A stretch of DNA of 64,000 nucleotides, taken from NCBI GenBank assembly GCA_963924555.1, contig OZ004584.1, positions 6,881,001-6,945,000 of the forward strand, given 5' to 3'. The notes under the pieces were generated by a model. The model was not told where the DNA came from, ran no database searches, and worked only from the letters and a program-made list of their open reading frames with translations. Both the position numbers and the translations under genes were made by a program. Origin of the DNA: Crambe crambe. Taxonomy: Eukaryota; Porifera; Demospongiae; Poecilosclerida; Crambeidae. Positions within the stretch are counted from its first letter, which is position 1. Each line of letters starts with the position of its first letter. This document shows, piece by piece, positions 1-64,000 of the stretch.

Positions 1-2904
1 ATTATGACACCAGCACTTGAATGAGGATCACTGGTATCTAACTGAGCATACTTGACCTGCAAAATTTAAAAGGATAGAGAGGTAGCTGATTTCAGATTGT
101 GGGTACTAAATTTAATTATTTATTTAATTTAATTATTTATTAACTAAATAATTGTATGGCTAGCTATATCCAGTTTATTATTGTCGTTTTTGTTGTTGTT
201 GTTGTTGTTTTTTGTAAATTTTATTATTATTGTGAAATTTTTGACTTGCAGGTACTAAAGTTGATGCCTCTCAAAATTCAGTACCTCTCTTTCATCTGGC
301 ATTGGTTTCTTATTTGGTAATAGTGCACTAGAAAATCTGACGTTCGCTACTTCATTATCAGCAGTTGAAGTTGATTCAGGATCATCAACTGGAGTGGATA
401 AATCCTGCAAAGAAGAAAATTATGTAATAGCTACTCCCATAATTTTTATGATTATTACATGTATCATACCTCATTACTGTGGACTTTGATGATCTGTTCT
501 TCAACAGAAGAATCAGGACTACAACATGTAGAATTTCTTTTCAAAGTGAGCATTGACTCTTCTAGAGGCTGGTAATGTGAAAATAATGTGCGATCAAAAA
601 TTGAAGAAGTAGGGCTGCATACATGTACGTATAAGATAAATCTTGTACCTTTCTCTTGCTATCCAGTGGAGGGTGCACTGGTTTTAGCAATGAATATGTA
701 GCATCAATTCCTGTTGGAAAATCTTGTGAGTGGTGCTGCATTTAGATCGATGAATTGAGCATGATGATATTAAAATAATTATCGTCAAAATACTTAGTTA
801 CTTCGATGATTGAATATGCTATGTCTGGGAAAGAAGTAGGTCCCACTAGAGAGTAATGTGTTGGCTCAATCAGTGTAGGATTACTGCACAAATTCTACAA
901 AAGGATAAATAAAAAATCAATCATCAAACAAAAAACAACTTTGTAGCTAAGTACCGCTTTTTTCATTTCTTTCCTGTGATGTGAGTAGTAGTAAAGTATG
1001 AATGCCAACATCACTATCACAATGCTCATCACAACAGCTATAAAAGTGTGGAAAAATAACATCTATGCTAGCTAGCTAGCTAATAGCTGTAAACCATACC
1101 TATTCCAACAGGCACTGCAATTGCTACCACATCAAGAGAGTTGGTATACTCAGTACTGCTTGTTCCTACCACTAAAAGTAAAAAGAACGTGTCATTAATA
1201 TCATTATTATTACCTGCAGGAATAAACCTGCATGAAGTTAACATGTAAAAAATACAGCGCAGTAATATTTATGTTCAGTTAACTCAATGCTGTGCTACTG
1301 GCTAATTGCCCAGATAAGTTTTTGACTTCGAGAAGTTGATAAGATCAATTTTCAGTGTGAAACGTACATAATGGGATCACATGATCATAACATCTGACAG
1401 TTTGGTATATAATAGTCTGACGTGTATAGCAAACTAGACATCATTCCGCCATTGCAATGCAATTGATTGTTTATTATCACTATCTAATAGCCTTACACTT
1501 TCTCTAAAAGCTATAGTTAAGTCCCTACTCACTTTCACTTGTGTATGTGTTCATTGTCATTATAGTTGGGGGTGGGAGTGTAGTTGGGGGCGGGAATGTA
1601 GTTGGGGTTGGGAGATACACCACTGTAAAATTGCTTGAAATGTTTTCGTATTTCGTTTCAACATGAAGAACATAGTTTACAAATATGTATGAAATGTTGG
1701 GACAATTGCCTGAACCCATGGTAGGATCCTCATCATTGAGAATGAGATATTCAATCCTGTTCAATGCATCAGTGAGATGTGCAGGGGAGCTGCAATGTGT
1801 GTCATCTTCATACTCTATGTGAACTGTCAGCTCTTTGAAGCAGCTTGTTGATGACTGGATTATCTCAGCTGAAATCTGTGACAGTCAATGTAGCTAGCTA
1901 GAAATCTTAGATTGGCTAGATTTTAGCTCCCCATAAGATGAGTGGTCCAGCCATTAGCTATCACATTTTTAAGGTTAGCTATCTGAATTTATTGAAACTC
2001 AAATGGTTGTTTTTACACAACACATGATAATTTCAGTTTGTGAATGGTAACCAATTTATACTAGTTACATAACATACAGCCGTCATCACTCCTGAATCAG
2101 ATAAGTGTACATCTGGATCATAAAGTCCAATGAAATGATCTACATCATTGTGATTACTATGAGATGAGAATTTATTGGTTTAATGGTTACAAACTAACCA
2201 TCATGAAACATTACATCTATAGGATCACTGGGAGCTCCTTGACCAACTACATTCACTGCTGTGATTATGAACTGATACTCCAGCACTGATCCAAGGACTG
2301 AGTTGGTAGACAATATGTATTGAGGAGCTACGATGGAACATTGACCAAGATGGTGAAGTGGAGTCTTCTCTCCCTCAGATACATTGTACACCTCCACACA
2401 GAATGTCATGTCTGGGTCAGTGTTAGTGATGTCCAGGGAGAAGGGAGGTTGCCAAGTCAGGGTGATGAAGGAACAGATAATGGAAACATTCACTTCTTTC
2501 ACTTCATCTAGCAGTCCTATAAGTATCAAAAGTTTAATAATGACTAAGTGATGAGATAATAGTTGCTACTTTCCTTGTATCTGGACAAAGAACACTTCAC
2601 CATAGAGTACTGTGGGATCACTAACATTAAAGAGATTATGTCTTTCACATTGGACTACAGAGTTCAAAAATGTTTCAGTACAGTTCAAATGCAGCATTCG
2701 GTGTTCAAATGTAGTGGTGATTTGAGATCGTTCTTTAATAATATTGTTTAATGAGATATTATTGACTGTCCACATGATTGAATAATCACCTATAGGTTTA
2801 AACTGACAATTGAATTCAGCCACTTGATGTAGGCCACAAATCACTTGTGATGACATGGAACTTTCTGTAGCTAACAATAATAATATCACTACCTTTATTA
2901 TCAT
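1..2904 (-). CDS. Receptor A1: Ig/FN3 transmembrane receptor with ITIM-like tail, 3' end off window
   Basis: Predicted exons, 5' to 3': 2574-2904 (signal peptide + Ig-like), 2199-2516 (FN3), 2078-2139 (linker), 1533-1875 (second beta-sandwich domain and proline/threonine stalk), 1100-1171 and 955-1037 (transmembrane), 802-894, 649-735, 470-568, 285-404 and <1-56 (cytoplasmic). The Ig exon starts with a hydrophobic leader and has the C...W...C pattern; the FN3 exon ends with a conserved AVNVVGQGAPSDP segment. The transmembrane exon reads VIVMLAFILYYY followed by basic residues, so the C-terminus is cytosolic. Tail tyrosines include THYSLV (ITSM-like), IAYSII and VKYAQL (ITIM-like). By analogy with B1 and C1, a death-domain exon should lie just beyond position 1. 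Likely role: surface recognition receptor signalling through SH2 proteins and death-domain adaptors; ligand unknown. Frames are open throughout. Confidence 0.72.
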
Positions 2905-3589
2905 AGTGAATTAGCTACTGTAGGCAACTTGCTTTTATCGAAATTACCATAGCCGCTATCTATGGTTCTTTAGCTATAGCCGGCCCTGTGCGCGCTAATC
3001 CCCCGGCCCCCGGCGCGGGCGAATTATTTATTTATTTATTTATTTATTTTTAGAATATTTTATAGACTCTCCACTGACCTTTGAACCAAGTTGTGCGCAT
3101 GCCCATGGCAATAGTTCGAGTTTGTGAAGCCAGAACCAAGACCCCTGAGCAAATGTATCATAGCAAGAGTGTATGAGAAATAATAAATAAGGTGCAGGAA
3201 AAGAATGAATAAACCTAGAGCAATAAAACTGACAGGAGAGAAACTGAAATTATGTTGGGAGGATCTAGAACTACATGGCTATTCTCCTTGGTACTCGAGA
3301 CCACTATTTCATGGAAATCTGTTCCTTCTCAATGTTTGTTAACATTACAGAAATAACTATCCCATATGCAGCACAGTCCATCAACTCAAATACAAGAAGT
3401 TGCTGAGAAGGGTCCCATGAACTTTCTGGCCATGAAAATTGTTCTTGAAGCCAGCTACATCAAGCAGAGGTCTGAACTTTGCTGACAAGTGTATGTACTC
3501 ATCCTCCTTGGTTTCTATGTAGCTAGAGAACAAACATAGGGATGCAACTCACACATAACTCAGAGCTAGATTTGCTTACCTGAAACTTG
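2905..3589. other. Intergenic segment with GC-rich island, no gene recognised
   Basis: Between the start of A1 and the next pseudogene. It opens with the AT-rich upstream flank of A1, then a short CpG-rich patch at about 2981-3021 (CCCCCGGCCCCCGGCGCGGGC), an ATTT microsatellite and about 500 bp of ordinary sequence with no long open frame. The same segment recurs at about 22916-23580 and 51253-51900, differing mainly in the length of the simple repeat after the GC patch. No coding potential could be supported. Confidence 0.5.
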
Positions 3590-4594
3590 GTCTGTACTTT
3601 ATAGTATGTAGGCTCTAGTGGGTTGGATAATCATTCACAGTAGCTTTTGTTAAGTCTAGGTTAAGTCTCATTTCAGTGTTAAGTTTGTTAAATCTCCACA
3701 GTAGTATAACAGCAGCATGCAGCAGCAACAACAACAACAGCAGCAGCAGCGACAATAACAACAACAACAACAACAACAACAACAACGACAACAATGACAA
3801 CAATGACAACAAAAAAAATCCTCTTCTTGTAATGGAACCAAAGGAAAAACATAATGATGGACTTGATAGTAGCAGAATAAGCATTGTGAGGCTCATTAGC
3901 TACTGGAATATTATTACAGTAAGACAATGTATGATTGTAGTACTATCAGTATTGCATCTGAATTAGAAGGAATGATAGTAGAAGAGTCCAAAACAATCAT
4001 GTTGTTTGTTTGTTTTTATAGCTAGCTAGTGGCTAACCTGTTTTCAATTGGGAAATATGTCACAATAAGACTATTGGATACAGTTCCATCATCAGTTTTC
4101 ATATAAATAGTGTAATTGTTTACAGATGCATCAAGACATCTGCTACAGTTATAGATACTCTCTCCATTCAAAATGAGAAAATGTTGCTGATTCAACTCAG
4201 GAGTTACTTGTACTGGGCAGCTGCAGTTTGTGCTATCATAGTAATCAGTTAGCTCTTGGAAGCACAGATATCAGCTGCATAATAATTTAAACTAATAGCA
4301 TTTAAGTATACAAAGTGGGGTCACTGAAATTAAAGAGATTATGTCTTTCACATTGAACTACTGAGTTCTTAAATGTTCAGATGCAGTATTTGATTTTCAA
4401 GCGTAGTGGTGATTCCAGATTCACCTTTCTTAATGCCTGATGAGACGTTGACTGTCCACGTACGTAATGATATAATAACCTATAGGTTTAAACTGACAAT
4501 TGAATTCAGCCACTTGATGTAGGCCACAAATCACTTGCGATGGCATAGAATTTTCTGTAACTAATAATAGTAATATCACTATCTTTATCATCAT
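3590..4594 (-). pseudogene. Receptor pseudogene between A1 and A2
   Basis: Pieces of one receptor in the right order but incomplete. About 4290-4594 is a signal-peptide/Ig exon whose first third matches A1 (leader, then VICGLHQVAEFNC) and then loses the frame near 4440-4480, with internal deletions. No FN3 exon follows. About 4030-4265 is the second beta-sandwich exon (CFQELTDYY... NCSRCLDASVNNYTIY, in frame). About 3590-3660 resembles a tail exon (EPTYYKV) ending at a good GT donor. Without FN3 and transmembrane exons this cannot make the usual receptor. A CAA/CAG microsatellite sits at 3726-3812. The same relic is present in blocks B and C, so it predates the triplication. Confidence 0.6.
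3726..3812. repeat. CAA/CAG microsatellite
   Basis: Imperfect CAA repeat with CAG and CAATGA interruptions. Equivalent tracts of different length lie at 23727-23842 and 52078-52160, so it is a length-variable marker between blocks A, B and C. The Asn-rich, Leu-rich and Cys-rich open frames read across it on either strand are products of the repeat. Confidence 0.9.
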
Positions 4595-4800
4595 AGTAAA
4601 CTAGCTACTATAAGCAACTTGCTTTTAATGATACTGCAGCAAAGGCGATAAAAATTATAAGCTACTCGCCTATGTCACGTGGCCGCGTGAGAGCGTGGGG
4701 GTGGGGCTGGGCCAGGTACTGTTATATGCATAATAATGGCTAGCTAACTAACACCATACTGACTGTGTCTGGATGCATTATATTATTATTGGTCAGCTTA

Positions 4801-7800
4801 TTATATTGAGTACTTTGATTTCAAATTATCAGCCACTTTCATTTCACTGATGTTCTCTAGAGCTTCGATGATACCCTCCAGTTTGTTTCCAGGACGTTCG
4901 AAGTAAAACTCCAATGTGACTTCAAGGCATGTGACATTGCTTTCATTGTTGGTATAAATTTCATCTTCAAGGTCTTCGTCAATTCCAATCTGTTTTGCAA
5001 ACTCACTCCATTTGTCAGCAATGGGAACAAGATCTTCGATGACATCTGCAGCAGTTGAAGGCTTTGGTACAGTTTCTGTAATATTAAATATGAATGAGTA
5101 TACATAGCTAAGTTTTCATAAACATCTGCAGAGTATTCACCCTTCTTTGTAGCTCATAAATAAAGAGTACTGTATAGCTATACCATTAATAATCATACAA
5201 GACTGCAAAGCTCCTTATCTTCCTTTCTTCATTATGGTAGCAATGTATACTTGGCTAGCTACTATAGCCATTACTTTTAGCTTGCTTTGTTGGAATCTGT
5301 GGTGGCACATCAAATTTCAACTTTGAGGGAACTACATCTGAGTAGACCACTTTTTCTGGTGCTATGATCCCAACAATCGGAGATGAACATGAGAGGTTTA
5401 GTTGAGCATATATTACATTCTATAGTATGAATCATTGAATTATCAATAATCAATAAGTCAATATTGCTATACCTCACTGCTCAAAGAATCTTTGGTTGTA
5501 TGACAGACTTTTTCACTGCTAGGTGAAGCATGTGGTACAGGGTCCTCTTGAGTATGCACACTCTGCAAATAAAAATAAAAAGCATAACTAACAATTCAGT
5601 CCCAAAGAGCTACTAGCTACATAAAGCCAAATATTATTGATAACCATGATTGTAATAACAACAGTTTCAATGATACATTTGGCTAAAAAGCACTTTGCTT
5701 CGATCTCCAAGTTATAGGAGCTCTTTTGGTAACATAATCAAGTGGATCAGTGGGTAACTAAATGGACTATGTTGACTTCTGCAGTCACCAGCACCTTCTG
5801 CTTCATGAACTGGATCATATAGAATTTGCAGCTGTGGAAGGGTGGGCAATTTGAATTTGCAAGTAGCTAGCTAGTTCATACAAATCAGCTATCATGAGAA
5901 TTTGATAGCTGTGTACAGTCAGTAGCTACGTAGCCAGTTACGTAGGTCAGGCTGGGGGTGTCACTTGGTTCAGTTAGCTGAATTTCACACTGTAGCTGAT
6001 AGCTGTAGAGCTGTACCTCATTGCCAGTATTTTCATTGAGTACATCTGAGCTTGGAGTATTGGGTCCTCTTGGTAAGATATCATCATACACTGAACATGA
6101 GGTCATACCACTTGATGCCTTCTCTTCAGGTGGATTCTACATAAAAGTATAGTTAAGTTTATAACTTAGCTAGCTATCATCATCATACCATGAAATCTGA
6201 ATATATATTGTCCTGTAATAAGAATAATATTTTCGTGAGTAGCTACATGACTGATGATCACTAATACAATGTACCTCATGGTCGTCATGGAATCGTACTT
6301 GAAATTCGGCTACAGCATAAAGATACATAAGTCCATAACGATTAGCTAGTTATATAATAGTTGGCTATGTAATTTTACCATTATGTTCACTTCGTTTCTT
6401 TCTGTAGTAGTGGTAGAAACCACAGCAAGATAGGATTGTGAAGAGCATGCATACTGGTTGGGTGTAGCTATAGTAAAATGAACTAGCTATAGCCATTTTA
6501 ATTTCTTACCTAAATATACTCCAGCAAATGCTGCAGCAACTGCTGTAATGTTGAGGTTCAGATGTACTTCATCACGGTCTGTTCACAGACTCAGAATAAT
6601 GAATGTTCAATTATAGGTGCCATGCATGTAGGTCATTATATATTATGGGCTGAGACATGACAGAAATTTGGGGGGACGGAGGCTCATTAATGCTGACAAT
6701 TAAGAAGTTATATGACACATTGATTTTATCCATGGTCTATACTTTTTTATTGAGTGCTAGCTAACTAAATTTAGATCTATACCACACAATATGAGGACTA
6801 GCAGAAAGTGACATGGTTAGGGATTTTTACCTGAAGTTGAGGTAATGATTGCAGAGCTAATGCTAGTTGGTTCAAGTTGAGTCATATTTTCACATTTTTC
6901 AGTTGGAAGTTGAGTCATATTTTCACATTTTTCAGTTGGGATAACAAAGAGGTGATTGGACACGAGTCCATAGTCCATGTATTCAATGTATATGGTATAA
7001 TTTGTGGATGGAATAAGACAACCACAGTTGTCACTGTGAAACTCAAATTCAGTGACATTTGTGTTATTTAGTGACCAGCAGCAATTAGTTTCATCATGAT
7101 ATGTTCTGATATGTACAGTAACTCCTGAAGCCAGTGGGTAAGGAGAGGTCTCCTGTGCAAAGAAAGAATAGGGTTAGCCAATAATAATCACAGTTAATCA
7201 TGAAGGGATCTTCTGTGCATGCATTAAGAACAATAGCAACTATAAGAGTTGCTATCAATTAGCTAGGCTATACTTTAAAAGACAAAGCAGGAGACATCTC
7301 TGATTTGGAATAACATGCCATGCAAAAATCGATTTCAGGTTCCACGGATGTTTGGGTTATCTGTGAGTCACAGTGTGCTACATTAGAATAGGATTATGAA
7401 ATAGTTGTTATTCTAAATTCTCTTTTATAAGCACAATTTATTCCCCAAGGAATCTCTAGCTATAGTTACTGTACTCCATTATCAATACTTGCAGCTAATG
7501 CATGGTATCAATAGAACATACTGTAGCTACATTAATTCAGACACATCATGAGACCTATTATCGTTAATTTTTGTTGGCTTAAAGAACTTACTAGTGATAG
7601 ATTTACTGCAATATGAGAGTTGCAAATCTTGACTGTTGCATTGAGAAGATTTTTATTATTACCAAAACCTTGAATTGTTATTATACGTAGTAAACAAAGT
7701 ATGCACCTCGTCTTTTATAACTCACAAGGAAGGAGTGTTGCATTTATGGGTGCACTAGGAGCTCCTAGACCAACTACATTTCTGGCTCTAACGATGAACT

Positions 7801-8451
7801 GATACCGATTCAGGTCACTGATATTCATAGTGTACTGATGTGACTCAGTGCAGTGATCAGCAGAATCATTGAGTTGAATAGTCCCTCTCTTTCTGACTTC
7901 ATATACATCCACGCAGAACGTCATATCTGGGTCAGTGTTGGTGATATCTAGGGAAAAGGGAGGTTGCCAAGTCAGGATGATGGACCAGGAGGTACAGTTG
8001 ATGGAGACTTCTAAGTCTTCAACACTCCCTAGTAATCCTGTGTGGGGTAATATAATTATGATTTACTAGATAAACTTGTATACTTTCCTTGTATGCGAAG
8101 AGTATGCAAATTACCAAAAGCAGTCAAGGAGAGAAGACCAAATCTAACACACTGAACTAGTGAGTTATTCAGTGAAGCACTGCAGTATAGTAATAGTAAA
8201 GGAGGTCTTGATGATGAGTTTGACCTGGCTCCTTCAACACTGGTAGAGGAGACATTGTTGATTTTCCATTCAAAGCCATAAAAGCCTCTATGGTTCCCTG
8301 GTGGTGGTGGTGCTAAGAAACATCTGAATTCAATCGTTTGATTCAGACCACAGACAGCCTCATCACTTGAGAATGAGATAATTCGTCCTATGAGCTGAAT
8401 CACCGCTGTAGCTAAAATAATGCTAAACTTCTTGCTACTACTTCCTGACAT
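4801..8451 (-). CDS. Receptor A2: Ig/FN3 receptor with ITIM-like tail and C-terminal death domain
   Basis: Exons: 8088-8451 (signal peptide + Ig; an upstream in-frame Met at 8475 is possible, the second Met gives the cleaner leader), 7726-8037 (FN3), 7592-7668, 6831-7152 (second extracellular domain), 6510-6578 and 6379-6453 (transmembrane), 6275-6309, 6189-6212, 6017-6136, about 5760-5831, 5473-5562, 5275-5419, and the death-domain exon 4801-5075. The membrane exon reads VCMLFTILSCCGFYHYYRKK. Tail motifs of ITIM form: SVYDDI, ILYDPV, VIYAQL and VVYSDV. The last exon carries the death-domain core ADKWSEFAKQIGID...DEIYTNNES...KSKYSI and stop. The exon at about 5760-5831 has no clearly in-phase GT donor, so its left edge is uncertain. 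Likely a plasma-membrane receptor combining SH2-type and death-domain signalling. Confidence 0.74.
6862..6942. repeat. 33-bp tandem duplication inside the A2 stalk exon
   Basis: The unit ending in TTTTCACATTTTTCAGTTGG is present twice head to tail, adding 11 residues (a second TEKCENMTQLP unit) just outside the membrane. The equivalent exons of B2 (27952-28240) and C2 (55154-55442) have one unit. The duplication keeps the reading frame. Confidence 0.8.
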
Positions 8452-8761
8452 TGTTAAATGAACCGTACTGCACATGTGCTAAAAGTAATGATCTTCATAC
8501 CAGCTGAATAGAGTCTGAGTTTCTTTGCCCACAACCTAACTTTTTTGTACGTACTTGTTCTTGAATGATTAACTAATTAAGTTCTAGTAGTTAATTTATG
8601 GATATCATAACTATATTACAGTATCTATAACTGTTATGCGCTTGACTTACGATAATTTCCCATTATAAACATGTTTATTCTTTGTGATAAAGGTCAAATG
8701 GTCAAATAGCTAATTATGGAAATAACTGAGTCAGGACATTGTACACACTGAAATTGAAAGT

Positions 8762-10067
8762 TTAATGGCAGTACTTTCTATGTAAATAATTTGCCACCTC
8801 AAATTCTTCCATACTTTTCAAAATGTCGATAATGTCAGCCAAGGTCTGAGAGCGAAGTAATTCAATGGTGACCTTTAGGCATGCTTTATTTTTATTAGTA
8901 TGGTCTCCAGTGAATTCAAGGACACTCCCCACGTCAATTCCCATTTTTCCAGCAAACTCCCTCCACTTGCAAGCAATAGGGGAAAGATCATGGAAGAACT
9001 CTCAGACTGGTGAGCTGTTATGACAGTATAGCTAGCTAGCTGATAGCTAATAAAAATAGCTGGATTATCATTTTACCTTGTTTCCATTGGGAATCTTTAG
9101 GGATGACATTTAAGTAAATTGCTTCGTTAGCTGATGGCATCCTAATTTTTAGTGTAATAATTCTTGAAAGCATATATGTATCACCTGGATACCCTTTAGC
9201 TATTTAATGAATTTGATTCAGCTATCATGTACCAAAGATATATTAAGCTCCAATTAAGTAGTTGTATGTGCCCGGCACTAAGAAGAATCCATGAATAATA
9301 TGATAACAGCTACATAGTCAGCTATGTAGTTTTATTACCATCATAAAATTCTACATTCCTTGGATCACTAGGAGCCCCTCGACCTACTACATTCACTGCT
9401 GTGACTATGAACTGATAGTGAAGCATCAGTCCAGAGTTGTTGGTAGGTATTGTGTAGTGAGGAGTCACAATAGAGCATCGTCCAAGGTGATGAAATGGAG
9501 TCCTCTCTCCCTCAGATACATTATACACCTCCACACAGAATATCATGTCTGGGTCAGTGTCAGTGATGTCCAGGGAGAAGGGAGGCTGCCAAGTCAGGGT
9601 GATGGAGGAACAGTTAATGGAAACATTCACTTCCCTCACTTGATCTAATAGCCCTGTTAGTAGTAATAGGTAGCTAAGATAATAATGACAAATAAACAAG
9701 AACAACTAAGAACAATAGCTATATAATACAGCTGCTTTCCTTGTGTCTGAACATGGAAAACATCACCAGGAACATTAGGTTCACTTAGATCAAGAATATG
9801 AATTCCTTCACACTGAACTGTGGAGTTATCTAATTCTTCAGTACAGTTCAGAGAGAGAATTCGACCATCTGGTGTTTTATCACTTCCACTATATATCTCA
9901 TCATTGATGGTCCATATTATGTTGGTATCAGTCAGTTGTGTGAAGTCCAAGGAACATTCAAATTCAGCTCGTTGATGTAGACCACAAGTTATCACTGACA
10001 CACCCTGCACTGCTTCATAACTAAAAATGACCAGAAGATAGATCACAACAAATCTAGTATGTCTCAT
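8762..10067 (-). pseudogene. Truncated receptor A3 (Ig + FN3 intact, membrane region deleted)
   Basis: The signal-peptide/Ig exon 9740-10067 and FN3 exon 9339-9653 are open and match D2. The linker exon near 9230-9290 has lost its AG acceptor (the usual TCAG reads TCAT) and is 1 nt short relative to C3. Just downstream the start of the second beta-sandwich exon (ICFQELL) runs straight into a tail-like sequence (ANEAIYLNV) with an in-frame stop, so the rest of that domain, the membrane exons and most of the tail are deleted. A death-domain exon remains at 8762-8998 (FFHDLSPIACKWREFAGKMGID) ending YCH-stop. Best read as a pseudogene; a secreted Ig-FN3 fragment is an alternative. Confidence 0.6.
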
Positions 10068-10649
10068 CTTTCTTGTGATCAGCTCAGAAGAGAATGCAAA
10101 CTAACTCAATCAACCAGCTCCATGGCCAAGAGATTAGCTACATCTAGATATTAGCCATACTGTATTGACAGTGAAATTAGTGGTCCCCTGCAGTCATGGA
10201 CCCCCAGACTGTGCATGAGATCGAGAATGCATAGCAGATTAGCACTGGAGTCATGTCGTTGTGGGAATCTTCTTGCATATTAAATCTCTTAGGCCTAAGA
10301 CAATCATTATGACTATAGCTAGCTACTTATAGTGTGAAGAGCACTAATTATAAAAAGGTTTTAGAGACTGAAAAAAGTGATTATGAAAGGATGACATTAA
10401 ATGTGGACACGTGCACCTACAATTCATGAATTTGAAATGTCCAGTCTTGCAATCAATTTCCTACAGTAAAAAAATGATCAATTGAAGTTATAGTGATACT
10501 GTTTTCAGGTGCTGGGAATTGGGGAAGAGGAGTGTCATAGAAAAAAGCAAAAACTTACATATCAGGACACATTCTGTATCCTTGAAAGATACCCATTAGC
10601 TAACTCCCACCAATTAAAGATTCTCACCATGTGTGTTATTGTTGAGCTC

Positions 10650-12749
10650 TCAATGCTCTTCCTCAAATGGAACCACATTTGAGTAAAATGTTGCAGGTCC
10701 AACTATTTCAACTCTCGGAGTTAAAGGAGGAATCTCAGCATAAACTGGCTATAATAATTATGTGGAAACATGAGAGACAAAGTTCTAAGAAAGTTCAATT
10801 AGCTAATAGTCACCATCACCTCTACTTTATCAACACCTTTAGTGACGGCATATGCACTGTTTTCTTGAATGTGTATTTCTGGGTCATTTTGTCTGTCTTT
10901 GGCAGTGGTTATCACTTCAGAATATCTCTTAGGCTATTAAGGATAATGAATTCATCATGAAGTATGACAACACTTTATTAAGATATGCGCTTTTTTTCTG
11001 AAATAGACCTTATCAAAAAGGAAGATCAGTGATTGTCACTCTGAGGTTACAATTTCAACGTTCTTCATCAATAGTATAGCCATACCTCTTCTCTTTGAGC
11101 ATCCTTAAGCTTGATAACTGTGTACGCACTGTTTTCATGAGTTCGTATCTCAAGGTTTATTACTTCACCAGAAGATTTCTGGCCATGATTCCTGCCTACA
11201 TGTTATAGAATTAACGTGAGAGTGTTATAACAGAATCCTCATGATAGCTATTATGATAGCAACTATCAATTTATGGCAATCACTAACTGTCTAAGGAAGT
11301 ATTATAATAGTTACCATTTTTCACATGATGTAACCAATAGCAACAGCAAAATGTTGATAGCAGTAGAATGATGCTCATCACTGCATGGAAAGGTAACAAA
11401 TTAATAACAGTGAGCAACAAGATTATGTAATAATATTTACCAACACCCACAGATACTGCAAGTACCACATTCAAATGCTCGAAAGAAGAAGAGTCTACAC
11501 ATGAGTGGTAAGTAAGTTGCAATAACTATCATAGCATCATAGCATAACAGCTGCTTACCAACTGTTGAAAAGATTTTTTGTGTTGTCATATTAGTTGGGT
11601 TGCTTGCACTTGGGAAGTACATTACAAAGATAACATTAGATAAACTTCCATCATTAGTTTCCACATAAACAGTGTAGTTGTTCACAGATGCATTGAAACA
11701 TCTGCTACAGTTATTCTCATCACTGTTCAAAATGAGGTACTGTAACTGATTCGATGTAACTTGTGCTGGGCAGCTGCAGTGTGTGTTGTCATCATTGTAG
11801 TCAAAGTGAATAGTAAATTCTTGAAAGCATACAGATGTTACCTGAATAATAACCATTATTAAAGACATCAATTATCACGATCACATACCAAAGATATATT
11901 CAGCTCCAATTCAGAATTAAACAGTTGTTGTATTTCTCCCTCAAAAATGAATATTCCTGAATTAATTTAGCAATCATAATACCAGCTAGAAGCTATTGTA
12001 GGTACCCATTAGTTTCATTACCATCATAAAATTCTACATTCCTTGGATCACTAGGAGCCCCTCGACCTACTACATTCACTGCTGTGACTATGAACTGATA
12101 GTGAAGCATCAGTCCAGAGTTGTTGGTAGGTATTGTGTAGTGAGGAGTCACAATGGAGCATCGTCCAAGGTGGTGAAGTGGAGTCCTCTCTCCCTCCGAT
12201 ACATTGTACACCTCCACACAGAATGTCATGTCTGGGTCAGTGTCAGTGATGTCCAGGGAGAAGGGAGGCTGCCAAGTTAGGGTGATGGAGGAACAGTTGA
12301 TGGAGACTCTCAGATCACTAACTCTTTCTAGGAATCCTGTATTGCATAATTAATAGCTACATATGTCATACAGATTATATAAACTATAATAACTATAGCT
12401 ACTTTCCTTGTATGCGAAGATTAAAGGGATTTCCATATAAATCAGTCGAGCTTATTCTACCAAATCTAACACACTGGACTAATGAATTATTACGTCCAGC
12501 ACTGCAGTATAGATGAAGTAAACTGTTTGCAGATCTATCTATCATATCTCCATCCACTCCATCTTCTAAGGTGGCATTGTTGAGACTCCAATCAGTGAAT
12601 ATATGTATAGCAGAGTATGGTGTTATACATTTGAACTCAGCTGTTCCATTTAGACCACATACCACCTCTGAGGTAACTTGTCCTGAAATGAATAATCCAA
12701 ACTGCAACAGAGAAATAGAGGCAATGAAAACCACTCTACTTCTTGACAT
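10650..12749 (-). CDS. Receptor D1: short-tail Ig/FN3 receptor with tyrosine motifs
   Basis: Exons: 12407-12749 (signal peptide + Ig, start MSRSRVVFIASIS), 12022-12336 (FN3), 11889-11956 (linker, 68 nt), 11559-11841 (second domain, VTSVCFQEFTIHF), 11441-11494 and 11315-11380 (transmembrane, IILLLSTFCCCYWLHH), 11086-11195, 10820-10927 and terminal 10650-10748. All exon phases agree (1-1, 1-0, 0-1, 1-1, 1-0, 0-0). Tail motifs are SAYTVI (fits ITIM), SAYAVT, VYAEI and TFYSNV (fits ITSM). The last exon aligns with the penultimate exon of the death-type receptors but reads through to a stop (PFEEEH), so no death domain is encoded. It lies head-to-tail with A3 downstream and D2 upstream. Function inferred: surface recognition receptor signalling by tyrosine phosphorylation. 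Confidence 0.74.
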
Positions 12750-13134
12750 AGCTAGCTATTTCTATAGATGCTGCAAATAGTGATTATCTAGTTAAGCTAT
12801 AGTTTGGACAACATTATGTGCATTGTTTACATCGTACTATGAATTACATAGTTATGTAATGATAGCAGAGATGATTTTGGGAAATAGCTAATTGATAAGC
12901 ATACACTGACGATGCCTCTGAGTAGCAGCTAATTGTCTGAATTAATAATTATGAGTGTGAGAATTATTGATATTGAAATTTAATGACTTTAGTGTGACTG
13001 ATTAACTTTATGATTACAGTGTGTTATGATGAGAATATAAAAAAAAAGAAAAAAAAGTAGAAACTACAATGTGTATTGGGCTGCAGGAGGTTACGAAGCT
13101 GAATTGGGAGTGACCACCAGTGTTTTTAGATGCT

Positions 13135-13165
<31 letters not shown>

Positions 13166-13586
13166 GGGGTGGGAAGGAAGAGAGTGTCAATAAAGAGAAT
13201 GTCAATAAGTCAATAAAGAAACTCCTAAAATGTAAAAAACCATTAGCTATAGAGGAACCTCCAAAAAATGGACGGACTTGGGACCCAGCCTTTTGTTGAT
13301 CCTTTGTAGAGAGGTTATCCTCTTTAGAGGTTAGTTCGTATAACAAGATTGTTTTTTGTTGAGAAGTATATCCTTTTTTGGAGATTCCAATGTTCCCAGG
13401 CCTATTTTTTTGTGGGGAACAAGGCATATAATTGGGAGATATTGTTGTATTCATGAAAGAGGACACTTCAGGAGATCTCAAAAGTGTTCAGCTATGGTGA
13501 GAGGCTACACTATCAAGGGTCATCACACTCCTTGTCCCCTTCTTTTACACCAACTTGTGTTAAAGATTCTCACCATGGTTGAGTCC
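12750..13586. other. Intergenic segment between D1 and D2
   Basis: Holds the upstream flank of D1 and the downstream flank of D2, an A-rich stretch near 13040-13060 and a (GT)n(G)n tract at 13133-13170. The open frames here are short, contain homopolymer-encoded residues and are not conserved as proteins in the duplicate at 39892-40722. No gene seen. Confidence 0.5.
13133..13170. repeat. (GT)n(G)n tract
   Basis: Alternating GT run followed by about 20 G. Homologous tracts at 31416-31461 and 40275-40311 differ in GT and G length, marking three related intergenic copies. Confidence 0.95.
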
Positions 13587-15830
13587 TCAATGCTTCCTCC
13601 TCTCTTCTCCCAATGGAACCACATTGGAGTAAAATGTTGCATCAGGTCCAACTATTTCAACTCTTGGAGTTAAAGGAGGAATCTCAGCATAAACTGGCTA
13701 TTGAAACATGAAAGAGAACAATAAATTCAATTATTGTAGCTATGTAGCATTAATCTATCATCACCTCTACTTTACCAACATCTTTAGTAATAGCATATGC
13801 ACTATTTTCCTGAGCGTGTATTTCTGGGTGATTTTGTCTATCTTGAGCAGTGGACACCATGTCAGATGATCTCTATGATGAATGATCAATCATCAGAAAG
13901 CATGACTACACTTCATTTGCATACATCCTTTCACCATACCAATTGTGCACCAAAATGGCTGCCGTTGGGATGCATAGTAAACACTCAGATTAACTGTAGC
14001 TAACTATGATAGCCATTGGGGGCTAAATGGAAAGAAATTAAAATTTGCTCTCTGAGTTCATCGATTATAGCTAGCCAGCTCAGATACCTCTTCTCTTTGA
14101 GCATCCTTAAGCTTGATAACTGTGTATGCACTGTTTTCATGAGTTCGTATCTCAGGGTTTATTTCTTCATCAGATGATTTTTGGCCATGATTCCTGCCTG
14201 TGGGAGTGTTGTAACATAGCATAAGTGGATTTGAAAATGCTAGCTGTCATATTGATCAAATATCTAAGCTGCAGTGATGTATGGACAAGTTATAAATACC
14301 TTTTTTCTTATGATGTAACCAATAGCAACAGCAAAATGATAGCAGTAGAATGAATGCTAATATGGACACCACTGAGTGGAATAATGATATATTAATGGTA
14401 ACAATATCAGTCATACGATTCTACATTTACCAATACCGACAGCAATTATCACATTCAAATGTTCAAAAGAGGAGGAGTCTACAATAGAATATATATGACA
14501 TACATAAGTCCATGGTAGTTACGATGACTAGTTATCAGAGCTACAGTTGCTTACTAATTATAATTGAACTGTTTCTTTGTGTTGTCATATTAGTTGGGTT
14601 GCTTTCACTTGGGAGGTACATCACAAGGATAACATTAGATAAACTTCCACCATCAGTTTCCACATAAACAGTATAGTTGTTCACAGATGCATTGAAACAT
14701 CTGCTACAGTTATTCTCACCACTGTTCAGAATGAGGTACTGCAACTGATTCAAACCAACTGAGCAGTTGCAATGAGTGCTATTGTCATGGTTAATGTGAA
14801 CAGTTAATTCTTGGAAGCATACAGACGTCACCTGCAAGAGAATGAGTAGCTAGCATTTTAACCCTTTAGATTAAAAACATACCAAAGATATATTCAACTC
14901 CAATTCTGAATTAAATCGTTGTTGTATTTGACCCGCACCAAGGAATATCCCTGAATAAAATTAATCATCACAATAACAGTTAGTCACCTACATAATTATG
15001 TAGTATACTCATTACCATCATAAAATTCTACATTCCTTGGATCACTAGGAGCCCCTCGATCTACTACATTCACTGCTGTGACTATGAACTGATAGTGAAG
15101 CATCAGTCCAGAGTTGTTGGTAGGTATTGTGTAGTGAGGAGTCACAATGGAGCATCGTCCAAGGTGGTGAAGTGGAGTCCTCTCTCCCTCAGATACATTG
15201 TACACATCCACACAGAATGTCATGTCTGGGTCAGTGTTAGGGAGGCCCAGGGAGAAGGGAGGTTGCCAAGTCAGGATGATGGAGGAACAATTAGTGGAGA
15301 TGTTGACTTCCTTAACTGCATCTAATATCCCTATAAGATCAACAAAATAAAATAATAATAACAACAACGACATCATTTATCAGCAACACGATAACAATGA
15401 CAATGACAACAACAGCAACAACAATAACAACAACAACAGCAGCAACAATGTCGATGACAACAATGATGATAATAGCAACAAGGGTAACAATCTACTTTCC
15501 TTGTATCTGAACTTGGAAAACATCACCAAGAACATTAGGTACACTTGGATCAAGGATATGAAATCCTTCACACTGAACTGTGGAGTTATCTAATTCTTCA
15601 GTACAGTTCAGATAGAGAATTCGACCATCTGGTGTTTTATCACTTCCACTATATATCTCATTATTGATGGTCCATATTATGTTGGTATCAGTCAGTTGTG
15701 TGGAGTCCAAGGAACATTCAAATTCAGCTCGTTGATGTAGACCACAAATTATCACTGACACACCCTGCACTGCTTCATAACTAAAAATGACTAGAAGATA
15801 GATCACTAATATAGCTCTAGTATATCTCAT
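13587..15830 (-). CDS. Receptor D2: short-tail Ig/FN3 receptor
   Basis: Exons: 15500-15830 (signal peptide + Ig, VIICGLHQRAEFEC), 15016-15330 (FN3), 14883-14950, 14555-14831 (second domain), 14431-14478 and 14300-14371 (transmembrane), 14088-14197, 13765-13872 and terminal 13587-13697. The first intron holds an ACA/ACAACA-rich simple repeat (15360-15480). Tail motifs: SAYTVI in the first tail exon, SAYAIT in the second, VYAEI and TFYSNV in the last; the protein ends EERRKH. The Ig exon is nearly the same as that of A3, while the terminal exons match E1 and E4, so the gene looks like a mosaic of array members. All joins keep frame. Ligand and partners unknown. Confidence 0.73.
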
Positions 15831-16390
15831 TCTCCTTGTATGCTAACACCATAACTCAATCAACCAGCTACAGCCCAGAGTAGCTGTATTTTAATTTGTT
15901 CAAATTGGTGGATTCCCTGACCAGATCATGTGTGAGATACATGCATAGCTATTAGTTTTGGAATCATGTTGCCATGGGGATCTTGCATAATGAATAGCTA
16001 CTTAGGAAGACAATCATAGTGTACATAGCTAGTGTTACGTACATTACAAATATTATGATAGCTATGATACTGTACATTATTAACATTAGTTATAAAAACA
16101 AAGACGAAAGAACGACATCAAATGTTGGGGAAAGCATCCACATTCATGAATTTGAAATATCTATGCAATCTTGCAATCAATTTCCTGCAGTACAAAATCA
16201 TATTAGAAGTTAATAGAAATATGCTGGGAATTGGGGGAGGAGAGATTGATCACAGTGTCACACAAAAACCAGCAAATCAGGACACAATTATTATCCTTAA
16301 AAGAGGAAAGAGGCCCATTGTATGCCTCCCAGCCACCCCCTTCTTCAGCACCTGTGTTAAAGATCCTCACCGCATGCTTTTCTCAAACTC
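15831..16390. other. Intergenic segment between D2 and D3
   Basis: Upstream flank of D2 and downstream flank of D3. Short plus-strand open frames are unsupported and lack homologous frames elsewhere in the array. Nothing else recognised. Confidence 0.45.
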
Positions 16391-19039
16391 TCAATGCTCT
16401 TCCCTCAATGGAACCACATTTGAGTAAAATGTTGCATCAGGTCCAACTCTTTCAACTCTTGGAGTTAAAGGAGGAATCTCAGCATAAACTGGCTATAATA
16501 GATACATGAGAGACAACGTTCTAAGTAAGTTCGATTAGTTAATAGTCACCATCACCTCTACTTTATCACTATCTTTAGTGATGGCATATGCACTGTTTTC
16601 TTGAACGTGTATTTCTGGGTCATTTTGTCTGTCTCGGGCAGTGGTTATCACTTCAGAAGATCTCTGCATAAGGATAATGAATTTATCATAAAGTATGACA
16701 ACACTTTAAAGACGGCTATTATAACTTTTTTCTGCAATAGACCTTAAGGAAAAGGAAGAGAATAAACTCAGTGATTGTTGCTCTGAAGCTCCAATTTCAT
16801 AGAATAATAATGCTCTTAATTAATCATAGCCATACCTCTTCTCTTTGAGCATCCTTAAGCTTGATAACTGTGTACACACTGTTTTCATGAGTTTGTATCT
16901 CTGAGCATTTTACTTCATCAGATGACTCCTTGCCATGGTTCCTGCCTACAATCATAATTATTATCATGATAGCTATTATAAGAGAAACTATCGATTTATG
17001 GCAATCACTAACTGTCTAAGGAAGTATTATAATAGTTACCACTTTTCACATGATGTAACCAATAGCAACAGCAAAATGTTGATAGCAGTAGAATGATGCT
17101 CATCACTGCATGGAAAGGTAACAAATTAATAACAGTGAGCAACAAGATTATGTAATAATATTTACCAACACCCACAGATACTGCAATTACCACATTCAAA
17201 TGCTCAGAAGAAGTAGAGTCTACACATTTAGTAGTACGTAAGTAAGTTACAATAACTATCATGACATCATAGCACAACAGCTGCTTACCAACTGTTGAAA
17301 AGCTTTTTTGTGTTGTCATATTAGTTGGGTTACTTTCACTTGGGAAGTACATCACAAGGATAACATTAGATAAACTTCCACCATCAGTTTCCACATAAAC
17401 AGTATAGTTGTTCACAGATGCATTGAAACATCTGCTACAGTTATTCTCATCATTGTTCAGAATGAGGTACTGCAACTGATTCAAACCAACTGAGCAGTTG
17501 CAATGAGTGCTATTGTCATGGTTAATGTGAAGAGTTAATTCTTGGAAGCATACAGATGTCACCTGCAAGAGAATGAGTAGCTAGCATTTTAACCCTTTAG
17601 TTTTTAAATATACCAAAGATATATTCAGCTTCGATTCCGTATTAAATCGTTGTTGTATTTGACCCGCACTAAGGAATATCCCTGAATAAAATTATAACAG
17701 CTAGTCACCTACATAATTATGTAGTACCCATTAGTTTCATCACCATCATAAAATTCCACATTCCTTGGATCACTAGGAGTCCCTCGACCTACTACATTCA
17801 CTGCTGTGACTATGAACTGATAGTGAAGCATCAGTCCAGAGTCGTTGGTAGGTATTGTGTAGTGAGGAGTCACAATGGAGCATCGTCCAAGGTGGTGAAG
17901 TGGAGTCCTTTCTCCCTCAGATACTTTGTACACCTCCACACAGAATGTCATGTCTGGATCAGTGTTAGTGATGTCCAGGGAGAAGGGAGGCTGCCACATC
18001 AGGATGATGGAGGAACAGTTGATGGAAACATTCACTTCTCTCACTTTATCAAGTAGTCCTATAGGAATTAATCTGCTATTACAGGACTAACATAATGATA
18101 ATAGCTTTCCTTGAATGTGGAGTGTAATTAAGTCACCATAAATGATACCAGAGCTTATCTTTGCTAAATCAAGTACCATACACTGTAACATTTTCATTCT
18201 CTTCTGTACAGTTCATCTGAAATATATGATTAACTTGATTGACACTGTCTCCTCCAGTGAACATTTGTGAGGTATTCATATTGGTGACTGTCCATTTTGT
18301 TGAAGGTAGAGCTAGAGATGACTTATCCAAGTTGCAATGAAATTCAGCTATTTGATATAAACCACACACCACCTCTACATATTATAGCATATTCATTCAA
18401 AGAGTTATACGTAGCTACATTTTTATTGCTATGCCAATACCTTTTCCTTCTCCTAACTCAATAAGTACTAGCATGAAAGCAAAATATCTTCCTACCATAA
18501 CTATGAACTATTGTTGAAGCTCAGAAATAGAAACAGTTAAGGAATGAAATATGAATGATGTAACCAATAGTTACGTATACTGAGCACAATAATTATTAGC
18601 TAGCTAGCTATACACCTTGTATTCGGATGTTGTACACATCACCAAGAACATCTGGTTCACTTGTATTGAAGATATGTTGTTTCTTGCACTGAATTGTAGA
18701 GCCTTCAAATGTCTGAGTACAGTTCAGATTAAGCATTTGATTTCCCATTGTTGTATAAACTCCTTCATTTATCCTTGAGCTATTGTTGATTGTCCATGCT
18801 ATTGAATATACATCCAGTGGGTTGAAGTCCAAGGAACAGTTTAATATAACATGTTGATGCAGACCACAAATCACCAATGATGCTATCACCATAATAAGAC
18901 CAGTAATTTTAGCTAATAGCTAGCTAGCAGCTAACTTCATTAGGTAGCTACTTGAACTATAGGCCATACCTTTACTGATGTCAACCACATTAATCAATAT
19001 TAAAATGATTGCCAATAATATGGTGGCACAGTCATCCAT
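16391..19039 (-). CDS. Receptor D3: short-tail receptor with two alternative Ig cassettes, one broken
   Basis: The 5' end has two leader/Ig cassettes in series: leader 18970-19039 with Ig-a 18616-18882, then leader-2 18441-18498 with Ig-b 18110-18374. FN3 is 17744-18058, followed by 17614-17681, 17289-17562, 17166-17219, 17040-17105, 16836-16945, 16556-16663 and terminal 16391-16492 (ends PLREEH). Every cassette boundary is phase 1, so Ig-a can be joined to FN3 with or without Ig-b. Ig-b has a 5-nt deletion relative to its twin in E6 (ENVTVYGT-stop), so the working product most likely uses leader + Ig-a and skips Ig-b. Ig-a ends at a normal GT donor (CAAG/GTGTAT), unlike most units. Tail motifs: SAYTVI, TAYAVT or SAYAVT type, VYAEI and TFYSNV type. 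Confidence 0.68.
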
Positions 19040-19216
19040 CAATAACCTCAGTAATGATAGCTAGTAGCTATAGCTAACTACATCATTATCATAGCAAAAC
19101 TATAGTGTGCTATATTTGGAGTTGCCACAACTGTTTGTATAAAATACATGACTTGTCATCAAAACAAAAAAATATATACTAAACTACCTAACTAATAATA
19201 ACTGCAAATGTCCTAG

Positions 19217-22200
19217 CTACACCAATTCTGATACTTGGGAATATTTTTTTGATAAAGTACATGCCAACTCATGCTCCTCTATATGACATAATGCAGCAGT
19301 GATTTCTTTGAAGGGAGCTCTTCTCTTGAAGAAGTACTCCAAGGTCTCCTGCAAACATGCCTCATTGCTTTCATTGTTGGTGTAAATCTCATCCTCAAGA
19401 TCCTCATCAATTCCTATCCTCAGTGCGAATTCACTCCACTTCCCGGCAATGGAATATAGATCATGAAACAAATCTTCTGCAGTCACAGGTGGCTTTACTA
19501 AAGGTGTGAAGAAAGTCAACAGATATAATTTTCAGCCACTCCATACTGAATCCAGTAACCTCGTAGCTAAATTTGGGTGCTACGTAAGACAGTTAAATCA
19601 TTGAACATGTGACTGATATTCTTTGTTGTTCACTGTAACGAAAACATGGGATTCTACTGCTTTGCAATCGTGGTAGCTATATATAAGGAGTGCTTGGGAA
19701 AAGGTACGTACAAGTTATTAAAATCCTGCTAAAGTTTATAAAATTAATAGTTAGCTACTTAATAATCATGAAACCTAAAACTTTGAAACTGAAATTATTG
19801 ATCTTAGTTCCATTTGAAGCAAAAATAATAGCTAATTGGATACCAATTACATCTCTAAAACTTGTTTTCGCTCCCAATTGTATACAGTAGCTAAGGTCCT
19901 ATAACACACCTGCTGGTTTTGGTTGTGCTTTCATCTCCTTTGGTATTAATATTCCTGTGAATGGGACTATGTCTGAGTAAATGACGTCGTTCACTATTAT
20001 GACACCAGCACTTGAATTAGGATCACTGGTATCTAACTGAGCATACTTGACCTGCAAAGTTTAAAAGGATAGAGAGGTAGCTAATTTCAGATTGTTGGTA
20101 CTAAATTTAATTATTTAGCTATTTAATTTAATTATTTATTAACTAAATAATTGTGTGGCTAGCTATATCCAGTTTATTATTGTCATTTTTTGTTGTTGTT
20201 GTTGTTGTTGTTGTTTGTAAATTTTATTATTATTGTGAAATTTTTGACTTGCAGGTACTAAAGTTGATGCCTCTCAAAATTCCCGAATATTAAGTACCTC
20301 TCTTTCATCTGGCATTGGTTTCTTATTTGGTAATAGTGCACTAGAAAATCTGACATTCGCTACTTCATTATCAGCAGTTGAATTAGATTCAGGATCATCA
20401 ACTGGAGTGGATAAATCCTGCTAAAAAGAAAATTATGTAATAGCTACTCCCATAATTTTTATGATTATTATATGTATCATACCTCATTACTGTGGACTTT
20501 GATGATCTGTTCTTCAACAGAAGAATCAGGACTACAACATGTAGAATTTCTTTTCAAAGTGAGCATTGACACTTCTAGAGGCTGGTAATGTGAAAATAAT
20601 GTGCAATCAAAAACTGAAGAAGTAGGGCTGCATACATGTGCGTATAAGATAAATCTTGTACCTTTCCATCGCTATCCAGTGGAGGGTGCACTGGTTTTAG
20701 CAATGAATATGTAGCATCAATTCCTGTTGGAAAATCTTGTGAGTGGTGCTGAATTTAGATCGATGAATTGAGCATGATGATATTAAAATAATTATCGTCA
20801 AAATACTTAGTTACTTCGATGATTGAATATGCTATGTCTGGGGAAGAAGTAGGTCCCACTAGAGAGTAATATGTTGGCTCACTCAGTGTAGGATTACTGC
20901 ACAAATTCTACAAAAGGAAAAAATAACGAATAAAAAATCAATCATCAAACAAAAAACAACTTTGTAAATACCGCTTTTTTCATTTCTTTCCTGTGATGTG
21001 AGTAGTAGTAAAGTATGAATGCCAACACCACTATCACAATGCTCATCACAACAGCTATAAAAATGTGGAAAAATAACATCTATGCTAGTTAGCTAATAGC
21101 TGTAAATCATACCTATTCCAACAGGTACTGCAATTCCTACCACACCAAGAGAGTTGGTATACTCAGTACTGCTTGTTCCTACCACTAAAAGTAAAAAGAA
21201 TGTGTCATTAATATCATTATTATTACCTGCAGGAATAAACCTGCATGAAGTTAACATGTAAAAAATACAGCGCAGTAATATTTATGTTCAGTTAACTCAA
21301 TGCTGTGCTACTGGCTAATTGCCCGATAAGTTTTTGACTTCGAGAAGTTGATAAGATCAATTTTCAGTGTGAAACGTACATAATGGGATCACATGATCAT
21401 AACATCTGACAGCTTGGTATATAATAGTCTGACGTGTATAGCAAACTAGACATCATGCAGCCATTGCAATGCAAATTGTTTATTATCACTATCTAATAGT
21501 CTTACACTTTCTCTAAAAGCTCTATAGTTAAGTCCCTACTCACTTTCACTTGTGTATGTGTTCATTGTCATTATAGTTGGGGGTGGGAGTGTAGTTGGGG
21601 GCGGGAATGTAGTTGGGGTTGGGAGATACACCACTGTAAAATTGCTTGAAATGTTTTCGTATTTCGTTTCAACATGAAGAACATAGTTTACAAATATGTA
21701 TGAAATGTTGGGACAATTGCCTGAACCCATGGTAGGATCCTCATCATTGAGAATGAGATATTCAATCCTGTTCAATGCATCAGTGAGATGTGCAGGGGAG
21801 CTGCAATGTGTGTCATCTTCATACTCTATGTGAACTGTCAGCTCTTTGAAGCAGCTTGTTGATGACTGGATTATCTCAGCTGAAATCTGTGACAGTCAAT
21901 GTAGCTAGCTAGAAATCTTAGATTGGCTAGATTTTAGCTCCCCATAAGATGAGTGGTCCAGCCATTAGCTATCACATTTTTAAGGTTAGCTATCTGAGTT
22001 TATTGAAACTCAAATGGTTGTTTTTACACAACACATGATAATTTCAGTTTGTGAATGGTAACCAATTTATACTAGTTACATAACATACAGCCGTCATCAC
22101 TCCTGAATCAGATAAGTGTACATCTGGATCATAAAGTCCAATGAAATGATCTACATCATTGTGATTACTATGAGATGAGAATTTATTGGTTTAATGGTTA

Positions 22201-22915
22201 CAAACTAACCATCATGAAACATTACATCTATAGGATCACTGGGAGCTCCTCGACCAACTACATTCACTGCTGTGATTATGAACTGATACTCCAGCACTGA
22301 TCCAAGGACTGAGTTGGTAGACAATATGTATTGAGGAGCTACGATGGAACATTGACCAAGATGGTGAAGTGGAGTCTTCTCTCCCTCAGATACATTGTAC
22401 ACCTCCACACAGAATGTCATGTCTGGGTCAGTGTTAGTGATGTCCAGGGAGAAGGGAGGTTGCCAAGTCAGGGTGATGAAGGAACAGATAATGGAAACAT
22501 TCACTTCTTTCACTTCATCTAGCAGTCCTATAAGTATCAAAAGTTTAATAATGACTAAGTGATGAGATAATAATTGCTACTTTCCTTGTATCTGGACAAA
22601 GAACACTTCACCATAGAGTACTGTGGGATCACTAACATTAAAGAGATTATGTCTTTCACATTGGACTACAGAGTTCAAAAATGTTTCAGTACAGTTCAAA
22701 TGCAGCATTCGGTGTTCAAATGTAGTGGTGATTTGAGATCGTTCTTTAATAATATTGTTTAATGAGATATTATTGACTGTCCACATGATTGAATAATCAC
22801 CTATAGGTTTAAACTGACAATTGAATTCAGCCACTTGATGTAGGCCACAAATCACTTGTGATGACATGGAACTTTCTGTAGCTAACAATAATAATATCAC
22901 TACCTTTATTATCAT
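19217..22915 (-). CDS. Receptor B1: Ig/FN3 receptor with ITIM/ITSM-like tail and death domain
   Basis: Complete copy of A1. Exons: 22585-22915 (signal peptide + Ig), 22210-22527 (FN3), 22089-22150, 21544-21886, 21113-21184 and 20972-21054 (transmembrane), 20815-20907, 20662-20748, 20483-20581, 20298-20417, 19910-20051, and the death-domain exon 19217-19497. Tail motifs: TYYSLV (ITSM form), IAYSII, VKYAQL and VIYSDI (ITIM form). The last exon reads AEDLFHDLYSIAGKWSEFA... DEIYTNNES... HELACTLSKKYSQ, a death-domain helix pattern with its conserved tryptophan, ending SELV-stop. All joins keep frame. The Ig exon is identical in protein to A1 and C1. Role inferred: membrane receptor coupling extracellular recognition to death-domain adaptor assembly. 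Confidence 0.78.
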
Positions 22916-23584
22916 AGTGAATTAGCTACTGTAGGCAACTTGCTTTTATCGAAATTACCATAGCCACTATCTATGGTTCTTTAGCTATAGCCCTGTGCGC
23001 GCTAATCCCCCGGCCCCCGGCGCGGGCGAATTTTTATTTTTTATTTTTTTTAGAATATTAAATTTTATAGACTCTCCACTGACCTTTGAACCAAGTTGTG
23101 CGCATGCCCATGGCAATAGTTCGAGTTTGTGAAGCCAGAACCAAGACCCCTGAGCAAATGTATCATAGCAAGAGTGTATGAGAAATAATAAATAAGGTGC
23201 AGGAAAAGAATGAATAAACCTAGAGCAATAAAACTGACAGGAGAGAAACTGAAATTCTGTTGGGAGGATCTAGAACTACATGGCTATTCTCCTTGGTACT
23301 CGAGACCACTATTTCATGGAAATCTGTTCCTTCTCAATGTTTGTTAACATTACAGAAATAACTATCCCATATGCAGCACAGTCCATCAACTCAAATACAA
23401 GTAGTTGCTGAGAAGGGTCCCATGAACTTTCTGGCCATGAAAATTGTTCTTGAAGCCAGCTACATCAAGCAGAGGTCTGAACTTTGCTGAGAAGTGTATG
23501 TACTCATCCTCCTTGGTTTCTGTGTAGCTAGAGAACAAACGTAGGGATGCAACTCACACATAACTCAGAGCTAGATTTACTTAC
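22916..23584. other. Intergenic copy-B segment with GC-rich island
   Basis: Equivalent of 2905-3589. The GC-rich patch is at about 22991-23028 and the following simple repeat is T-rich rather than ATTT. No gene recognised. Confidence 0.5.
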
Positions 23585-23761
23585 CTGAAACTTGGTCTGT
23601 ACTTTATAGTATGTAGCTAGGCTCTAGTGGGTTGGATAATCATTCACAGTAGCTTTTGTTAAGTGTAGGTTAAGTCTAATTTCAGTGTTAAGTTTTGTTA
23701 AATCTCCACAGTAGTATAACAGCAGCATGCAGCAGCAACAACAACAACAGCAGCAGCAGCG

Positions 23762-23818
<57 letters not shown>

Positions 23819-24498
23819 ACAACAATGACAACAATGACAACAATAAAATCCTCTTCTTGTAATGGAACCAAAGGAAAAACATAATGATGGACTTGATAGT
23901 AGCAGAATAAGCATTGTGAGGCTCATTAGCTACTGGAATATTATTAATGTATGATTGTAGTACTATCAGTGTTGCATCTGAATTAGAAGGAATGATAGTA
24001 GAAGAGTCCAAAACAATCATGTTGTTTGTTTGTTTTTATAGCTAGCTAGTGGCTAACCTGTTTTCAATTGGGAAATATGTCACAATAAGACTATTGGATA
24101 CAGTTCCATCATCAGTTTTCATATAAATAGTGTAATTGTTTACAGATGCATCAAGACATCTGCTACAGTTATAGATACTCTCTCCATTCAAAATGAGAAA
24201 ATGTTGCTGATTCAACTCAGGAGTTACTTGTACTGGGCAGCTGCAGTTTGTGCTATCATAGTAATCAGTTAGCTCTTGGAAGCACAGATATCAGCTGCAT
24301 AATAATTTAAACTAATAGCATTTAAGTATACAAAGTGGGGTCACTGAAATTAAAGAGATTATGTCTTTCACATTGAACTACTGAGTTCTTAAATGTTCAG
24401 ATGCAGTATTTGATTTTCAAGCGTAGTGGTGATTCTAGATTCACCTTTCTTAATGCCTGATGAGACGTTAACTGTCCACGTACGTAATGATATAGCTA

Positions 24499-24811
24499 AC
24501 AAGTAAGGGAAAAAGCATTTCGTGAAATGAAAAAAAGATGTAGGGATGACCACTGCTCAAAAAAGTAAGGAAACAAGAAGGATGGAAATGGGATCAATCT
24601 TTGTTCTGTATATCCAGCCAACAATCCCTACATATACACACATTACTACACTATAATCTGAAGTTACCTGACGTATATGTAGGGATTGTTGGCTGGATAT
24701 ACAGAACAAAGATTGATCCCATTTCCATCCTTCTTGTTTCCTTACTTTTTTGAGCAGTGGTCATCCCTACATCTTTTTTTCATTTCACGAAATGCTTTTT
24801 CCCTTACTTGT
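24499..24811. mobile_element. Foldback element with about 135-bp arms
   Basis: 24499-24633 and 24675-24811 are inverted copies around a loop of about 40 bp. The arms contain GTAGGGATGACCACTGCTCA, the same motif that ends the foldback at 61327. No coding capacity. Read on the plus strand the right arm gives a short open frame of no significance. Confidence 0.8.
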
Positions 24812-25582
24812 TCCTGGTCTTTTTTCCTCTCTTTTACGGTTTTAGCTATGATTAGAGTTCATTCTTCTATGTGTATGCAGGGACAGATGAAAGAAGTTCT
24901 CCAATAGCATACCAGCCCAATCATTTATCGAGTCAAGGTGTTGTGTTGTTGAGCCATACTTGGAGGTCGAAGATGCTGAAATAGAGTCTACCGTGGTGAA
25001 TCTAAATCCCCGAATCGATACAGTAGTCTATCATCAGCTAGCTAGAGCTAGCTAGAGCTAGCTAGAGACAGCTGAGTAATATTATGATTTCGAATAATTG
25101 GATATTCAAATACATGCGCATGCGTATTATAGAAAAGATGGCTTCCTAATTGAATTAGTCGAGTGCTGTGCTCCATAGTGTCTCCTTTTTCATCGACTCT
25201 TTCGAGGATCAACGAGTAGAAAAGATCGTAGTTGGTAGAATTTGGAGTGGATTTGTCCAGAAATCATAGCTGTAGCTTGAGTGGTTCGAGAGATATGGTT
25301 GTCTAAGAAGAATAATAAGAAGAAGAATAATAATAATAATAATAGAGAAGAAGAAGAATATAGCGATTTACCTGCTTGCCGTATTTCTGAAACGGTAAGC
25401 TCCCTGGTCCTGAAACTTGGTCTGCACATTGTAGTAGGCTCTAGTAGGCTGGATAATCATTCACAGTAGCTTTTGTTAGGTCTAAGTGGGGGAACTGGAA
25501 TTTCACTTTTGTATTAGTCTATAGGCGGCGCGCGCGGCCGTCCGAGTCATCCCTACATAGAGAGTGCTACCGCACTCTCTGA
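24499..25582. mobile_element. Composite insertion private to block B
   Basis: Blocks A and C read continuously (GCTAATAACCTATAGG in C) where B has about 1,084 extra bases. The left part (24499-24811) is a near-perfect palindrome. The rest is a patchwork: a GCTAGCTAGA run (25040-25075), a GAA/AAT-rich run (25303-25350), a second copy of the tail-like segment with flank (25409-25490, compare 23585-23665), a GC-rich patch (25513-25530), and at the right end TCATCCCTACA followed by a 9-bp-arm hairpin (AGAGAGTGC TACC GCACTCTCT). No transposase frame is visible. It may be a series of nested insertions. Confidence 0.65.
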
Positions 25583-25898
25583 TAACCTATAGGTTTAAAC
25601 TGACAATTGAATTCAGCCACTTGATGTAGGCCACAAATCACTTGTGACGGCATAGTAACTAATAATAGTAATACCACTATCTTTATCATCATAGTAAACT
25701 AGCTACTGTAAGCAACTTGCTTTTAATGATACTGCAGCAAAGGCGATAAAAATTATAAGCTACTCGCCTATGTCACGTGGCCGCGTGAGAGCGTGGGGGT
25801 GGGGCTGGGCCAGGTACTGTTATATGCATAATAATGGCTAGCTAACTAACACCATACTGACTGTGTCTGGATGCATTATATTATTATTGGTCAGCTTA

Positions 25899-28800
25899 TT
25901 ATATTGAGTACTTTGATTTCAAATTATCAGCCACTTTCATTTCACTGATGTTCTCTAGAGCTTCGATGATACCCTCCAGTTTGTTTCCAGGACGTTCGAA
26001 GTAAAACTCCAATGTGACTTCAAGGCATGTGACATTGCTTTCATTGTTGGTATAAATTTCATCTTCAAGGTCTTCGTCAATTCCAATCTGTTTTGCTTAC
26101 TCACTCCATTTGTCAGCAATGGGAACAAGATCTTCGATGACATCTGCAGCAGTTGAAGGCTTTGATACAGTTTCTGTAATATTAAATATGAATGAGCATA
26201 CATAGCTAATTTTTCATAAACATCTGCAGAGTATTCACCCCTCTTTGTAGCTCATAAATAAAGAGTACTGTATAGCTATACCATTAATAATCATGCAAGA
26301 TTGCAAAGCTCCTTATCTTCCTTTCTTCATTATGGTAGCAATGTATACTTGGCTAGCTACTAGCCATTACTTTTAGCTTGCTTTGTTGGAATCTGTGGTG
26401 GCACATCAAGTTTCAACTTTGAGGGAACTACATCCGAGTAGACCACTTTTTCTGGTGCTATGATCCCAACAATCGGAGATGAACATGAGAGGTTTAGTTG
26501 AGCATATATTATATTCTATAGTATGAATCATTGAATTATCAATAATCAATAAGTCAATATTGCTATACCTCACTGCTCAAAGACTCATTGGTTGTCTGAC
26601 AGACTTTTTCATTGCTAGGTGAAGCGTGTGGTACAGGGTCCTCTTGAGTACTCACACTCTGCAAACAAAAATAAAAAGCATAACTAATAATTCAGTCCCA
26701 AAGAGCTACGAGCTAAATAAAGCCAAATATTATTGATAACCATGATTGTAATAACAACAGTTTCAATGATACATTTGGCTAAAAAGCACTTTGCTTCGAT
26801 CTCCAAGTTAGAAACTCTTTTGGTAACATAATCAAGTGGATCAGTGGGTAGCTAAATGGACTATGTTGACTTCTGCAGTCACCAGTACTTTCTGCTTCAT
26901 GAACTGGATCGTATGGAATTTGCAGCTGTGGAAGGGTGGGCAATTTGAATTTGCAAGTAGCTAGCTAGTTCATACAAATCAGCTATAATGAGAATTTGAT
27001 AGCTGTGCACAGTCAGTAGCTATGTAGCTAGTTTGCATTCATAGTCATAACTTAGCTAGTTAATGTAGGTCAGGCTGGGGGGCGGCATATAAAACTGTAC
27101 CAGGTTCAGTTGGTTCAGTTAGCTTCACACTGTAGCTGATAACTGTAGAGCTGTACCTCATTGCCAGTATTTTCATTGAGTACATCTGAGCTTGGAGTAT
27201 TGGGTCCTCTTGGTAAGATATCATCATACACTGAACATGAGGTCATACCACTTGATGCCTTCTCTTCAGGTGGATTCTACATAAAAGTATAGTTAAGTTT
27301 ATAACTTAGCTAGCTATCATCATCATACCATGAAATCTGAGTATATATTGTCCTGTAATAAGAAAATATTTTCGTGAGTAGCTACATGACTGATGATCAC
27401 TAATACAATGTACCTCATGGTCGTCATGGAATCGTACTTGAAATTCGGCTACAGCATAAAGACTTAAGTGCATAACGATTAGCTAATAGTTGGCTATGTA
27501 ATTTTACCATTATGTTCACTTCGTTTCTTTCTGTAGTAGTGGTAGAAACCACAGCAAGATAGGATTGTGAAGAGCATGCATACTGGTTGGGTGTAGCTAT
27601 AGTAAAATGAAATAGCTATAGCCATTTTAATTTCTTACCTAAATATACTCCAGCAAATGCTGCAGCAACTGCTGTAATGTTGAGGTTCAGATGTACTTCA
27701 TCACGGTCTGTTCACAGACTCAGAATAATGAATGTTCAATTATAGGTGCCATGCATGTAGGTCATTATTATGGGCTGAGACATGACAGAAATTTGGGGGG
27801 ACGGAGGCTCATTAATGCTGACAATTAAGAAGTTATATGACACATTGAGTTTATCCATGGTCTATACTTTTTGCTAGCTAGCTAACTAAATTTAGATCTA
27901 TACCACACAATATGAGGACTAGCAGAAAGTGACATGGTTAGAGATTTTTACCTGAAGTTGACGTAATGATTGCAGAGCTAATGCTAGTTGGTTCAAGTTG
28001 AGTCATATTTTCACACTTTACAGTTGGAATAACAAAGAGGTGATTGGACACGAGTCCATAGTCTGTGTATTCAATGTATATGGTATAATTTGTGGATGGA
28101 ATAAGACAACCACAGTTGTCACTATGAAACTCAAATTCAGTGACGTTTGTGTTATTCAGTGAGCAGCAGCAATTAGTTTCATTGTGATGTGCTCTGATAT
28201 GTACAGTAACTCCTGAAGCCAGTGGGTAAGGAGAGATCTCCTGTGCAAAGAAAGAATAGGGTTAGCTAATAATAGCCATAGCTAGTTCATAAAGGGATCT
28301 TCTGTGCATGCATTAAGAACAATAGCAACTATAGGAGTTGCTGTCAATTAGCTAGGCTATACTTTAAAAATAAAGCAGGAGACATCTCTGATTTGGAATA
28401 ACATACCATGCAAAAACCGATTTCAGGTTCCACGGATGTTTGGGTTATTTGTGAGTCGCAGTTTGCGAATAGGATTATGAAATAGTTGTTATTCTAAATT
28501 CTCTTTTATAGGCACAATTATTTATCCCTCAAGGATTCTTTAGCTATAGTTACTGTACTCCATTGTCAATACTTCCAGCTAATGCATGCATGGTATCAAT
28601 AATAACCATTAGAACTACTGTAGCTACATTAATTCAGACACATTATTATCATTAATTTTTGTAACTTACTAATGATAGATTTACTTCAATATGAGAGTTG
28701 CAAATCTTGACTGTTGCATTGAGAAGACTTACAAAACCTTGAACATAATTATAATAAGTAAACAAATATGCACCTCTTCATTTAATGAGGGGGGGAGGGA

Positions 28801-29729
28801 GGGAGAAGACAGTGATCGAGGACAGCGTATAGATGTGCTGTACTGGCTAAGACTGGCATGTGCAATCTGTACGCATGCGCGGTTGATCAATTAACCCCGC
28901 CCAACCTGGGGGAGCGGCCACACTCCACTTGTTAACTATATTTAAAGATAGCTTTAAAATTAAGTAAACAAATATGCACCTCTTCATTTAATGAATAACT
29001 TACAAGGAAGGAGTGTTGCATTTATGGGCGCACTAGGAGCTCCTAGACCAACTACATTTCTGGCTCTAACAATGAATTGATACTGATTCAGGTCACTGAT
29101 ATTCATAGTGTACTGATGTGACTCAGTGCAGTGATCAGCAGAGTCCTTGAGTTGAATAGTCCCTCCCTTTCTGACTTCATATACATCCACACAGAATGTC
29201 ATGTCTGGGTCAGTGTTGGTGATATCTAGGGAAAAGGGAGGCTGCCAAGTCAGGATGATGGACCAGGCGGTACAGTTGATGGAGACTTCTAAGTCTTCAA
29301 CACTCTCTAATAATCCTGTGTGAGATAATCATGTCAACATGATTTACTAGCTAAACTTGTATACTTTCCTTGTATGCGAAGAGTATGCAAATCACCAAAA
29401 GCAAAGGAGAGAAGACCAACTCTAACACACTGAACTAGTGAGTTATTCAGTGAAGCACTGCAGTATAGAAATAGTAAAGGAGATCTTGATGATATATTTG
29501 ACCTGGCTCCTTCAACACTGATAGAGGAGACATCGTTGATTCTCCATTCAATGCCATAAAACCCCCAAGGATTCCATGGTGGTGTTGGTGCTAAGAGACA
29601 TCTGAATTCAATTGTTTGATTCAAGCCACAGACAACCTCATTACTTGAGAATGAGGTAGTTCGTCCTACGAGCTGAATCACCGCCGTAGCTAAAATGATG
29701 CTAAACTTCTTGCTACTACTTCTTGACAT
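25899..29729 (-). CDS. Receptor B2: copy of A2 with a stop codon inside the death domain
   Basis: Exons: 29369-29729 (signal peptide + Ig), 29004-29315 (FN3), 28670-28737, 27952-28240 (second domain), about 27642-27710 and 27512-27586 (transmembrane), several tail exons between 26390 and 27430, and the death-domain exon 25899-26173. It follows A2 closely with intact frames, but in the last exon GAG TTT GCA of A2 and C2 reads GAG TAA GCA, a stop at 26097-26099, about 25 codons into that exon. The predicted protein keeps ectodomain, membrane segment and ITIM-like motifs (SVYDDI, IPYDPV, VIYAQL, VVYSDV) but loses most of the death domain. It may be a natural signalling-altered form or an early pseudogene. 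A 52-bp palindrome is inserted 27 bp upstream of the start codon. Confidence 0.7.
28754..28990. mobile_element. About 175-bp insertion flanked by a 33-bp direct repeat
   Basis: In B2, between the linker and FN3 exons, AAGTAAACAAATATGCACCT plus the next 13 bases occurs at about 28756 and again at about 28962. Between the copies is sequence absent from A2 and C2: a G-rich start, GCATGCGCGG and CCCCGCCCAACC. Inside an intron, so probably removed by splicing. It could be a short interspersed element with an unusually long target duplication, or a local duplication plus filler. Confidence 0.6.
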
Positions 29730-29755
29730 TGTTTAAAAATGAACCATACTGCGCA

Positions 29756-29807
29756 TTAGCCTCGTACCCAGGCTCTAATTTATGCGGGGGCCTGGGTACG
29801 AGGCTAA
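29756..29807. mobile_element. 52-bp micro-palindrome with 7-bp target-site duplication
   Basis: TTAGCCTCGTACCCAGGC and its reverse complement are separated by about 16 bp. The insertion is flanked on both sides by CTGCGCA (29749-29755 and 29808-29814). Blocks A (about 8462) and C (about 56766) have the empty site CTGCACATG. It lies just upstream of the B2 start codon, so within its promoter or 5' leader. Confidence 0.85.
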
Positions 29808-30152
29808 CTGCGCATGTGCTAAGAGTAATGATCTTTATACGTACCAGCTGTACCTGTAGCTATGGCCTAGCTAGCTAGAGTCTGAGTTTCTTTGCCCACA
29901 ACCTAACTTTTTTGTACTTGTTTTTGAATGATTAAGGTTTTCCAGTAGTTAATGTTATGGATATCATAACTATATTTAATATAATTATGGCAATATGGCA
30001 GTATCTATAACTATTATGCACTTGACTTACTGTAATTTCCCTTTCAGAACAAATAAACATGTTTATTCTTTGTGATAAAGGTCAAAATTGTCTATGAAAA
30101 TAACTGAGTCAGGATATTGTACACACTGAAATTGAAAGTTTAATGGCAGTAG

Positions 30153-31010
30153 CTACTTTCTATGTAAATAATTTGCCACCTCAAATTCTTCCATACTTTT
30201 CAAAATATTGATAATGTCAGCCAAGCTCTGAGAGCGAAGTAATTCAATGGTGACCTTTAGGCATGTTTTATTTTTATTGGTAGGCTCTCCAGTGAATTCA
30301 AGGACACTCCCTATGTCAATTCCCATTTTTCCAGCAAACTTCCTCCACTTGCAAGCAATAGGGGAAAGATCATGGAAGAGATCAGCCACATTAAGAGTTG
30401 TAGCGTTTTGAAGACTTCCTGTTGTAAGATTTCCAACAAGTAATGTAATGATTGCGCTAATGAACTATAGCAACTATAGTATGGTTTCCATCAAGTTTAG
30501 TGGTCATACATCCCACCAATGATGGATAGTTGTATTGTATTAGTATATACAGAATGTCGTCTGGGTCAGTGTTAGGGAGGTCCAGGGAGAAGGGAGGTTG
30601 CCAAGTCAGGATGATGGAGGAACAGTTGATGGCTAACTCTCTTGAAGTATCCGGAATAAATCACAATGATCAGATTATACGTAGCTATGCTTTCCTTGTA
30701 TGTCAAGATTAAAGGGATTTCCATATGAACAAGTTGAGTTCGCCAAAAGAAACACACTGGACTAATGAATTATTTCGTCCAGCACTGCAGTATAGATGAA
30801 GAACACTTCTGCAGATCTATTTATCACATCTCCATCCACTCCATCTTTAATAGTGGCATTGTTGAGATACCAATCAGTAAATGCTTGAATAGTGGTACAT
30901 CTGAACTAAGCTGTTTCATTTAAACCACATACCACCTCTGAGGTAACTTGCCCTGAGATGAATCCAAACTGCAACAGAGAAATAGAGGCAATGATAACCA
31001 CTCTACTGCT
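30153..31010 (-). pseudogene. Receptor remnant B3: death-domain exon joined to D1-like debris
   Basis: 30153-30389 is a death-domain exon (LFHDLSPIACKWRKFAGKMGID ... VANYLHRK-stop), the block-B partner of the exon in A3. Upstream, 30540-30640 is a fragment of FN3 exon (only the part encoding VNISTNC... to DPDD) and 30690-31010 is a decayed signal-peptide/Ig exon of D1/E3 type, with the leader's Met codon absent and an in-frame stop in the C'-strand region. The linker, second domain and membrane exons are missing. The junction near 30400-30540 marks where block B stops matching A and begins matching the D1-D2 interval. Confidence 0.6.
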
Positions 31011-31899
31011 AGCAGCTAGTATTATATAGCTGCTGCAAGTATATTAGCTCTCTAGCTAAGCTATAGTTTGGACAACATTATGTGCATTGTTTACATTGTG
31101 AAATGAGCCCACCACACTATGAACTATGTAATGATAGCAGAGATGATTTTGGGGGAAAAGCTAATTGATAAGCATACACTGATGATGGCTCTGAGTAGCA
31201 GCTAATTTCCTGATTTAATAATTATGAGTGTGAGAGTTACGTATTGATATTGAAATTTAATGACTGATTAGAACTTTTAGTGTGATGATTAACTTTATGA
31301 TACAGTGTGTTATGATGGGAATAAAAAACAAGCAATGATTATAGCAACTACAATGTGTATTGGGCTACAGGAGGTTACGAAGCTGAATTGGGAGTGACCA
31401 TCAGTGTTCGTAGGTGCTGTGTGTGTGTGTGTGTGTGTGTGTGTGTTGGGGGGGGGGAGGGGGTGGGAAGGAAGAGAGTGTCAATAAAGAAATGTCAATA
31501 AGTCAATAAAGAAACTCTTGAAATGTAAAAACCATTAGCTATAGAGGAACCTCCAAAAATAGACACACTTGGGGACCCAGCCTTTTGTTGATCCTTGTAG
31601 AGAGGTTGTGGTCAGTTCGTACATGTACAACAAGATTATTTTTGTTGAGAGGTATGTCCTTTTTTGGAGGTTCCACTGTTCCCAGGCCTATTTTTTCGTG
31701 GGGAACAAGGCATATAATTGGGAGATATTATTGTATTCTTGAAAGAGGACACTTCAGGAGATCTCAAAAGTATTCCTATACTGGCAGCTATGGTGAGAGG
31801 CTACACTGTAACTTGCCAACAAGGGTCATAAATTGTCACACTTCTTGTCCCCTTCTTTTACACCAACCTGTCTTAAAGATTCTCACCATGGTTGAGCCC
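31011..31899. other. Intergenic segment between B3 and E1
   Basis: Third, more diverged copy of the D1-D2 intergenic region (12780-13586) with a long (GT)n then G-rich tract at 31416-31461. Plus-strand open frames encode low-complexity residues and change between copies. No gene seen. Confidence 0.5.
31416..31461. repeat. (GT)n(G)n tract
   Basis: About 14 GT units followed by a G run with one A interruption; counterpart of 13133-13170 and 40275-40311. Confidence 0.95.
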
Positions 31900-34164
31900 T
31901 CAATGCTTCCTCCTCTCTTCTCCCAATGGAACCACATTGGAGTAAAATGTTGCATCAGGTCCAACTATTTCAACTCTCGGAGTTAAAGGAGGAATCTCAG
32001 CATAAACTGGCTATTGAAACATAAAGAGAATGATAAATTCAATTATCATAGCTGTGTAGGTATTAGTCTATCATCACCTCTACTTTACCAACATCTTTAG
32101 TAATGGCATATGCACTGTTTTCCTGAATGTGTATTTCTGGGTGATTTTGTCTATCTTGAGCAGTGGCCACCATTTCAGAAAATTTCTATAATGAATCATC
32201 AGAAAGTATGACTAACTTTGGCTTAAGATGATGTTATTTTTGTTGAGAAAGTATGCATGCATCCTTTCATCATGCCAATGGCAGCCATTTTGGTACACAA
32301 TCCCCATAGAGCATAATACAAATTGTGCACCAAAATGGCCACCATTGGCATGCATAGTAAAAGGATACATTGTAAACACTCAGATCAACTGTAACTAGCT
32401 CCATTTGGAGCTAAATGGAAAGAAAGTAAAAATTGCTTTGAATTCATCAGTAATTATAGCTAGCTTCTTGTAGCTATGGATACCTCTTCTCTTTGAGCAT
32501 CCTTAAGCTTGATAACTGTGTACGCACTGTTTTCATGAGTTCGTATCTCAAGGTTTATTACTTCACCAGATGATTTTTGGCTATGGTTCCTGCCTGTGGG
32601 AGTGTTGTAACATAGCATAAGTGAATCATCATGAATTTGAAAGTGCTATGTAGCTGTCATATTGATCAACTGTCTAAGCTGTAGTGATATAAATGTAGCT
32701 ACCATTTTTCATGTGATGTAACCAATAGCAACAGGAAAATGTTGATAGCAGTAGAATGAATGCTAATATGGTCACCACTGCATGGAAATATATGATATTC
32801 ATGGTAACAATAACAGTGACACGATTCTACCATAATATTTACCAATACCCACAGCAATTATCACATTCAAATACTCAAAGGAGGAGGAATCTATAGAATA
32901 GTATATGACATACATTAGTATATGACATACATTAGTCTATGGTAAGTTAATTACATTGCTTACTGATTATAGTCGAAATGATCTTTTGTGTTGTCATATT
33001 AGTTGGGTTACTTTCACTTGGGAAGTACATCACAAGGATAACATTAGATAAACTTCCACCATCAGTTTCCACATAAACAGTGTAGTTGTTCACAGATGTA
33101 TTGAAACATCTGCTACAGTTATTCTCATCACTGTTCAGAATGAGGTACTGCAACTGATTCAAACCAACTGAGCAGTTGCAATGAGTGCTATTGTCATAGT
33201 TAATGTGAACAGTTAATCCTTGGAAGCATACAGATGTCACCTGCAAGAGAATGAGTAGCTAGCATTTTAACCCTTTAGATTAAAAACATACCAAAGATAT
33301 ATTCAGCTCCAATTCCGAATTAAATTGTTGTTGTATTTGACCTGCACTAAGGAATATCCCTGAATAAAATTATAACAGTTCACCTACATAATTATGTAGT
33401 ACCCATTAGTTTCATTACCATCATAAAATTCTACATTCCTTGGATCACTAGGAGTCCCTCGACCTACTACATTCACTGCTGTGACTATGAACTGATAGTG
33501 AAGCATCAGTCCAGAGTTGTTGGTAGGTATTGTGTAGTGAGGAGTCACAATGGAGCATCGTCCAAGGTGGTGCAGTGGAGTCCTCTCTCCCTCAGATACA
33601 TTGTACACTTCCACACAGAATGTCATGTCTGGGTCAGTGTTAGGGATGTCCAGGGAGAAGGGAGGCTGCCAAGTCAGAGTAATCAAGGAACAGTTGATTG
33701 AAGTATCCACTTCTCTCACTTCATCAAGCAATCCTAAAATATTATTATAAAAATAAACATTGGCATACTAATTATAACTTTCCTTGTATCTGAAGAATAT
33801 ATATATCACCAAGAAGACGTTGACTGGAGTCAAAAAAGTTTACTCTTTCACATTGAACTCTGGAGTCATTATACATTTCTGAACAGTTTATATAAATTAC
33901 TCTATTTTCTGTCACAACTCCTTCAAAGGTATCTGAGGATGAGTTGTTGATTTTCCATTGAATGACTAACCCACTTACTGGATCTGGATCTAAACTACAG
34001 TTGAGTACAATCATTTCATATAGGCCACAAATAACTTGTGATCCTGCGATGATAATAAAAATAATCATGCTTGATGATTTCAGCTCACAGAAAATACCTT
34101 CAATTGCACCTAAATCAACTAGAAGAAGTAGCATAAAGGCATATCCACTCATTTTAAGTAGCAA
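31900..34164 (-). CDS. Receptor E1: short-tail Ig/FN3 receptor with separate leader exon
   Basis: The signal peptide is its own exon (34098-34164, MSGYAFMLLLLVDLG; a second Met at codon 5), followed by a 54-bp intron and the Ig exon 33783-34043 (VICGLYEMIVLNC). FN3 33419-33733, linker about 33291-33358, second domain 32964-33240, transmembrane about 32843-32890 and 32705-32775, tail about 32485-32594 and 32080-32186, terminal 31900-32010 (ends EERRKH). The open frame across leader, short intron and Ig is accidental: the intron has GTATTT and GCAG ends. Tail motifs SAYTVI, SAYAIT type, VYAEI, TFYSNV. Its Ig exon pairs with E4; its 3' half pairs with D2 and E4. Confidence 0.72.
32258..32372. 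repeat. Inverted repeat in an E1 tail intron
   Basis: Arms of about 45 bp containing GCCAATGGCAGCCATTTTGG and its near-complement surround a spacer of about 25 bp. In the homologous introns of D2 (about 13915-13975) and E4 (about 41070-41125) only one arm remains. Either an insertion in E1 or collapse by deletion in the others. Confidence 0.7.
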
Positions 34165-34337
34165 TAAAAAGTTAATTATGCATCCACTCTATACCTGATA
34201 TTACAACATTATGGCTCTAAGCTAAGTACCTAGCTAGCTAGCTATAGTCGAGAGTTGAGATTATAATGTTTATTCCTTTTATTATAGCTATGCATGATTA
34301 CCGAATCCAGCTGTTATTGTTTTTTTTGGTTTGTTTT

Positions 34338-34372
<35 letters not shown>

Positions 34373-35200
34373 CTTATAATACTAAAATATATAGCTATGA
34401 TAATATTTATAGCTAACAGTCAGAAGAGGTTTCTCATAATAATACCTGTATGGTCATTCACTACCGGTATCTCCTTGAGGCACTGATGGTAATTATACAT
34501 TTGTACCTGTAAATTGTCCCTTGAGGCTTTCAAAAGCTTCTGTAGAAATTTCTGAGTTCTACAGGTTGTTAAACAGCTATCCAAATCAACAAAACCATAT
34601 TATAGAACCAGCTGCTGTAATGCATGCATCAAATTTCATGTAATGAACAAAACAACTCTGCCTTGGGAATGGTTAGTGTTTTGTAATAATACTGCAAAAT
34701 GAAAGTTATGTCCAGCTATGACATAATGTATGGAAGTATAACTATAGGTCATGAAATTCTTCTTCTTGGATGATTGGCCAATTCAGTAACTGTATAACTA
34801 ATTAAGTATATATAGTTAGTACTGTATTATTGCTGGTGGTTCCCTGCCCCCCAGCTTCAGATCATAGATGCACTCTATCCATCAAATACCCAAAACAGTA
34901 TACTCATGTGCAGTCACATTTGTAGCAATTATTGTGTATATGTAAGAGAATAGTGATAGGTAAAATTTATGACTGAAAAGAAAGGATGAAGTTAAATGTG
35001 GGGATGAAAGCACTAACATTCTCATGAATTATTCTTGCAATCAATATCCTGCAGTACGAAATCATATTTAGAGGGAGGGGAGATTGATTATGGTGTCACA
35101 CAAAATGTAAAAAAACTTAGCTAGTCAGGAACCCTTTGAAAGAGGCCCATGATTGAATGCCTCCCACCCCCTTCTTCAGCACCTGTGTTAAAGATTCTCA
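34165..35200. other. Intergenic segment between E1 and E2
   Basis: Upstream flank of E1, a long GTT microsatellite (34320-34370), then sequence to about 34900 that matches 42960-43470 without the element found there. The remainder is unique in the window. No open frame with conserved protein content. Confidence 0.5.
34320..34370. repeat. GTT microsatellite
   Basis: T-rich start, then about ten GTT units. Shorter GTT tracts occur in the tail introns of A1 (about 186-212), B1 (20187-20214) and C1 (48498-48522). Confidence 0.95.
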
Positions 35201-37290
35201 CTAGTCACCACGTGCTTTTGTTGTTGAGCCTTTCCTCCTCTCTTCAACTCTCGGAATTAAAGGAGGAATCTCGGCATAAACTGGCTATATGTAGAAATAT
35301 GAGAGAAAATATTCAAGAAAAGAATTTGCTAATAGCAAGTTATCACCTCTACTTTACTGGCATCTTTAGTGACAGCATATGCACTGTTTTCTTGAATGTG
35401 TATTTCTGGGTTGTTGTGTCTAGAAGACATCTGTTATGATAAGAGGATAATGAATTCATCATTCCTTATGAAGTTGTTATGATGTAGCTATTTTATGTGA
35501 ATGTGATTTTTTTTCTGGAAAAGCATTGTTACATTCACATAACCATTTGGACATAAAAGAAAAAGTATTGATGTTTGTACGGAATTTTACTCCAAGGCTA
35601 CAATTTCATAGACCATTGTATAGCTCAGCTTACCTCTTCTCTTTGAAGCTTGATAACTGTATATGCACTGTTTTCATGAGTTCGTATCTCAGGGTCTATT
35701 ACTTCACCTGACAACTTTTGGCCATGGTTCCTGCCTGTGAAAGTGTTATAACATAGCACAAGTGAGAAACTGTTCAGTATAATTATTATGAATACCACTT
35801 TTCATGTGATGTAACCAATAGCAACAGCAAAATGTTGATAGCAGTAGAAAGAACACTAATATTATGGTCATCACTACATGGAAATATTTACAACGGCAAC
35901 AATATCAGTGATACAATTCTATCATAACATTTACCAGATGCTGCAATTACCACATTCAAATGCTCAGAGTCTACAATAGTGAATGATACAAGTTAAGTTA
36001 CAATAGCCAACTATCATACATAGCAACAGATGCTTACTGATTGTTGAAAAGCTTTTTAGTGAAACTGTTGTCATATTAGTTGGGTTGCTTTCACTTGGGA
36101 AGTACATCACAAGAATAACATTAGATAAACTTCCACCATCAGTTTCCATGTAAACAATATAGTTGTTCACAGATGCCTTGAAACATCTGCTACAGTTATT
36201 CTCACTATTCAGAATAAGGTACTGTAAGCCAATAGCAACTTGCAATTGTACTGAGCAGTTGCAATGAGTGCTATTTTCATGGTTTATAATGTGAACAGTT
36301 AATTCTTGGAAGCATACAGAAGTCACCTGAAAGAGAATGAATAGCTAGCATTTTAACCCTTTAGTCTTTTAAAAACATACCAAAGATATATTCAGTTCCA
36401 ATTCAGAATTAAATCGTTGCTGTATTTGATCCGCACTAAGGAATATCCCTGAATAAATTAATGATCATAATAACAGTTAGTCACCTACATAATTATGTAG
36501 TACCCATTAGTTTCATTACCATCATAAAATTCCACATTCCTTGGATCACTAGGAGCCCCTCGACCTACTACATTCACTGCTGTGACTATGAACTGATAGT
36601 GAAGCATCAGTCCAGAGTTGTTGGTAGGTATTGTGTAGTGAGGAGTCACAATGGAGCATCGTCCAAGGTGGTGAAGTGGAGTCCTCTCTCCCTCAGATAC
36701 ATTGTACACCTCCACACAGAATGTCATGTCTGGGTCAGTGTTAGTGATGTCCAGAGAGAAGGGAGATTGCCAAGTCAAGGTGATGGAGGAACAGTTAATG
36801 GATACATTCACTTCCCTCACTTGATCTAATAGCCCTGTTAGTAGTGATAGGTAGCCAAGACAACAATAATAAATAAACAAGAACCACAACCACAACAACA
36901 ACAACTAAGAACAATAGCTATATAATACAGCTGCTTTCCTTGTATCTGAACATAGAAAGCATCACCAGGAACATTAGGTACACTTGGATCAGTAACATGA
37001 ACTTCTTCACACTGAACTGTGGAGTTATCTAATTCTTCAGTACAGTTTAGAGAGAGAATTTGGGTGTCTCGTGTTGCAGCAATTCCTTCATAAATCTCAT
37101 TATTGATTGTCCATGTTATGACAGTTCCTGTGAGTGGCATGAAGTCCAAGGTACATTCAAATTCAGCTCGTTGATGTAGGCCACAAATTATCACTGATAC
37201 ACCCTGCACTGTTTCATCACTAAAAAGGACCAGAAGATAGATCACTATACATATAGCTCTAGTATATCTCATCCTCCTTGTGATCAGCAC
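35201..37290 (-). CDS. Receptor E2: short-tail receptor with a shortened last exon
   Basis: Exons: 36939-37290 (signal peptide + Ig; a Met at 37272 gives the leader MRYTRAICIVIYLL), 36520-36834 (FN3), linker about 36382-36450, 36038-36326 (second domain), about 35933-35971 and 35796-35875 (transmembrane), tail about 35633-35736 and 35346-35430, terminal 35201-35284. The membrane-proximal exon is shorter than in sisters (AASG in place of AVSVGVG). The terminal exon begins VYAEIPPL but a deletion between two CCTCCTCTCTT-like stretches removes the TFYSNV segment, so translation ends with a different tail (TTKARGD-stop). SAYTVI and SAYAVT remain. Otherwise intact; probably expressed but altered in signalling. 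Confidence 0.66.
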
Positions 37291-38990
37291 AGAAGAGCCC
37301 AGTATAACTCAATCAACCAAGATTTAACCATACTGTGTTTTAATTAATTTGTGAAATTGGTGGATCACCTGACCAGATCATGCACATGTATAGCTGAGTC
37401 ATGTTCCTATAGAAATCTTCTTGCATGAATACTAGCTAAATCTCTTTAGGAAGATAATCATCATGCATAATACATGCTATAAAATATTATAATGATACTA
37501 TATGGAAAGCTATAAAAACAAAGAATGAAAAGAAGAAAATCTGGGAATGAAAGTACCCACATTCATGAATTTGAAACGTCAATGCAATCTTGCAATCAAT
37601 TTCCTGCAGTACAAAGTCGATCATGAAATAATTATATAGTGTTTTCAGGTGCTAAATATTTGGGGAGGAGAGATTGATCACAGTGTCACACATAATGCAA
37701 AAAAGAGGAAGAGAAAAAGAGGCGCATGCCTCCCGGCCACCCCCTTCTTCAGCACCTGTGTTAAAGATTCTCACCATGTGCTTTTGTTGAGCCCTCAATG
37801 CTCTTCCCTCAATGGAACCACATTTGAGTAAAATGTTGCATCAGGTCCAACTATTTCAACTCTCGGAGTTAAAGGAGGAATCTCAGCATAAAATGGCTAT
37901 GTGGAAACATGAACATTCAAGGCAATTCATTTAGCTAATAGTCACCATCACCTCTACTTTATCATCTTTAGTGACAGCATATGCACTGTTTTCTTGAATA
38001 TGTATTTCTGGGTCATTTTGTCCATCTCGGGTAGTGGTTATCACTTCAGAAGATGTCTGCGTGAGGATAATGAATTCATCATGAAGTATGACATTAAGAT
38101 ATGGTGGTCACTATTATAACTTTATTTCCTGAAATAGACCTTTGGATCAAAAAGAAAGTAAGAAATTAGTGATTGTCGCTTTGAGGCTCCAATTTCAATG
38201 TTCTTCATCAATAGTTATAAACATGTACATGTACCTCTTCTCTTTGAGCATCCTTAAGCTTGATAACTGTATACGCACTGTTTTCAAGAGTTTGTATTTC
38301 AGGGTTTATTACTTCATCAGATGATTTCTGGCCATGGTTCCTGCCTATATATATGTGATATATAGAATCATGAGAATGTTATACGTAGATACATATGAGA
38401 GAAACTATAAATTTATGGCAATCACTAACCGTTACCACTTTTCACATGATGTAACCAATAGCAACAGCTAAATATTGATAACAGTAGAATGAATACAAGC
38501 ATGCTCATCACTGCATGGAAAGGTAGCAAATTAATAACAGTGAGCGACAAGATTTCACATAGTAATAATATTTACCAACACCCACAGATACTGCAATTAC
38601 CACATTCAAATGCTCGAAAGAAGAAGAGTCTACACATGATTGGTAAGTATAAGTTGCTTTAACTGTCATAACATCATAGCACAACAGCTGCTTACCAACT
38701 GTTGAAAAGCTTTTTTGTGTTATCTTATTAGTTGGGTTGTTTTCACTTGGGAAGTACATCACAAGAATAACATTAGATAAACTTCCACCATCAGTTTCCA
38801 CATAAATAGTATAGTTGTTCACAGATGCATTGAAACATCTACTACAGTTATCCTCATCATTGTTCAGAATGAGGTACTGCAACCGATTCAAGTCAGTGGT
38901 TACTTGTGCTGGGCAGCTGCAATGTGTGTTATCATCATTGTAGTAAAAGTGAATAGTAAATTCTTGAAAGCATACAGATGTTATCTGAAA
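36480..38990. repeat. Duplicated E2-E3 interval
   Basis: Matches 43480-45990 (E5 5' half, intergenic, E6 3' half) through exons, introns and flanks. In the second copy E2's 3' half has been replaced by intergenic DNA at the 43470 junction. Confidence 0.8.
37291..37794. other. Intergenic segment between E2 and E3
   Basis: Flanking sequence duplicated at 44178-44672 with small indels. No gene or distinct element seen. Confidence 0.45.
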
Positions 38991-39891
38991 TATAATGAAT
39001 ACCATTTAAAATTACCATTGATTATCATGATCACATACCAAAGATATATTCAGGTCCAATTCAGAATTAAACAGTTGTTGTATTTCTCCCTCAAAGATGA
39101 ATATTCCTGAATTAATTCAGCAATCATAATACGTACCGGATAGCAGCTATTGTAGGTACCCATTAGTTTCATTACCATCATAAAATGTTATATTTCTTGG
39201 ATCACTAGGAGCTCCTCGACCTACTACATTCACTGCTGTGACTATGAACTGATAGTGAAGCATCAATCCAGAGTTGTTGGCAGGTATTGTGTAGTGAGGA
39301 GTCACAATGGAGCATCGTCCAAGGTGGTGAAGTGGAGTCCTCTCTCCCTCAGATACATTGTACACCTCCAGACAGAATGTCATGTCTGGGTCAGTGTTAG
39401 GGAGGTCCAGGGAGAAGGGAGGCTGCCAAGTCAGGGTGATGGAGGAACAGTTGATGGAGATATTCAGATCACTAACTTTTTCTAGGAATCCTGTATTGCA
39501 CAATTAGCTACGTATGTCACATAAACTATATTGACTATAGCTACTTTCCTTGTATGCGAAGATTAAAGGGATTTCCATATAAATCAGTCGAGGTCATTCT
39601 ACCAAATCTAACACACTGGACTAATGAATTATTACGTCCAGCACTGCAGTATAAATGAAGTACATTGTCTTCAGATCTGTCTATCACATCTCCATTCACT
39701 CCATCTTCTAAGGTGGCATTGTTGAGATGCCAATCAGTGAATATATACATAGTGGAGTTTGGTGTTGTACATCTGAACTCAGCTGTTCCATTTAGACCAC
39801 ATACCACCTCTGAGGTAACTTGTCCTGAAATGAATAATCCAAACTGCAACAGAGAAATAGAGGCAATGAAAATCACTCTACTTCTTGACAT
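37795..39891 (-). CDS. Receptor E3: short-tail Ig/FN3 receptor, close relative of D1
   Basis: Exons: 39549-39891 (signal peptide + Ig, MSRSRVIFIASIS leader), 39176-39490 (FN3), linker about 39038-39106, 38696-38984 (second domain), transmembrane about 38577-38629 and 38437-38510, tail 38235-38344 and 37952-38056, terminal 37795-37896 (ends PLREEH). Ig is of the D1 class (VVCGLNGTAEFRC). Tail motifs: SAYTVI, SAYAVT, FYAEI and TFYSNV. The Ig exon ends CAAG/GAAAGT and has no upstream GT that could replace it, which makes E3 useful for judging the GA splice site. All frames are open. Confidence 0.73.
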
Positions 39892-40722
39892 AGCTAGCTA
39901 TTTCTATAGATGCTGCAAATAGTGATTATCTAGTTAAGCTATAGTTTGGACAACATTATGTGCATTGTTTACATCATACTATGAATTACATAGTTATGTA
40001 ATGATAGCAGAGATGATTTTGGGAAATAGCTAATTGATAAGCATACACTGACGATGCCTCTGAGTAGCAGCTAATTGTCTGAATTAATAATTATGAGCGT
40101 GAGAATTATTGATATTGAAATTTAATGACTTTAGTGTGACTGATTAACTTTATGATTACAGTGTGTTATGATGAGAATATAAAAAAAAGAAAAAAAGTAG
40201 AAACTACAATGTGTATCGGGCTGCAGGAGGTTACGAAGCTGAATTGGGAGTGACCACCAGTGTTTTTAGATGCTGTGTGTGTGTGTGGGGGGGGGGGGGG
40301 GGGGGGGGGTGGGAAGGAAGAGAGTGTCAATAAAGAGAATGTTAATAAGTCAATAAAGAAACTCCTAAAATGTAAAAAAACCATTAGCTATAGAGGAACC
40401 TCCAAAAAATGGACAGACTTGGGACCCAGCCTTTTGTTGATCCTTTGTAGAGAGGTTGTCCTCTTTAGAGGTTAGTTCGTATAACAAGATTTGTTGAGAA
40501 GTATGTCCTTTTTTGGAGGTTCCAATGTTCCCAGGCCTATTTTTTTTGTGGGGAACAAGGCATATAATTGGGAGATATTGTTGTATTCTTGAAAGAGGAC
40601 ACTTCAGGAGATCTCAAAAGTGTTCAGCTATGGTGAGAGGCTACACTATCAAGGGTCATCACACTCCTTGTCCCCTTCTTATACACCAACTTGTGTTAAA
40701 GATTCTCACCATGGTTGAGCCC
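39892..40722. other. Intergenic segment between E3 and E4
   Basis: Close copy of 12750-13586, including the A-rich run and a (GT)n(G)n tract at 40275-40311. No gene seen. Confidence 0.5.
40275..40311. repeat. (GT)n(G)n tract
   Basis: Few GT units and a long G run. The glycine-rich and proline-rich open frames over it are artefacts of the homopolymer. Confidence 0.95.
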
Positions 40723-42942
40723 TCAATGCTTCCTCCTCTCTTCTCCCAGTGGAACCACATTGGAGTAAAATGTTGCATCAGATGCAACTATTTCAACTCT
40801 TGGAGTTAAAGGAGGAATCTCAGCATAAACTGGCTATTGAAACATGAAAGAGAACAATAAATTCAATTATTGTAGCTATGTAGCATTAATCTATCATCAC
40901 CTCTACTTTACCAACATCTTTAGTAATGGCATATGCACTGTTTTCCTGAACGCATATTTCTGGGTGATTTTGTCTATCTTGAGCAGTGGTCACCATTTCA
41001 GATGATCTCTATAATGAATGATCAATCATCAGAGAGCATGACTACACTTGTATAATTCTAGCATTTGCATACATCCTTTCACCATGCCAATTGTGCACCA
41101 AAATGGGTGCCGTTGGGATGCGTAGTAAACACTCAGATTAACTGTAGCTAACCATGATAGCCATTTGGGGCTAAATGGAAAGAAATTAAAACTTGCTCTC
41201 TGAGTTCATCGATTATAGCTAGCCAGCTCAGATACCTCTTCTCTTTGAGCATCCTTAAGCTTGATAACTGTGTATGCACTGTTTTCATGAGTTCGTATCT
41301 CAGGGTTTATTTCTTCATCAGATGATTTTTGGCCATGATTCCTGCCTGTGGGAGTGTTGTAACATAGCATAAGTGGATTTGAAAATGCTAGCTGTCATAT
41401 TGATCAAATATCTAAGCTGCAGTGATGTATGGACAAGTTATAAATACCTTTTTTCTTATGATGTAACCAATAGCAACAGCAAAATGTTGATAGCAGTAGA
41501 ATGAATGTTAATATGGACACCACTGAGTGGAATATATGATATATTAATGGTAACAATATCAGTGATACGATTCTACATTTACCAATACCGACAGCAATTA
41601 TCACATTCAAATGTTCAAAAGAGGAGGAGTCTACAATAGAATATAATATATATGACATACATAAGTCCATGGTAGTTACGATGACTAGTTATCAGAGCTA
41701 CAGTTGCTTACTAATTATAGTTGAACTGTTTCTTTGTGTTGTCATAATATTAGTTGGGTTGCTTTCACTTGGGAGGTACATCACAAGGATAACATTAGAT
41801 AAACTTCCACCATCAGTTTCCACGTAAACAGTATAGTTGCTCACAGATGCATTGAAACATCTGCTACAGTTATCCTCATCACTGTTCAGAATGAGGTGCT
41901 GCAACTGATTTAAACTAACTGAGCAGTTGCAATGAGTGCTATTGTCATGGTTAATGTGAACAGTTAATTCTTGGAAGCATACAGATGTCACCTACAAGAG
42001 AATGAGTAGCTAGCATTAACCCTTTTGACTAAGTTTTTTTTAATTTTAAACATACCAAAGATATATTCAGCTCCACTTCCGAATTAAATTGTATTTGACC
42101 CACACTAAGGAATACCCCTGAATAAAATTAATCATCACAGTAACAGTTAGTCACCTATATATACATATGTAGTGCCCATTAGTTTCATTACCATCATAAA
42201 ATTCTACATTCCTTGGATCACTAGGAGCCCCTCGACCTACTACATTCACTGCTGTGACTATGAACTGATAGTGAAGCATCAGTCCAGAGTTGTTGGTAGG
42301 TATTGTGTAGTGAGGAGTCACAATGGAGCATCGTCCAAGGTGGTGAAGTGGAGTCCTCTCTCCCTCCGATACATTGTACACTTCTACACAGAATGTCATG
42401 TCTGTGTCAGTGTTAGGGATGTCCAGGGAAAAGGGAGGCTGCCAAGTCAGAGTGATGGAGGAACAGTTGATGGAAGTATCCACTTCTCTCACTTCATCAA
42501 GCAATCCTAAAATATTATTATAAAAATAAACATCAGTTACTAGCTATAATTATAACTTTCCTTGTATCTGAAGGTTATATACATCACCAAGAAGACGTTG
42601 ACTGGAGTCAAGAAAGTTCACTCTTTCACACTGAATTCTGGAGTCATTATACATTTCTGAACAGTTTATATAAAGTACTCTATTTTCTGTCACAACTCCT
42701 TCAAAGGTATCTGAGGATGAATTGTTGATTTTCCATTGAATGACTAACCCACTTACTGGATCTGGATCTAAACTACAGTTGAGTACAATCATTTCATATA
42801 GGCCACAAATAACTCGTGATCCTGCGATGATAATAAAAATAATTATGCTTGATGATTTCAGCTCACAGAAAATACCTTCAATTGCACCTAAATCGACTAG
42901 AAGAAGTAGCATAAAGGCATATCCACTCATTTTAAGTAGCAA
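40723..42942 (-). CDS. Receptor E4: short-tail Ig/FN3 receptor with separate leader exon
   Basis: Exons: leader 42876-42942, Ig 42561-42821, FN3 42192-42506, linker about 42053-42110, second domain 41712-41991, transmembrane about 41583-41630 and 41449-41521, tail about 41235-41347 and 40905-41011, terminal 40723-40832 (EERRKH end). The Ig protein differs from E1 by only a few residues. Tail motifs SAYTVI, SAYAIT, VYAEI, TFYSNV. The linker exon is about 10 nt shorter than in sisters, which lack the CAACAACGA part; check its frame. The gene is a fusion of an E1-like 5' half with a D2-like 3' half. Confidence 0.68.
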
Positions 42943-43212
42943 TAAAAGTCATGCATCCACTCTATACCGGATATTTACCACATTATGGCTCTATTATATA
43001 AGCTAAGTACCTAGCTAGCTATAGTCGAGAGTTGAGATTATAATGTTTATATTCCTTTTATCATAGCTATGTATGATTACCAAATTGTTTTTTTTTGGTT
43101 TGTTGTGTAACATACGTAATGTATGAAAGTATAACTATAGGTCATGAAATGGATGATTCTTTGACAATTAAGGTATTGGCCCAATTCAGTAACTGTATAA
43201 CTAATTAAGTAT

Positions 43213-43375
43213 ATGTGACAGTCGAGGGTAGAAATCAAACTTTATTCACGTTTTAGTCAAAGTTTACTTTTGTCATGACTGATGCTCTACAATAAAAATT
43301 TCTGCTTTTCGAACTTTTTTTTTCAAAAGTAGAAAGCGTGAATAAAGTTTGATTTCTACCCTCGACTGTCACATA
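43213..43375. mobile_element. MITE-like element with about 39-bp terminal inverted repeats
   Basis: Ends are TATGTGACAGTCGAGGGTAG and its complement, continuing for about 39 bp each; the internal 80 bp are AT-rich and non-coding. Flanks are TA-rich; the homologous empty site upstream of E1 at about 34806 reads AAGTATATATAG. This fits a TA or TATA target duplication. No transposase in the window. Confidence 0.85.
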
Positions 43376-43418
43376 TAGTACTGTATTATTGCTGGTGGTC
43401 AAATTGGTAAGTTCCCTG

Positions 43419-43444
43419 CCCCCCCCCCCCCCCCCCCCCCCCCC
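43419..43444. repeat. C homopolymer
   Basis: About 26 C in a row; the E1-side homologue at about 34852 has only six. Long homopolymers are prone to sequencing error, so the length is uncertain. Confidence 0.9.
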
Positions 43445-43474
43445 AACTTCAGATCATACATGCACTCTATACTG

Positions 43475-44177
43475 CCCCTTGACCTAGTACATTCACTGCT
43501 ATGAACTGATAGTGAAGCATCAGTCCAGAGTTGTTGGTAGGTATTGTGTAGTGAGGAGTCACAATGGAGCATCGTCCAAGGTGGTGAAGTGGAGTCCTCT
43601 CTCCCTCAGATACGTTGTACACCTCCACACAGAATGTCATGTCTGGGTCATTGTTAGGAATGTCCAGGGAGAAGGGAGGCTGCCAAGTCAGAGTGATGGA
43701 AGAACAGTTGATGGATACACTCACTTCCCTCACTTGATCTAATAGCCCTGTTAGCAGCCAAGACAACAATAACAAATAAACAAGAACTATACAACCACAA
43801 CAACGGACAATAGCTATATAATACAGCTGCTTTCCTTGTATCTGAACATAGAAAGCATCACCAGGAACATTTGGTACACTTGGATCAGTAACATGAACTT
43901 CTTCACACTGAACTGTGGAGTTATCTAATTCTTCAGTACAGTTCAGAGAGAGAATTCGGGTGTCTCGCATTCCAACAATTCCTTCATAAATCTCATTATT
44001 GATTGTCCATGTTATGATGGTTCCTGTGAGTGGCATGAAGTCCAAGGTACATTCAAATTCAGCTCGTTGATGTAGGCCACAAATTATCACTGATACACCC
44101 TGCACTGTTTCATCACTAAAAAGGACCAGAAGTATATATATAGCTCTAGTATATCTCATCCTCCTTGTGATCAGCAC
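43475..44177 (-). pseudogene. Receptor fragment E5: Ig and partial FN3 only
   Basis: Ig exon 43835-44177 (leader plus VIICGLHQRAEFEC) and FN3 exon with right edge 43747 are open. FN3 is cut after VLGQGAV, where sequence jumps to intergenic DNA; its last about 12 residues, linker, second domain, membrane and tail are absent. The 87-bp intron between the two exons happens to be open, giving a 236-residue frame. Near-identical to the 5' half of E2. A product could only be a short secreted or tail-anchored fragment; pseudogene is the simpler reading. Confidence 0.65.
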
Positions 44178-44672
44178 AGAAGAGCCCAGTATAACTCAAT
44201 CAACCAACAATTAATTTGTGAAATTGGTGGATCACCTGACCAGATCATGCACATGTATAGCTGAGTCATGTTCCTATAGAAATCTTCTTGCATGAATACT
44301 AGCTAAATCTCTTTAGGAAGATAATCATCATGCATAATACATGCTATAAAATGATAGCTATGAGAAAGCTATAAAAACAAAGAATGAAAAGAAGAAAATC
44401 TGGGAATGAAAGTACCCACATTCATGAATTTGAAATATCAATGCAATCTTGCAATCAATTTCCTGCAGTATAAAGTCGTATTACGTAGATCATGAAATAA
44501 TTATATAGTGTTTTCAGGTGCTAAATATTTGGGGAGGAGAGATTGATCACAGTGTTACACATAATGCAAAAAAGAGAAAGAGAAAAAGAGGCCCATTAAT
44601 AGCATGCCTCCCGGCCACCCCCTTCTTCAGCACCTGTGTTAAAGATTCTCACCATGTGCTTTTGTTGAGCCC
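44178..44672. other. Intergenic segment between E5 and E6
   Basis: Copy of 37291-37794. No gene or element recognised. Confidence 0.45.
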
Positions 44673-47299
44673 TCAATGCTCTTCTCCCAATGGAACTACG
44701 TTTGAGTAAAATGTTGCATCAGGTCCAACTATTTCAACTCTCGGAGTTAAAGGAGGAATCTCAGCATAAAATGGCTATGTGGAAACATGAACATTCAAGG
44801 AAATTCATTTAGTTAATAGTCACCATCACCTCTACTTTATCATCTTTAGTGACAGCATATGCACTGTTTTCTTGAATATGTATTTCTGGGTCATTTTGTC
44901 CATCTCGGGTAGTGGTTATCACTTCAGAAGATGTCTGCATGAGGATAATGAATTCATCATGAAGTATGAATTAAGATATGGTGGTCACTATTAGCTATAA
45001 CTTTATTTCCTGAAATAGACCTTTGGATCAAAAATAAAGTAAGAAATTATAGTGATTGTCGCTTTGAGGCTCCAATTTCAATGTTCTTCATCAATAGTTA
45101 TAAACATGTACATGTACCTCTTCTCTTTGAGCATCCTTAAGCTTGTTAACTGCATACGCACTGTTTTCAAGAGTTTGTATCTCAGGGTTTATTACTTCAT
45201 CAGATGATTTCTGGCCATGGTTCCTGCCTATATATATGTGATATATAGAATCATGAGAATGTTATACGTAGATACATATGAGAGAAACTATAAATTTATG
45301 GCAATCACTAACCGTTACCACTTTTCACATGATGTAACCAATAGCAACAGCAAAATATTGATAACAGTAGAATGAATACAAGCATGCTCATCACTGCATG
45401 GAAAGGTAGCAAATTAATAACAGTGAGCGACAAGATTTCACATAGTAATAATATTTACCAACACCCACAGATACTGCAATTACCACATTCAAATGCTCGA
45501 AAGAAGAAGAGTCTACACATGATTGGTAAGTATAAGTTGCTTTAACTGTCATAACATCATAGCACAACAGCTGCTTACCAACTGTTGAAAAGCTTTTTTG
45601 TGTTATCTTATTAGTTGGGTTGTTTTCACTTGGGAAGTACATCACAAGAATAACATTAGATAAAATTCCACCATCAGTTTCCACATAAATAGTATAGTTG
45701 TTCACAGATGCATTGAAACATCTGCTACAGTTATCCTCATCAATGTTCAGAATGAGGTACTGCAACCGATTCAAGTTAGTGGTTACTTGTGCTGGGCAGC
45801 TGCAGTGTGTGTTGTCATCATTGTAGTCAAAGTGAATAGTAAATTCTTGAAAGCATACAGATGTTACCTGAAATAATAATGAATACCATTTAAAATTACC
45901 ATTAATTATCATGATCACATACCAAAGATATATTCAGCTCCAATTCAGAATTAAACAGTTGTATTTCTCCCTCAAAAATGAATATTCCTGAATTAATTCA
46001 GCAATCATAATACGTACCAGCTAGCAGCTATTGTAGGTACTCATTAGTTTCATTACCATCATAAAATGTTATATTCCTTGGATCACTAGGAGCTCCTCGA
46101 CCTACTACATTCACTGCTGTGACTATGAACTGATAGTGAAGCATCAGTCCAGAGTTGTTGGTAGGTATTGTGTAGTGAGGAGTCACAATGGAGCATTGTC
46201 CAAGGTGGTGAAGTGGAGTCCTCTCTCCCTCAGATACATTGTACACCTCCAGACAGAATGTCATGTCTGGGTCAGTGTTAGGGAGGTCCAGGGAGAAGGG
46301 AGGCTGCCAAGTCAGGGTGATGGAGGAACAGTTGATGGAAATATTCACTTTTCTCACTTTATCAAGTAGCCCTGCAGTATAAATTGGATCAGCTAACACA
46401 TGCATCTCTGAGAGCTATATAGCTACATAGTCAGCTTTCCTTGAATACGGACTGTAATTAGGTCACCATAAATGATTAAATTTGCTGTATCAAGTACCAT
46501 ACACTGAACTTTAACATTTTCATACTCTTCTGTACAGTTTATCTGAAATTCTTTGTTAAATAATATTTGCTCTCCAGTTATTCTTTGTGAGGTATTCATA
46601 ATATTGGTGACAGTCCATAGAATTGAAGGTTGAATTAGAGATGACAAGTTCAAGTTGCAATGAAATTCAGCTATTCGATATAAACCACACACCACTTCTA
46701 CATAAGCATAGCATATTTCATTCAGAGCTACTGTATCATCGCCAATACCTTTAGCTTAATAAGTACTAGCATAAAAGCAAAGAAGTATCTTCCTGCCATA
46801 ACTATCGAAGCTCAAAGATAGATGTAGTTTAGAAAATAAAATGTGAATGATGTAACCAAAAATTAGCTAGCTATACACCTTGTATTTGGATGTGGTATAC
46901 ATCTCCAAGAACATCTGGGTCACTTCGATTGAAGATATTTTGTTTCTTGCACTGAATCGTAGAGCCTTCAAATGTCTGAGTACAGTTCAGATTAAGCATT
47001 TGATTTCCAATAGTTGTATCAACTCCTTCAATTTCAGATGCTGAGACATTGTTGATTGTCCATTCTATTGCATGTAGACCCAGTGGGATGAAGTCCAAGG
47101 TACAGTTTAATACAACTCGTTGATGCAGACCACAAATCACCAATGATGCTATCACCATAATAAGACCAGTAATTTTAGCTACATAGTAGCTAATTTCAAT
47201 AGGTAGCTACTTGAACTATAACATACCTTTACTGATGTCAACCACATTATTAATCAACATTAAAATGATTGCCAATATGGTGCCAGTGCAGTCATCCAT
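44673..47299 (-). CDS. Receptor E6: short-tail receptor with two Ig cassettes
   Basis: Cassettes: leader 47227-47299, Ig-a 46879-47148, leader-2 46749-46799, Ig-b 46440-46697. Then FN3 about 46057-46371, linker about 45921-45985, second domain about 45594-45869, transmembrane about 45459-45512 and 45319-45393, tail about 45118-45229 and 44839-44943, terminal 44673-44774. Ig-b is open here (broken in D3), but leader-2 has lost 7 nt and ends in phase 0, out of step with Ig-b, which needs phase 1. So the plausible product is leader + Ig-a + Ig-b + FN3, a two-Ig receptor, or Ig-a alone. Ig-a ends at a GT donor, Ig-b at a GA site. Tail motifs SAYAVI (first tail exon), SAYAVT, FYAEI and TFYSNV. Confidence 0.68.
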
Positions 47300-47532
47300 T
47301 GATAATATCAGTAGCTAATGTATATACATCATGAAACTGTTTATACAGGTATATCATAGCTAGTTATGTATTTATCATGGCGAACTATAGTGTGCTATAT
47401 TTGGAGTTGCCACAACTGTTTGTATAAATGCACAACTTGTCATCAAAACAAAATTTATTTTTATGCTAAACTATTAATAATGTTCTAATAATTGACACAA
47501 CTGATAAGTGTCTTGGCTACATAGCTAGCTAG

Positions 47533-50500
47533 CTACACCGATTCTGATACTTGGGAATATTTTTTTGATAAAGTGCATGCCAACTCATGCTCCTCTATAT
47601 GACATAAAGCAGCAGTGATTTCTTTGAAGGGAGCTCTTCTCTTGAAGAAGTACTCCAAGGTCTCCTGCAAACATGCCTCATTGCTTTCATTGTTAGTGTA
47701 AATCTCATCCTCAAGATCCTCATCAATTCCTATCTTCAGTGCGAATTCACTCCACTTTCCAGCAATGGAATGTAGATCATGAAACAAATCTTCTGCAGTC
47801 ATGGGTGGCTTTACTAAAGGTGTGAAGAAAGTCAACAGATATAATTTTCAGCCACTCCATACTGAATCCAGTAACCTCGTAGCTAAATTTGGGTGCTAAG
47901 ACAGTTAAATCATTGAACATGTGGACTGATATTCTTTGTTGTTCACTGTAATGAAAACATGGGATTCTACTGCTTTGCAATCTTGGTAGCTATATATAAG
48001 GAGTGCTTGGGAAAAGGTACGTACAAGTTGTAAAAATCCTGCTAAAGTTTATAAATAGCTAGCTACTTAATAATCATGAAACCTAAAACTTTGAAGCTGA
48101 AATTATTGATTTTAGTTCCATTTGAAGCAAAAATAATAGCTAATTGGATACCAATTACATCTCTAAAACTTGTTTTTGCTCCCAATTGTATACAGTAGCT
48201 AAGGTCCTATAACACACCTGCTGGTTTTGGTTGTGCTTTCATCTCCTCTTTTTCCTTTGGTATTAATATTCCTGTGAATGGGACTATGTCTGAGTAAATG
48301 ACGTCGTTCACTATTATGACACCAGCACTTGAATTAGGATCACTGGTATCTAACTGAGCATACTTGACCTGCAAAATTTAAAAGGATAGAGAGGTAGCTG
48401 ATTTCAGATTGTGGGTACTAAATTTAATCATTTATTTAATTTAATTATTTATTAACTAAATAATTGTATGGCTAGCTATATCCAGTTTATTATTGTCGTT
48501 TTTGTTGTTGTTGTTGTTGTTTGTAAATTTTATTATTATTGTGAAATTTTTGACTTGCAGGTACTAAAGTTGATGCCTCTCAAAATTCCCGAATATTAAG
48601 TACCTCTCTTTCATCTGGCATTGGTTTCTTATTTGGTAATGGTGCACTAGAAAATCTGATGTTCGCTACTTCATTATCAGCAGTTGAAGTAGATTCAGGA
48701 TCATCAACTGGAGTGGATAAATCCTGCTAAAAAGATAATTATGTAATAGCTACTCCCATAATTTTTATGATTATTACATGTATCATACCTCATTACTGTG
48801 GACTTTGATGATCTGTTCTTCAACAGAAGAATCAGGACTACAATATGTAGAATTTCTTTTCAAAGTGAGCATTGACTCTTCTAGAGGCTGGTAATGTGAA
48901 AATTATGTGCAATCAAAAATTGAAGAAGTAGGGCTGCATACATGTGCGTATAAGATAAATCTTGTACCTTTCCATCGCTATCCAGTGGAGGGTGCACTGG
49001 TTTTAGCAATGAATATGTAGCATCAATTCCTGTTGGAAAATCTTGTGAGTGGTGCTGAATTTAGATCGATGAATTGAGTATGATGATATTAAGATAATTA
49101 TTATCAAAATACTTAGTTACTTCGATGGTTGAATATGCTATGTCTGGGGAAGAAGTAGGTCCCACTAGAGAGTAATATGTTGGCTCACTCAGTGTAGGAT
49201 TACTGCACAAATTCTACAAAAGGAAAAAATAACGAATAAAAAATCAATCATCAAACAAAAAATAACTTTGTAAATACCGCTTTTTTCATTTCTTTCCTGT
49301 GATGTGAGTGTAAAGTATGAATGCCAACATCACTATCACAATGCTCATCACAACAGCTATAAAAATGTGGAAAAATAACATCTATGCTAGTTAGCTAATA
49401 GCTGTAAATCATACCTATTCCAACAGGTACTGCAATTGCTACCACACCAAGAGAGTTGGTATACTCAGTACTGCTTGTTCCTACCACTAAAAGTAAAAAG
49501 AATGTGTCATTAATATCATTATTATTACCTGCAGGAATAAACCTGCATGAAGTTAACATGTAAAAAATACAGCGCAGTAATATTTATGTTCAGTTAACTC
49601 AATGCTGTGCTACTGGCTAATTGCCCAGATAAGTTTTTGACTTCGAGAAGTTGATAAGATCAATTTTCAGTGTGAAACGTACATAATGGGATCACATGAT
49701 CATAACATCTGACAGCTTGGTATAACAGTCTGATGTGTATAGCAAACTAGACATCATGCAGCCATTGCAATGCAAATTGTTTATTATCACTATCTAATAG
49801 TCTTACACTTTCTCTAAAAGCTCTATAGTTAAGTCCCTACTCACTTTCACTTGTGTATGTGTTCATTGTCATTATAGTTGGGGGTGGGAGTGTAGTTGGG
49901 GGCGGGAGTGTAGTTGGGGGCGGGAGTGTAGTTGGGGGCGGGAATGTAGTTGGGGTTGGGAGATACACCACTGTAAAATTGCTTGAAATGTTTTCGTATT
50001 TCGTTTCAACATGAAGAACATAGTTTACAAATATGTATGAAATGTTGGGACAATTGCCTGAACCCATGGTAGGATCCTCATCATTGAGAATGAGATATTC
50101 AATCCTGTTCAATGCATCAGTGAGATGTGCAGGGGAGCTGCAATGTGTGTCATCTTCATACTCTATGTGAACTGTCAGCTCTTTGAAGCAGCTTGTTGAT
50201 GACTGGATTATCTCAGCTGAAATCTGTGACAGTCAATGTAGCTAGCTAGAAATCTTAGATTGGCTAGATTTTAGCTCCCCATAAGATGAGTGGTCCAGCC
50301 ATTAGCTATCACATTTTTAAGGTTAGCTATCTGAGTTTATTGAAACTCAAATGGTTGTTTTTACACAACACATGATAATTTCAGTTTGTGAATGGTAACC
50401 AATTTATACTAGTTACATAACATACAGCCATCATCACTCCTGAATCAGATAAGTGTACATCTGGATCATAAAGTCCAATGAAATGATCTACATCATTGTG

Positions 50501-51252
50501 ATTACTATGAGATGAGAATTTATTGGTTTAATGGTTACAAACTAACCATCATGAAACATTACATCTATAGGATCACTGGGAGCTCCTCGACCAACTACAT
50601 TCACTGCTGTGATTATGAACTGATACTCCAGCACTGATCCAAGGACTGAGTTGGTAGACAATATGTATTGAGGAGCTACGATGGAACATTGACCAAGATG
50701 GTGAAGTGGAGTCTTCTCTCCCTCAGATACATTGTACACCTCCACACAGAATGTCATGTCTGGGTCAGTGTTAGTGATGTCCAGGGAGAAGGGAGGTTGC
50801 CAAGTCAGGGTGATGAAGGAACAGATAATGGAAACATTCACTTCTTTCACTTCATCTAGCAGTCCTATAAGTATCAAAAGTTTAATAATGACTAAGTGAT
50901 GAGATAATAGTTGCTACTTTCCTTGTATCTGGACAAAGAACACTTCACCATAGAGTACTGTGGGATCACTAACATTAAAGAGATTATGTCTTTCACATTG
51001 GACTACAGAGTTCAAAAATGTTTCAGTACAGTTCAAATGCAGCATTCGGTGTTCAAATGTAGTGGTGATTTGAGATCGTTCTTTAATAATATTGTTTAAT
51101 GAGATATTATTGACTGTCCACATGATTGAATAATCACCTATAGGTTTAAACTGACAATTGAATTCAGCCACTTGATGTAGGCCACAAATCACTTGTGATG
51201 ACATGGAACTTTCTGTAGCTAACAATAATAATATCACTACCTTTATTATCAT
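47533..51252 (-). CDS. Receptor C1: Ig/FN3 receptor with ITIM/ITSM-like tail and death domain
   Basis: Third copy of A1/B1, complete. Exons: 50922-51252, 50547-50864, 50426-50487, 49845-50223, 49415-49486, 49278-49356, 49121-49213, 48968-49054, 48789-48887, 48604-48723, 48218-48368 and death domain 47533-about 47813. The stalk in exon 4 has four PPTTLP-type repeats against two in A1 and B1 (see repeat entry), and the penultimate exon is 9 nt longer than in B1. Motifs TYYSLV, IAYSII, VKYAQL and VIYSDI are conserved; the protein ends SESV-stop. The transmembrane-proximal exon 49278-49356 is 79 nt against 83 in A1/B1 because one AGTAGT unit is shorter (GTGAGTGTAAAG), which would shift frame; confirm against reads or RNA. 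Confidence 0.72.
49876..49954. repeat. Proline/threonine stalk minisatellite in C1
   Basis: An 18-bp unit (GGGAGTGTAGTTGGGGGC form on the plus strand) occurs about four times, encoding PPTTLP on the minus strand. A1 (1568-1610) and B1 (21579-21621) have two units. The repeat lies between the second extracellular domain and the membrane, so it sets stalk length. Whole units keep frame. Confidence 0.85.
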
Positions 51253-51914
51253 AGTGAATTATCTACTGTAGGCAACTTGCTTTTATCGAAATTACCATAG
51301 CCGCTATCTATGGTTCTTTAGCTATAGCCCTGTGCGCGCTAATCCCCCGGCCCCCGGCGCGGGCGAATTATTATTATTATTATTATTATTTTTTTTTTTA
51401 GAATATTTTATAGACTCTCCACTGACCTTTGAACCAAGTTGTGCGCATGCCCATGGCAATAGTTCGAGTTTGTGAAGCCAGAACCAAGACCCCTGAGCAA
51501 ATGTATCATAGCAAGAGTGTATGAGAAATAATAAATAAGGTGCAGGAAAAGAATGAATAAACCTAGAGCAATAAAACTGACAGGAGAGAAACTGAAATTA
51601 TGTTGGGAGGATCTAGAACTACATGGCTATTCTCCTTGGTACTCGAGATCACTATTTCATGGAAATCTGTTCCTTCTCAATGTTTGTTAACATTACAGAA
51701 ATAACTATCCCATTATGCAGCACAGTCCATCAACTCAAATACAAGTAGTTGCTGAGAAGGGTCCCATGAACTTTCTGGCCATGAAAATTGTTCTTGAAGC
51801 CAGCTACATCAAGCAGAGGTCTGAACTTTGCTGAGAAGTGTATGTACTCATCCTCCTTGGTTTCTGTGTAGCTAGAGAACAAACGTAGGGATGCAACTCA
51901 CACATAACTCAGAG
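51253..51914. other. Intergenic copy-C segment with GC-rich island
   Basis: Equivalent of 2905-3589; GC-rich patch at about 51329-51366 followed by a TTA microsatellite. No gene recognised. Confidence 0.5.
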
Positions 51915-52935
51915 CTAGATTTGCTTACCTGAAACTTGGTCTGTACTTTATAGTATGTAGGCTCTAGTGGGTTGGATAATCATTCACAGTAGCTTTAGTT
52001 AAGTCTGTAGGTTAAGTCTCATTTCAGTGTTAAGTTTTGTTAAATCTCCACAGTAGTATAACAGCAGCATGCAGCAGCAACAACAACAACAGCAGCAGCA
52101 GCGACAACAACAACAACAACAACAACAACAATGACAACAATGACAACAATGACAACAACAAAATCCTCTTCTTGTAATGGAACCAAAGGAAAAACATAAT
52201 GATGGACTTGATAGTAGCAGAATAAGCATTGTGAGGCTCATTAGCTACTGGAATATTATTACAGTAAGACAGTGTATGATTGTAGTACTATCAGTATTGC
52301 ATCTGAATTAGAAGGAATGATAGTAGAAGGGTCCAAAACAATCATGTTGTTTGTTTGTTTTTATAGCTAGCTAGTGGCTAACCTGTTTTCAATTGGGAAA
52401 TATGTCACAATAAGACTATTGGATACAGTTCCATCATCAGTTTTCATATAAATAGTGTAATTGTTTACAGATGCATCAAGACATCTGCTACAGTTACTCC
52501 ATTCAAAATGAGAAAATGTTGCTGATTCAACTCAGGAGTTACTTGTACTGGGCAGCTGCAGTTTGTGCTATCATAGTAATCAGTTAGCTCTTGGAAGCAC
52601 AGATATCAGCTGCATAATAATTTAAACTAATAGCATTTAAGTATACAAAGTGGGATCACTGAAATTAAAGAGATTATGTCTTTCACATTGAACTACTGAG
52701 TTCTTAAATGTTCAGATGCAGTATTTGATTTTCAAGCGTAGTGGTGATTCCAGATTCACCTTTCTTAATGCCTGATGAGACGTTAACTGTCCACGTACGT
52801 AATGATATAGCTAATAACCTATAGGTTTAAACTGACAATTGAATTCAGCCACTTGATGTAGGCCACAAATCACTTGTGATGGCATAGTAACTAATAATAG
52901 TAATACCACTATCTTTATCATCATAGTAAACTAGC
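51915..52935 (-). pseudogene. Receptor pseudogene between C1 and C2
   Basis: Copy-C form of the relic at 3590-4594, without the block-B insertion. Second-domain exon about 52382-52605 has an 11-bp loss relative to A (TACAGTTACTCCATTC), which breaks its frame. The Ig piece is at about 52640-52935. No FN3 or membrane exon. Confidence 0.6.
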
Positions 52936-53130
52936 TACTATAAGCAACTTGCTTTTAATGATACTGCAGCAAAGGCGATAAAAATTATAAGCTACTCGCC
53001 TATGTCACGTGGCCGCGTGAGAGCGTGGGGGTGGGGCTGGGCCAGGTACTGTTATATGCATAATAATGGCTAGCTAACTAACACCATACTGACTGTGTCT
53101 GGATGCATTATATTATTATTGGTCAGCTTA

Positions 53131-56100
53131 TTATATTGAGTACTTTGATTTCAAATTATCAGCCACTTTCATTTCACTGATGTTCTCTAGAGCTTCGATG
53201 ATACCCTCCAGTTTGTTTCCAGGACGTTCGAAGTAAAACTCCAATGTGACTTCAAGGCATGTGACATTGCTTTCATTGTTGGTATAAATTTCATCTTCAA
53301 GGTCTTCGTCAATTCCAATCTGTTTCGCAAACTCACTCCATTTGTCAGCAATGGGAACAAGATCTTCGATAACATCTGCAGCAGTTGAAGGCTTTGGTAC
53401 AGTTTCTGTAATATTAAATATGAATGAGCATACATAGCTAAGTTTTCATAAACATCTGCAGAGTATTCACCCCTCTTTGTAGCTCATAAATAAAGAGTAC
53501 TGTATAGCTATACCATTAATAATCATACAAGACTGCAAAGCTCCTTATCTTCCTTTCTTCATTATGGTAGCAATGTATACTTGGCTAGCTACTAGCCATT
53601 ACTTTTAGCTTGCTTTGTTGGAATCTGTGGTGGCACATCAAGTTTCAACTTTGAGGGAACTACATCCGAGTAGACCACTTTTTCTGGTGCTATGATCCCA
53701 ACAATCGGAGATGAACATGAGAGGTTTAGTTGAGCATATATTACATTCTATAGTATGAATCATTGAATTATCAATAATCAATGAGTCAATATTGCTATAC
53801 CTCACTGCTCAAAGAATCTTTGGTTGTATGACAGACTTTTTCACTGCTAGGTGAAGCATGTGGTACAGGGTCCTCTTGAGTATGCACACTCTGCAAATAA
53901 AAATAAAAAGCATAACTAACAATTCAGTCCCAAAGAGCTACGAGCTACATAAAGCCAAATATTATTGATAACCATGATTGTAATAACAACAGTTTCAATG
54001 ATACATTTGGCTAAAAAGCACTTTGCTTCGATCTCCAAGTTATAGGAGCTCTTTTGGTAACATAATCAAGTGGATCAGTGGGTAACTAAATGGACTATGT
54101 TGACTTCTGCAGTCACCAGCACCTTCTGCTTCATGAACTGGATCATATAGAATTTGCAGCTGTGGAAGGGTGGGCAATTTGAATTTGCAAGTAGCTAGCT
54201 AGTTCATACAAATCAGCTATCATGAGAATTTGATAGCTGTGTACAGTCAGTAGCTACGTAGCTAGTTAGGTCAGGCTGGGGGCGTCACTTGGTTCAGTTA
54301 GCTGAATTTCACACTGTAGCTGATAGCTGTAGAGCTGTACCTCATTGCCAGTATTTTCATTGAGTACATCTGAGCTTGGAGTATTGGGTCTTCTTGGTAA
54401 GATATCATCATACACTGAACATGAGGTCATACCACTTGATGCCTTCTCTTCAGGTGGATTCTACATATATATATAAGTTTATTATAGCTATAACTTGGCT
54501 AGCTATCATCATCATACCATGAAATCTGAGTATATATTGTCCTGTAATAGTAATAATATTTTCGTGAGTAGCTACATGACTGATGATCACTAATACAATG
54601 TACCTCATGGTCGTCATGGAATCGTACTTGAGATTCGGCTACAGCATAAAGATACATAAGTGCATAACGATTAGCTAGTTATATAATAGTTGGCTATGTA
54701 ATTTTACCATTATGTTCACTTCGTTTCTTTCTGTAGTAGTGGTAGAAACCACAGCAAGATAGGATTGTGAAGAGCATGCATACTGGTTGAGTGTAGCTAT
54801 AGTAAAATGAAATAGCTATAGCCATTTTAACTCCTTACCTAAATATAGAAATGCTGCAGCAACTGCTGAGACGTTGAGGTTCAGATGTACTTCATCACGG
54901 TCTGTTCACAGACTCAGAATAATGAATGTTCAATTATAGGTGCCATGCATGTAGGTCATTATATATTATGGGCTGAGACATGACAGAAATTTGGGGGGAC
55001 GGAGGCTCATTAATGCTGACAATTAAGAAGTTATATGACACATTGATTTTATCCATGGTCTATACTTTTTTATTGAGTGCTAGCTAACTAAATTTAGATC
55101 TATACCACACAATATGAGGACTAGCAGAAAGTGACATAATTAGGGATTTTTACCTGAAGTTGACGTAATGATTGCAGAGCAAATGCTAGTTGGTTCAAGT
55201 TGAGTCATATTTTCACATTTTACAGTTAGAATAACAAAGAGGTGATTGGACACGAGTCCATAGTCCATGTATTCAATGTATATGGTATAATTTGTGGATG
55301 GAATAAGACAACCACAGTTGTCACTATGAAACTCAAATTCAGTGACATTTGTGTTATTTAGTGACCAGCAGCAATTAGTTTCATCATGATATGTTCTGAT
55401 ATGTACAGTAACTCCTGAGGCCAGTGGGTAAGGAGAAGTCTCCTGTGCAAAGAAAGAATAGGGTTAGCCAATAATAATCACAGTTAATCATGAAGGGATC
55501 TTCTGTGCATGCATTAAGAACAATAGCAACTATAAGAGTTGCTGTCAATTAGCTAGGCTATACTTTAAAAAACAAAGCAGGAGACATCTCTGATTTGGAA
55601 TAACATGCCATGCAAAAATCGATTTCAGGTTCCACGGATGTTTGGGTTATCTGTGAGTCGCAGTTTGCTACATTAGAATAGGATTATGAAATAGTTGTTA
55701 TTCTAAATTCTCTTTTATAAGCACTCCCCAAGGAATCTCTAGCTATAGTTACTGTACTCCATTATCAATACTTGCAGCTAATGCATGGTATCAATAATAA
55801 CCATTAGAACATACTGTAGCTACATTAATTCAGACACATCATGAGACCTATTATCGTTAATTTTTGTTGGCTTTTAAAGAACTTACTAGTGATAGATTTA
55901 CTGCAATATGAGAGTTGCAAATCTTGACTGTTGCATTGAGAAGATTTTTATTATTACCAAAACCTTGAATTGTTATTATACGTAGTAAACAAAGTATGCA
56001 CCTCGTCTTTTATAACTCACAAGGAAGGAGTGTTGCATTTATGGGTGCACTAGGAGCTCCTAGACCAACTACATTTTTGGCTCTAACGATGAACTGATAC

Positions 56101-56755
56101 CGATTCAGGTCACTGATATTCATAGTGTACTGATGTGACTCAGTGCAGTGATCAGCAGAATCATTGAGTTGAATAGTCCCTCTCTTTCTGACTTCATATA
56201 CATCCACGCAGAACGTCATATCTGGGTCAGTGTTGGTGATATCTAGGGAAAAGGGAGGTTGCCAAGTCAGGATGATGGACCAGGAGGTACAGTTGATGGA
56301 GACTTCTAAGTCTTCAACACTCCCTAGTAATCCTGTGTGGGATAATATAATTATGATTTACTAGCTAAACTTGTATACTTTCCTTGTATGCGAAGAGTAT
56401 GTAAATCATCAAAAGAAGAAGATTCAGGTGAGGAGACAAGACTAGCTCTAACACACTGAACTAGTGAGTTATTCAGTGAAACACTGCAGTATAGTAATAG
56501 TAAAGGAGGTCTTGATGATGAGTTTGACCTGGCTCCTTCAACACTGATAGAGGAGACATTGTTGATTTTCCATTCAAAGCCATAAAAGCCTCTATGGTTC
56601 CCTGGTGGCGGTGGTGCTAAGAAACATCTGAATTCAATCGTTTGATTCAGACCACAGACAGCCTCATCACTTGAGAATGAGGTAATTCGTCCTATGAGCT
56701 GAATCACCGCTGTAGCTAAAATAATGCTAAACTTCTTGCTACTACTTCCTGACAT
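53131..56755 (-). CDS. Receptor C2: Ig/FN3 receptor with ITIM-like tail and death domain
   Basis: Third copy of A2. Exons: 56383-56755 (signal peptide + Ig; upstream Met at 56779), 56021-56332 (FN3), 55887-55963, 55154-55442, membrane exons about 54837-54900 and 54710-54784, tail exons between 53595 and 54650, death-domain exon 53131-53405. The death domain is intact, unlike B2 (GAG TTT GCG at the site of the B2 stop). The first membrane exon is 6 nt shorter than in A2, in frame. The Ig exon ends with a different loop (SSPESSSFDDLHTLRIQG) and has no GT upstream of the GA site. Motifs SVYDDI, ILYDPV, VIYAQL and VVYSDV are conserved. Confidence 0.73.
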
Positions 56756-57600
56756 TGTTAAATGAACCATACTGCACATGTGCTAAAAGTAATGATCTTC
56801 ATACCAGCTGAATAGAGTCTGAGTTTCTTTGCCCACAACCTGACTAATTATAATTATGGCAGTATCTATAACTGTTATGCACTTGACTTACTTTAATTGT
56901 GGATAATTTCCCTTCAGAACGATAATTATTATAAACATGTTTATTCTTTGTGATAAAGGTCAAATGGTCAAATAGCTAATTATGGAAATAACTGAGTCAG
57001 GACATTGTACACACTGAAATTGAAAATTTAATGGCAGTACTTTCTATGTAAATAATTTGCCACATCAAATTCTTCCATACTTTTCAAAGTCTTGATAATG
57101 TCAGCCAAGCTCTGAGAGCGAAGTAATTCAATGGTGACCTTTAGGCATGCTTTATTTTTATTAGTAGGGTCTCCAGTGAATTCAAGGACACTCCCCACGT
57201 CAATTCCCATTTTTCCAGCAAACTCCCTCCACTTGCAAGCAATAGGGGAAAGATCATGGAAGAACTCTCAGACTGGTGAGCTGTTATGACAGTATAGCTA
57301 GCTAGCTGATAGCTAATAAAAATAGCTGGATTATCATTTTACCTTGTTTCCATTGGGAATCTTTAGGGATGACATTTAAGTAAATTGCTTCGTTAGCTGA
57401 TGGCATCCTAATTTTTGGTGTAATAATTCTTGAAAGCATATATGTATCACCTGGATACCCTTTAGCTAATTAATGAATTTGATTCAGTACCAAAGATATA
57501 TTCAATTTGGAATTAAGTAGTTGTATGTGCCCTGCACTAAGAAGAATCCATGAATAATATCATCACAATAACAGCTACATAGTCAGCTATGTAGTTTTAT

Positions 57601-57800
57601 GTAATATTTAGTTCACTCTTTTCTAGCTCTAAGTGTTTTAATGCACCTGCATGAGAATGATGCTATAATGCTTGAGGTGAATGTAATGCACGAGCCGAAG
57701 GCGAGTGCATTAGCTACATCACCGAGAGCATTATAGCATCATTCGAGTGCACCATGCATTAAAACACATGGAGCTAGAATAGAGTGATCTAAACATTTTA
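57601..57800. mobile_element. Foldback element A in C3
   Basis: About 57609-57698 and 57705-57795 are inverted, imperfect copies (TTTAGTTCACTCTTTTCTAG ... AGAATAGAGTGATCTAAA), with matching GATGCTATAATGC and GCATTATAGCATC further in. No coding capacity. Block A has uninterrupted sequence here (about 9335). Confidence 0.75.
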
Positions 57801-58217
57801 GTGCTGATCACATGACTTGTGACCAATCAAATTCCAGTTGGTCCTTACACAACCCTAGCCCTAGTACCTAGCAAGCTCTGACATACTTTGGTTCAGTAAG
57901 AATGCTCTAATTTAATGATATTAAAAAAAATAAACGAGGTAAATTCCTGAGGTTTTCCTGTTTGAAACCCAATGTAATAAGTGAAATGCTAAAGTCTATA
58001 AAAGAAAATATTAAGACAGGTACTTACTGTAAGCACTATATAGGGACTGAGGCTGGAAGGTCGTAGTCCTAGTGGATCTTCCACTAGGCTCCTATGTACC
58101 TTCAGCACAGTTCCCCAAGTGTGCACTAAACATTTAGTGCACATAAAAGTGTGCTTTATGAGATTTAAAGTACACTTTTCAGAGGATCTGATTGGTCACA
58201 AGTCATGTGACCAGCAC
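57801..58217. mobile_element. Inverted-repeat element B in C3
   Basis: Ends TAGTGCTGATCACATGACTT and its near-complement AAGTCATGTGACCAGCACTA, arms about 37 bp. The interior carries further short palindromes (GTGCACTAAACATTTAGTGCAC near 58119-58143) and no protein frame. It abuts element A; both are absent from block A, so they may be one nested unit. Confidence 0.75.
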
Positions 58218-58955
58218 TAATACCATCATAAAATTTCTACATTCCTTGGATCACTAGGAGCCCCTTGACCTACTACATTCACTGCTGTGACTATGAACTG
58301 ATAGTGAAGCATCAGTCCAGAGTTGTTGGTAGGTATTGTGTAGTGAGGAGTCACAATGGAGCATCGTCCAAGGTGATGAAATGGAGTCCTCTCTCCCTCA
58401 GATATGTTGTATACCTCCACACAGAATGTCATGTCTGGGTCAGTGTTAGTGATAGGGAGAAGGGAGGCTGCCACATCATGATGATGGAGGAACAGTTGGT
58501 GATAAAATTCACTTCCCCCACTTGATCTAATAGCCCTGTTAGTAGTAATAGGTAGCTAGCTTAAACAACAATAACAAATAAATAATAACAACCACAACAA
58601 CAAGAACTAAGAATGATGATAGCTAGCTATAACTAGACAGCTGCTTCCTTGTGTCTGAACATAGAAAAACATCACCAGGAACATCATTAGATCAAGAACA
58701 TGAAATCCTTCACACTGAACTGTGGAATTTTCTAATTCTTCAGTTCAGTTCAGATAGGGAATTTGACCATCTGGTGTTTTATCACTTCCACTATATGTCA
58801 TTATTGATGGTCCATATTATGTTGGTATCAGTCAGTTGTGTGAAGTCCAAGGAACATTCAAATTCAGCTCGTTGATGTAGACCACAAGTTATCACTGACA
58901 TACCCTGCACTGCTTCATAACTAAAAATGACCAGAAGATAGATCACAACAAGTCT

Positions 58956-58981
58956 CTTTTTTTTTTTTTTTTTTTTTTTTT
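58956..58981. repeat. Poly-T run
   Basis: About 25 T replacing the start-codon end of the C3 Ig exon relative to A3. On the minus strand this is poly-A; it could be the tail of a lost retroposed fragment or a slippage product. Confidence 0.85.
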
Positions 58982-59576
58982 GATTAGCTCAGGAGTTCAA
59001 TCAATCCTCCATGGCCAAGAGATTAGCTACATCTATAGATATTAGCCATACTGTATCAAAATGTAATTATTGACTGTGAAATTAGTGGTCCCCTGCAGTC
59101 ATAGACCCCCAGACTGTGCATGAGAATGCATAGCAGATTAGCACTGGAGTCATGCTAGCTATTATGGGAATCTTCTTGCATATTAAATCTCTTAGGCCTA
59201 AGACAATCATTATGACTGTGTGGGTGTAATATTAATGAAAAATAACATTGTGTCACTAATAACATATAGACTACAGCTAGCTACCTATATAGTGTGCAGA
59301 GCAGTATGCATTAATTATAAAAAAGGAAAAAAAAGTGATTATGAAAGGATGATGTGGGCATGTGCACCCATAGCTAATTCATGAATTCAGTCTTGCAATC
59401 AATTTCCTGCAGTAAAAAAGATTGTTCACTGATCAATTGAAGTTATTTAGGTGCTGGGAATTGGGGAAGAGGAGTGTCATAGAAAAAGCAAAAACTTACA
59501 TATCAGGACACATTCTGTATCCTTGAAAGATGCCCATTAGCTAACTCCCACCAGTTAAAGATTCTCACCATGTGTG
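58982..59576. other. Intergenic segment between C3 and F1
   Basis: Copy of the A3-D1 interval (about 10080-10650). No gene recognised. Confidence 0.45.
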
Positions 59577-61278
59577 TTATTGTTGAGCTCTCAATGCTTC
59601 CTCCTCTTTTCCCTCAAATGGAACCACATTTGGGTAAAATGTTGCATCAGGTCCAACTATTTTAACTCTCGGAGTTAAAGGAGGAATCTCAGCATAAACT
59701 GGCTATAATAGATACATGAGAGACAACGTTCTAAGAAAGTTCAGTTAGCTAATAGTCACCATCACCTCTGCTTTATCAACATCTTTAGTGACGGCATATG
59801 CACTATTTTCTTGAATGTGTATTTCTGGGTCATTTAGTCTGTCTTTGGCAGTGGTTATCACTTCAGAAGATCTTTTAGGCTATTAAGGATAATGAATTCA
59901 TCATGAAGTATGACACACTATTTAAAATGAACTTTTTTCTGGAATAGACCAAAAAGGAAGACAGTGATTGTTACTCTGAGGCTATACAGTTTCAATGTTC
60001 TTCATCAATAGTATAGCCATACCTCTTCTCTTTGAGCATCCTTAAGCTTGATAACTGTGTACGCACTGTTTTCATGAGTTCGTATCTCAAGGTTTATTAC
60101 TTCACCAGATGATTTCTGGCCATGGTTCCTGCCTACATGTTATAGAATTAATGTGAGAGTGTTATAACAGAATCCTCATGATAGTTATTATGAGAGAAAC
60201 TATCAATTTATGGCAATCACTAACTGTCTAAAGAAGTATTATAATATGTAGTTACCACTTTTCACATGATGTAACCAATAGCAACAGCAAAATGTTGATA
60301 GCAGTAGAATGATACTCATCACTGCATGGAGAGGTGACAAATTAATAACAGTGAGCAACAAGATTAAGTAATAATATTTACCAACACCCACAGATACTGC
60401 AATTACCACCTTGAAAGAAGAAGAGTCTACACATTATAGTGGTAAGTAAGTTGCAATAACTATATCATAGCATCATGGTATAACAGCTGCTTAGCTACCA
60501 ACTGTTGAAAAGCTTTTTTGTGTTATCATATAATTAGTTGGGTTGCTTTCACTTGGAAAGTACATCACAAGAATAACATTAGATGAACTTCCACCATCAG
60601 TTTCCACATAAACAGTTAAGTGTAGTTGTTCACAGATGCATTGAAACATCTGCTACAGTTATTCTCATCATTGTTCAGAATGAGGTACTGTAACTGATTT
60701 AAGCCAACTGAGCAGTTGCAATGAGTGCTATTGTCATAGCTAATGTGAACAGTTAATTCTTGGAAGCATGCAGACGTCACCTGCAAGAGAATGAGTAGCT
60801 AGCATTTTAACTCTTTAGTTTTTAAACATATACCAAAGATATATTCAGCTCCAATTCTGAATTAAATTGTTGTTGTATTTGACCCGCACTAAGGAATATC
60901 CCTGAATAAAATTATAACAGTTAGTCACCTACATAATTATGTAGTACCCATTAGTTTCATTACCATCATAAAATTCTACATTCCTTGGATCACTAGGAGC
61001 CCCTTGACCTACTACATTCACTGCTGTGACTATGAACTGATAGTGAAGCATCAGTCCAGAGTTGTTGGTAGGTATTGTGTAGTGAAGAGTCACAATGGAG
61101 CATCGTCCAAGGTGGTGAAGTGGAGTCCTCTCTTTCTCAGATACATTGTACACCTCCATACAGAATGTCATGTCTGGGTCAGTGTTAGGGAGGTCCAGGG
61201 AGAAGGGAGGTTGCCAAGTCAGGGTGATGGAGGAACAATTAGTGGAGATGTTGACTTCCTTAACTGCATCTAATATCC
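59577..61278 (-). pseudogene. Short-tail receptor F1, broken and missing its 5' exons in this window
   Basis: FN3 about 60963-61278 (class of D2, open), linker about 60832-60902, second domain about 60505-60780, membrane exons about 60382-60427 and 60258-60325, tail about 60022-60131 and 59765-59873, terminal 59577-59701. The second-domain exon has a 5-nt insertion (AACAGTTAAGTGTAG against AACAGTGTAG) that puts a stop after NNYT. The first membrane exon has lost about 13 nt. The last exon reads on to a longer end (EEEALRAQQ-stop). Upstream, where the Ig exon is expected, lies the foldback/LTR element, so the 5' end is beyond the right edge or lost. Confidence 0.68.
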
Positions 61279-61579
61279 CTATTAGAACAAGTGAATGCAA
61301 AAAATTTCTTCGAAATAAAAATGCGAAGTAGGGATGACCACAAATTTAGCACATAATAATTATTATAGCTATCATAACTGCAGCTTCATTATGAAAACCA
61401 AGTACTGCAGCATCGAAGCAGTATGGCCCAAAAATCTAGCTGGAATATGTATTATAACTGCATGCAAGAGAGTGAACTTAGTGAAGTGACCCTTACCCAT
61501 CATCAAGTACAAGATACTATTCCTACTTCACTCCCATGATCAAGGGCCAAGGGAGTTGTAAAAGTATGAAGGAATGGAG

Positions 61580-63640
61580 TTACTCTTGATGAGCAAGTCT
61601 GGTTTGGGATCTTGTCATGATCCTTCGAGGTGGTTCCTCAGGCAACTGCGTAGGAGGATTTGGTGGCAATAGGTTGTGTGAAAATTTTCCCAACTGATTT
61701 ACCATTCCCATAAATCGACGGAGATCGGTGATGTTGTTTGGAGGTTTCATTTGAAGAACTGCTGTAGTTTTGGCGGGGTCTGCTTGTATACCACATTGGT
61801 CGATTAAATGACCCAAGAATTTGACTCTTGTTTCATTAAATTTGCATTTCTCTGCGTTGAGTGTGACACCCGCTGCTTCTAGGCGTTTCAACACTGCAAT
61901 TAGCCTCTTATCATGCTCAGTCTGGTTTGATCCAAATATTAAAATATCATCCATCAAGCAGACAACTCCTGTTAGCCCCTCCAAAATTCTTTTCATTCGT
62001 TTCTGGAAAAGCTCAGGGGCACTTGATATTCCGAAGGGAAGTTTGTTGAAGCAATATCGACCTGCTGGTGTTATGAATGTGGTGAGTAGTCGCGATTCTT
62101 CTGCCAATGGTATTTGCCAGAAGCCACTATTGGCATCCAACTTGCTGAATATTTTGGCCCCGGCTAAAAGAGCTAATGTCTCATCCACCTTAGGAATAGG
62201 ATGGACTTCTCTCAGCACACTCTCGTTGAGGGGTTTTAAGTCCACACAGATACGAGCTCCATTGGGTTTGGGGACAACCACCATCCCTGCACACCATGGA
62301 GTGGGTTCATCCACCTTTGAGATGACACCCAGTTTCTCCATTTTGTCTAATTCTTCTTGGACTTTCTGACGTAATGGAATAGGAACTCTTCTTGGTGTGT
62401 AAAGAGCATGTGGGGTCGCATTATCTTTCAATTTGATTGTGTAATCTTCACCAATTTTTCCAAGACCCTGGAATAGCTTCCCAAATCTTCCTCGTACATC
62501 TACTCCATTGCAATAATTGGCCTCCATTATGTTCACAAGTTTTAGGGCAGTGATGGCCGGCAATCCCAGTAAGTTATTCCTTAAACCTCGGACAACAAAG
62601 ATTATTTGATGGGAAGAGGAATCTTTGTGAGTGAGTAGGGCTGAGAATTGGCCTATAACTTCCAGTGATTCTCGTGTTGGTCCACTAAGAACTTTGGTTG
62701 TTTCTTGCAGGGTTATTTCAGGGAGAGTCTTGTAGGTTTCCTCCATAATTGCTGTAACCTCTGCCCCAGTATCCAGTTTGAAGTCTACAGCTGTATTCTT
62801 CATTTGGATCTTGCAGTGCCACGAGAACTTGTTTTCTGTGACAGCATCAACAATGTCAAGGTAAGCAGTGTCCATATTCATATTAGTGGCTGCTGCTTGT
62901 GTTTTTGAGAAACATCTGGCTCCAAAGTGACCTTTACGATTGCACTTATAGCAGGTTGCATTCATGGCAGGACATTTGTCTCCAGGCACATGTTTATCAT
63001 GACCACATCTTGTACATTTTGATGTTCTAGCACGGGCTCCACCACCTCGGCCACTTTGACCTTTGTTGACCTCATCAATAGTGATTGGGTCTTTCTTGCT
63101 GCCTTCTTGTAGAAAGGCCTGTTGTTCTGTTACCGCTTCCTTCTGTCTTATGGCTTTCTTGGCTTTTTCTAGAGTTAGAGTGGCATCCATTTGTAGTTTT
63201 TCAGAGAGTGCCACATCTCTAATGCCTACCACTAAGCGGTCTCGCAACATTTCTTGTTTAAGGGTTCCATACTCGCAATTCTCAATTAGTTCATAGAGTG
63301 TTGTAATGTATTGCTCAGAAGATTCACCCTCTCTCTGATCTCTGCAGTTGAATTTTGCCCTCTCATATATAGTATTTTTCCTAACTTGGAAATAATCATC
63401 AAATTTCTCCATGACTGTATCATACATTTTCCGTCCCTCTGCTGTGATGTTTGTAGAGCTGAGGACAGCATCAGCTTCCTCTCCCATACAGTATAGCAAT
63501 GTACTGACTTGTCTGAGGTTGTCTTGGCTGGCTAAATTGGAGGCTTGTCGGTATTGTTCAAATCGCCTCTTCCATTTCGCCCAGTTGTCAGAATTTTTGA
63601 AGTCAAAGGGTTCTGGAGCAGGTAAGCGAAGTTCAGCCAT
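61580..63640 (-). CDS. Truncated gag-protease-reverse transcriptase polyprotein
   Basis: One 686-codon frame in an LTR element. Residues about 1-200 are a gag-like helical region; about 209-245 hold two zinc knuckles, the second a clean CX2CX4HX4C (CYKCNRKGHFGARC); about 289-293 the retropepsin DTGA; about 435-650 the reverse transcriptase, with the active-site box LMDDILIFG near 563 instead of the common YxDD. After the thumb region the frame jumps to a proline-rich end (residues about 655-686, RRIMTRSQTR) of the kind found at the C-terminus of Ty3/gypsy integrases, so RNase H and integrase were removed by an in-frame deletion. A cytoplasmic replication polyprotein by family; here probably inactive. 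Start chosen as the first Met after the primer site. Confidence 0.85.
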   Translation of the reverse strand: MAELRLPAPEPFDFKNSDNWAKWKRRFEQYRQASNLASQDNLRQVSTLLYCMGEEADAVLSSTNITAEGRKMYDTVMEKFDDYFQVRKNTIYERAKFNCRDQREGESSEQYITTLYELIENCEYGTLKQEMLRDRLVVGIRDVALSEKLQMDATLTLEKAKKAIRQKEAVTEQQAFLQEGSKKDPITIDEVNKGQSGRGGGARARTSKCTRCGHDKHVPGDKCPAMNATCYKCNRKGHFGARCFSKTQAAATNMNMDTAYLDIVDAVTENKFSWHCKIQMKNTAVDFKLDTGAEVTAIMEETYKTLPEITLQETTKVLSGPTRESLEVIGQFSALLTHKDSSSHQIIFVVRGLRNNLLGLPAITALKLVNIMEANYCNGVDVRGRFGKLFQGLGKIGEDYTIKLKDNATPHALYTPRRVPIPLRQKVQEELDKMEKLGVISKVDEPTPWCAGMVVVPKPNGARICVDLKPLNESVLREVHPIPKVDETLALLAGAKIFSKLDANSGFWQIPLAEESRLLTTFITPAGRYCFNKLPFGISSAPELFQKRMKRILEGLTGVVCLMDDILIFGSNQTEHDKRLIAVLKRLEAAGVTLNAEKCKFNETRVKFLGHLIDQCGIQADPAKTTAVLQMKPPNNITDLRRFMGMVNQLGKFSHNLLPPNPPTQLPEEPPRRIMTRSQTRLAHQE

Positions 63641-63642
63641 CT

Positions 63643-63660
63643 ATCCCACTTCTGACACCA
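63643..63660 (-). other. Primer-binding site, tRNA-Leu type
   Basis: Minus-strand TGGTGTCAGAAGTGGGAT directly follows the LTR end CA. It is complementary to a typical animal tRNA-Leu 3' end with one mismatch, which is the position and pattern expected for priming of minus-strand DNA. Confidence 0.75.
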
Positions 63661-63819
63661 TGTAAAAGTATGAAATACTAATGGACAAATCAGTTAACTC
63701 TCATCTATGAGCAGCTGCTCAATCACGAGACTCACATACAAAATGACATAACTATAGGATGATACAATGTCATGTATAATAACTAATGGAAATACACAAC
63801 TAAACATAATACTGTCACA
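63661..63819 (-). repeat. 5' LTR, 159 bp
   Basis: Bounded by TG and CA, adjacent to the primer site on one side and to the GGAGT duplication on the other. Short for an LTR but within the range of small gypsy elements. Only 14 bp of a matching 3' LTR remain at 61557-61570. Confidence 0.75.
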
Positions 63820-64000
63820 GGAGTGAAGTAGGAATAGTATCTCGTACTTGATGATGGGTAAGGGTCACTTCACTAAGTTTACTCTCTTGCATGCAGTTAT
63901 AATACATATTCCAGCTAGATTTTTGGGCCATACTGCTTCGATGCTGCAGTACTTGGTTTTCATAATGAAGCTGCAGTTATAATAGCTATAATAATTATTA

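What the first reader, a model, noticed from the sequence alone, without database searches (positions are those of the whole stretch)
1..61278. Tandem array of Ig/FN3 receptors with two interchangeable tail types
At least 14 complete or nearly complete receptor units plus several relics, all on one strand, share ectodomain exons but end either with tyrosine motifs alone or with tyrosine motifs plus a death domain. This resembles the logic of paired activating/inhibitory receptor clusters in vertebrates, here in what looks like a sponge. Seen: exon order, frames, motifs. Inferred: recognition or immune role. I do not know a described family with this architecture.
Basis: partly seen in the sequence, partly recalled or inferred. 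Interest (0 to 1): 0.88.

Follow-up and report, generated by a model that had tools for sequence, protein, structure and literature searches.

The report
Sponge receptor cluster with swappable tails
A stretch of a sponge chromosome holds a long row of cell-surface receptor genes built from exchangeable parts: a variable outer piece, a nearly constant middle, and alternative signalling tails that resemble those of vertebrate immune receptors, some with an added death domain.

Summary
Confirmed and enlarged. The window holds 15 near-complete receptor units plus relics, all on the minus strand. Nine read open end to end: signal peptide, Ig, FN3, a second beta-rich domain, one TM helix, and a tail with Tyr-x-x-Ile/Leu/Val motifs; A and D units add a death domain, C units do not. 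Scaffold lengths identify the demosponge Crambe crambe. The window is a slice of a ~750 kb cluster with at least 101 FN3 units, 46 followed by a death domain. Two exchange points are visible. The Ig exon is a cassette: genes with similar bodies (dS 0.04-0.35) carry Ig exons near saturation (dS 0.9-1.8). Tails swap too, shown outside the window: one ectodomain (96.5% over 1,124 nt) sits on two unrelated tails, and a head-to-head pair repeats the exchange. The Ig-to-FN3 intron starts with GA in 18 of 18 window copies; distant relatives have GT or GC. The genome also encodes a tandem-SH2 phosphatase and death-domain/SH2 exon sets that could read such tails. Not shown: expression, splicing, phosphorylation, ligand, immune or allorecognition role. 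Best reading: a recognition family that works like paired receptors.

The parts
1..2904 (-). U1, A-type receptor, runs off the left window edge; its death-domain exon is at C6:6880217-6880495
4801..8451 (-). U2, D-type receptor, 12 exons, 635 aa, Tyr tail plus death domain DDa (exon 5075-4801)
   Evidence: Death E=4.8e-6
8774..10067 (-). U3, relic: Ig + FN3 of C type, then death domain DDc (9001-8774); no D3 or TM found
10650..12749 (-). U4, C-type receptor, 9 exons, 483 aa, Tyr tail, no death domain
13587..15830 (-). U5, C-type receptor, open
16391..18498 (-). U6, C-type, separate signal-peptide exon, Ig exon disrupted
18616..18892 (-). extra Ig exon with canonical GT donor upstream of U6; a second copy (47140-46877) lies upstream of U15
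19217..22915 (-). U7, A-type receptor, 11 exons, 653 aa, ITIM-like tail plus death domain DDb (19497-19217)
22585..22915 (-). U7 signal peptide + Ig exon; donor CAAG|GAAAGT
22210..22527 (-). U7 FN3 exon
21544..21879 (-). U7 second ectodomain exon (D3)
20972..21184 (-). U7 TM exons (21184-21113, 21054-20972)
19910..20907 (-). U7 five tail exons with Yxx[ILV] motifs
24059..25692 (-). relic fragments of Ig and D3; similar relics at 4594-4039 and 52924-52384
25902..29729 (-). U8, D-type, in-frame stop in death-domain exon
30153..30938 (-). U9, relic: Ig, FN3 fragment, death domain DDc
31900..34152 (-). U10, C-type, separate signal-peptide exon, open
35201..37272 (-). U11, C-type, degenerate C-terminal part
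37795..39891 (-). U12, C-type, open
40723..42930 (-). U13, C-type, open; D3 and tail near-identical to U5 but a different Ig cassette
43448..44159 (-). U14, relic: Ig + truncated FN3
44673..46799 (-). U15, C-type, signal-peptide exon out of frame as read
47533..51252 (-). U16, A-type, frameshift in TM exon 2, death-domain exon open
53131..56755 (-). U17, D-type receptor, 625 aa, death domain DDa
57040..58858 (-). U18, relic: Ig, FN3, death domain DDc; donor CAAG|GAAGC
59577..61269 (-). U19, C-type, no Ig exon found

Best explanation
This is part of a large tandem family of type I membrane receptors in the sponge Crambe crambe that works like a paired-receptor system. A variable Ig cassette is the likely ligand-binding tip, carried on a nearly constant FN3 + D3 stalk. 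The tail carries ITIM/ITSM-like tyrosines that, once phosphorylated, would recruit SH2 proteins such as the tandem-SH2 phosphatase found in the same genome; many tails also end in a death domain that would recruit death-domain adaptors. Recombination at two exon borders (Ig/FN3 and D3/TM) puts different tips on one body and one tip on different tails, so one ligand can drive different outputs. SHOWN: exon order, open frames in nine units, two exchange points, cluster size, presence of candidate decoders. INFERRED: expression, GA-AG splicing, phosphorylation, ligand binding, output polarity, recognition role.
For: Open spliced models. Ig fold. fn3 and Death Pfam matches. Motif excess. Median dN/dS below 1 in all five segments: Ig 0.64 (80 of 91 pairs usable), FN3 0.43 (102 of 105), D3 0.41 (31 of 78), C tail 0.47 (27 of 28), DD 0.40 (8 of 21). 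Cassette exchange: U12-U15 dS 1.13 in Ig against 0.10, 0.06, 0.06 in FN3, D3, tail; U5-U13 0.91 against 0.22, 0.06, 0.04; 13 of 15 C-unit pairs show Ig dS of 0.9 or more with the rest at 0.35 or less. Tail exchange: L054 against L057, 96.5% over 1,124 nt from Ig to near the end of D3 with no further match of 60 nt or more at E<=1e-5, tails DDb against DDc; L056 head-to-head pair, 88.6% over 1,201 columns, tails DDc against DDb. Cluster: 101 FN3 units, 46 with a death domain. Decoders: SH2-SH2-PTP at C18:6.539-6.541 Mb; two tandem death-domain then SH2 exon sets at C9:1.486-1.491 Mb.
Against: No transcript seen. Both protein-database searches with spliced models returned 0 matches (where only the 8000 best candidates were scored), so no independent homologue supports the joins; that database may hold little sponge protein. 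Yxx[ILV] is also an endocytosis signal (recalled). C tails have at most one strict ITIM (P 0.15-0.24 where present) and U11 and U15 show no excess at all. Single DDb and DDc exons fall below Pfam's Death cut-off, and DDb was not listed at E<=1 in the full U7 protein. D3 is unassigned. Some pairs exceed dN/dS 1: 2 for Ig, 2 for C tail. Six of 15 units are lesioned or doubtful. Decoders are only shown to exist; the DD and SH2 exons were not joined by a transcript.
Confidence: 0.62

Rival explanations
1. Adhesion or guidance receptors of Robo/Sidekick/UNC5 type whose tyrosine motifs serve endocytosis or scaffold binding, with no immune-like output; the expansion is ordinary tandem duplication.
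For: The Ig model's best matches include adhesion and guidance proteins (Sidekick, Sema4D, Robo, UNC5H2); Yxx[ILV] also fits AP2 sorting signals (recalled); UNC5 combines Ig with a cytoplasmic death domain (recalled).
Against: Fold matches among Ig domains do not separate adhesion from immunity; TREM2, CEACAM1 and T-cell receptor domains are in the same list. A cluster of 101 units with exchange of tips and tails is not typical of guidance receptors (general knowledge). ZU5 and TSP1 were not listed by the Pfam scans.
Confidence: 0.2
2. Ig/FN3 exons and tail exons belong to separate genes; the apparent units are juxtaposed fragments of a decaying array.
For: No transcripts; several lesioned units and relics; the Ig-FN3 join needs a non-canonical GA donor.
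Against: 9 units give uninterrupted frames over 9-12 exons with matching phases; median dN/dS is below 1 in all five segments; the Ig donor lies at the same codon as GT/GC donors in distant relatives.
Confidence: 0.07
3. Allorecognition (self/non-self) receptors of the sponge, a counterpart of Hydractinia Alr or Botryllus FcoR loci; a narrower form of the best explanation.
For: Same overall logic: clustered IgSF type I receptors, ITIM/Yxx[ILV] tails, cassette diversity (passages of PMC12065747 and PMC11067881).
Against: No polymorphism, genetic or graft data here; a sponge candidate family in print is the aggregation factors (a title in the reference list seen).
Confidence: 0.3

Closest known systems
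Botryllus fester co-receptors (FcoR)
   Same: IgSF type I receptors encoded together in one locus, with ITIM, hemITAM or core Yxx[ILV] tails; alternative splicing can swap one motif for the other (passages of PMC12065747)
   Different: Ig-sushi-Ig-Ig ectodomain; no FN3 and no death domain mentioned in the passages seen; ascidian
Hydractinia Alr family
   Same: At least 41 Alr-like IgSF loci in one region, more than half in three clusters (passages of PMC11067881); ITAM/ITIM motifs (passages of PMC12065747)
   Different: No FN3 or death-domain tail mentioned in the passages seen; the primary paper (Huene 2022) was not held
Vertebrate paired receptors (LILR, KIR, SIRP)
   Same: Similar ectodomains on different signalling tails; ITIM motifs; clustered (recalled)
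   Different: No death domain; activating members use ITAM adaptors (recalled)
Sponge gene with Ig domains and a CARD (Dysidea avara)
   Same: Sponge gene joining Ig domains to a death-fold domain, reported as up-regulated after microbial stimuli (one table row in a passage of PMC6208332)
   Different: CARD, not Death; FN3, tyrosine tail and gene family not mentioned in the passage; sequence not compared
UNC5 netrin receptors
   Same: Ig ectodomain with cytoplasmic death domain (recalled)
   Different: TSP1 and ZU5 domains (recalled), neither listed by Pfam here
Sponge Ig-TIR receptors
   Same: Sponge IgSF membrane receptors with an intracellular immune signalling domain (passages of PMC6208332 and PMC12909245)
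   Different: TIR domain instead of a tyrosine plus death-domain tail
GA-AG introns (FGFR1-3; Eurytemora affinis; Oikopleura dioica)
   Same: GA donor preceded by AG, with AG acceptor (abstract and opening text of PMC5714493; passages of PMC7072748)
   Different: Here fixed at one junction of a gene family; the other joins of the nine intact units are GT-AG; the three U1 genes found have the canonical 5' end

Membership tests
Immunoglobulin superfamily | Ig beta-sandwich with paired cysteines and core tryptophan | tested here: met
Paired ITIM/ITAM receptor cluster (functional class) | ITIM-like motifs in the tail | tested here: met
   A: 3 strict ITIM patterns in U7, P 0.004; D: 3 in U2, P 0.003; C: at most 1, not significant alone
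Paired ITIM/ITAM receptor cluster (functional class) | near-identical ectodomains on different tails | tested here: met
   L054/L057 (96.5%) and the L056 pair (88.6%), both outside the window
Paired ITIM/ITAM receptor cluster (functional class) | one partner activating, one inhibitory | not testable with these tools
   needs signalling assays
Hydractinia Alr | sequence homology to Alr proteins | not tested
   no Alr sequences were compared
Botryllus FcoR | V-type Ig, sushi and two C2-type Ig domains | tested here: not met
   models carry one Ig, one fn3 and D3; no sushi family listed at E<=1 for U7, U2, U4
UNC5 | TSP1 and ZU5 domains (recalled) | tested here: not met
   neither listed at E<=1 for U7, U2, U4
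Sponge Ig-TIR receptor | cytoplasmic TIR domain | tested here: not met
   none listed at E<=1 for U7, U2, U4
Death-domain receptor | Death domain above Pfam cut-off | tested here: met
   met by DDa: exon 27.1 bits (cut-off 22.6), E=4.8e-6, though 22.4 bits, just under, in the full U2 protein. DDb and DDc single exons are below cut-off (14.2 and 14.7 bits); they are 58% and 38-43% identical to each other across the cluster as found by the DDb query.

The most novel reading that the evidence does not exclude
The cluster is the sponge's self/non-self recognition complex. Ig cassettes are shuffled onto a constant stalk, tails are exchanged so that the same tip can drive opposite decisions, and the fixed GA-AG intron right after the cassette is a built-in splice switch that sets whether the receptor carries its Ig tip. 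Phosphotyrosine and death-domain outputs meet in dedicated death-domain/SH2 adaptors.
Probability: 0.15. Interest if true: 0.95.

Novelty: new variant of a known kind. Interest (0 to 1): 0.8.

Why it matters
Allorecognition receptors with ITIM/ITAM tails are reported from ascidians and cnidarians as unrelated receptors that converge on the same signalling pathways (passages of PMC12065747). A cluster with the same logic in a sponge would extend it to an early-branching animal phylum and add a death-domain branch to the output. It gives named loci on which sponge recognition can be tested directly: one chromosome interval, defined cassettes, defined tails and candidate decoders. The family-wide GA-AG intron is a separate, testable oddity of splicing.

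Tried and rejected
Ig to FN3 join by a GT or GC donor at GGAAA|GY: rejected, wrong phase and a stop follows; GA-AG at CAAG|GA is the only junction I found that keeps frame, and it lies at the codon used by distant relatives. Direct FN3 to D3 join in C units: rejected for phase; a small linking exon solves it. A dedicated GA-reading U1 snRNA: not found; 3 of 3 U1 genes found have the canonical 5' end (41 of 2690 first-look candidates were scored). D3 as a second FN3: unproven; model pLDDT 52, profile comparison with distant copies Prob 0.1%, so no fold search was run on it. Homologues in the protein database: 0 for the C-type and 0 for the A-type model. PDB by sequence: none for the C-type model; for DDa four weak matches, the only death-domain one TNFR1 at E 0.69. 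Rfam at gathering thresholds: none in the window. Mitochondrial marker for species: not obtained; species came from scaffold lengths instead.

Rows dropped before counts: one search used 101's 150 FN3 matches (those at C6:6.586-7.340 Mb, leaving out two short fragments there, at 7056316 and 7038462) and 54's 61 death-domain matches (six outside the interval and one fragment left out). One search scored 150 of 202 candidates, so counts are lower bounds. Classes A/C/D there are by identity to one query, and a death domain counts only within 5 kb downstream before the next FN3. One search used 14 Ig exons: U7 was left out, as its Ig exon equals the prototype seen at 100% in U1 and U16, and the disrupted U6, U9 and U18 were left out, which biases the Ig dN/dS toward intact copies. 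Some models are not to be trusted in detail: the script picked non-homologous sites at the TM of U12 and at the D3 end of U16, gave frame-broken output for U15 and U19, and chose GC donors in U8, U11, U12, U15; redid seven C units with GT only.
Full report
WHAT IS THERE. The 64 kb window is C6:6881001-6945000 of a 143,139,886 bp genome in 119 contigs. I take the source to be that demosponge, chromosome 4.

UNITS. Exon homology and spliced modelling give 17 modelled units on the minus strand: 15 near-complete and 2 relics; two further relics (U9, U18) and three fragments were not modelled. 9 of the 15 are open end to end with hydrophobic N-terminus and TM. Three classes occur. A (U1, U7, U16): Ig, FN3, D3, two TM exons, five tail exons, death domain DDb. 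D (U2, U8, U17): the same plan with its own sequence, tail with SVYDDI, VIYAQL and VVYSDV patterns, death domain DDa. C (U4-U6, U10-U13, U15, U19): four Ig types, three tail exons, the last with FYSNVV or a close variant in most, no death domain. In the nine open units every join except Ig to FN3 is GT-AG and phase-consistent. ITIM and ITSM are recalled consensus patterns.

TAILS. In shuffle tests U7 has 6 of 6 tail tyrosines in the Yxx-hydrophobic context (0 of 5000 shuffles reach it) and 3 strict ITIM patterns (P 0.004); U2 has 4 of 6 tyrosines in that context (P 0.019) and 3 strict ITIM (P 0.003). Seven of nine C tails have 3 of 4 (U4: 4 of 5) tyrosines in that context (P 0.01-0.04); U11 and U15 have 2 of 4, not significant. 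C tails have at most one strict ITIM. The U1 tail is cut by the window edge.

CLUSTER. An FN3 exon query found 150 matches. At C6:6.586-7.340 Mb 101 units were counted, 93 on minus and 8 on plus; 46 of 101 have a death domain within 5 kb downstream: 14 of 20 A, 13 of 61 C, 19 of 20 D. Ig-exon and death-domain queries gave 101 and 61 matches genome-wide.

TWO EXCHANGE POINTS. (1) Ig/FN3. Among 15 pairs of six C units, 13 have Ig dS 0.91-1.76 while FN3, D3 and tail of the same pairs stay at 0.04-0.35; the two exceptions (U4-U12, U10-U13) share the Ig type and are low throughout. So the Ig exon behaves as a cassette exchanged onto similar bodies. (2) D3/TM. L054 and L057 share 1,124 nt at 96.5% from the Ig exon to near the end of D3, and no further match of 60 nt or more at E<=1e-5; L054 carries an A-like tail with DDb, L057 a C-like ITIM tail with DDc. 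In L056 two head-to-head genes align over 1,201 columns at 88.6% and carry DDc and DDb tails. The DDc-tail parts of L057 and L056-minus match at 77% and 90%, and the DDb-tail parts of L054 and L056-plus at 72% and 86%: a two-by-two exchange. Key exons there are open, but I did not build full spliced models for these four. Within the window no intact gene shows this swap.

GA-AG INTRON. Of 19 FN3 exons in the window 18 have an Ig exon just upstream, and all 18 end CAAG|GA: 17 CAAG|GAAAG and the relic U18 CAAG|GAAGC; U19 has none. The 9-base motif does not occur on the plus strand. Of 30 fetched FN3 loci the 29 that could be read show CAAG|GAAAG (6 of the 30 lie in the window; L028 lacks the region), as do L040 and L054-L057. 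One copy in L039 reads CAAG|GAATTA. Exceptions: the extra Ig exons upstream of U6 and U15, and one in L039, have GT; their next exon is not known. In distant relatives the donor at the same Gln codon is GT in three Ig exons and GC in one. The site is the consensus GTAAG with T to A at +2. Random drift at 0.3 changes per site would leave 5% of Ig frames open; in the window 15 of the 18 Ig exons are open and U6, U9 and U18 are broken, with median dN/dS 0.64 among 14 of the open ones. So most Ig exons are constrained and the GA site is probably spliced; no transcript was seen. GA donors are described as exceedingly rare, apart from some species and FGFR1-3 (PMC5714493, abstract and opening text; PMC7072748, passages).

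DECODERS. The genome has SH2-SH2-PTP in order on one strand at C18:6.539-6.541 Mb, as in SHP phosphatases (recalled); two tandem sets of a Death exon followed by an SH2 exon at C9:1.486-1.491 Mb; and paired SH2 exons at C5:1.41-1.52 Mb. These show that possible readers exist, not that they bind these tails. SH2 in death-fold-bearing proteins is mentioned for Amphimedon TRADD-N architectures (passages of PMC8195603).

MECHANISM AND STANDING. Shown: architecture, cluster, exchange, decoders present. Inferred: phosphotyrosine and death-domain signalling from a common ligand-binding tip, with output chosen by the tail. Against: no transcript, no homologue in the protein database searched, weak motif statistics in C tails, Death below cut-off for DDb and DDc. 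Allorecognition is attractive by analogy with FcoR and Alr but untested. Papers seen: search listings; abstract and opening text of PMC5714493; passages of PMC7072748, PMC11999971, PMC6208332, PMC12909245, PMC12166358, PMC12065747, PMC11067881, PMC8195603, PMC4772301. In the listings I saw no title or abstract start that describes Ig-FN3-TM-tyrosine-death-domain receptors; a passage of PMC6208332 names a sponge gene with Ig domains and a CARD. The library lacks most subscription journals, so a description in print cannot be excluded.

Noticed in passing
window 61580-63640, minus strand: Long open frame (686 aa) that looks like a retroelement gag-pol part beside U19 (recognised by eye, not searched).
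   Followed up: no
L052 (C9:1485501-1491500): Two tandem copies of a Death exon followed by an SH2 exon; ten SH2 matches on plus between C9:1.487 and 1.614 Mb suggest a larger family.
   Followed up: partly
L053 (C5:1470501-1475500): Paired SH2 exons in a cluster at C5:1.41-1.52 Mb, with a 328-aa Kelch frame next to one pair.
   Followed up: partly
C6:6836149-6863558 and 6937034-6963837: FN3 matches repeat at an offset of about 100-101 kb, which suggests a large segmental duplication that includes the right end of the window.
   Followed up: no
window 24498-24812: About 315-base stretch that aligns to its own reverse complement at 94.6%, the only inverted match over 200 bases found.
   Followed up: no
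C6:4.69, 5.01-5.15, 5.66-5.71, 7.72-7.90 Mb; C13:1.63-1.90 Mb; C10:3.71-3.74 Mb: Further FN3 relatives, close to distant, some with Ig exons; the distant ones read have GT or GC donors. A wider superfamily.
   Followed up: partly
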